A stretch of DNA of 32,071 nt from Flavonifractor plautii ATCC 29863 (lineage in GTDB: Bacteria; Bacillota; Clostridia; Oscillospirales; Oscillospiraceae), in NCBI RefSeq assembly GCF_000239295.1, contig NZ_JH417792.1, forward strand, positions 1 to 32,071, written 5' to 3'. Both the position numbers and the translations under genes were made by a program. The stretch's first letter is position 1. Every line of letters starts with the position of its first letter. The notes beneath the pieces were generated by a model, which was given only the letters and a program-made list of their open reading frames with translations, was not told the DNA's origin and did no database searches. This document shows positions 1 to 32,071 of the stretch, piece after piece.

Positions 1-13
1 GCGGGAAAAGTGA

Positions 14-48
14 AAACGCCTTGGAACCCAAAGGATTCCAAGGCGTTT
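14..48. terminator. Perfect 13-bp hairpin at the left edge, probable terminator
   Basis: The arms 14-26 and 36-48 are exact reverse complements (AAACGCCTTGGAA / TTCCAAGGCGTTT) around a 9-base loop. On the minus strand the stem is followed by TTTT. On the plus strand the T run is only three bases. It probably ends a gene lying left of the window, or serves both directions. It separates whatever lies to the left from the phage-particle operon. Confidence 0.6.
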
Positions 49-49
49 C

Positions 50-68
50 TGGTAGACTTTTGGTAGAC
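50..68. repeat. Two direct copies of TGGTAGAC, 11 bp apart
   Basis: TGGTAGAC occurs at 50-57 and again at 61-68, so the spacing is about one helical turn. Such phased direct repeats can bind a regulator or a recombinase arm domain. They lie between the left hairpin and the first phage gene, where a late-operon control site or an attachment site could be. No convincing sigma-A promoter is visible in 49-150, so the operon may need an activator or be read from further left. Confidence 0.3.
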
Positions 69-102
69 AAAAAGTAAAAACACAAAAGAAAGGTGGACGG
101 AA

Positions 103-138
103 ATGGGCCACTTTTTCGGGGATGCGGAGTGGAGGTGA
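103..138 (+). CDS. Possible 11-residue leader peptide upstream of the small terminase
   Basis: ATG at 103 follows a good ribosome site (AAAGGTGG at about 89-96) and opens a short frame encoding MGHFFGDAEWR, ending at TGA 136-138. The stop lies inside the GGAGGTGAGGAGGG ribosome site of the next gene, so translation of the leader would bring ribosomes onto that site. This is visible layout only. It could equally be the chance tail of a degraded gene. Confidence 0.25.
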   Translation: MGHFFGDAEWR

Positions 139-150
139 GGAGGGAAACGC

Positions 151-438
151 GTGAAGAACGAGCGGGCACGGCTGCTGCGGAGGATGGAGCGGCTGGCAGG
201 TTGCAGAGTAAATGACGCGGTAAAGCTGGCGTTCCTGGACGGAGAACAGCTAGGAGAGATCGACGGGCTGGATCTGGGAGCGCTGAAGGAGTTCAAGCGC
301 AGCGGAAACGGCGCGGTGGAGCTGAAGCTGGTGGATCGGGCGGCCGTGCTGGAGCGGCTGGTGGAGCTGTCCGGCGGCCGGGAGGACGGGGCGGAGGAGT
401 TTTTCCGGGCGCTGCGGGAGAGCGCCGATGCGGTTTAG
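151..438 (+). CDS. Terminase small subunit-like protein, short form
   Basis: Predicted 95-aa protein starting at GTG 151. The in-frame stop at 136-138 rules out any longer version, and GGAGGTGAGGAGGG lies just upstream. The C-terminal half (ELKLVDRAAVLERLVELSGG, about residues 56-75) resembles the end of PBSX XtmA-type small terminases, where a beta strand and a helix contribute to oligomer assembly. The N-terminal helix-turn-helix half that recognises pac DNA in XtmA-type proteins (well over 200 aa) is absent. The small subunit normally regulates the large terminase and selects the DNA to be packaged. The gene overlaps the large terminase start by 11 bases, which fits coupled translation. 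Assignment rests on the C-terminal resemblance and the position. Lack of a DNA-binding domain would fit low packaging specificity, but that is inference. Confidence 0.7.
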   Translation: MKNERARLLRRMERLAGCRVNDAVKLAFLDGEQLGEIDGLDLGALKEFKRSGNGAVELKLVDRAAVLERLVELSGGREDGAEEFFRALRESADAV

Positions 439-1678
439 GGCCTTTTCCCGGCAGCAGAGGCGTGTGCTCACCTGGTGGTGTTCCGCCGAGGGGCAAAGCC
501 GGGAGGCGGTTATTTGCGACGGAGCGGTACGCAGCGGAAAGACCCTGTGCATGGGGCTGGCCTTCTTCCTGTGGGCCACGGCCTGCTTCGACGGCATGGC
601 CTTCGGGCTGTGCGGCAAAACCATCACGGCGCTGCGGCGCAACCTGCTGCGGGAGGTGCTGCCTACGCTGGGGGCGCTGGGGTTCCAGTGGAGGGAGCAG
701 GCATCCCAAAACCGGCTGACGGTACGGCTGGGCGGGAAGGAGAACACCTTCTACCTCTTTGGCGGCAGAGACGAGGGAAGCGCGGCCCTGATTCAGGGCA
801 TCACGCTGGCGGGGGTTCTGCTGGATGAGGCGGCCCTCATGCCCCGCTCCTTCGTGGAGCAGGCCTGCGCCCGGTGCTCCGTGCCGGGGAGCCGGATGTG
901 GTTCTCCTGCAACCCGGAGCACCCGGAGCACTGGTTTTACAAGGAGTGGATTTTAAAGGCGGAGGAGCGGCGGGCGCTCTACCTCCACTTCACCATGGAG
1001 GATAACCCGGCGCTGACGCCTCAGGTGCGGGAGCGGTACGCGCGCAGCTTCAGCGGCGCCTTCTACCGGCGGTTTGTGTTGGGGGAGTGGGTGGCCGCCC
1101 AGGGGCGGGTATACGATTTCTTCGACGAGAGCTGGGCGAGGCCCGTCCCGGTGGGCGGCATGGAGCGGTGGTGCATCTCCTGCGATTACGGTACGGTCAA
1201 CCCCACGTCCCTGGGGCTGTGGGGGCTGCGGGACGGAGTGTGGTACCGGGTGGCGGAGTCCTACTATGACGCCCGGGCCGAGGGGCGGCAGAGAACCGAC
1301 GGAGAGCACGCCGACGCCCTGGAGCGGCTGGCGGGGGGACGGCCCATCTGGAAGGTGGTGGCCGACCCGTCGGCGGCCAGCTTTATCGAGACCCTGCGCC
1401 GGCGGGGATGGCGGGTGGAAAAGGCCGACAACGACGTGTTGGCCGGTATCCGAACCACCGCCGAACTGCTGCGGCGGGGGAGGCTGGTGATCTGCCAGGG
1501 CTGCGCCGACGCCCTCCGGGAGTTTACCCTCTACTGCTGGGATGAGAAGGCCGGGGGCGACCGGGTAAAAAAAGTCCACGACCACGCCATGGACGACATC
1601 CGCTATTTTGCCGCCAGTGTTGCGGCGGGAGAGCGGGGGTACGTTGGAGGCCTGTGTGTGGAGCGGGGGCGGTTTTAG
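428..1678 (+). CDS. Phage terminase large subunit
   Basis: Predicted 416-aa packaging ATPase and nuclease that pumps DNA into the prohead and cuts it. The ATPase has a Walker A motif GAVRSGKT at residues 32-39 and a Walker B motif GVLLDEA at about 129-135, followed by the coupling segment FSCNPEHPEHWFY. The RNase H-like nuclease has candidate acidic residues D253 (ISCDYGT), D313 (VADPSA) and D389/D390 (HAMDDIRY). Every catalytic element is present and the length is normal for PBSX XtmB-type proteins, so the motor looks functional. It starts at ATG 428 inside the end of the small subunit gene. The portal gene follows after 36 bases, the usual packaging-module order. Confidence 0.95.
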   Translation: MRFRAFSRQQRRVLTWWCSAEGQSREAVICDGAVRSGKTLCMGLAFFLWATACFDGMAFGLCGKTITALRRNLLREVLPTLGALGFQWREQASQNRLTVRLGGKENTFYLFGGRDEGSAALIQGITLAGVLLDEAALMPRSFVEQACARCSVPGSRMWFSCNPEHPEHWFYKEWILKAEERRALYLHFTMEDNPALTPQVRERYARSFSGAFYRRFVLGEWVAAQGRVYDFFDESWARPVPVGGMERWCISCDYGTVNPTSLGLWGLRDGVWYRVAESYYDARAEGRQRTDGEHADALERLAGGRPIWKVVADPSAASFIETLRRRGWRVEKADNDVLAGIRTTAELLRRGRLVICQGCADALREFTLYCWDEKAGGDRVKKVHDHAMDDIRYFAASVAAGERGYVGGLCVERGRF

Positions 1679-1714
1679 CGCGGAGCGCGCCGCGGCAGAG
1701 GATGGGAGGAGAGC

Positions 1715-2875
1715 ATGGGTATATTTGCAAGGAAAAGAGAGAATGGGGCCGGGGCGGCGGTGCAGCTCCGGGAGGGGGGACGGCACCCCTTCGGCGTGCT
1801 GGACGGGTATGTGCCGCTGAGCCAGGGGGAGATGGAGCTCTACCGGAGCATACGGGAGGCCGTCCCCATTGTGGACGCCGCCCTGCGCAAGCTGGTGCGG
1901 CTGGCGGGCGGGGTCAAGGTGTCCTGCCGGGAGAGCGCTGCCCAGGAGGGGCTGGACTGGTTCCTCCAGCATGTGAACACCGGGCGCGGACAGAGGGGTA
2001 TCCAGTCCTTCCTGGACGGCTATCTGGACTCCATGCTCACCTTCGGCCGGGCGGTGGGGGAGATCGTCCCTGACCGGCGGGGCCGGGAGATCGCGGCGGT
2101 GCTGTGCGGCAACCCGGCGGACGTGGAGATTCGGGAGGGGGAGTCGCCGCTGGAGTTTACCCTGTGGGGAAGGAGTGGGGACGGGCAGCTCCGGGAGCTG
2201 CCCCGGCAGGAGCTGCTGCTCTTCACCCCCTTTCAGCCGGAGGTGGGCAGCCCCTACGGCGTGAGTCTGCTGCGGTCCATGCCCTTCCTGACCGGAATCC
2301 TGCTGAACATCTACCAGGCGATGGGGATGAACTGGGAGCGGATGGGCAACGTGCGCTTCGCGGTGGTCTACAAGCCGGGGGACGCGCCCCTGGAGCAGTC
2401 CATGGCCCAGGAGCGCAGCCGCCAGATCGCCCGGGAGTGGTCCGCAGCCATGGAGGCGGGGCGGGACGGCCGGGTGCGCGATTTTGTCGCCGTGGGCGAC
2501 GTGGACATCAAGGTGATCGGAGCGGACAACCAGGTGCTGGACAGCGAGGTGCCGGTGCGGCAGATTCTGGAACAGCTCGTGGCCCGGACGGGCATACCGC
2601 CCTTCCTGTTGGGATTGAGCTGGTCGTCCACCGAGCGGATGAGCACCCAGCAGGCCGACATGATGACCAGCGAGCTCACCGCCATCCGGCGGGGGCTGGA
2701 GCCTGTGGTGGAGCGTATCTGCGAGCTGTGGCTGGCCCTCCACGGGTACGACCGGAGGGTGACGGTGGATTGGGAGGACATCAACCTCCAGGATCTGGTC
2801 GAGGAGGCCCGCGCGGAGTTGTACCGCGAGCAGGCGGAGGAGCTGCGATTGGCGCGAGAGGGCAAAGAGGGCTGA
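1715..2875 (+). CDS. Phage portal protein
   Basis: Predicted 386-aa portal subunit, the dodecameric ring at the capsid vertex through which terminase moves DNA and to which the tail connector binds. Sequence features fit the PBSX XkdE/SPP1 gp6-like group: a mixed N-terminal domain, a central segment with LLLFTPFQPEVGSPYGVSLL, and a C-terminal helical region with FLLGLSWSSTERMSTQQADM followed by a charged helix rich in E, R and A. ATG 1715 is preceded by GGGAGGAGAG. The length is on the short side but complete. Its last 26 codons are repeated 220 bases downstream in a diverged copy, described separately. Confidence 0.9.
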   Translation: MGIFARKRENGAGAAVQLREGGRHPFGVLDGYVPLSQGEMELYRSIREAVPIVDAALRKLVRLAGGVKVSCRESAAQEGLDWFLQHVNTGRGQRGIQSFLDGYLDSMLTFGRAVGEIVPDRRGREIAAVLCGNPADVEIREGESPLEFTLWGRSGDGQLRELPRQELLLFTPFQPEVGSPYGVSLLRSMPFLTGILLNIYQAMGMNWERMGNVRFAVVYKPGDAPLEQSMAQERSRQIAREWSAAMEAGRDGRVRDFVAVGDVDIKVIGADNQVLDSEVPVRQILEQLVARTGIPPFLLGLSWSSTERMSTQQADMMTSELTAIRRGLEPVVERICELWLALHGYDRRVTVDWEDINLQDLVEEARAELYREQAEELRLAREGKEG

Positions 2876-3143
2876 AGAGTGCCGGCGCGGGCAGAGGAGA
2901 CCAGATCGGGGTCCCCGGGAAAGTGCGGAGCACTTTTCTGGGGAGAGGAGACGCAGCGGAAGGAGAGAGCCGCGCCGCAAGCGGCGCGGCGAGGGATCTG
3001 GAGCGTGTGGCGACGAGGTCGAGGAGGCCCGGGCGGAACTGTACCGTGAGCAGGCGGAGGAGCTGCGATTGGCGCGAGAGGGCAAAGAGGGCTGAAGAGT
3101 GTCGGCGCGGGCAGAGGAGACCAGATCGGGGCCACCGGGAAAG
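2797..3143 (+). repeat. Diverged direct duplication of the portal gene 3' end
   Basis: Bases 2797-2923 (last portal codons, stop and downstream sequence) recur at 3017-3143, offset exactly 220 bases. I count 7 differences in 127. The four differences before the stop are CGC/CGG, GAG/GAA, TTG/CTG and CGC/CGT, all synonymous in the portal frame. The second stop falls at 3093-3095. The spacer holds a small hairpin (AAAGTGC-GGA-GCACTTT, 2920-2936) and a strong GC hairpin (GCCGCGCCGC-AA-GCGGCGCGGC, 2969-2990). The whole 2876-3233 gap has no convincing gene of its own, unusual in an otherwise gapless operon. Confidence 0.85.
2920..2990 (+). other. Two hairpins in the portal-protease gap
   Basis: The first hairpin has arms 2920-2926 and 2930-2936 followed by TCTG, a weak terminator-like shape. 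The second has perfect 10-bp arms at 2969-2978 and 2981-2990. They could attenuate transcription, stabilise mRNA ends or be debris from an inserted intergenic repeat. The order of the surrounding genes argues that transcription must pass through this region. Confidence 0.5.
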
Positions 3144-3233
3144 AGCGGCGCGTCAGGGATGCCGCGCCCTACGGAGGGAGAGGGGCGGCTCGTCGGGGTA
3201 TAGGGCGCAGAGTAAGATGAGGGGAGCGATGGG

Positions 3234-4094
3234 ATGAACGTAAACAAGGAGGCGGGCGTGGACTGCGGGCTGGAGGTCAGCCCGGAGGAGCTAAAAGCGA
3301 TCAACGCCATGAGCAAAAAAAAGCTGCGGCCTGAGGAGGTATACGCCTTCGCGGTGCGGCTGTGCGACAATGAGATCGACCGGGACAACGAGCGGTTCCC
3401 GGCCGCTACCCTGGAGGAGCTGGCCCCCCTGTTTGTGGGCAGGAGCGGTCTGTTTGACCACCAGTGGAGCACCCGGAACCAGGCGGCCCGCATCTACCGA
3501 ACCGAGGTGGTGCGGGAGAGCTGGATGACGGAGGCGGGCGAGCCCTACTGCTATCTGAAGGGCTGCGCCTACCTCCTGCGCACCGAGGGAAACCGGGAGC
3601 TGATCGCCGCCATCGAGGGGGGGATCAAGAAGGAGGTCAGCGTGGGCTGCGCGGTGGAGCGGTCGGTGTGCTCCATCTGCGGCGAGGAGTTCCACACCTG
3701 CCCCCACGAGAAGGGGGCGGAGTACGGCGGCAGGCGCTGCTGGGCCGAGCTGGTGGGGGCCACCGACGCCTATGAGTGGTCCTTCGTGGCAGTGCCCGCC
3801 CAGAGAAACGCGGGGGTGATGAAGCACATGCGGATGGAGCAGGAGGCCGCCCTTGGGCGGAAATACCTGGAGAGCCTGCGCGGGGAGGTGGCCCGCCTGG
3901 GCGGCCTGGCCGGGCTGGGGCTGGAGCACGCCGTGCTCCGGGGCATCGCGGACAAGCTGGGCTATGACGAGCTGCTGGCCCTCAAGGGCGCGCTGGAGCG
4001 GCAGGCCGAGCGGGTGTTCCCGGTGGAGACCCAGCTGCGGTATGGCGGCGGGCGGGAGAACGACGGAGAGCGGGACGGGGCATTTTTGATCTGA
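3234..4094 (+). CDS. Prohead protease with embedded Cys/His cluster
   Basis: Predicted 286-aa HK97/XkdF-type maturation protease, possibly with a C-terminal scaffold-like segment. It would process the prohead during capsid assembly. Candidate catalytic residues are H76 (LFDHQWS) and S136 (KKEVSVGC), with the family-like strand EWSFVAVPAQRNAGVMK near residue 182 onward. Between them is a possible zinc cluster: C146, C149, C156, H158 and C169. Related clostridial prohead proteases, as I recall them, carry a similar insertion. The last 90 or so residues are helical and charged, as in scaffold delta domains. ATG 3234 is preceded by GAGGGGAG. The decoration gene follows. Confidence 0.85.
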   Translation: MNVNKEAGVDCGLEVSPEELKAINAMSKKKLRPEEVYAFAVRLCDNEIDRDNERFPAATLEELAPLFVGRSGLFDHQWSTRNQAARIYRTEVVRESWMTEAGEPYCYLKGCAYLLRTEGNRELIAAIEGGIKKEVSVGCAVERSVCSICGEEFHTCPHEKGAEYGGRRCWAELVGATDAYEWSFVAVPAQRNAGVMKHMRMEQEAALGRKYLESLRGEVARLGGLAGLGLEHAVLRGIADKLGYDELLALKGALERQAERVFPVETQLRYGGGRENDGERDGAFLI

Positions 4095-4138
4095 GCGGCC
4101 CCATGCGCAGAGAGGACAGAGGAGAAAGGAGAGGCAGC

Positions 4139-4489
4139 ATGAGCAGGATTTCATTTGAGGGAATTGGAGAGGTGGCGGCCACCTTTGCCTGCGGCGAAGG
4201 GGTAAAGGCGGGCCAGGTGGTGAAGCTCACCGGGGACGGCACCGTCGGCCCCTGCGGCGACGGCGAGCGCTTTTGCGGCGTGGCCCTGAGCGCCGGGGAG
4301 GGCTTCGCGGCGGTACAGCTGGGCGGGCTGATCCGGGTGGCCGCCAGCGGCGGCGCGCTCAGTGAGGGGTGGAACCGGCTGCTGGCCGACGGCTCCGGCG
4401 GCGTCCGGCCGGACAGCGCCGAGACGCCCACCGGCGGCGAATATCTGGTGGTGCGGGCGGAGAGCGGCGGCGCCGTCATCCGCCTGTGA
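4139..4489 (+). CDS. Capsid decoration/stabilisation protein (DUF2190-like)
   Basis: Predicted 116-aa beta-rich, glycine-rich protein. ATG 4139 was chosen because GGAGAAAGGAGAGG sits just before it. An earlier in-frame ATG at 4103 lacks such a site. The pattern of short strands (VAATFACGEGVKAGQVVKL, RFCGVALSAGEGFAAVQLGG) resembles the small DUF2190/gpD-like proteins that bind the outside of HK97-fold capsids and stabilise them. Placement between the protease and the major capsid protein is the usual place for such a gene. The function is assigned from fold-like pattern and context, not from a diagnostic motif. Confidence 0.7.
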   Translation: MSRISFEGIGEVAATFACGEGVKAGQVVKLTGDGTVGPCGDGERFCGVALSAGEGFAAVQLGGLIRVAASGGALSEGWNRLLADGSGGVRPDSAETPTGGEYLVVRAESGGAVIRL

Positions 4490-4508
4490 GAAAGGGAGGT
4501 ATGGAAAT

Positions 4509-5543
4509 ATGGGATATCGTTTTGACAACCTGAGACTGGAAAAGGGCATGTATAACGAGGCGGGCCGCTCCTTCACCCAGGTGCTGGAGCGGGAGGACCC
4601 CTCGGAGCAGTATAAGGGCACGGCGCTGGAGGGGCTGGACGCCTATCAGCGGCAGCTCAAGCGCTTTGACATCAAGGTGAAGGGCGCGGGCAGCGACGCG
4701 GTGGAGAAGTTCTTTGCCACCAGCCAGTCCGCCGTCCTCTTCCCCGAGTACATCGCCCGCTCCGTGCGGCAGGGCATGGAGGAGGCCAACCTCCTGCCCC
4801 ACATCACCGCCGCCGTCACCCGGTTTGACGGCATGGACTACCGCTCCATCGCCTCGGTGCCGGACGACGACCAGAGGGCCCTGCGCTGGGTGGAGGAGGG
4901 CGCCGCCATCCCCCAGACCCAGGTGAAAACCCAGGAGAATCTGGTGAAGCTCCACAAGCGGGGGCGGATGCTGGTGGCCTCCTACGAGGCCATCCGCTAT
5001 CAGAAGCTGGATCTGTTCTCGGTCACCCTGCGGCAGATCGGCGCCCACATCAACCGGATGCACCTGGAGGACGCCATCGAGGTGCTCCTCAACGGCGACG
5101 GCAACGACAACCCCGCCGAGGCCTTCACCGTGGGTACCGATCCCATCGGCGGCACCGCGGGCACCCTCACCTACGATGAGCTGGTGGACTTCTGGGGCCA
5201 GTTTGAGCCCTATGAGATGAACACCCTCCTGGTCAGCGGCGACATGATGCGCCAGATGCTCAAGCTGGAGGAGTTCCAGAACCCCCTGACCGGCCTCAAC
5301 TTCCAGGGCACCGGCAGGCTGGACACCCCTTTGGGCGCAGCTCTGCTGCGCACCTCCGCCCTGGGCGGCGGCACCCTCATCGGCCTGGACCGCCGCTACG
5401 CCCTGGAGATGGTGCAGGGCTCCGACGTGCTGGTGGAGTACGACAAGCTCATCGACCGACAGCTGGAGCGGGCCGCCATCACCAGCATCTCCGGCTTCGC
5501 CAAGCTGTTCACCGGCGCGGCCAAGGTGCTGAAGCTGAAATGA
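4509..5543 (+). CDS. Major capsid protein, HK97 fold
   Basis: Predicted 344-aa shell protein. ATG 4509 follows GGGAGGT at 4494-4500. The first 60 residues are charged and helical (possible N-terminal arm or delta segment). The body has typical HK97-fold capsid segments such as AVLFPEYIARSVRQGMEEAN, the strand block WVEEGAAIPQTQV, and a C-terminal LVEYDKLIDRQLERAAITS. It belongs with PBSX XkdG-like proteins of similar size. The stop overlaps the next start (ATGA). Nothing about the sequence looks truncated, so capsid assembly should be possible. Confidence 0.9.
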   Translation: MGYRFDNLRLEKGMYNEAGRSFTQVLEREDPSEQYKGTALEGLDAYQRQLKRFDIKVKGAGSDAVEKFFATSQSAVLFPEYIARSVRQGMEEANLLPHITAAVTRFDGMDYRSIASVPDDDQRALRWVEEGAAIPQTQVKTQENLVKLHKRGRMLVASYEAIRYQKLDLFSVTLRQIGAHINRMHLEDAIEVLLNGDGNDNPAEAFTVGTDPIGGTAGTLTYDELVDFWGQFEPYEMNTLLVSGDMMRQMLKLEEFQNPLTGLNFQGTGRLDTPLGAALLRTSALGGGTLIGLDRRYALEMVQGSDVLVEYDKLIDRQLERAAITSISGFAKLFTGAAKVLKLK

Positions 5544-5890
5544 CGGAGCAGATTATGGACATGGCCCGCAGCCTGGGGCATGTGGACGGGGGACAGGAGG
5601 AGGCGCTGGAGGCCCTGTGCCGTGCGGCTCAGGCGGAGCTGGCCGGGCGGCTGCGGCCGGAGGTGCGGTCGGAGGACTGCGAAGACGCCTTTATCCTGGC
5701 CTGCGCCTGGCTGGCCCTGGCGGGGCTGGCCGCCGGGGAGACCGGCGGCGGGCGGTTCACCGCCGGGGAGGTCACCATTCAGGAGGGGGACGGGGCGGCC
5801 CGGGCGGCCGCCCTCCGCCTCCAGGCCGAGACGGTGCTGGGCCCCTGGCTGGCCGACCGGGGGTTTGCCTTTCAGGGGGTACCGGGATGA
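5540..5890 (+). CDS. Head-tail connector protein (XkdH/gp6-like position)
   Basis: Predicted 116-aa mostly helical, acidic protein beginning at ATG 5540, which overlaps the capsid stop. Proteins of this size directly after the capsid gene normally form the connector ring beneath the portal. Visible features are an N-terminal helical half with CEDAFILACAWLALAGLA and a second half with FTAGEVTIQEGDGAARAAAL, as in other DNA-packaging connector proteins. No catalytic motif is expected. Assigned from size, composition and position. It shares an ATGA overlap with the next gene. Confidence 0.65.
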   Translation: MTEQIMDMARSLGHVDGGQEEALEALCRAAQAELAGRLRPEVRSEDCEDAFILACAWLALAGLAAGETGGGRFTAGEVTIQEGDGAARAAALRLQAETVLGPWLADRGFAFQGVPG

Positions 5891-6234
5891 CCGGGGCCTG
5901 GGGGCGGATTCTGGCGCGGTACGGGCAGAGCGTCACCCTGCGGCGGGGGGAGGAGGAACAGGACTGCCGGGCGTTTCTCCAGCCGGTGCGGGAGCGGCGG
6001 GAGGACTGGTACCAGGAGCTGCCCACTCCGCTGGGGACGGCGCGGCGGGATCAGTGGATCTATCTGGGGCCGCCGGAGCTTCCGCTGGAAGAGACGAACG
6101 GCCTGTGCGTGGAGTGGAACGGGCTGCGCTTTGCGGTGCGGGCGGCACAGCCCGTCTGCGTGGGGGAGGAGACGCTGTACTGGTGGGCCCTGCTGGCGGT
6201 GGAGGACGGAGAGGCGCAGACAGAGCAGACGTGA
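5887..6234 (+). CDS. Head closure / minor head protein (XkdI-like position)
   Basis: Predicted 115-aa protein, starting at ATG 5887 that overlaps the preceding stop. It has a short helix followed by alternating strands (SVTLRRGEEEQDCRAFLQPV, QWIYLGPPELPL, LRFAVRAAQPVCVGEETLYW). This resembles small beta-barrel head-completion stoppers that seal the connector after packaging. There is no diagnostic motif, so this is mainly a position call within the connector block. Confidence 0.6.
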   Translation: MTGAWGRILARYGQSVTLRRGEEEQDCRAFLQPVRERREDWYQELPTPLGTARRDQWIYLGPPELPLEETNGLCVEWNGLRFAVRAAQPVCVGEETLYWWALLAVEDGEAQTEQT

Positions 6235-6246
6235 GGGGGAAAACAC

Positions 6247-6735
6247 TTGGATTTTCAGGCGGTGCGGGAGCAGATGGCGGCGTTCCTGAGACAGCAGGGG
6301 GTGGACGCGGTATGCGCCTACCCGGAGGAGCGGCGGCGGCAACGGAGCGGGCCGGTGGCCGCCGTATCCCTGCGGGCCTGTCAGGGCGGGCCGGGCGGCT
6401 TTCGGGATTACCTGGGGGAGCGGTACGACGAGAGCAACGGCCGGTGGCAGGAGCTGTACGGCCGGAGGGCGACCCTCACCTTCGGGCTGGACCTCTATGG
6501 AGAGAGCGCTGGGGAGCTCCAGACGGCCTACGACCGGATGGCGGAGGCATTTCAGTGGGAGGGACCCGCCGGGCTGGCGCTGCGGGAGCTCTCCTGCGGG
6601 GAGACGGAATTTGACCGGGCGGCCGGCCTCTACCGCAGGGCGGTGACGGCGGTGTGTCAGGGATACCTGTACGCCGTAGCCGACGAGGGCGGCACTTTCC
6701 TGGACTTTGTTGTGAGAGGAGAGGGACATCTATGA
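6247..6735 (+). CDS. Tail completion/terminator-like protein
   Basis: Predicted 162-aa protein starting at TTG 6247, seven bases after GAGGGGGA; a later ATG at 6274 lacks a good ribosome site. The composition is a mix of helix and strands, with LTFGLDLYGE and LYRRAVTAVCQGYLYAVADE. Immediately upstream of the sheath gene, this slot is normally filled by the tail terminator or head-tail joining protein that caps the tail tube. The stop overlaps the sheath start by four bases. The specific role is inferred from position. Confidence 0.6.
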   Translation: MDFQAVREQMAAFLRQQGVDAVCAYPEERRRQRSGPVAAVSLRACQGGPGGFRDYLGERYDESNGRWQELYGRRATLTFGLDLYGESAGELQTAYDRMAEAFQWEGPAGLALRELSCGETEFDRAAGLYRRAVTAVCQGYLYAVADEGGTFLDFVVRGEGHL

Positions 6736-7766
6736 GCGTGACAAACCATGAGCGGCCGGGGGTATACTCCCGGTACGACGCATCCACGGTGGTGAAAGGC
6801 CGCGGCGGCGGCCGGTGCGTGGGACTGGCGGCCCTGTGCGGCACAGGAACGGCGGGAACGCTCTACACCTTTAACCGCTATGAGGAGGCGGTGACCGCCT
6901 TCGGCGGAGAGGAAACGCTGACGGAGCTGGTGCAGCTGCTGTTCCTCAATGGCGCGGCCCAGGTCAAGGCGGTGCCGGTGGCCGAAGAGGCGGGCTACAA
7001 GGCGGCCTTTTCGGTGCTGGAAGCGGCGGAGGACATCGCAGTGGTGGTGTGCGACAGCGGCGAGCTGACCGTGCAGCAGGCCCTGCGGGACAGCGTGAAG
7101 GCCGCCTCTGAAGCGCGGCGAGAGCGCATCGCCGTGGTGGGCGGCAAGGCGGGGGAGAATGCCACAGCCCTGGTTCAGCGGGCCGAGGGGCTCAACAGCG
7201 AGCGGGTGGTGCTCACCGCCCCGGTGGGAGAAGGCGGCGGCGCGGCGGTGGCCGCGGCAGTGGCGGGAGCCATCGCCGGGGAGAGCGACCCGGCCATTCC
7301 CCTGGGCGGCGCGGAGCTGAAAGGCGTGGACGGGCTGGAGGCCCGGTATGGGGATACGGAGATCGACACCCTGGTGCGGGGCGGGGTCACCCCGGTGGAG
7401 CAGGCGGCCGGGGTGGTCAGCGTGGTGCGGGGCGTGACCACCCGCACCAAGACCGGAGAGGCGGCGGACGCCACCTGGCGGGAGCTGACCACCATCCGCA
7501 TCGTGGACGACGTGATCCCCACCGTGCGCGACGCCCTGCGTGCCCGGTTCCGCCGGGCCAAGAACACCGAGCAGAGCCGGGGGGCCATCCGCTCCCAGGT
7601 GGTGCTGGAGCTGGAAAACAAGCTGGCGCGGGAGATCATTACCGGATACGGCGAGGTCTCCGTAGAGGCCGATGCGGACAACCCCACGGTGTGTCTGGTG
7701 GATTTTTCCTTTACCGTGGCCCATGGGCTCAACCAGATCTGGCTGAGCGCGCATATCACTGTGTGA
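6732..7766 (+). CDS. Contractile tail sheath protein
   Basis: Predicted 344-aa sheath subunit (XkdK-like), the part that shortens during contraction and drives the tube through the target envelope. It begins SVTNHERPGVYSRYD, the usual sheath opening with a GVY strand. It ends with the conserved core ARFRRAKNTEQSRGAIRSQV, LVDFSFTVAHGLNQIWLSAHI. The start at 6732 overlaps the preceding stop. It is shorter than typical sheaths of 400 or more residues, and the difference lies in the variable surface domains, not in the C-terminal core. Its presence makes this a contractile system. Confidence 0.9.
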   Translation: MSVTNHERPGVYSRYDASTVVKGRGGGRCVGLAALCGTGTAGTLYTFNRYEEAVTAFGGEETLTELVQLLFLNGAAQVKAVPVAEEAGYKAAFSVLEAAEDIAVVVCDSGELTVQQALRDSVKAASEARRERIAVVGGKAGENATALVQRAEGLNSERVVLTAPVGEGGGAAVAAAVAGAIAGESDPAIPLGGAELKGVDGLEARYGDTEIDTLVRGGVTPVEQAAGVVSVVRGVTTRTKTGEAADATWRELTTIRIVDDVIPTVRDALRARFRRAKNTEQSRGAIRSQVVLELENKLAREIITGYGEVSVEADADNPTVCLVDFSFTVAHGLNQIWLSAHITV

Positions 7767-7785
7767 GAATGGGGGAGGAAGGAAC

Positions 7786-8175
7786 ATGAAGGTTGCGGGA
7801 TTTCCAACCAGCAGCGACATCTATCTGGAGGTGGACGGCAAAAAGGTGGCGGTGGTGCAGAGCTATACCGCCAAGTCCAGCCGTACCAGCCAGACCGTGG
7901 AGGCCTTCGGCGAGGACGAGCCGGTGGCCACCATACCGGGCCAACGTACCCACGTCATCGAACTGACCCGGCTGTACGCCACCGATGAGGCCATCCGGGA
8001 CGGGCTGAACTTCCATGCGCTGGAGGACTTCAGCCTGGTCATCTGCAAGCCGGACCGGAAGATCATCTACTCCGGCTGCCAGTGGAGCTCCATCGGCGAG
8101 ACCGGCGCGCTGGGGGCCATGGTGGTGGAGAAGATCACCATCGTAGCGGCCAGGCGGATTGAAACGGCGGTGTGA
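7786..8175 (+). CDS. Tail tube protein
   Basis: Predicted 129-aa inner tube subunit (XkdM-like). ATG 7786 follows GGGGGAGGAAGG. It has the beta-barrel pattern expected for tubes of contractile tails: IYLEVDGKKVAVVQSYTAK, THVIELTRLYAT, FSLVICKPDRKIIYSGCQW and a final VEKITIVAARR strand. Hexamers stack inside the sheath, normally along a tape-measure protein that sets the length. Sheath followed by tube is the standard order. Length and composition are normal. Confidence 0.85.
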   Translation: MKVAGFPTSSDIYLEVDGKKVAVVQSYTAKSSRTSQTVEAFGEDEPVATIPGQRTHVIELTRLYATDEAIRDGLNFHALEDFSLVICKPDRKIIYSGCQWSSIGETGALGAMVVEKITIVAARRIETAV

Positions 8176-8176
8176 T

Positions 8177-8587
8177 ATGCTGGAGAGACGGGAACGGCTG
8201 AAGCTGGAGGACGGGAGGGAGCTGCGGCTTCTCTCCGCCCTGGAGGTGCTGGAGGCCCGCCGGGAGGCGGAGGGGCTGGCCCGGGGGGAGGCGGAGGCCG
8301 CCCTGTGCGCCAACGCCTGCCTGCTGGCCCGGGCGCTGGAGCGGGGCGGACAGCCGGTGTTCGCGGACGGCGGGGCGGCTCTGGCGGGGCTGAGCGCCCG
8401 GGAGATCGGGGCGCTGGCGGGCCGGTGGGCCGCCTTTGACCGGGCGGAAAACCCCTCCCCCGAGGACGGGGAGGAGCGGCTGGAAGGGTTAAAAAAAGCC
8501 TGGAGCACGCGCCCTATGAGCGTCTTCGCTGGCGCGTGCTCCAACGCTTTGGCGCGCTTCCGACGGAGGAGCGGGCCAAACAGATGA
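8177..8587 (+). CDS. Tail assembly chaperone, short (G-like) form
   Basis: Predicted 136-aa acidic helical protein starting at ATG 8177, two bases after the tube gene. In most long-tailed phages the gene between tube and tape measure makes a chaperone in two forms, a short G form and a longer G-T form reached by programmed frameshifting, which hold the tape measure soluble before tube polymerisation. This gene contains an A7 run at 8491-8497 followed by a strong hairpin, described separately. If ribosomes do not slip they continue to TGA 8585-8587. The residues after the A7 run are basic (the end reads ALARFRRRSGPNR) and unlike the rest. Confidence 0.8.
   Translation: MLERRERLKLEDGRELRLLSALEVLEARREAEGLARGEAEAALCANACLLARALERGGQPVFADGGAALAGLSAREIGALAGRWAAFDRAENPSPEDGEERLEGLKKAWSTRPMSVFAGACSNALARFRRRSGPNR
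8491..8542 (+). promoter_or_regulatory. Programmed -1 ribosomal frameshift signal
   Basis: The slippery heptamer A AAA AAA occupies 8491-8497, with zero-frame codons AAA (8492-8494) and AAA (8495-8497). After a four-base spacer, a stem of 12 perfect base pairs is formed by GGAGCACGCGCC (8502-8513) and GGCGCGTGCTCC (8531-8542) with a 17-base loop. A -1 slip leads into the open frame that ends at 8793. Slippery heptamer, short spacer and stable stem are the textbook parts of bacterial and phage -1 sites, as in lambda G/T. Confidence 0.9.
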
Positions 8588-8793
8588 AGGCGCGGGACTA
8601 TCTCTGGTGCGCCCTCCACCTGGCGCTGGACCGGGAGGAGGAGCTGGCGCGGCTGTGTCCCGCCTGCCGAAGCGAGGCGGCGGAGGAGCGGTGCCCGGCC
8701 TGCGGCGCGCTCCGGACAGAGACGGCGGCGGGGCAGAACGCGGCCTTTGACGAGGCGCGGTTTGAACGGCTGAAACGGGGGGAGAGCGGTTGA
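8497..8793 (+). CDS. Tail assembly chaperone extension (T-like), reached by -1 frameshift, with zinc-ribbon cysteines
   Basis: This frame gives 98 residues after slippage; joined to the 107 codons from 8177 it makes a 205-aa G-T fusion. The segment runs LEHAPYERLRWRVLQRFGAL and then REEELARLCPACRSEAAEERCPACG. Two CPxC pairs ten residues apart form a likely zinc ribbon. A GTG at 8536 could in theory start it alone, but it lies within the hairpin and has no ribosome site, so fusion is the better reading. The T part of such chaperones contacts the tape measure or tube. The stop overlaps a TTG start of the next gene. Confidence 0.75.
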   Translation, partial: SLEHAPYERLRWRVLQRFGALPTEERAKQMKARDYLWCALHLALDREEELARLCPACRSEAAEERCPACGALRTETAAGQNAAFDEARFERLKRGESG

Positions 8794-9350
8794 CGGACTA
8801 TATCGCGGTATTGCTGGCACAGCAGGAGGAGCAGGAACAGGGCGAGGCCCCGGAGCTGGAGACCGGCCCCCTGACGGTATGGCTGGAGGAGAATACGCGG
8901 CCCGCAGAGGCCGCAGCAGCGCGGCGCAGAGTGGAGCAGGACGAGGCCGGCGCGTGTGCCGGACCGGGTGCGGTGATAGGGAACCGATATGTGCCGGAGG
9001 CCCCGGTCGGGGACTCCAGCGGACAGCCATCGGACCGGGGAGCGAAGCAGTGGGCAGACGGCCTCCAGACCGCCGGTACGTTGGAGACGGCGGGAAAAAT
9101 GGGGGAGCGGACGGCTCAACCGGCCCGGCCGGAGCACACCGCAGAATACCGGAGCGGGTCAGGGGTGGCCTGGCTCGACGGTCTGGTGCGCAGGAGCATG
9201 GAGCGGGAGTGGAGCGGCGGAACGGAGAGGCGGGTGGTGACGGTGGAGCAGTACGGCGGAGCGGTGGGCGCTCCGGCGGAGGCCGAGGCGCTGGACCGGC
9301 TGTTTCGCCGGGACGCCCGGCGGTATGATGGGGGGTTCCGGCTGCTGTGA
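8790..9350 (+). CDS. Unrecognised 186-aa protein in the tape-measure position
   Basis: The protein starts at TTG 8790, overlapping the chaperone stop (TTGA), with GGGGGGAGAG upstream. It is hydrophilic, with an acidic N-terminus (QQEEQEQGEAPELE), a low-complexity middle rich in G, A, P, S, T, R and E, and a C-terminal helix-like part (VAWLDGLVRRSMEREW). No transmembrane segment, lytic domain or known motif was recognised. In PBSX and relatives this place holds xkdO, a tape-measure gene of well over 1000 codons. If this protein is the tape measure, at roughly 0.15 nm per residue it would give a tail of under 30 nm. It could instead be an unrelated chaperone or capsid-tail factor. Confidence 0.55.
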   Translation: MTDYIAVLLAQQEEQEQGEAPELETGPLTVWLEENTRPAEAAAARRRVEQDEAGACAGPGAVIGNRYVPEAPVGDSSGQPSDRGAKQWADGLQTAGTLETAGKMGERTAQPARPEHTAEYRSGSGVAWLDGLVRRSMEREWSGGTERRVVTVEQYGGAVGAPAEAEALDRLFRRDARRYDGGFRLL

Positions 9351-9919
9351 GATTGGCTTCCATGCGGTACAAGGACTATGTATGGCCCCACAACCCGCGG
9401 GTTTACACCATTGAATATAAGCGGACTATGGGGGCGCGAAAGGTGCCCTTCGGGCGCTACCACCTCCAGGATCTGGGCCCCGCCCAGCGGGTCATGCGGG
9501 GCGAGGGGGAATTCGTGGGCGAAGGGGCCTACGGGGAGTTTAAGAAGCTGGCTACCGTATTCTACGCCGGGGGACCGGGGCTGCTGGTTCACCCGGTTTG
9601 GCAGACCTCCAACGCCTACTTTGTGGAGCTCTCACTCCGGCAGGAGCCCAGGGCGGACTATGTGGGGTATTCCTTTGCTTTCTGGGAGGGATACGACGGA
9701 CACAGCACCGGCGTACAGGTGACCGGGGGCGGAGGAGAACCGGAGACAGGCCCGGCCGCCGGTACGGCGGGGGAGCGGCGGCACACGGTGCGCCAGGGGG
9801 AGACCCTGTGGGGGATCGCCCGGGATTACGGACTCAGCCTGACCGAGCTCATCGCCCTCAATCCCCAGATTAAAAATCCAAACCTGATTCTGGCAGGGGA
9901 GGAGGTGCGCCTGGCGTGA
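9347..9919 (+). CDS. LysM-domain baseplate/tail protein (XkdP-like)
   Basis: Predicted 190-aa protein. GTG 9347 overlaps the previous stop and is correctly spaced from the GGGGGG at 9331-9336; ATG 9362 is an alternative. The first 120 or so residues match the XkdP-type N-terminal domain (a PRVYTIEYKRTMGARKVPFG start). After a Gly-rich linker, residues about 145-190 form a LysM domain: HTVRQGETLWGIARDYGLS, then NPQIKNPNLILAGEEVRL. The LysM part binds glycan chains in peptidoglycan-related contexts and may anchor the baseplate. In PBSX this gene follows the tape measure, which supports the reading of the preceding slot. Confidence 0.85.
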   Translation: MRLASMRYKDYVWPHNPRVYTIEYKRTMGARKVPFGRYHLQDLGPAQRVMRGEGEFVGEGAYGEFKKLATVFYAGGPGLLVHPVWQTSNAYFVELSLRQEPRADYVGYSFAFWEGYDGHSTGVQVTGGGGEPETGPAAGTAGERRHTVRQGETLWGIARDYGLSLTELIALNPQIKNPNLILAGEEVRLA

Positions 9920-10857
9920 TGCGGGGAGAACTGCTGTGCTGGGATGGGCGGCGCATCCGCCTGCCCGACGCGGTGGAGTGGCAGTTTCAATACGGCTGCG
10001 GCACGCCCTGCGACAGCTTTCAGCTCACCTGCCTGTGGGAGCCGGACAGCGGGAACGACCTGACCGAGGCGGTGAGCTTTACGGCGGAGGAGAACGGGGA
10101 ACGGCTCTTCACCGGCGTGGTGGACGAGTGCGAGCGGGGCTGGGACACCGCGGGGGGCACCCTTACCGTGGCGGGCCGGGGAATGGCCGCCCGCCTGCTG
10201 GACAACGAGGCGCTGGGGGCAGACTACCAGGTGGCCACTGTTGAGGATATCCTGCGGGACCACGTGGCCCCCTACGGCATTGAGATCGTGCGGGGGGCGG
10301 AGCTGCCGCCGGTGCCGGGCTTCTCGGTGGACGCGGGGAGCAGCGAGTGGCAGGTGGTCTATGAATTCTGCCGCTATTACGGGGGAATTGCCCCCCGGTT
10401 TGACCGGCTGGGGCGGCTGGTACTGGCCCCCTGGGAGGAGGGGCGGCGGCTGGTGCTGGGGGCGGACGCGGCGGTGACGAGCTTCCGCCTGCGGGAGCAG
10501 CGCTACGGGGTGCTCTCCGAGGTGCTGGTGCGGGACCGCACCACAGAGGAGGTTCAGCGGGTGGCGGACGAGGACTTCCTGCGCCGGGGCGGCCGGTGCC
10601 GCCGTGTGCTCACCATGCCGGGAAAGAGCAGCTATCAGGCCATGCGCTATTCAGGGGCGTATCAACTGGCCCGCGCCCGGGAAGAGCTGCGGCAGGCAGA
10701 GTTGGAGCTGCCGGAGGCCTTTGCCGCGTGGCCGGGGGAACTGGTGGAGCTCAACCTGGCCAAGGGGACGGGACGGGGCCTCTGGCGGGTACGGGAGAGC
10801 GTATGCGGCCTGACGGCGGCGGGAACCTACACCCGGCTGACGCTGGGGGAGCCATAG
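9916..10857 (+). CDS. Baseplate hub protein (gpD/XkdQ-like late control protein)
   Basis: Predicted 313-aa hub protein of contractile tails. It starts at GTG 9916 (overlapping the LysM stop) or ATG 9919, both after GGGGAGGAGG. Early strands include FQLTCLWEPDSG and RLFTGVVDECERGWD with TVAGRGMAARLLDNEALG. A middle part has YEFCRYYGGIAPRFDRLG, and a C-terminal part has LVELNLAKGTGRGLWRVRES. These are typical for the gp27-like/XkdQ family that forms the trimer at the end of the tube and connects it to the spike. The length is close to that of PBSX XkdQ. No lysozyme domain is attached. Confidence 0.8.
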   Translation: MMRGELLCWDGRRIRLPDAVEWQFQYGCGTPCDSFQLTCLWEPDSGNDLTEAVSFTAEENGERLFTGVVDECERGWDTAGGTLTVAGRGMAARLLDNEALGADYQVATVEDILRDHVAPYGIEIVRGAELPPVPGFSVDAGSSEWQVVYEFCRYYGGIAPRFDRLGRLVLAPWEEGRRLVLGADAAVTSFRLREQRYGVLSEVLVRDRTTEEVQRVADEDFLRRGGRCRRVLTMPGKSSYQAMRYSGAYQLARAREELRQAELELPEAFAAWPGELVELNLAKGTGRGLWRVRESVCGLTAAGTYTRLTLGEP

Positions 10858-10872
10858 CGGAGGAGTGGTTTT

Positions 10873-11241
10873 ATGTGGATTTCGGAGCAGGGGCGGAGAA
10901 GGACAGAGCCGGACGGAACAGCACTGGTGGGCCGGGTCACCTTGCCCGGCGACCCGGCCGGGGTGTATCTGGCCGGAGAGCGGCGGGAGCTGCCCGTGTT
11001 TGGCCCGGGCGGCTATGTGTGGCGGCCGGAGGAGGGCGAGCAGGTGCTGGTGCTCAAGACCGGTCAGGCGGGAGAGGCCCCCTGTGTGGCCGGCCAGGCC
11101 TGCGGGCAGGACTGGAACCTGGCGGCGGGCGAGGTGCTCATCTACAGCGGTTCGGCCTCCATTCGCATCGGCGGCGGGGGTATCCGGCTGACCGGAGATG
11201 TGCTGGTCAACGGCAAGCCGGTGCTTACAGGGGAGGGCTGA
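10873..11241 (+). CDS. Baseplate spike-like protein (gpV/gp5 OB-fold type, short)
   Basis: Predicted 122-aa protein starting at ATG 10873, eight bases after GGAGGAG. The opening TALVGRVTLPGDPAGVYLAG and the turn YVWRPEEGEQVLVLKTG resemble the OB-fold of gpV-like spike proteins. The end has repeated short strands with glycines (YSGSASIRIGGGGIRLTG), like a minimal beta-helix tip. It would form the point that touches or punctures the target. It is smaller than many gpV proteins and shows no metal-binding HxH tip. PBSX has XkdR here, so the relation may be distant. Confidence 0.65.
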   Translation: MWISEQGRRRTEPDGTALVGRVTLPGDPAGVYLAGERRELPVFGPGGYVWRPEEGEQVLVLKTGQAGEAPCVAGQACGQDWNLAAGEVLIYSGSASIRIGGGGIRLTGDVLVNGKPVLTGEG

Positions 11242-11243
11242 GC

Positions 11244-11588
11244 GTGGAACTAATGGTGCGGAACGGCGACTACGTCAGCGACGGCGCGGGTGGCTTCCTG
11301 CGGGCGGAAGGGACGGACGAGCTGCTGCAGCGGGTGTTGTGGAAGCTGTCCATCCCGCGGGGGAGCTTTCCGCTGCTGCCTGCGCTGGGCAGTGAGCTCC
11401 ACCGGCTCGGCCGGGCCAAGCCCGCTGAGCGGGCCGGACTGGCCCGGCAGTATGTGGCCCAGGCACTTTCCGATGAGGCGGAGCTGTCGGTGGCCGGGGT
11501 GGAGCTGTCAGCAGAGGGAGAACTGACGGTCGAGCTGGACTGGCGGGGCGAGGCGCTCCGCCTGATACTTGGGACGGGAGGCGTATGA
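11244..11588 (+). CDS. Baseplate wedge protein, gp25-like (XkdS-like)
   Basis: Predicted 114-aa protein starting at GTG 11244, three bases after the previous stop and eight bases after GGGGAGGG. The segment IPRGSFPLLPALGSELHRLG, then LARQYVAQALSDEAELSV and ELTVELDWRGEALRLIL, follows the gp25/XkdS pattern, with the conserved turn that starts sheath assembly at the baseplate. Length is normal for the family. It overlaps the space just before the gpJ-like gene, the usual order. The protein is structural despite the old lysozyme-like name of the family. Confidence 0.75.
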   Translation: MELMVRNGDYVSDGAGGFLRAEGTDELLQRVLWKLSIPRGSFPLLPALGSELHRLGRAKPAERAGLARQYVAQALSDEAELSVAGVELSAEGELTVELDWRGEALRLILGTGGV

Positions 11589-11592
11589 CGGG

Positions 11593-12653
11593 ATGACGGT
11601 GGAGGAGCTCTACGGGCAGATGGTGGACACCTTTCAGCGGGAGACAGGGATGGCGCTGGCCGGGGACGGAGACATGGCGGTGCGACTTTACGCCGTGGCG
11701 GCCCAGCTCTACGCCCTGTATGTGCAGGCCGACTGGGTGGGGCGGCAGTGCTTCCCCCAGACGGCCCAGGGGGACTACCTGGACAAGCATGCTCAACTGC
11801 GGGGGCTGGAGCGCCGGGCGGCCACAGCGGCGGTCGGGGTGCTCTCCTTTGAGACGGACCATCCGCCGGAGGCCGATCTGAGCATCCCGGAGGGGACGGT
11901 ATGCATGACGGCGGCCCAGGTGCGCTTTGAGACCACCGAGGCGGGCGTTTTAAAGGCGGGGCAGACCCCGCCCAGGTGCGGGCCAGAGCGGTGGAGCCGG
12001 GCGCGGGGGGAAATGCGGCGGTCGGGACGGTGCGGGCCATGGCGGTGGCGCCGGGGGGGGTGAGCCGGTGCACCAATCCTGAGGCCTTTTCCGGAGGACT
12101 GGATGCCGAGGGGGACGAGAGCCTGCGGGAGCGGGTGCTGGAGACCTTTCGGCGGATGCCCAACGGGGCCAACGCCGCCTTTTACCAGCAGGAGGCCCTC
12201 TCCTTTCCGGAGGTGGCGGCGGCTACCGTGGTGGCGCGGCCCCGGGGCGTGGGGACGGTGGACGTGTTTCTTGCCACGGCGGCGGGGCTGCCCGACAGCG
12301 GGCTGCTGGAACAGGTGGCGGCCCATCTGGAGGAACGCCGCGAAATCGCCGTGGATGTTCAGGTGAAGGCGCCGGAGGTAAGGACGGTGGATGTGTCAGT
12401 TCAGGTGGCGGCCCGGCCGGGGGCGGACTTTAACACCGTCCGGCAGGCGGTGGAGTCCGCCGTGCGAGGCTGGTTTGACGGGCGGCTCTTGGGGCAGAGT
12501 GTCCTGCGGGCCCAGCTGGGGGCGCTGATCTTCGGGGTGGAGGGCGTGGAGAACTACGCCCTCACCGCCCCGGCGGCCGATGTGGCGGCAGCGGTGGACG
12601 AGCTGCCACAACTGGGCACACTGACGGTAGCGGCACTGGAGGGGACGGCATGA
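11593..12653 (+). pseudogene. Baseplate J-like protein (XkdT-like), reading frame interrupted by one base
   Basis: The gene starts at ATG 11593 (after GGGAGG) and reads as a gpJ/XkdT wedge protein: MTVEELYGQMVDTFQRETG and the LDKHAQLRGLERRAATAA motif. It loses frame at about 11966-11972, after VLKAGQT, and ends early at 12063. The -1 frame from about 11967 restores the family sequence (RARAVEPGAGGNAAVGTV and then PEAFSGGLDAEGDESLRERV), continuing to 12653. Adding one C to the CCCC at 11966-11969 would make a single frame of 353 aa. The break sits in a perfect 7-bp GC hairpin (955-961 with 966-972 of the 11,000 block), a typical place for replication slippage or a sequencing error. Both halves are otherwise intact. 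Confidence 0.8.
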
Positions 12654-13219
12654 GCTACGGGGCATACCTCAGGGAGCTGCTCCGGCCCCTGCGTATCTAT
12701 GGGCTGGAGGGCACCGCCAATGGCGGTGAGCTGGAGGCCCAGGGGAAGGCGCTGGATGGGGTAGAGGCCGCCATGGAGGAGGTACAGCGGGAGATGCTGA
12801 TCTGCACCGCAGAGGGACGGGGGCTGGAGGCCGTCGAGGCACTGCTGGCCCGAAAGCCGGTAGCTGCCAGCCTGGAGCGGCGGCGGGCGGCGCTGGCCGC
12901 CCTGCTGCGCATCGGCGGGGACAGCTTTACCTTGACGGCGATCAACGATAATCTAAAAGGCTGCGGTCTCAACGCCGTGGCCAGCGAGACGGAAACGCCC
13001 GGCGTTGTGGAGGTGCGGTTCCCCGATGTACCAGGCATCCCGGACGGGTTTGAATCAATGAGGGCCATCCTGGAAGATATTCTGCCCTGCCATCTGGACA
13101 TACGGTATGTCTACTGGTACATCACCTGGGCCCTCATGGAGGATCGCTTTGCCACCTGGGGAGACATTGAGAAGCTGGGGCCCACCTGGGAGGAGCTGGA
13201 GAAGATGGTGCGGGACTAG
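12650..13219 (+). CDS. Tail protein I-like baseplate protein (XkdU/YmfQ, DUF2313-like)
   Basis: Predicted 189-aa protein whose ATG 12650 overlaps the gpJ-like stop. The N-terminal half is helical (YLRELLRPLRIYGLEG), followed by RRRAALAALLRIGGDSFTLT and the domain typical of XkdU/YmfQ, ending PCHLDIRYVYWYITWALME. These proteins form the outer baseplate and normally connect to tail fibres encoded next. Here no fibre gene follows: the stop at 13219 is only 15 bases before a perfect palindromic terminator. This is the last gene of the particle operon. Confidence 0.8.
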   Translation: MSYGAYLRELLRPLRIYGLEGTANGGELEAQGKALDGVEAAMEEVQREMLICTAEGRGLEAVEALLARKPVAASLERRRAALAALLRIGGDSFTLTAINDNLKGCGLNAVASETETPGVVEVRFPDVPGIPDGFESMRAILEDILPCHLDIRYVYWYITWALMEDRFATWGDIEKLGPTWEELEKMVRD

Positions 13220-13233
13220 CCTGCCTGTCGCAT

Positions 13234-13269
13234 AAAAATGCCTGGAACCATATGGTTCCAGGCATTTTT
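13234..13269. terminator. 36-bp perfect palindrome, bidirectional terminator
   Basis: Each half is 18 bases (AAAAATGCCTGGAACCAT and its exact reverse complement), with five A at one end and at least five T at the other, so both strands read as stem plus U-tract. It lies between the end of the phage-particle operon on + (13219) and the end of the SLH gene on - (13285). It can terminate both convergent operons. Confidence 0.9.
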
Positions 13270-13284
13270 TGCTTAAAAGGGAGC

Positions 13285-13821
13285 TCACCAGTGCTCCAGA
13301 AGATAGGGAATAGCCGGGACAGGGCGGTCAAAAAAACGGGCGAGGGCTTGCTCCAGCTCCTCCGGGGAGAGGGTGCCCTGGGGCTCCGGCCTGCCGTCCG
13401 CGCCCCACGCCAGCAGGCCGATGCCGGCGGCCCAGTAGAGGGAGTCGTCCGCCCAGGGAGAGATCCCCTCAAAGTCGTTACAGGCGGCCACTCCGCTGGG
13501 CAGAAAGGTGTCCCGCCCCAGGTGGACGGCGTAGCGGCGGAGCAGGACGGCGGCCTCCTCGCGGGTGATGGGGCGGTCAGGGACAAAAAGTGTGCCGCCG
13601 GTGCCCCGCACGATCCCAAGATCATAGGCCCAGGCTACAGCCGTGGCACCGGGGGAGTTGGGATTCACATCGGAGAAAGGGCCGTTGGCATCGTAGGGGA
13701 CAGCACCCGAGCAGGTCCACAGGGCGGCCACAAACTGGGCGCGGGTGACCGGGGACTGGGCCGCTGCCGCCGCAGGGAGCAGCAGGGTGAGGAGCAGGAG
13801 TGCAGGAATGAGCTGTCTCAT
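13285..13821 (-). CDS. Small secreted S-layer homology (SLH) domain protein
   Basis: Predicted 178-aa protein. ATG at 13821 was chosen because it is preceded by AGGAGGA and opens a clear signal peptide (MRQLIPALLLLTLLLPAAAA). The mature part is made of SLH-type repeats: PFSDVNPNSP...AVAWAYDLGIVRG and REEAAVLLRRYA, then ISPWADDSLYWAAGIGLLA and SPEELEQALARFF. SLH domains bind pyruvylated secondary cell-wall polymers, so the protein probably sits on the cell surface. No catalytic or ligand-binding domain is attached, which is unusual for SLH proteins. It lies 61 bases after the last B gene with no terminator between, so it may be the distal gene of the PadR operon; an AT-rich stretch (13,835-13,880) may give it a weak promoter. 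Confidence 0.8.
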   Translation of the reverse strand: MRQLIPALLLLTLLLPAAAAAQSPVTRAQFVAALWTCSGAVPYDANGPFSDVNPNSPGATAVAWAYDLGIVRGTGGTLFVPDRPITREEAAVLLRRYAVHLGRDTFLPSGVAACNDFEGISPWADDSLYWAAGIGLLAWGADGRPEPQGTLSPEELEQALARFFDRPVPAIPYLLEHW

Positions 13822-13882
13822 GGCATATCCTCCTTTGGGTATAGCATACCATATACTGGAAGAATATGCCGTCGAATTGAGG

Positions 13883-14467
13883 TCAGATGATATCGTGTTC
13901 GTCAACCATGGTACGCTCCACCGTATAGAGCACCTGCCCCTGGCCGTCCAGGGCCTGAGCGGTGTAGAGCGTGTAAGTTGGAAGCCGCTCCGGGGCACAC
14001 CAGAGAAACAGCCCGCCGCTGTCGGGAGAGACCTCCGCCGTATGGGTCCCCCCATCGCCGGTGCAGGTGATGCGGACGGACTCAATGGCCGGGTCGGAGC
14101 AGAGGCCAAAAAAGAGATCATAATGGATGCCGCAGACGGAGAGGGGGGCGTCCTCCACCGGGGCGGCGATCAGTCCCCTGGCATAGGGCCGCCAGGTGTG
14201 CCCGAGGAAAAAGGGCTGGCGCTCCAGGGAGCAGACGGCGTACCAGCGGTCATAGCGGAGGGCGTAGATCGCCTCCTCCGGGTACCACTGGGCGGCGTCC
14301 ACCGGGCCGAAGTGGAAGCGGCTCTGGAGCCGCTCCAGGGCCGCCTGGTGGGTGAAGCAGGGGCGGAGGACGAGCAGCAGGGCCAGGGGGAGCAGCAGCA
14401 GGAGCACCACATTGCGGCGCAGGCGGCCCCTGGGCGTGAGCCGCAGGCGGGAGAGCGGGCGTTTCAC
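13883..14467 (-). CDS. Membrane protein B3 of the PadR operon
   Basis: Predicted 194-aa protein starting at GTG 14467 after GGAGGG; the start overlaps the stop of A3 (GTGA). It has a short basic cytoplasmic N-terminus (KRPLSRLRLTPRGRLRR), one membrane helix of leucines and valines at about residues 18-36, and an outside domain. The outside domain shares a pattern with B1 and B2: ALERLQSRFHFGPV, ALRYDRWYAVCSLE, LCSDPAIESV, and an end like QVLYTVERT. I recognise no named family. It is the third B copy and the most diverged. The role is unknown; the arrangement suggests a partner of the A protein in the membrane. Confidence 0.75.
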   Translation of the reverse strand: MKRPLSRLRLTPRGRLRRNVVLLLLLPLALLLVLRPCFTHQAALERLQSRFHFGPVDAAQWYPEEAIYALRYDRWYAVCSLERQPFFLGHTWRPYARGLIAAPVEDAPLSVCGIHYDLFFGLCSDPAIESVRITCTGDGGTHTAEVSPDSGGLFLWCAPERLPTYTLYTAQALDGQGQVLYTVERTMVDEHDII

Positions 14468-15240
14468 GACTGTACACCCTCCTTCAGAAGTGGAATTTCT
14501 ACCCGGAAGGTGTGGCCGAACACGTTCCCCTCGAGCCACAAGTGCTCCGCATCTTCGGGGGGAAGCTGGGGCAGGATGATCCAGCGGTTGACTCCGGAGT
14601 GAAGGGAGGTGGCGGGGATGCACTCCCAGCCAGTATCGGCGACAAAGCGGTAGAACACATTGCCCGGCACGTTTTCCACAAAGTGCATCTTCAGGCGGGG
14701 GCTGCCGTTATCAGGCAACCAGCCGTCGGCCGGGTCGCAAGTTAGGTAGATCTCATAGGCGAACGGTTGCCCGGTCGAGCTCATGACACCGATGGTGTGG
14801 AAGTGGAGCCGCAGGCCGTCCACCTCTGCCCACTCGTCTATAGCCAGCGGGTATTCGTATCGCTCCTGGTAGTGCGCCCGGGTATCCTCAGGAGCAGCAC
14901 GCCGGGCAAGAACGGTTTTTGCGGAATCCAGCGACCAGAGGGCTAGGGCAAGGATGCAGACGACCAGAAGAAAGACCAATATTATGTTGGTGGCCGCCAC
15001 AGAGAGGCACAGCAGAGGCGGGTGAGCGCGGTCGAGCTGGCGGCCTAGTTCCTCCGGCTCACCCATGGCGGTCACGGCCTGGGCGGCGGCCTCCTCGGAA
15101 GACAGGCCCCGCGCCTCCAGAGCAGCAGCGTGATCCTCCAGATGGGCGGTCAGCTCGGCAGAGACCGGCCCCCATGCCGCCTTCCAGCGGAGCATCTGAC
15201 ACACTTTCTGACAGAAGTCCTCAAATTGGAGATTTGCCAT
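14464..15240 (-). CDS. HAAS-domain membrane protein A3
   Basis: Predicted 258-aa protein. Residues about 5-75 form a HAAS/DUF1700-like helical domain (VSAELTAHLEDHAAALEARG, then AVTAMGEPEELGRQLDRAHP), a domain commonly encoded next to PadR regulators. One membrane helix follows at about 80-102 (ATNIILVFLLVVCILALAL). The rest is a beta-rich outside domain (HFHTIGVMSSTGQPFAYEIY ... WLEGNVFGHTFRVEIPLL). It is the third and most diverged A copy. It starts at ATG 15240, ten bases after the B2 stop. Function is not known. HAAS domains may bind PadR or hold it at the membrane, but that is inference. Confidence 0.75.
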   Translation of the reverse strand: MANLQFEDFCQKVCQMLRWKAAWGPVSAELTAHLEDHAAALEARGLSSEEAAAQAVTAMGEPEELGRQLDRAHPPLLCLSVAATNIILVFLLVVCILALALWSLDSAKTVLARRAAPEDTRAHYQERYEYPLAIDEWAEVDGLRLHFHTIGVMSSTGQPFAYEIYLTCDPADGWLPDNGSPRLKMHFVENVPGNVFYRFVADTGWECIPATSLHSGVNRWIILPQLPPEDAEHLWLEGNVFGHTFRVEIPLLKEGVQS

Positions 15241-15249
15241 GGAATCACC

Positions 15250-15891
15250 TCATTCCATTGGGGAGAAGTCATAGTTCGCCCAAAGGCTCGGCACGGGGGA
15301 CTCATACACCAGATTTCCGGCCGTATCATAACCCCGGAGGCGGATGGATTGAAAGGGATCGTCCACCGGCACCCAGGCCGAACCGTCACAGGGAAAGAGA
15401 AAGCAGTGTTCCACCGCCTCCCGCCGGAGGGTACGCAGCTGCTGCGGGGACGAGCTGGTTTCTGAGAAGCCCGCCACGTAGTCCAGCTCCATGGTCACAA
15501 TCTGCGGATCGCTGGAGAGCACACAGAGGAAGCTGTGAGCTATCCCGGCGTCCTCGAACAGAAGGGTTATGGGGAGCGCGTCGTCCGGCTGAACTGCGTT
15601 GAACCGGACGGGCTCCCAGAAGGGCCCCGCCCGCCGCAGGGTTCCCACGGCGTACCAGCCGTCCCACCGGAGGACGGCATAGGCGGTATCACGGTCTTCC
15701 GGGGGAGACGACCAGGCGACAACGCGGCCGCCCTCAAAAAAGTTTGCCTTTTGAAGCGCCCAGAGGGCCTGACTCCGGGTGAAGTAGGGGAAGCCCCAGG
15801 CCAAAAGCAACACCAGCGGGCACAGCAGCAGGAGGCAAACGTCCCGCAGGATGCGCTTTTTCCGCAGGGCGGGGGTGGGCAGGTTAGCCAT
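15250..15891 (-). CDS. Membrane protein B2 of the PadR operon
   Basis: Predicted 213-aa protein starting at ATG 15891, overlapping the A2 stop by 8 bases. It has a basic N-terminus (LRKKRILRD), one membrane helix at about residues 17-33 (VCLLLLCPLVLLLAWGF), and an outside domain with PYFTRSQALWALQKANFF, VLRWDGWYAVGTL, FLCVLSSDPQIVTMELDYV and YDTAGNLVYESPVPSLW. The last motif is nearly the same in B1 (YDADGKLLYESPYPARW), which shows a common origin. No known enzymatic motif was found. Probably exposed outside the cell membrane. Confidence 0.75.
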   Translation of the reverse strand: MANLPTPALRKKRILRDVCLLLLCPLVLLLAWGFPYFTRSQALWALQKANFFEGGRVVAWSSPPEDRDTAYAVLRWDGWYAVGTLRRAGPFWEPVRFNAVQPDDALPITLLFEDAGIAHSFLCVLSSDPQIVTMELDYVAGFSETSSSPQQLRTLRREAVEHCFLFPCDGSAWVPVDDPFQSIRLRGYDTAGNLVYESPVPSLWANYDFSPME

Positions 15892-16678
15892 GGGCTTTCT
15901 CCTCTCTCAGCGGAATGGTGAGGCGCGCTTCGACGGCGCCGAAGGGGTCGAGCAACAGGGTAATGGTCTCCGCCTTCAGATCGACCTGGCAGATAGAGAG
16001 CTCATAGTAGCGCACAGGGAGGGGGGAGGCGCCCGGAAGCGGCCCTCCGTGCAGGTAACGCCCGGTGAGAAACGGGCGGTTCTGGAACTGCGGATATTCG
16101 TTGCCCCGGTCATCCTCCGCGCGGAGCAGCGCCCCGGCGTTGGGGGGCGGAAGCCAGGGGTTGCGCCAGGAGACCCGGAGCAGACAGTCCAGCCGGAGGC
16201 CGGTATGGGTGTCCAGCAGAATCACGCGCTCCACGGAGAAGCGGTAGTCCGCCCCCTGGTACACCGCCTGGGGCTCCAGCTCTCCCGCCACCTGGGGAAA
16301 GCTCCTGTGCGTCTGAAGCCACTCCGCCTCCGCCTGGGAGGGGAGGCGGAGGGAGGAGGTGCTGTGCAGCAGAGAATAAGCTGCCGTCAGGATGGACAAA
16401 AGCAGGAGCGTCCAGACCGCCGCCCGGAACCAGATCTGGAACCACCCCAGGAAGGGGCTGTGGCTCTTGTCCAGCTCTTTTCCGATTTCCTCCGGATCGC
16501 CCATGGCGTCCACGGCCTGCTGGACGGCTACGTCGGAGGGAAAGCCCCGCGCCTCCAGGGCGGCGGCGTGATCCTCCAGATGGGCGGTGAGCTCCGCCGT
16601 GATGGCGGCGTGATCGGGGGAGAAGCGGACGTGCGCGCACACCCTGGAGCAGAAGCGGTCGACATGGTCGCGGTTCAC
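15884..16678 (-). CDS. HAAS-domain membrane protein A2
   Basis: Predicted 264-aa protein starting at ATG 16678, overlapping the B1 stop by 4 bases. The N-terminal HAAS-like domain reads RFSPDHAAITAELTAHLEDH and AVDAMGDPEEIGKELDKSHS. A membrane segment follows (GWFQIWFRAAVWTLLLLSIL, about residues 78-97), and then an outside domain with DYRFSVERVILLDTHTGLRL, LLRVSWRNPWLPPPN, and a final TITLLLDPFGAVEARLTIPL. A1 and A2 share almost the same sequence across the HAAS and membrane parts (GWLQIWF/GWFQIWF), so they are recent duplicates compared with A3. Confidence 0.78.
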   Translation of the reverse strand: MNRDHVDRFCSRVCAHVRFSPDHAAITAELTAHLEDHAAALEARGFPSDVAVQQAVDAMGDPEEIGKELDKSHSPFLGWFQIWFRAAVWTLLLLSILTAAYSLLHSTSSLRLPSQAEAEWLQTHRSFPQVAGELEPQAVYQGADYRFSVERVILLDTHTGLRLDCLLRVSWRNPWLPPPNAGALLRAEDDRGNEYPQFQNRPFLTGRYLHGGPLPGASPLPVRYYELSICQVDLKAETITLLLDPFGAVEARLTIPLREEKAHG

Positions 16679-17355
16679 GGAGTCACCACCTTCAAATGGG
16701 AGTCGAGGATCGGGTATTCCAACCAGCGGGCGGGATAGGGAGACTCGTAGAGCAGCTTTCCGTCCGCGTCATAGTACCGGACGCGGAAAACGGTGGAAGG
16801 CGTCTCATAAAAGAGGCGGGAATAGGCGTCCTCCAGAGAGAAGTAAAAGCACGAATCCTCCAGCGGCTCCTGACGGGCCATCTCCACGTGAACGTAAACT
16901 ACGGTGTCGATGATGGCGGATTTCACCAGATAGTCCAGTTCCACCGCGGCGATGTCCGGGTCGCTGGATACCACTACCAGCTCCGGACTGGTGCCGCCGA
17001 ACGTGGGGGAAGCCAGAATGGCCAGGGGGGCCTCGCCGTCCGGACAGGCCGCAGTCAGCGCGCCGGGGCGCCAGAACAGGCCGTCCCCCTCCACACTGCA
17101 CCAGGCGAACCAGTCCCCGTCGCGGACGATGTAGTACCGTAACGGGGGCATGCCCTCCTGCTGGGGGCTGAACCGGGCAATGACCTCCCCGGGGCCGAAG
17201 GCGTACCGCTCTTGGGTGGCGGCCAGAGCGCCCCGGGCAGTGAGAAAGGGAACGTCCAGCACCAGCAGCAACGCCGCCAGCAGGAGCGGCAGAAGGACGG
17301 CGCACACGGCCGTCCGGCGCTTCCGGCGGGCGGGGGTAGTGGGGCGCCTAGCCAT
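16675..17355 (-). CDS. Membrane protein B1 of the PadR operon
   Basis: Predicted 226-aa protein starting at ATG 17355, overlapping the A1 stop by 8 bases. It has a basic N-terminus (RRPTTPARRKRR), one membrane helix at about residues 16-35 (VCAVLLPLLLAALLLVLDVP), then an outside domain: FLTARGALAATQERYAFGPG, YYIVRDGDWFAWCSVEGDG, VVVSSDPDIAAVELDYLV, and YDADGKLLYESPYPARW near the end. The three B proteins align along their full length by these motifs. I recognise no named family and can assign no reaction. Confidence 0.75.
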   Translation of the reverse strand: MARRPTTPARRKRRTAVCAVLLPLLLAALLLVLDVPFLTARGALAATQERYAFGPGEVIARFSPQQEGMPPLRYYIVRDGDWFAWCSVEGDGLFWRPGALTAACPDGEAPLAILASPTFGGTSPELVVVSSDPDIAAVELDYLVKSAIIDTVVYVHVEMARQEPLEDSCFYFSLEDAYSRLFYETPSTVFRVRYYDADGKLLYESPYPARWLEYPILDSHLKVVTP

Positions 17356-18175
17356 AGAGACCGCCTCCTTCCAGAGGGATGGTCAGCCACAGCACATCCT
17401 CTCCATAGCGGTCAAAATGGAGGGTGATCTCGGTGGCCGCCGGGTCAATGTTGGATACTCCCATGTCGTAGTAAGTGGCGAAGGGATAGGCGGCGGAATA
17501 GTTCCCGGAGGACATGCCCATATACACGCGGAACGCGCCCTGGTCGCTCAAAGCCTGCTGTTCCTCCATGGAATAATAGTGGTTGCCCAGGTCGTCCTCC
17601 GCCCAGATCCCCTCCCGGAGTTGGGGCTCCTGCCGCCAGGGGTTGGGGTGGGCGATCCTCAGCAGATAGGACACCTTCTGGCCTCCCTCCCACTGCTCCA
17701 CCACTGCACGGGGGATGGAGAAGGCGTAGCCCCGCCACGTCCACGTCCCGTCCGGCGCGAAGTCGGCGGTCACATGCTCCCTGTCCGGCGGGCCCCAGCT
17801 GCGGAGCCGCTGGATGTCAGCGGCCTGATTGTGTACGCGCTCCGCCTGGGGCAGAGCCAGCACCAGCACCAAGGCCGCCAGAATACACACCGCCCGCACG
17901 AACCAGATCTGGAGCCACCCCAAGAGGGGATTGTGGATGGAGTCCAGCCAGCGGCCCAGCTCTTCCGGATTCCCCATGGCCTCCACCGCCCGGCGCTCCG
18001 CCTCCCACAGCGTCATGTCCGGGTGTATCTCCAGAATGGCGTCTTTATGGTCCTCCAAGTGAGCGGTGAGCTCCGCCGTGATGGCCTCGTGGTCCGGCCG
18101 GAAGCGGACGTACATGCATACGTGGTCGCAGAACTGGCTGATGGTGCGGTGGGGGGCCGCCGCCGGGGCGCTCAT
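17348..18175 (-). CDS. HAAS-domain membrane protein A1
   Basis: Predicted 275-aa protein. ATG 18175 was chosen because it overlaps the padR stop (ATGA); longer starts would run into padR. Residues about 10-95 are the HAAS-like domain (RFRPDHEAITAELTAHLEDH, then AVEAMGNPEELGRWLDSIHN), followed by a membrane segment (GWLQIWFVRAVCILAALVLV) and an outside beta-rich domain (YAFSIPRAVVEQWEGGQKVS, LLRIAHPNPWRQEPQ, TEITLHFDRYGEDVLWLTIP). The strong resemblance to A2 shows that the A-B pair was duplicated as a unit. Partner of PadR by layout. Confidence 0.78.
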   Translation of the reverse strand: MSAPAAAPHRTISQFCDHVCMYVRFRPDHEAITAELTAHLEDHKDAILEIHPDMTLWEAERRAVEAMGNPEELGRWLDSIHNPLLGWLQIWFVRAVCILAALVLVLALPQAERVHNQAADIQRLRSWGPPDREHVTADFAPDGTWTWRGYAFSIPRAVVEQWEGGQKVSYLLRIAHPNPWRQEPQLREGIWAEDDLGNHYYSMEEQQALSDQGAFRVYMGMSSGNYSAAYPFATYYDMGVSNIDPAATEITLHFDRYGEDVLWLTIPLEGGGLYG

Positions 18176-18519
18176 GCCAGAGCCGGACTGGTTCCGGCCA
18201 GAATGGCGTTGACGGTATGGGTAAATTCCACCCACTCCTCCTTCTTTTCGTCCAGCAGGCGCAGGCCCTTGCGGGTGATGCGGTAGTATTTCCGCATCCG
18301 GCCCGTGGGGGCCTCTTTTTCGTAGGACTTCACCGCTCCGTCCTTCTCCAGTGTGTGGAGGATGGGGTAGAGGGTGCCCTCCTTGAGCGTAAAGGTGTGG
18401 TCGCTCCGCGCCTCCAGCTCGGCGATCATCTCATAGCCATATTTGTCCCCGGAGGAGAGCAGGGAGAGTACCAGAAGGGTGGTGGAGCCGGAGAGCAGGT
18501 TCTTGTCCGCCTTTTTCAT
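18172..18519 (-). CDS. PadR family transcriptional regulator
   Basis: Predicted 115-aa winged-helix repressor starting at ATG 18519 after GGAGG. The core has LLVLSLLSSGDKYGYEMIAE, TFTLKEGTLYPILHTLEKDG and YRITRKGLRLLDEKKEEW, the classic PadR subfamily-2 pattern (the KEGTLYP turn is diagnostic). It has the short C-terminal helix for dimerisation. It overlaps A1 by four bases and heads a seven- or eight-gene operon. A perfect inverted repeat covers its own promoter, so self-repression is likely. The signal that releases it is not visible. Confidence 0.93.
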   Translation of the reverse strand: MKKADKNLLSGSTTLLVLSLLSSGDKYGYEMIAELEARSDHTFTLKEGTLYPILHTLEKDGAVKSYEKEAPTGRMRKYYRITRKGLRLLDEKKEEWVEFTHTVNAILAGTSPALA

Positions 18520-18541
18520 GGGAAGCCTCCTTATACGCAAA

Positions 18542-18586
18542 ATACCTCGGCGATCTAGGTGTATTTTACCTAGATCGCCGAGGTAT
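18542..18586. promoter_or_regulatory. Perfect 19-bp-arm inverted repeat over the padR promoter (likely operator)
   Basis: The arms ATACCTCGGCGATCTAGGT (18542-18560) and its exact reverse complement (18568-18586) are separated by GTATTTT. One arm fills the spacer between -35 and -10 and the other covers the start site and leader. Binding of a dimer pair there would block RNA polymerase. On the minus strand the structure ends with TTTTG, so the RNA could also form a terminator for read-through from the dehydrogenase gene. Confidence 0.8.
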
Positions 18587-18591
18587 GTCAA
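18563..18591 (-). promoter_or_regulatory. Consensus promoter of the padR operon
   Basis: On the minus strand TTGACA (18586-18591) is followed after exactly 17 bases by TAAAAT (18563-18568), an almost perfect sigma-A promoter. The -35 box lies six bases after the stop of the upstream dehydrogenase gene, so the PadR operon has its own start. Transcription should begin near 18556, inside the inverted repeat, about 37 bases before the padR start codon. Confidence 0.85.
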
Positions 18592-18597
18592 GGGGGG

Positions 18598-19557
18598 TCA
18601 GCGCACTTGATTGCGGAGCGTGCGGCCCTCCACATAGCGCCGCAGGTTGTCCAGGAAAATAGCCTTGATGCGCTCCAGCGTGGCCTCCATGTGGTTATAG
18701 CCCCCGGCGGTGTGGGGGGTGAGGAGGAGGCTGGGGGCCTCCCAGAGGGGGTGTCCCGGGGGCAGAGGTTCCGGATCGGTAACGTCCAGTCCCGCGCCCA
18801 GCAGGCGGCCGGAGCACAGCACCTCCGCCAGGGCGGTGCAGTCCACGGCGCTCCCACGGCCCGCGTTGAGCAGTACCGCGCCGGGCCTCATGGCCAGCAG
18901 CCGGGTCTTGCTTATCAGGCCCGCAGTCTCAGGGGTGTGGGGGAGGGCCAGGGCCACCACATCGGCCTGGGGGAGAAGGCCATCCAGCGCACCCAGACCG
19001 TAAATCTCGTCAAAGCCCTCTGCCGGGCAGCCCGCGCTCCGGCGCAGCCCAATAACCCGCTGTGCCCCCAGAGCGCGGACCAGCCGGGCAAAGTGGCGGC
19101 CGATATCGCCGGCACCGGCCACCAGCACGGTTTTGCCCGCTAGGGAGCCAACGGGTCCAAGATCCGCCCAGATATGGGCCCTCTGCTGGTCACAGTAGGC
19201 GGGCAGGCGCTTATAGATGGCCAGGAGCATGGCCAGCATGTGTTCAGACACGGCTGGGCCGTAGGCTCCCACGGCGGAGGTGAGGCGCACGCCCTCCGGC
19301 AGAACGCCGGGGACCAGATAGGGGTCCACCCCGGCGTTCCAGCTCTGCACCCATTTCAGGTTGGGAAAGGTCTTGAGCTGTTCGGGGGGGACATAGCCCA
19401 GCAGAATGGTGGTGCGCTCCCGCCACTCCTGGGGGATGCTGCTGGCTCCCCCGCGGTCATTGGTGGGGAGAAAGAGATGCTCAGACTCCGGCGCGGCGGC
19501 CTGAAAGGCCGCCTTCTGTGCGCCGGTGAGGGGGAGCAGGTGGAGAATGGTTTCCAT
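18598..19557 (-). CDS. D-isomer-specific 2-hydroxyacid dehydrogenase
   Basis: Predicted 319-aa NAD(P)-dependent oxidoreductase that interconverts 2-oxo acids and D-2-hydroxy acids. The Rossmann motif is VLVAGAGDIGRHFA in the middle. The catalytic set is present: R234 (NAGRGSAVD), E263 (DPEPLP) and H282 (TPHTAGG). Length is complete. The N-terminal half is more like the glyoxylate/hydroxypyruvate reductase group than like serine-pathway SerA, and there is no ACT domain. Substrate cannot be told from sequence. ATG 19557 follows AAGGAGG. It lies 72 bases downstream of pyruvate carboxylase on the same strand, with a terminator between and no clear promoter of its own. Confidence 0.85.
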   Translation of the reverse strand: METILHLLPLTGAQKAAFQAAAPESEHLFLPTNDRGGASSIPQEWRERTTILLGYVPPEQLKTFPNLKWVQSWNAGVDPYLVPGVLPEGVRLTSAVGAYGPAVSEHMLAMLLAIYKRLPAYCDQQRAHIWADLGPVGSLAGKTVLVAGAGDIGRHFARLVRALGAQRVIGLRRSAGCPAEGFDEIYGLGALDGLLPQADVVALALPHTPETAGLISKTRLLAMRPGAVLLNAGRGSAVDCTALAEVLCSGRLLGAGLDVTDPEPLPPGHPLWEAPSLLLTPHTAGGYNHMEATLERIKAIFLDNLRRYVEGRTLRNQVR

Positions 19558-19595
19558 GGTTTGGGCCTCCTTGAAAAAGCGGTTGCAGGCGGTGG

Positions 19596-19623
19596 AAAAG
19601 GGGCCGGTCGTCAGACCGGCCCC
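19596..19623 (-). terminator. Terminator or attenuator after pyruvate carboxylase
   Basis: On the minus strand GGGGCCGGTC, loop TGAC and GACCGGCCCC form a perfect 10-bp stem followed by TTTT. It starts six bases after the pyc stop. As no promoter is evident in the 38 bases before the dehydrogenase start, partial read-through may supply that gene. Confidence 0.8.
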
Positions 19624-19629
19624 CTGCGC

Positions 19630-22600
19630 TTACTTTATGGTGATGAGCAGCTCGCCGGCTTTGACAGAGCCGCCCTCTTTGATGAGCACCTGCTCCACGG
19701 TACCTGCCATGCGGGCCACCACGTTCGTCTCCATCTTCATGGCCTCAATGACGGCCAGCACCTGGTTCTCCTCCACCGCGTCTCCGAGCTTGACGCAGAT
19801 CTTGGACACCATGCCGGGGATGGAGGCCCCCGCCTGGCTCTTGTCGGAGGGATCGGCCAGCGTAACGTGCTTCACCTGTGCCTCGGCGTTCTTGTCGGGC
19901 ACCGCCACCTCGCGGCGCATGCCGTTGAGCTCGAAGTGGACGTTGCGGGTGCCGTCCTCGTTGAGATCGCCCAGCCCCAGGTATTTGATGACCAGGGTCT
20001 TGCCGTCCTCGATGTTGATCTTGTTGGTCTCGCCCAGGGCCATGCCGTTGAAGAACACATGGCTGCCCATGCGCATGATGTAGCCGTACTCCTGCCGGTG
20101 GCGGAAGAACTCCTCCACCACCTTGGGGTAGAGGCACCAGGAGATGATGTTCTGCTCCGACGCGCCGGGGTAGAACTTCTCCACCTCCCGCCGGGCGGCG
20201 GCGAAGTCGACGGGCTCCAGCAGCTCACCGGGGCGGCAGGTGATGGGCTCCTCACCCTTGAGCACCACCTTCTGCAAGTCCTCGGGGAAGCCCCAGGCGG
20301 GCTGGCCCATCATGCCCTTGAAGTAGCTCACCACGCTGTCGGGGAAGGTGAGGGCCTCTCCGCGCTCCACAATGTTCTCGGGGGTCAGCTCGTTCTGCAC
20401 CATGAAGATGGCCAGATCACCCACCATCTTGGAGGAGGGCGTCACCTTCACAATGTCGCCCAGCATGTGGTTGACCTTGACGTACATCTCCTTGACGTCC
20501 TCGAACTGGTGGCCCAGGCCCAGGCTCTCCACCTGGCTCTTGAGGTTGGTGTACTGGCCGCCAGGCATCTCGTAGCGGTAGATATCGGTGGAGGGGTTCT
20601 TGATGCCCGCCTCAAACTGGCTGTAGCGCAGGCGCACGTCCGCCCAGTAGTCGGAGAGGGTCTGGAGCTTTTCGGGGTCGAGTCCGGTGTCCCGCTCCTG
20701 GCCCTGGAGGGCGGTGACCACCGCGTTCAGGGAGGGCTGGCTGGTGGTGGAGGACATGGAGTCGATGGCGCAGTCCACAATATCCACCCCTGCCTCGGCG
20801 GCCATCAGATAGGCGGCCACCTGGTTGCCCGAGGTGTCGTGGGTGTGCAGGTGGATGGGTAGGCCCACCTCGTTTTTCAGGGCAGTGACCAGCTTCTTGG
20901 CCGCGTAGGGCTTGAGGAGGCCGGACATGTCCTTGATGCACAGCAGATGGGCGCCCCGCTTCTCCAGCTCCTTGGCCATGTCCACGTAGTATTTGAGGGT
21001 ATATTTATCCCGCTTGGGGTCGAGAATGTCACCGGTGTAGCACAGGGTGGCCTCGCACAGCTTGCCCTGCTGGAGCACCTCGTCTATGGCTATCTCCATG
21101 CCGGGAATCCAGTTCAGGGAGTCGAAGATACGGAATACGTCGATGCCGCTCCGGGCGGACTCCCGGATAAAGGCCCGGATGAGGTTGTCGGGGTAGTTGG
21201 TGTAGCCTACGGCGTTGGCCCCCCGCAGGAGCATCTGGAAGGGGATGTTGGGGATCTTCTCCCGCAGCAGGCGCAGCCGCTCCCAGGGGGACTCATGGAG
21301 GAAGCGGTAGGCCACGTCGAAGGTGGCGCCGCCCCACATCTCCAGGGAGAAGCAGTCGTTGAGGATCTCTGCCGTGCCCTCGGCGGCCTTGAGCATGTCG
21401 CGGGTGCGCACCCGGGTGGAGAGAAGGGACTGGTGGGCGTCCCGCATGGTGGTGTCGGTGATGAGCAGCTTCTTCTGTCCCAGCACCCAGTCCCGCACCG
21501 CCTCTGGCCCTTTCTCGTCCAAAAGCTGCTTGAGGCCGGTGCACTTGGGCGGGGTGTGCTCGTAGGGCGGGAAGCGGGGAATGTCGAACTGGGCCCGCTC
21601 GGCGGAGGGGTTATCGACCTGTATCTGGGCGATGTACTTGAGCAGCTTGGTGGCACGGTCGCGGCCCACGTCGATGTCGAAGAGCTCGGGAGTCTCGTCA
21701 ATGAACTTGGTGTGGCACGCCCCGGCCCGGAAGGTGGGGTGGGCCAGAATGTTGGTGACGAAGGGAATGTTGGTCTTGACGCCGCGGACATGCTCCTCGC
21801 TGATGGCCCGCATGGCCTTGCGGCACACCCCCTCGAAGGTGTTGTCCCAGGAGGTGACCTTGACCAGCAGGGAGTCGTAGTAGGGGGAGATCTCCGCGCC
21901 GGTGAAGGCGTTGCCGCCGTCCAGACGGACGCCGAAGCCGCCGCCGGAGCGGTAGGCGGTGATTTTGCCGGTGTCGGGGGCGAAGTTGTTGGCGGGGTCC
22001 TCGGTGGTCACCCGGCACTGGAGGGCGTAGCCGTTCATGTGCACCGCGTCCTGGCTGGGGATGCCGATCTCCGGGGTGGACAGGGGGTGGCCCTCGGCAA
22101 TGAGAATCTGGGCCCGTACCAGGTCTACGCCAGTGACCATCTCGGTGACGGTGTGCTCCACCTGGATGCGGGGGTTCATCTCGATAAAGTAGTGGTTGCC
22201 GCTCTTGTCCACCAGGAACTCCACCGTGCCGGCGGAGACGTAGCCCACATGCCTTGCCACCTTGACGGCGTCCTCGTACAGCTTCTGACGGGTGGCCTCC
22301 GGTACGGAGAAGGCGGGGGCGAACTCCACCACCTTCTGGTAGCGGCGCTGGAGGGAGCAGTCCCGCTCGAACAGGTGAACCACATTGCCGTGCTTGTCGC
22401 CCAGAATCTGCACCTCAATGTGCTTGGGCTCCACCAGGTACTTCTCGATGAAGATGTCCTCGTTGCCGAAGGCCTTCTTGGCCTCGCTCTTCACCAGGTT
22501 GAAGGCGGGGATGACCTCCTCCGGCTTGTCGCAGCGGCGCATGCCGCGGCCGCCGCCGCCGCCGGCCGCCTTGAGGATGATGGGGAAGCCGTATTCGACA

Positions 22601-23058
22601 GCCTTTGCAAGGGCCTCCTCCCCGTCCTTCAGGGGACGGTCGGAACCGGGGATGGTGGGCACGCCGCAGGCGTGGGCGATGGCCTTGGCGGTCAGCTTGT
22701 CGCCCATCTGGGCCAGAATGGTGGAGGAGGGGCCGATGAAGGTGATGCCCGCCTCCTCGCAGGCCCGGGCGAAGTCGGCGTTCTCGCTCAAAAAGCCGTA
22801 GCCGGGGTGGATGGCGTCCACGTTGCGGCGGCGGGCCAGATCGATGATGGAGGGGATATCCAGATAGGCGCCCAGGGGGGACTTGTTCTCACCGATGAGA
22901 TAGGCCTCGTCCGCCTTGGTGCGGAAGAGGGAAAAGGTATCCTCGTTGGAGTACATGGCCACCGTGTGCAGGCCCAGATCGTAGCAGGCCCGGAACACGC
23001 GGATGGCGATCTCGCCCCGGTTAGCCACCAGGACCTTGTTAAATTTGCATTCCGCCAT
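19630..23058 (-). CDS. pyc: Pyruvate carboxylase
   Basis: Predicted 1142-aa biotin enzyme that makes oxaloacetate from pyruvate, bicarbonate and ATP. Domains in order are: biotin carboxylase with KVLVANRGEIAIRVFRAC at the start and the ATP-grasp loop AAGGGGGRGMR; the tetramerisation and carboxyltransferase region with TDTTMRDAHQSLLSTRVR and the metal-site segment HLHTHDTSGN; and the biotinyl domain with EAMKMETN, biotin on K1108, 34 residues from the end. The length is that of a standard single-chain pyruvate carboxylase, with nothing missing. ATG 23058 (GGAAGGACAGC upstream) gives the expected N-terminus. Transcribed from its own promoter about 120 bases upstream. It probably refills the TCA branch for aspartate-family biosynthesis or for reductive metabolism. 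Confidence 0.97.
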   Translation of the reverse strand: MAECKFNKVLVANRGEIAIRVFRACYDLGLHTVAMYSNEDTFSLFRTKADEAYLIGENKSPLGAYLDIPSIIDLARRRNVDAIHPGYGFLSENADFARACEEAGITFIGPSSTILAQMGDKLTAKAIAHACGVPTIPGSDRPLKDGEEALAKAVEYGFPIILKAAGGGGGRGMRRCDKPEEVIPAFNLVKSEAKKAFGNEDIFIEKYLVEPKHIEVQILGDKHGNVVHLFERDCSLQRRYQKVVEFAPAFSVPEATRQKLYEDAVKVARHVGYVSAGTVEFLVDKSGNHYFIEMNPRIQVEHTVTEMVTGVDLVRAQILIAEGHPLSTPEIGIPSQDAVHMNGYALQCRVTTEDPANNFAPDTGKITAYRSGGGFGVRLDGGNAFTGAEISPYYDSLLVKVTSWDNTFEGVCRKAMRAISEEHVRGVKTNIPFVTNILAHPTFRAGACHTKFIDETPELFDIDVGRDRATKLLKYIAQIQVDNPSAERAQFDIPRFPPYEHTPPKCTGLKQLLDEKGPEAVRDWVLGQKKLLITDTTMRDAHQSLLSTRVRTRDMLKAAEGTAEILNDCFSLEMWGGATFDVAYRFLHESPWERLRLLREKIPNIPFQMLLRGANAVGYTNYPDNLIRAFIRESARSGIDVFRIFDSLNWIPGMEIAIDEVLQQGKLCEATLCYTGDILDPKRDKYTLKYYVDMAKELEKRGAHLLCIKDMSGLLKPYAAKKLVTALKNEVGLPIHLHTHDTSGNQVAAYLMAAEAGVDIVDCAIDSMSSTTSQPSLNAVVTALQGQERDTGLDPEKLQTLSDYWADVRLRYSQFEAGIKNPSTDIYRYEMPGGQYTNLKSQVESLGLGHQFEDVKEMYVKVNHMLGDIVKVTPSSKMVGDLAIFMVQNELTPENIVERGEALTFPDSVVSYFKGMMGQPAWGFPEDLQKVVLKGEEPITCRPGELLEPVDFAAARREVEKFYPGASEQNIISWCLYPKVVEEFFRHRQEYGYIMRMGSHVFFNGMALGETNKINIEDGKTLVIKYLGLGDLNEDGTRNVHFELNGMRREVAVPDKNAEAQVKHVTLADPSDKSQAGASIPGMVSKICVKLGDAVEENQVLAVIEAMKMETNVVARMAGTVEQVLIKEGGSVKAGELLITIK

Positions 23059-23183
23059 GCTGTCCTTCCTTCCTGAATCAAATGAGTCCGATCGCGTCAA
23101 ACAGACACCGTTCGGCTGCGGCGGCTCTCCGGCCGCCATGACCCCGCCGCCGGGGCGTGCGGGGAAATGCGATGTTAAGACTG

Positions 23184-23212
23184 ATTATAGCAGTAAGGCG
23201 GATTTTTTGCAA
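23184..23212 (-). promoter_or_regulatory. Promoter of pyc
   Basis: On the minus strand TTGCAA (23207-23212), 17 bases, then TATAAT (23184-23189). The start site would be near 23177, giving a leader of about 120 bases. The leader carries GC-rich inverted segments (23,105-23,155) but no riboswitch that I recognise. The 23059-23369 gap contains only this promoter and the divergent recG promoter. Confidence 0.8.
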
Positions 23213-23309
23213 GCGATTTTGTGTGTGGTTGCAAAACTTGGCGACACGCACAGGAAATTCAACCGGCCGGTTTTGCATTTGGCGGTTTCACCGTCGGGGG
23301 GAAGGGGCC

Positions 23310-23338
23310 TTGCCACTGTCTGGGAAATATGCTACACT
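23310..23338 (+). promoter_or_regulatory. Promoter of recG
   Basis: TTGCCA (23310-23315), 17 bases, then TACACT (23333-23338). The start site would lie near 23345, about 25 bases before the recG start codon with GGAGAGGAGGGAG as ribosome site. Confidence 0.65.
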
Positions 23339-23369
23339 AAGACCTCACAGAGGAGAGGAGGGAGCATCC

Positions 23370-25445
23370 ATGGCGCTGCGGCTTGGCGACGGGGTGGAGC
23401 GGCTGCCCGGCATCGGGCCGGCCCGGGCCAGGAGCCTGGAGAAGCTGGGGCTGGCCACGGTGGAGGATCTGCTGCGCTACTTTCCCCGGGACTATGAGGA
23501 TCGCCGCCGGTTTTCCACCGTGGCGGCGGCCCCGGTGGACACTCCGGTGTGCCTGGAGCTGCTGGTGGCGGAGCCACCCCACCTCTCCCGCATCCGCAAG
23601 GGGCTGGAGCTGGTGAAGGCCCGCCTGGTGGACGACACCGGCAGCGTCACCGCCACCTTCTTTAACCAGTCCTATATGAAGGACGCCCTGCGCACCGGCG
23701 AGACGTACGTCGTCTACGGCCGGGTGGAGGGCCCGCCGGGGCGGCGTCAGATGACCAACCCGGTGTGTGAGCGGGCGGACAGGGCCCGCTTCACCGGCCG
23801 TATCCTGCCCATCTATCCCCTGACCCGGGGGATCTCCAACAACCTGCTGGCGGGGCTGACCCTCCGCTGCGTGGAGGAGTGCGCCGGGCAGATGGAGGAG
23901 ACGCTTCCCGCCGGACTGCGGCGGGAGCACGCCCTGGCCGCCGCCGAGTTTGCCTGCCGGAACATCCACTTCCCCCGGGACGAGGAGGCCCTGGAGCTGG
24001 CCCGGCGGCGGCTGATCTTCGAGGAGCTGTTCTGCCTGGCCTGCGGCATGGCCCTGCTGCGCACCCGGCGCACCTGTGCGGAGGGCGTCCCCTTTTCCAC
24101 ACCGCCGGTGGAGGAATTCCTGGCGCTGCTCCCCTTCTCCCTCACGGCCGCCCAGCGGCGGGCCATGGAGGAGGTGGCGGTCGACACCGCCTCCGGCGCG
24201 CCCATGAACCGGCTGGTGCAGGGCGATGTGGGCTCGGGCAAGACCATGGTGGCGGCCTACGGGGCGTGGCTGGCGGCGAAGAACGGCGGCCAGTGCGCCC
24301 TGATGGCCCCCACGGAGCTGCTGGCCGAGCAGCACTTCCGCTCCCTGGCCCCGCTGCTGGGGCGGGCAGGGGTGCGGGTGGGCCTGCTCACCGGCTCGGT
24401 GAAGGGGAAGTCCCGGAAGGAGCTCTACGCCGCCCTGGCGGCGGGGGAGGTGGATCTGGTGGTCGGCACCCACGCCCTGCTGAGCGAGGGGGTGGTGTTT
24501 TCCGACCTGGCCCTGGCCATCACCGACGAGCAGCACCGCTTCGGGGTGGCCCAGCGCGCGGCCCTGGCCGCCAAGGCCGGGCGGACGCCCCACGTGCTGG
24601 TCATGTCCGCCACCCCCATCCCCCGCACCCTGGCCCTCATCATCTATGGGGATCTGGAGGTGTCGGTGATCGACGAGCTACCCCCCGGCCGCACGCCGGT
24701 GGAGACCTATGTGGTGGGGGAGGACAAGCGGCAGCGGATGTATCGCTTCGTGCGGAAGCTGGTGGGCCAGGGGCGGCAGGCCTATCTGGTCTGCCCCGCC
24801 GTGGAGGAGGGGGAGGAGTCCCCGGGAGAACCCGGCGGGGAGGGCCTCAAGGCGGCCGTCCCCTATGCTGAACACCTCAAAAGCGAGGTGTTCCCCGACC
24901 TGCGGGTGGGGCTGGTGCACGGAAAGATGAAGGCCAGGGACAAGGACGCGGCGATGACCGCCTTCGCGGCGGGGGAGCTGGACGTGCTGGTGTCCACCAC
25001 CGTCATCGAGGTGGGGGTGGACGTGCCCAACGCGGCGCTGATGGTGGTGGAGAACGCCGACCGCTTCGGCCTGAGCCAGCTCCACCAGCTCCGGGGCCGG
25101 GTGGGCCGGGGAAAGCACCAGTCCTACTGTGTGCTGATGACCAGCACCCACAGCGCCGAGAGCCGGGAGCGGCTGCGGGTGCTGGCGAAAACCGCCGACG
25201 GCTTCCGCATCGCGGAGGAGGACTTGAAGCTGCGCGGCCCCGGCGACTTTTTCGGCCAGCGGCAGCACGGCCTGCCCCAGCTTGGCATCGCCGATCTGGC
25301 GGCGGACATGCGGGTGCTCAAGGAGGCCCAGCAGGCCGCCCAGAAGCTGCTGGAGGCCGATCCCGGCCTATCCCGGCGGGAGCACGCACCGCTGCTGGGC
25401 CGGGTGCGCCGCCTGTTTGCCCAGCACGGTGACATGTTCAACTGA
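23370..25445 (+). CDS. recG: ATP-dependent DNA helicase RecG
   Basis: Predicted 691-aa branch-migrating helicase that remodels stalled replication forks and Holliday junctions. ATG 23370 was chosen from the ribosome site GGAGAGGAGGGAG. The N-terminal wedge/OB domain begins [20 protein letters not shown] and includes [20 protein letters not shown]. The helicase core has Walker A GDVGSGKT with K291, the DEQH box at 386-389 ([13 protein letters not shown]) and [11 protein letters not shown]. The second RecA lobe has [14 protein letters not shown] and [15 protein letters not shown]. Length and motifs are normal. The GC-rich hairpin after the stop (CGCCCC-GCCAG-GGGGCG, about 25,446-25,462) lacks a T run. 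Confidence 0.97.
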
Positions 25446-25491
25446 GCGCCCCGCCAGGGGGCGGAGAATCACATGAAAAGGAGTAAGACGT

Positions 25492-25935
25492 ATGATTTCC
25501 ATTCGAGAGATGACCGCGGCGGACGAGGGGGCCGTCATGGAGATGGTGGACCGGTTCTACCACAGCCCGGCGGTGGAGCATGAGGTGGACCCGGCCGTTC
25601 TCCGCCGGTCCTTTCAGGCGGCGGTGGACCCGGCCGAGCCGCTGATCCAGGGCCTGGTGCTGGAGGAAGACGGCCGCCCGGTGGGCTACCATTATATGTG
25701 CATCGGCTATTCCGCTGAGGTAGGCGGGCGCTACCTGCTGCTGGATGAGCTCTACCTGGCTCCCGAGTGCCGGGGCAAGGGCTACGGCGAGCAGGTGATC
25801 CGCTGGGCCATGGAGCAGCACCCTGAGTGCGCCCGCTACCGCCTGGAGGTCACCGGGGAGAACCGGGCCGCCCGGCTGTATGAGCGGATGGGCTTCCGCT
25901 ATCTGGACTACAAGCAGATGGTCATTGACCGGTAA
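25492..25935 (+). CDS. GNAT family N-acetyltransferase
   Basis: Predicted 147-aa acetyl-CoA-dependent acyltransferase. ATG 25492 follows AAAAGGAG. Motif A of the fold is visible as LLLDELYLAPECRGKGYGEQ, with the pyrophosphate loop R-G-K-G-Y-G, followed by VIRWAMEQHPECARYRLEVT and the end motif NRAARLYERMGFRYLDYKQM. The acceptor substrate cannot be deduced. It follows recG after 46 bases and precedes the cysteine-motif gene after 15 bases, so it may be in the same transcript as both. Confidence 0.88.
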   Translation: MISIREMTAADEGAVMEMVDRFYHSPAVEHEVDPAVLRRSFQAAVDPAEPLIQGLVLEEDGRPVGYHYMCIGYSAEVGGRYLLLDELYLAPECRGKGYGEQVIRWAMEQHPECARYRLEVTGENRAARLYERMGFRYLDYKQMVIDR

Positions 25936-25950
25936 AAAGGAGTGTTTGGT

Positions 25951-26331
25951 ATGACGAGGATGGAAGAGACCGAGGCCCTGCGGGCCCGGACGGACGTACA
26001 CTACAACTGCTGCCAGTCGGTCTTGGTGCCCTTCGCCGATTTGTGCGGCCTGGATAAGGAGACAGCCTTCAAGCTGGGGGCCAACTTCGGCTCCGGCATG
26101 CGCCATGGCTCCACCTGCGGCGCGGTGACCGGCGCACTGATGGTGTTGGGGCTGGCGGGCAAGGGGGCCGATGAGGCCACCGCGCTGATGCGCCGGTTCC
26201 GGGAAAAAAACCAGGTCCTGGACTGCGCCAATCTGCTCCGGCTGGCCAAGGAGCGGGGGGAGGAGCGCAAGTGCCACTGCGACCGGATGGTATACGAAGC
26301 GGTGGAGCTTCTGGAGGACTTGCTGAAATAA
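25951..26331 (+). CDS. C_GCAxxG_C_C family protein (possible redox-cysteine protein)
   Basis: Predicted 126-aa protein. ATG 25951 lies eight bases after AAGGAG; the GTG at 25942 overlaps that ribosome site and is less likely. Cysteines follow the family pattern: YNCCQSV near residue 20, then FGSGMRHGSTCGAVTGALMV with the characteristic CGAxxG, then VLDCANLL and ERKCHCDRM. The family is common in anaerobes, and its members are thought to bind metal or electrons through these cysteines, but a precise reaction has not been assigned, to my knowledge. Its position after a GNAT gene gives no strong clue. Confidence 0.75.
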   Translation: MTRMEETEALRARTDVHYNCCQSVLVPFADLCGLDKETAFKLGANFGSGMRHGSTCGAVTGALMVLGLAGKGADEATALMRRFREKNQVLDCANLLRLAKERGEERKCHCDRMVYEAVELLEDLLK

Positions 26332-26335
26332 GACG

Positions 26336-26366
26336 ATCGGGCACCGGCTGCTGGCCGGTGCCCGAT
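26336..26366. terminator. 13-bp perfect hairpin between convergent genes
   Basis: The arms ATCGGGCACCGGC (26336-26348) and GCCGGTGCCCGAT (26354-26366) flank a 5-base loop. It lies between the stop of the C_GCAxxG_C_C gene (+) and the end of the DUF4179-like gene (-). The downstream T run is poor on both strands, so terminator activity is likely but not certain. Confidence 0.6.
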
Positions 26367-26378
26367 AACGTAAGGGCC

Positions 26379-27746
26379 TTATTGCAGGGTGAGGACGACG
26401 GGGACTTCAAAGGTGGTGCGGCGGGAGGCAAAGAGTTCCATGGAGATGACGTCCCAGTAGCAGTGCTCAATGGTGTACTCTTCAACGAAATACCCCTCGG
26501 GAATGGGCGTTTCATAGGGGGTGTTCCGCCAGAGAATGTCACTGGCATAGGTGCTGTGGCCGCCGGTATTCTTTACCGTGCCGTCAGGGGTGCGATAGAA
26601 GCCGGTGCCCAACTGGTAGAAGTTCAGGTTCGTCTCGCTGCTGGCGGGAGGCATGGGGGCCAGGAAAGCCACCTGGGCTGTGGTATCGTCCAGGCGGATA
26701 GCGCTGATCTCCATGCCCCCCGGCATGGGTTCCAGGGCCTCCCCTGTTTTCAGGCTGACAGTGATAAACTTCTGACTCTTCTCCAGCCACTCTGCCTTGG
26801 TGATGTGCAGGGTGAGGGAGTCCGGATCGCTGAAATAAGGGCTCTCGAACAGGTAGGAGTCCCCCATGGCGGTCAGGCCGCTGGCGGAGCCCTTCTCATA
26901 GCGGTTGCCCTTCTTGTCCTCCAGATAGAAGTCCAGACTCTGGAGCTCCTCTGCGTTGTCTGGGTCCTGCTCCAGATTTAGCCGGGCGTGGGTGGGGTAG
27001 AGCTCCAGATCCACAATCCGGATGTTGTTGCCGTCCAGCTCCAGCCAGCGGTTCACCTCCACCGTGCGGCCTTGGCCCCGGAACCGCTGATCCAGGGGGA
27101 GGTCGAAGGTGACCACGGCGTCCGCCGTCCATTCCCCGGCATCGGTGACATCGGGTATGTGGGCCTGCACCTCGCAGGTCAGGCGTAGGGACTCCGGAAG
27201 CTGGGACTCCTCCTCCCCGTTAAAGGCCACGGTGATGGCGTTGGACAGCTCCCCGGAGGCCACGCTGTCCATCAGGACGGAGCAGCCCTCCAGCCTTTCT
27301 CCGTCGGGGGTGGTGAACGTTGCCCGGGGCATAAAGAACGTGGCCTCCTCCGGCCCGGAGACGGACAGGAAGAGCATCAGCCCGCCCTGGTCGGCCATCA
27401 GGTACTCCAGATGGACGGTGATGCCGTTGTCCGTGGCGCTCTGACCGATATACTGCACATAGTCGTTTTCCACAGCGGCCTTGAGGCTGGGAGAGAAGGC
27501 CACGGCGGCGGCCAGCTCCTTGAGCACGGGCACTTTGCCGCAGGCCAGGGCGAAGGGGGTGGACAGGTTCACCAGGAGCACGAAGGCGGCAAACACCGCC
27601 GCCACGCTCCCGGCGGGGGCGCTGATCCGCCGCCACAGCCTCCGGCGGCGGGCCCTGGCCCGGGCGCGGGCCACGGCGCCCTCCAGGGCGGGGGGGAGCT
27701 CCTCCGGTGCGTCCCGGAGGGCCTTGTATTCTTCCATGCGGTCCAT
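26379..27746 (-). CDS. DUF4179-like membrane protein, probable anti-sigma partner of the ECF sigma factor
   Basis: Predicted 455-aa protein. ATG 27746 follows GGAGG. The first 50 residues are cytoplasmic and very basic (ARARARARRRRLWRR). One membrane helix follows at about residues 46-64 (GSVAAVFAAFVLLVNLSTPF). Then comes a large outside region with the typical DUF4179 start (VPVLKELAAAVAFSPSLKAA) and repeated beta segments. In many Clostridia a gene of this kind follows an ECF sigma factor, and the cytoplasmic tail is thought to hold the sigma factor until an envelope signal arrives. No zinc anti-sigma motif (HxxxCxxC) is seen. It is read with the sigma gene, three bases downstream of its stop. 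The stimulus is unknown. Confidence 0.8.
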   Translation of the reverse strand: MDRMEEYKALRDAPEELPPALEGAVARARARARRRRLWRRISAPAGSVAAVFAAFVLLVNLSTPFALACGKVPVLKELAAAVAFSPSLKAAVENDYVQYIGQSATDNGITVHLEYLMADQGGLMLFLSVSGPEEATFFMPRATFTTPDGERLEGCSVLMDSVASGELSNAITVAFNGEEESQLPESLRLTCEVQAHIPDVTDAGEWTADAVVTFDLPLDQRFRGQGRTVEVNRWLELDGNNIRIVDLELYPTHARLNLEQDPDNAEELQSLDFYLEDKKGNRYEKGSASGLTAMGDSYLFESPYFSDPDSLTLHITKAEWLEKSQKFITVSLKTGEALEPMPGGMEISAIRLDDTTAQVAFLAPMPPASSETNLNFYQLGTGFYRTPDGTVKNTGGHSTYASDILWRNTPYETPIPEGYFVEEYTIEHCYWDVISMELFASRRTTFEVPVVLTLQ

Positions 27747-27749
27747 GGC

Positions 27750-28214
27750 TCAAACCTCCTCGGTCAGATGCAGCTTTAACAGGGACAGGGCCTTACGCTG
27801 GCGGGTGGATACGGTGCCCGGCGGGATGTCCAGGGCCTGGGCGGTCTCCGCCAGGGTGAGGCCCTGGAAGTAGCGCAGTACCACCACCGCCCGCAGCTCA
27901 CGGGGCAGGCGTGCGACGGCCTCCCGCAGGGGGAGCGCGTCGAAGGCCTCCGCCGCGGTCTCGGGCAGCTCGGCCACCGCCAGCTCCCGCTTCCGGCGGC
28001 GCAGCTCGGCGTTGCAGGCGTTGATGAGGATGCGGGTCATCCAGGTGGCGAAATACTCCGGCTGGCGGAGGCGTTTGTAGTGGAGAAAGCCCTGGTAGAC
28101 CGCCTCGTCCACCGCGTCCACAGCGCAGGCCTCGCTGCCCAGATAGAGCCAGGCGGTGCGGTAGAGCCGGCCTTTCAGGCCCTCCGCCTGTTGAATGAAT
28201 TCCTGTTCGGTCAA
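27750..28214 (-). CDS. ECF-type RNA polymerase sigma factor
   Basis: Predicted 154-aa sigma-70 family protein. The start is TTG 28214, after AAAGGGGG; no ATG lies near the N-terminus. Region 2 includes LYRTAWLYLGSEACAVDAVD and QPEYFATWMTRILINACNAE. Region 4 contains LPRELRAVVVLRYFQGLTLA and the recognition helix PPGTVSTRQRKALSLLK. Regions 1.1 and 3 are absent, as expected for ECF factors. It is followed by its likely membrane partner. In front of it on the minus strand GAAAAC and, 14 bases on, TCTAAT could form a self-recognised promoter, but this is weak. Confidence 0.9.
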   Translation of the reverse strand: MTEQEFIQQAEGLKGRLYRTAWLYLGSEACAVDAVDEAVYQGFLHYKRLRQPEYFATWMTRILINACNAELRRRKRELAVAELPETAAEAFDALPLREAVARLPRELRAVVVLRYFQGLTLAETAQALDIPPGTVSTRQRKALSLLKLHLTEEV

Positions 28215-28272
28215 GGGTGGCGCCCCCTTTCTGCCTATTAGAGAAACCGGCGGGCCGTTTTCATTGCGTTTC

Positions 28273-28301
28273 TTGAAAAAAGTTTGGCTTCATTATATAA
28301 T
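28273..28301 (+). promoter_or_regulatory. Promoter of the mutY operon
   Basis: TTGAAA (28273-28278), 17 bases, then TATAAT (28296-28301). The start site would be near 28308, about 35 bases before mutY, with GGAGGAA at 28329-28335 as ribosome site. It lies divergent to the ECF sigma gene. Confidence 0.85.
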
Positions 28302-28342
28302 AGCCGGGTCAGAGAAAAAAGAGGTCCCGGAGGAATCCTGTT

Positions 28343-29365
28343 TTGAATCAACTCGACCAACTTCCCATCCCCCTGCTCCAGTGGTACCGCGAAAACGCCC
28401 GGGTGCTCCCCTGGCGGAGCGATCCCACCCCCTACCACGTGTGGGTCAGCGAGATCATGCTCCAGCAGACCCGGGTGGCGGCGGTGCTGGACTACTACCG
28501 CCGCTTCATGGAGGCCCTGCCCACCGTGGCCGATCTGGCGGCCGTGGAGGAGGACCGGCTCATGAAGCTGTGGCAGGGCCTGGGCTACTACAACCGCGCC
28601 CGCAACCTCCAGAAAGCCGCCCGTCAGGTGGCGGAGGACTTCGGCGGGGTGTTCCCCGACACCTATGAGGGCCTTCTCACCCTGTCCGGCGTGGGGGAGT
28701 ACACAGCGGGGGCCATCGCCTCCATCGCCTTCGGCGTCCCCGTTCCGGCGGTGGACGGCAACGTGCTGCGGGTGGTGGCCCGCATCAGCGGAGACGGCGG
28801 CGACATCGCCCGGCCGGACACCAAGGCCCGGATGCGCGCCGCCCTCCAGGCCGTGCTTCCGGTGGACGCCCCCGGCGACTTCAACCAGGCCCTCATGGAG
28901 CTGGGGGCCACGGTGTGCCTGCCCAACGGCGCGCCCCTGTGCGACCGGTGCCCGGCGGCGGACTTCTGCACCGCCCGGCGGGAGGAGCGCACCGGGGAGC
29001 TGCCCGTCAAGGCGGCAAAAAAGGCCCGGCGCATCGAGGCCCGGACCGTGTTCCTGATTTTCTGGGAAAAGAAGGTGGCCCTGCGGCGGCGGCCGGGGCG
29101 GGGCCTGCTGGCGGGCCTGTGGGAGTATCCCAACGAGCTCTCCCCCGCCCCCTGTCCGGTGGAGGCGGCCGGGTTATCCGGCGGCCCGGCGGGGAAGCAT
29201 ATCTTCAGCCATATCGAGTGGCACATGACCGCCCAAATCGTGGAGGCCGCCTCGCCGGAGCTGCCGGAGGGGTGGGTGTGGGCCGACCGGGCCGCCCTGG
29301 AGCGGGACTACGCCGTGCCCAACGCCTTTCAGGCCTTCGCCGGGGCGGTGGAGGCCCGGCTGTGA
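28343..29365 (+). CDS. mutY: A/G-specific adenine glycosylase MutY
   Basis: Predicted 340-aa base-excision enzyme that removes adenine opposite 8-oxoguanine. The start TTG 28343 gives MNQLDQLPIPLLQWYRENAR and follows GGAGGAA. The catalytic E37 lies in VSEIMLQQT, and the helix-hairpin-helix LSGVGEYTAGAI leads to D138 in VPAVDGNVLRV. The [4Fe-4S] ligands are C192, C200, C203 and C209 (CLPNGAPLCDRCPAADFC; the first gap is seven residues, one more than in E. coli). The C-terminal NUDIX-like 8-oxoG reader is present (LRRRPGRGLLAGLWEYPNEL, then HIFSHIEWHMTAQI). The protein is complete. The aldehyde dehydrogenase gene follows after 11 bases. Confidence 0.95.
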   Translation: MNQLDQLPIPLLQWYRENARVLPWRSDPTPYHVWVSEIMLQQTRVAAVLDYYRRFMEALPTVADLAAVEEDRLMKLWQGLGYYNRARNLQKAARQVAEDFGGVFPDTYEGLLTLSGVGEYTAGAIASIAFGVPVPAVDGNVLRVVARISGDGGDIARPDTKARMRAALQAVLPVDAPGDFNQALMELGATVCLPNGAPLCDRCPAADFCTARREERTGELPVKAAKKARRIEARTVFLIFWEKKVALRRRPGRGLLAGLWEYPNELSPAPCPVEAAGLSGGPAGKHIFSHIEWHMTAQIVEAASPELPEGWVWADRAALERDYAVPNAFQAFAGAVEARL

Positions 29366-29376
29366 AGGAGAGCGCC

Positions 29377-30735
29377 ATGGAGGATGTACTGGCCGCCCAG
29401 CGGCGGTATTTTGACAGCGGGGCCACCCGGCCCCTCCGGTTCCGCCGGGAGATGCTCACCCGGCTGGAGCTGGCCCTCACCCGGTGGGAGGGGGAGCTGC
29501 TGGAGGCGCTGAAGGCAGATCTCAACAAATCCCCCTACGAGGGGTATATGAGCGAGCTGGGCCCCACCCTGGCGGAGCTGCGCTTTGCCCGCGGGCATCT
29601 GAAAAAGTGGGCCCGTCCCGTCCGGCACCCTGCCCCCCTGTCCCAGTTCCCCTCCGTGGGCACTGTGTACCGGGAGCCCTACGGCGTGTCGCTGATCCTC
29701 GCCCCGTGGAACTACCCTCTGCTTCTCACCCTGGCCCCCCTGGTGTCCGCCATCGCGGCGGGGTGCACGGCGGTGGTGAAGCCGGGGGAGGACGCCCCCG
29801 CCTCCGCCCGCGCCCTGGCGGAAGTGCTGGGGCGGGTGTTCCCGCCGGATTATATCACCGTGGCCGAGGGGGGACGGGAGGAGGCGGAGGCCCTGGTGGA
29901 CAAGCCCTTCGACGTAATCTTCTTCACCGGCAGTCCGGCGGTGGGGAAAAAGGTCATGGCCGCGGCGGCGGAGCACCTCACCCCCGTCACCCTGGAGCTG
30001 GGGGGCAGGTCGCCGGTGATTCTGGCCCCCGACGCCGATGTGGAGCTGGCCGCGGCCCGCATCGCCTGGGGCAAGTTTCTCAACGCGGGGCAGACCTGCG
30101 TGGCTCCGGACCACGTCTGGGTGCCGGAGGGGATGGCGGAGCCCTTCGTGGCCGCCCTGGCCCGGCAGATCACCCGCTTTTACGGCGCGAATCCCCTGGC
30201 CGGGGAGGAGCTGCCCCGCATCGTCAACCGGCGGCACTTCGACCGTCTGGCCGGGCTGCTGTCCGGCGGGCGGATCGCCGTGGGCGGGCAGAGCGACCCG
30301 GAGGGCCTGCGCATCGCCCCCACGGTGCTGGTGGACGTGCCGGAGGGCAGCCCGGTGCTGGAGGAGGAGATCTTCGGCCCCATCCTGCCTGTGCTGCTCT
30401 ACCGGAGCCTGCCGGAGCTGGTGGAGGCCCAGAGGCAGAAGCCCCGCCCGCTGGCCCTCTACCTGTTCACCCGGAGCCGCTCCGTCGAGCGGGCGGTGCT
30501 GGAGGCCCTGCCCTTCGGGGGCGGGTGCGTCAACGACACGGTGGTGCACCTGGCCGACCCCCGCCTCCCCTTCGGCGGGGTGGGGAACAGCGGCATGGGC
30601 GCCTGCCACGGCAAGGCGGGCTTCGACGCCTTCACCCACGAAAAGAGCGTACTCAAAAGAGGGCGGCTGGACATTCCCGTCCGCTATCCGCCCTATGGGA
30701 AAAAGCACCTGGGCATTTTGAAAAAACTGATGTGA
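29377..30735 (+). CDS. Aldehyde dehydrogenase family protein
   Basis: Predicted 452-aa NAD(P)-dependent enzyme oxidising an aldehyde to an acid. ATG 29377 is preferred because AAGGAG lies six bases upstream; GTG 29362, overlapping the mutY stop, would add five residues. The active-site cysteine is C241 (NAGQTCVAPD) and the general base is E207 (LELGGRSP). The Rossmann loop FFTGSPAVGKKVM and the end motif LPFGGVGNSGMGACHGKAGF fit the class 3 / YwdH-like (fatty or aromatic aldehyde) group. That group is short, about 450 aa, and has a C-terminal membrane-associated tail. Substrate is unknown. Cotranscribed with mutY and tdk by layout. Confidence 0.92.
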   Translation: MEDVLAAQRRYFDSGATRPLRFRREMLTRLELALTRWEGELLEALKADLNKSPYEGYMSELGPTLAELRFARGHLKKWARPVRHPAPLSQFPSVGTVYREPYGVSLILAPWNYPLLLTLAPLVSAIAAGCTAVVKPGEDAPASARALAEVLGRVFPPDYITVAEGGREEAEALVDKPFDVIFFTGSPAVGKKVMAAAAEHLTPVTLELGGRSPVILAPDADVELAAARIAWGKFLNAGQTCVAPDHVWVPEGMAEPFVAALARQITRFYGANPLAGEELPRIVNRRHFDRLAGLLSGGRIAVGGQSDPEGLRIAPTVLVDVPEGSPVLEEEIFGPILPVLLYRSLPELVEAQRQKPRPLALYLFTRSRSVERAVLEALPFGGGCVNDTVVHLADPRLPFGGVGNSGMGACHGKAGFDAFTHEKSVLKRGRLDIPVRYPPYGKKHLGILKKLM

Positions 30736-30753
30736 CGCGGGAGGAACACCGAC

Positions 30754-31323
30754 ATGGCAAAACTCTATTTCCGTTACGGGGTCATGGGCTCCAGCAAGAC
30801 GGCCAACGCGCTGATGGTGCGCTACAACTACGAGGAGCGGGGCCAGGACGCCCTGCTGGTCAAGCCCGCGGTGGATCAGCGGGACGGGGCCCGGTTCGTG
30901 GCCTCCCGGGCGGGGCTGAGCCACCCGTGCATCTACTTCTCCGACCTGATGGAGATGACGCCCCGCCAGCTCAAGCCCTACGCCTGCATCATCGTGGACG
31001 AGGCCCAGTTCCTCACCCGGGACGAGGTGCGCTACCTCACCGATCTGGTGGACGACTGGAACATCCCCGTCATCTGCTACGGCCTGCGCACCGACTTCAA
31101 GGGGGAGCTGTTCCCCGGCTCGGCGGAGCTGCTGGCCACGGCGGACGTGATCGAGGAGGTCAAGACCATCTGCTGGTGCGGCAAGAAGGCCCTGTGCAAC
31201 GCCCGCTTTGACGAGAGCGGCCACGTCATCAAGGAGGGCGAGCAGGTGGTGCTGGGGGCCAACGACAAGTACATCGGCCTGTGCCGCAAGCACTGGAAAG
31301 AGGGCAACTTAGGGCCGCAGTAA
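30754..31323 (+). CDS. tdk: Thymidine kinase
   Basis: Predicted 189-aa type II (TK1-like) thymidine kinase that salvages thymidine to dTMP. The P-loop is GVMGSSKT at residues 9-16. The Mg/ATP motif is CIIVDEAQFL, and the active-site segment is YGLRTDFKGELFPGSAELLA. Zinc-site cysteines are C140 and C142, with C177 and H180 near the end. ATG 30754 follows GCGGGAGGAA. The 3' end overlaps by 15 bases the convergent small gene on the other strand, so the two messages could pair. Confidence 0.95.
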   Translation: MAKLYFRYGVMGSSKTANALMVRYNYEERGQDALLVKPAVDQRDGARFVASRAGLSHPCIYFSDLMEMTPRQLKPYACIIVDEAQFLTRDEVRYLTDLVDDWNIPVICYGLRTDFKGELFPGSAELLATADVIEEVKTICWCGKKALCNARFDESGHVIKEGEQVVLGANDKYIGLCRKHWKEGNLGPQ

Positions 31324-31491
31324 CTCCGGGCCCATGCACTCCACGGCCAGCAGGAAGCCCAGCCGCAGCCCCTCGGAGAAGGCGTACTGTCCGTGGCCCA
31401 GCACGGGGCTGTCCCGCAGCTCCTCCGGCCAGTGCCGGGGGTTCGGATGGCCGACGAAATATTGATAGAGTTCTTCCATCGCAGGGTACAT
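31309..31491 (-). CDS. Unrecognised 60-aa protein divergent to the XRE regulator
   Basis: The start ATG 31491 (MYPAMEELYQYFVGHPNPRH) is nine bases after AAGGAG; the ATG at 31500 is too close to that site. The protein has an aromatic N-terminus and a C-terminal helix YAFSEGLRLGFLLAVECMG. That helix resembles the ends of small conserved clostridial proteins, but I cannot name a family. The promoter is a full consensus, so it should be well expressed unless repressed. It overlaps the end of tdk. The role is unknown. Confidence 0.65.
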   Translation of the reverse strand: MYPAMEELYQYFVGHPNPRHWPEELRDSPVLGHGQYAFSEGLRLGFLLAVECMGPELLRP

Positions 31492-31507
31492 GAAAAGCAT
31501 CTCCTTT

Positions 31508-31536
31508 TTGGACGTTTTAGTCAATAAGATTATAAT
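31508..31536 (+). promoter_or_regulatory. Possible promoter of the XRE gene
   Basis: TATAAT at 31531-31536 overlaps the minus-strand -10 box. A weak -35, TTGGAC, is at 31508-31513 with a 17-base spacer. The start site would be near 31543, within the palindrome, so one bound repressor would affect both genes. Confidence 0.5.
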
Positions 31537-31557
31537 TGACTTATTAGTCAATGTCAA
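31529..31557 (-). promoter_or_regulatory. Perfect consensus promoter of the 60-aa gene
   Basis: On the minus strand TTGACA (31552-31557), 17 bases, then TATAAT (31529-31534): full match to the sigma-A consensus. The start site lies near 31522, about 31 bases before the start codon. Its spacer is the palindrome described separately. Confidence 0.9.
31535..31552. promoter_or_regulatory. Palindromic operator ATTGACT-TATT-AGTCAAT
   Basis: Two 7-base arms of an exact palindrome fill the spacer of the minus-strand promoter. A third copy of AGTCAAT lies at 31519-31525. Repeated AGTCAAT half-sites between the two divergent genes are the likely binding sites of the adjacent XRE protein. Confidence 0.75.
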
Positions 31558-31566
31558 GGAGCACTT

Positions 31567-31785
31567 ATGGATTTTTGTCAAAAACTTTTACAGCTCCGTT
31601 CCGAAAAGAAAGTGACACAGGAAGCGGTGGCGACGGCATGCGGCATGACGCTGCGGCAGTACCACCGCTTTGAAAAGGGTGAACAGAAGCCGGGGTTTGA
31701 CAATCTGCGGAACATGGCGGACTTTTACGGGGTGTCGGTGGACTGGCTGATGGGTCGCACGGAGCGCCGGGAGGTCTGGCGGTAA
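31567..31785 (+). CDS. XRE family helix-turn-helix regulator
   Basis: Predicted 72-aa single-domain DNA-binding protein starting at ATG 31567 after AAGGAG. The five-helix XRE fold is visible: FCQKLLQLRSEKKVTQEAVA, the recognition part CGMTLRQYHRFEKGEQKP, and LRNMADFYGVSVDWLMGRTE. No ligand or protease domain is attached. Such small regulators repress nearby genes, often including themselves. Layout suggests it controls the divergent 60-aa gene. The region is more AT-rich than the rest of the window. Confidence 0.9.
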   Translation: MDFCQKLLQLRSEKKVTQEAVATACGMTLRQYHRFEKGEQKPGFDNLRNMADFYGVSVDWLMGRTERREVWR

Positions 31786-31789
31786 CCGG

Positions 31790-32071
31790 GCCCTGTAGGG
31801 GCGGCCTTTATGGCCGCCCGCAGGCGATCGCCAGGGTCGCCTCAACGCTCCTCCGCGTAGGGACCGACGCCCCAGGGCGGCCTCTCTTGCCCCTCTGGGG
31901 CAATTCACCTTCTGCCCACATCGGCCCGCCTTGTGCCAGGCTGGCGCACCTTCCATGTTACCATTTTTGACACCTGTTTCCTTGTCATGCCTCCGGCGGG
32001 CCCCTTTCTGGGCGGCCAGAAAGGGGCGAAAGAGCCGGTTAAGGCGGGGGATTCCGATTTCCCCCGCCTTA
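31790..32071. other. Non-coding tail of the window with intergenic hairpin repeats
   Basis: I see no gene here. It contains the hairpin GGGCGGCC-TTTAT-GGCCGCCC (about 31799-31819), a short pair of CCCCTCTGGGGC-like elements, and a pair GCCCCTTTCTGG / CCAGAAAGGGGC (about 31999-32027). These resemble the dispersed GC-rich intergenic repeats found in many Oscillospiraceae genomes. That identity is from memory and was not searched. Confidence 0.6.
32040..32071. terminator. 12-bp perfect hairpin at the right edge
   Basis: TAAGGCGGGGGA (32040-32051) and TCCCCCGCCTTA (32060-32071) pair perfectly around TTCCGATT. It ends exactly at the window edge, so the following bases, and any T run, cannot be seen. 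It probably ends a gene to the right on the minus strand or marks the end of the XRE message. Confidence 0.55.

Follow-up and report, generated by a model that had tools for sequence, protein, structure and literature searches.

A putative domesticated gene transfer agent with a short contractile tail in Flavonifractor plautii

The window, that is the whole stretch of DNA analysed (32,071 nucleotides of contig NZ_JH417792.1 of Flavonifractor plautii ATCC 29863), carries at positions 151-13219 of its + strand a single co-directional operon of head, packaging, contractile tail and baseplate genes, recognised from open reading frames and PHROG and Pfam matches, which probably encodes the structural proteins of a gene transfer agent (GTA), domesticated by its host and equipped with a short, contractile tail. 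A domesticated DNA-packaging particle had been proposed in a preliminary description of the sequence, and the proposal is favoured by conservation in relatives, a host-like tree, low dN/dS values and scattered fibre and lysis genes. The phage-derived, inherited gene set looks like a DNA-sharing vehicle owned by the host, not a virus.

Organization of the operon

In PBSX of Bacillus, which has a contractile tail, the gene order is TerS-TerL-portal-protease-capsid-sheath-tube-chaperone-(slot)-LysM-hub-baseplate, with a full tape measure (XkdO) and with its own regulation and lysis cassette. The contractile tail and the gene order are shared by the operon (table 1), confirming the PBSX-like succession of packaging, capsid, tail and baseplate genes first described, whereas neither a full tape measure nor a regulation and lysis cassette is present at the operon locus. 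The order from the TerS-like gene to the gpI-like gene is the same at all loci read, interrupted only where a contig or the retrieved sequence stops; certain small genes were undetected at divergent loci. The terminator noted immediately after the gpI-like gene is present and was missed by an automated terminator scan; a promoter scan upstream of TerS gave no sites. Calculation also bore out the likeness in composition to neighbouring genes (operon GC 0.686, downstream GC 0.657; codon usage correlated at r = 0.957).

Table 1. Features of the operon and of its borders, with the matches obtained.
Feature	Position	Strand	Evidence
Promoter-proximal motif, imperfect dyad, genus consensus CGGTGTACGNAAACNNNCAACTTTTG	91..116	+	PWM score 28.6 (identical site of a sibling strain among the PWM training sites)
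Small terminase (TerS-like) of 95 aa, lacking the N-terminal part of phage TerS	151..438	+	
Large terminase TerL	428..1678	+	phrog_2 1.6e-47, Terminase_6N, PDB 5oe8 3e-127; motifs
Portal protein	1715..2875	+	phrog_30703 9e-159
phrog_16951 protein, probably prohead protease/scaffold (function by position)	3234..4094	+	3e-112
Small head/decoration-type protein	4103..4489	+	phrog_4588 1.5e-17
Major capsid protein	4509..5543	+	phrog_3922 3.6e-113, Phage_capsid_4; alignment
Head-tail connector (by position)	5540..5890	+	order conserved, no family match
Head closure-type protein (by position)	5887..6234	+	order conserved, no family match
Tail completion-type protein (by position)	6247..6735	+	phrog_25177 (unknown function) 3e-40
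Contractile tail sheath	6726..7766	+	phrog_279 9.4e-46, Phage_sheath_1/1C
Tail tube (by position, after sheath)	7786..8175	+	phrog_27038 (unknown function) 2e-63
Tail assembly chaperone (by position), two frames	8159..8793	+	slippery heptamer and hairpin
186-aa protein in tape-measure slot, conserved ends, disordered middle	8790..9350	+	
LysM tail protein (XkdP-like)	9347..9919	+	LysM 1.4e-12
Baseplate hub	9916..10857	+	phrog_177 1.1e-37
gpV-like spike/OB protein	10873..11241	+	phrog_25991 (unknown function) 4.7e-22; Phage_base_V just 0.072
gp25/gpW-like baseplate wedge	11238..11588	+	phrog_975 3.6e-7
Baseplate gpJ, frame broken in this assembly	11569..12653	+	Baseplate_J 4.6e-37
gpI-like tail protein	12650..13219	+	phrog_521 4.2e-20
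Terminator	13240..13270	.	GCCTGGAACC-ATAT-GGTTCCAGGC, then T6

The Walker and nuclease residues of TerL are conserved on motif inspection. The nearest PDB entry, titled 'Large subunit terminase', is presumably the enzyme of D6E, a deep-sea thermophilic phage with a related TerL (47.2% identity to that of the operon); TerL relatives occur in 588 phage records, two of them above 60% identity. The TerS of phages with a related TerL is 253-299 residues long (299 in D6E) as opposed to 95 here, and the operon protein aligns with residues 206-281 of D6E TerS, the homology being weak (probability 47.5). As judged from these alignments, it is the C-terminal part of a phage TerS, with the N-terminal part gone. 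A Foldseek search of the PDB with a TerS structural model gave no significant match.

Within the tail chaperone gene, the slippery sequence A AAA AAA (8491-8497) is accompanied by a hairpin (8501-8543; fold z −3.65). The heptamer was found in 23/23 loci with a split chaperone, the gene being in one frame at three others, and by this comparison the recoding signal is retained. The initial statement that a tape measure is missing had to be corrected: its slot is occupied by a very short, mostly disordered protein, of 134-289 aa in relatives, rather than by the full-length tape measure of PBSX-type elements. The gene for gpJ, split over two frames in this assembly, is uninterrupted at 31 of the 32 loci tested and in the 98% identical strain L175, so that the break is either strain-specific or a sequencing error. 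The sheath gene is disrupted in relative G015, and assembly problems or decay seem to account for the irregular sheath genes of G004 and G015. Taken together, the gpJ frameshift and the G015 sheath indicate that the clade of this strain may be decaying, unless assembly errors are responsible.

Distribution, descent and flanking genes

The expected conservation in relatives was found, the sheath gene and the operon being present in 18/18 genus genomes; in 14 of them the operon is followed by the same PadR gene of the host (the other four contig sets stop earlier). The patchy presence in close relatives that would have spoken against domestication is thus not seen within the genus, but does hold over the family (35/72 genera), which counts partly against the proposal. 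The capsid gene is present in 171 of 399 family genomes, once in every positive genome, and the operon in 166 of the 390 good ones; genera g91, g42, g40 and g101 mix members with and without it. The capsid gene also recurs in two further families of Oscillospirales. The gene order was seen at 17 family loci, and the contractile form at five loci of family f24, in which certain loci have no sheath or tube and retain head and packaging genes, and certain ones are without the small head gene. An argument that the tail was lost before the head was discarded, since the regions had been located through the capsid gene, a search to which head-less loci are invisible.

A tree of four head and packaging proteins (TerL, portal, capsid and prot4) is host-like, sharing 21 of 34 splits with host RecG against a maximum of 2 in shuffled controls and of 8 on within-family shuffling, and the distances correlate (r 0.89 overall, 0.918 in f1). 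The remaining 13 splits conflict, chiefly in f24. Odd composition was flagged in nine rows of the operon tree, and RecG is the sole host marker. On this phylogenetic evidence, the operon descends vertically with its host. The low dN/dS also anticipated was obtained (medians: TerL 0.154, capsid 0.140, tube 0.110, sheath 0.253; controls, PC 0.094 and RecG 0.306): the operon is under purifying selection.

The capsid protein matches just 8 of 50,697 phage records: five are faecal scaffolds without annotation, and we read two of these as bacterial chromosome. The sheath matches 4. In IMG/VR, 305 of 341 relative stretches are classed as viral; of the 80 loci kept, 18 bear numbers in a format that we take to denote isolate genomes, and 13 of these 18 span 12.5-14.4 kb, the operon alone.

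The contig begins 150 bp upstream of the operon, and its own left flank is therefore absent. An integrase or lysis cassette just to the left, which the preliminary description had set against its own proposal, was not recognised by eye in the flanks read in G016, G012 and G009, nor were phage genes in approximately 4.2 kb further upstream in another strain. Single-strand-binding protein, ribosomal S6 and RNase J were confirmed as examples of flanking host genes. In the window itself, no integrase was recognised by eye among the open reading frames and no tRNA was found; the reported absence of a repressor stands for the surroundings of the operon, but a 72-aa XRE-like protein (by eye) is encoded 18 kb off, at 31567-31785. 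XRE-type HTH genes were also seen by eye 6 kb upstream of the operon in G009 and on both of its sides in G071. The G009 gene excepted, the integrase, repressor and replication genes that adjoin structural genes in a prophage were recognised neither beside the operon in the window (by eye) nor in the three left flanks. One strain has an integrase gene after the operon terminator, which apparently belongs to a separate insertion, missing from the window.

Distal loci and a common promoter motif

Fibre, endolysin and holin genes are, as had been supposed, scattered at loci unlinked to the operon, and certain of these loci adjoin an HTH/sigma-like regulator gene. The distal locus of the present genome (G000:C112) consists of a regulator, a fibre-like gene, the adjoining M15 endolysin gene and a PF05105 holin. 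These cassettes in trans vary among relatives. No relative of the G071 fibre was found in the present genome, and the XhlA holin family gave 0/19 genus genomes above cut-off. A 62-aa holin-like gene, with one match apiece in 16/19 genus genomes, was rejected as a lysis gene outside six genomes, lysis genes being missing nearby in the regions read.

In relatives, the operon and the distal loci have a promoter motif in common, which at 17 loci of the genus is placed 59-60 bp upstream of TerS. The genus genomes contain 54 matches, compared with 6 in a reversed control; 16 of the 54 precede TerS, 9 precede regulator pairs, 9 precede fibres and 20 are elsewhere, the latter including sites before a RepA_N/IstB-type replication-like pair. 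As 20 matches lie elsewhere and two of those before fibres are approximately 350 bp away, the regulon may not be restricted to the particle. In the present genome, there was no match at two or fewer mismatches, and the distal-locus site is poor.

Comparison with known particles and alternative explanations

Only a small number of GTAs is known, chiefly from alphaproteobacteria. GTAs are described as particles of caudoviricete-derived proteins that encapsidate mostly random host DNA and deliver it to other cells, being endogenised, often at several loci, vertically inherited and co-diversified, with a head too small for their own genome (PMC9662315). The proteins of the operon are caudoviricete-derived by PHROG and Pfam; the system is endogenised over several loci, the distal link consisting of the relatives' common motif and gene types; and vertical inheritance is found with one host marker and with patchy presence. 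Head and packaging genes are absent from R-type tailocins, whereas the head module is complete here. RcGTA (Rhodogtaviriformidae) is likewise multi-locus, co-diversified with its host and provided with a TerS without HTH domain (PMC9662315, PMC6854486), but its 49 nm tail (PMC9662315) is siphovirus-like (PMC9022992) and has no sheath; it is alphaproteobacterial and of separate origin.

A contractile GTA of this group, which the preliminary description took to be undescribed, was not found in the open-access papers searched, the closest case being FpGTA of Faecalibacterium, of the same order Oscillospirales, reported in 2026 as podovirus-like with no visible tail (PMC12946183). Its TerS has no obvious DNA-binding domain, comparable to the reduced TerS of the operon, and one head and packaging operon is complemented by a second with fibre, holin and endolysin, similar to the arrangement found here (PMC12946183). 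From the accession numbers given, a single gene seems to separate portal and capsid, as at those f24 loci that have no small head gene. FpGTA, however, has no visible tail (PMC12946183) and no sheath or tube, while the operon encodes a sheath, a tube (by position) and a full baseplate. The two heads may be common by descent, and by analogy the two systems could work alike in design.

By this reasoning, the distal HTH/sigma-like regulator would switch on all loci under some growth condition and particles would assemble. TerL would then load the heads with host DNA at large, an indiscriminate filling inferred because TerS is without the sequence-reading domain. Holin and endolysin would lyse the producers, a small fraction of the cells, and CBM-type fibres would attach the particles to relatives, into which the contractile tail would inject DNA. 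A wider scenario, to which we give an even chance, is that one GTA lineage goes back to the ancestor of Oscillospirales and co-diversified with at least three families, being originally contractile and losing sheath, tube and then baseplate in some branches to yield FpGTA-like tail-less forms (the presumed direction), and that in Flavonifractor it forms a multi-locus regulon under one dedicated HTH/sigma-like activator.

A PBSX-like particle selected for killing relatives, with host DNA packaged as a by-product, would agree with the contractile tail, the PBSX-like order with LysM, hub and baseplate, and the variable cassettes in trans; it is unlikely, as constraint is among the strongest on the head and packaging genes (capsid and TerL), an argument to which the f24 loci that keep head genes without sheath or tube add less, being chosen via the capsid. 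It is very improbable that a domesticated particle carries one chosen locus or protein: some motif sites precede minor-head-like/small-protein pairs in G013 and G014 (by eye), but TerL appears active from its motifs and TerS is without its N-terminal part. An ordinary or decaying prophage clipped at the contig end, to which the gpJ frameshift, the missing left flank, the IMG/VR classification, the integrase gene of one strain and the XRE-type genes of G009 and G071 could point, is hardly credible against the constant PadR neighbour, the operon-only loci of presumed isolates and the single-copy, constrained operon with its host-like tree.

GTA-like packaging of Oscillospiraceae DNA (Onthomonas) has been reported from human stool without a corresponding operon being found (PMC12946183). 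If a contractile GTA is indeed conserved throughout a major order of gut anaerobes, the operon provides candidate genes for such packaging, which the joint lineage would explain, and the corresponding virus-database entries are host genes. The graded series of contractile, baseplate-only and head-only forms could then be used to ask which parts a DNA-delivery particle requires as a minimum, and host-run DNA exchange would be an inherited trait of common gut commensals.

Inheritance of the operon in genus, family and order

The operon under study occupies contig C176, whose 32,071 bases are the entire window, in a draft genome of 3.82 Mb. It comprises approximately 20 genes in one direction, which form a set for packaging, head, contractile tail and baseplate as judged from PHROG and Pfam matches (from position for the small genes). 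A terminator, described as perfect in the preliminary description, is present directly after the baseplate/tail gene gpI, and usual chromosomal genes follow, including PadR, 2-hydroxyacid dehydrogenase, pyruvate carboxylase and RecG (Pfam). The tandem of paralogous small proteins adjoining the PadR gene is fast-evolving (dN/dS of 0.681 for one of them), with copy number differing among relatives. In L175, an IMG/VR stretch of a relative with 98% DNA identity, a tyrosine integrase gene begins immediately after the operon terminator and seems to belong to a separate element that uses the terminator region as its site. L175 also carries several copies of a repeat of approximately 220 bp at the portal 3′ end; Tandem Repeats Finder detected no array of this type in the window.

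Positions of the features discussed
Feature	Sequence	Position	Strand
Operon	window	151-13219	+
Fragments reappearing on further contigs of the own genome	window	2789-2876	
Counterpart of the L175 repeats, portal 3′ end to prot4	window	2797-3148	
prot4 (phrog_16951 protein)	window	3234-4094	+
Slippery site of the tail chaperone gene	window	8491-8497	+
Paralogous small proteins in tandem	window	13883-18235	−
XRE-like HTH protein, 72 aa (by eye), 18 kb off the operon	window	31567-31785	
Repeats of approximately 220 bp	L175	7043-8054	
Tyrosine integrase gene	L175	18256-19428	
RepA_N protein and IstB-like ATPase	L429	4329-5498	

The comparison of locus and flanks across Oscillospiraceae that had been proposed at the outset found the sheath gene in 18/18 genus genomes that are ≥80% complete, our own among them. 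It occurs once per genome except in G004 and G015, in which it is split by a contig end or by indels, and in G017 it is only a fragment at a contig end. At the same part of the gene, the frame is disrupted or the contig broken in two relatives (G015:C10, G004:C1/C38), with an inverted duplication at the contig end in G004. Gene order is identical in all loci read, from 17 genus genomes besides our own (G004, G014, G015 and G017 being cut by contig ends) and 17 genomes of other family genera (G065, G063 and G052 being cut, and some small genes escaping detection where loci are divergent). Downstream of the operon, 14 genus genomes including our own have the PadR gene; the contigs of G011 (after 2.6 kb), G014, G015 and G017 stop short of it. 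Within the genus, capsid identity to our own is 89-91%, versus 91-93% for full-length pyruvate carboxylase. A capsid profile found one match in each of 171/399 family genomes (166/390 of good quality; 35/72 genera) and was positive in 123/396 genomes over the order, in three families, with two matches in G601, G656 and G692 only. The patchiness that had been named as an argument against a host-kept particle is absent from the genus, but does appear at the level of the family.

Operon (TerL, portal, capsid and prot4) and host trees, both quick and the latter based on RecG alone, were compared for 37 genomes, excluding G029, G051 and G642, which lacked a usable RecG locus, and G535, which lacked TerL. 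In line with the earlier suggestion of a terminase and capsid phylogeny, they share 21 of 34 splits, versus a mean of 0.18 (maximum, 2) after label shuffling and of 2.8 (maximum, 8) when shuffles were confined to families. The own family (f1) and a second one (f22) each form one clade in both trees, a third (f24) only in the RecG tree; the distance correlation is 0.89 overall (f1, 0.918; f24, 0.754; f22, 0.962). Pairwise Nei-Gojobori dN/dS medians within the genus, also proposed earlier, range from 0.11 to 0.42 over the tested operon genes (the 186-aa slot gene discussed below being left out), from 0.094 to 0.306 over the controls (pyruvate carboxylase, PadR, dehydrogenase and RecG), and from 0.43 to 0.68 over three further neighbouring genes. 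Domestication, with vertical inheritance under selection, is well supported.

Packaging and tail proteins

The Walker B motif and three nuclease aspartates of the large terminase TerL are kept in 49/49 genomes (50 rows, one genome appearing twice), and Walker A in all rows but one, which is gapped there. The small terminase TerS has 95 residues versus 253-299 in three phages with related TerL, which exhibit N-terminal HTH-like stretches (by eye), and aligns only to residues 206-281 of TerS of the deep-sea thermophilic phage D6E (probability 47.5, E 1.9e-4). For the alphaproteobacterial RcGTA, random packaging is put down to the same TerS loss (PMC6854486).

The tail chaperone is encoded by a single gene over two frames with a slippery A AAA AAA, closely followed by a 13-bp hairpin (region fold z, −3.65), where a −1 shift yields a 212-aa product. 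The heptamer is present in 23/23 split-frame loci, 45 nt ahead of the first called codon of the second part; three more loci have one fused frame. The statement that a tape measure is missing holds for a full-length one, but the slot is occupied by a protein of 186 aa (134-289 aa in relatives, excepting G068, G065 and G029, where delimitation failed), the ends of which are conserved and the middle disordered (pLDDT 57 in AlphaFold). If it acts as ruler, the tail would be very short. The gpJ frame is interrupted in our own assembly, and open in L175 and 31/32 tested loci.

Among 20 regions of f22 and f24, each picked by its capsid gene, the tail is graded. Five f24 loci (G661, G706, G574, G671, G561) contain the complete contractile operon in the same order; five f22 loci (G525, G093, G540, G515, G535) have head, LysM/hub and baseplate without sheath, and two of these, G535 and G540, match the tube weakly; eight (G745, G689, G642, G724, G100, G541, G573, G702) have head genes only, with or without hub or LysM; G730 and the second locus of G601 are partial. 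The published layout of FpGTA I, of Faecalibacterium, is like that of the head-plus-hub loci.

Distal genes and a shared promoter motif

Scattered fibre and lysis genes, a search for which had been proposed, were found at unlinked loci. A fibre-like protein lies 3′ of gpI in two of 17 family genomes (G071 and G065, the latter with a CBM_5_12 match), as well as in other named relatives. In Flavonifractor, a fibre homologue is found away from the operon in 16/19 genomes (absent from our own, G015 and G755), within a fibre-M15 endolysin-small holin cassette in G001, G003, G008, G011, G012 and, by coordinates, G754; in the other regions read it is a lone gene or stands beside tail, amidase or reverse-transcriptase genes. 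Our own distal locus, on contig C112, encodes a small protein, a regulator of 377 aa that matches HTH/sigma-region-4, a 227-aa fibre-like protein (assigned by eye; no Pfam match), an M15 peptidase and a PF05105 holin. Close homologues of the regulator (E ≤1.4e-107) occur in 12/19 genus genomes, own included, with two copies in three of them; G755 has a fragment. By sequence clustering, ten of 15 regulator neighbourhoods contain a relative of our holin and eight an amidase-type gene (Pfam was applied to proteins of our genome and G006 only).

A 26-bp weight matrix was built from 17 sites 59-60 bp ahead of TerS, our species being represented by L175, and used to scan 1.26 Mb of genus loci, among which those of interest are over-represented. 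Outside training it matched regulator-pair and fibre promoters, and a site ahead of an unrelated-looking G001 gene (22.2), chance-like matches scoring ≤13.8. In an unselected genome-wide search, the 20-bp form with ≤2 mismatches gave 54 matches in 18/19 genomes, and the reversed control 6. Of the 54, 16 precede TerS, 9 regulator pairs and 9 fibres (seven at 67-112 bp, two at approximately 350 bp); the 20 elsewhere include tail/amidase/holin cassettes (G004, G013), RepA_N and IstB-like pairs, short ORFs, ambiguous sites and two in G755. Our genome has no such 20-bp match; by the matrix, its TerS site reaches 28.6. In 15 other family loci, the best sites 59-68 bp ahead of TerS score 16.9 (G051), 14.4 (G043), 16.2 (G020), 11.7 (G071) and 4.5 (G031); G055 reaches 16.0 at 216 bp and the remainder <5. 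Support for a multi-locus regulon comes from relatives and is weaker in our own genome.

The RepA_N protein and IstB-like ATPase stand immediately 3′ of the motif in four genomes (L429; G016:C10, G010:C151, G006:C31; Pfam on one pair), as if a replication-like module were part of the regulon. In G013:C13 and G014:C4 (L427, L435), the motif precedes a minor-head-like or small protein and then a second small protein (by eye), a pair that could be particle-linked cargo.

Proposed gene transfer agent function

Two human faecal records labelled ‘Bacteriophage sp.’, MT835508 (L255) and MT835769 (L256), by their ORFs bacterial chromosome scaffolds, carry relatives of the operon, L255 the head part only. 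A search of open-access literature for contractile gene transfer agents, and for any such agents from Oscillospiraceae or Flavonifractor, gave PMC12946183 as the one relevant match; it reports GTA-like packaging in Oscillospiraceae (Onthomonas) and a GTA operon only in Faecalibacterium. For the Flavonifractor operon, function as a gene transfer agent is the best inference from sequence.
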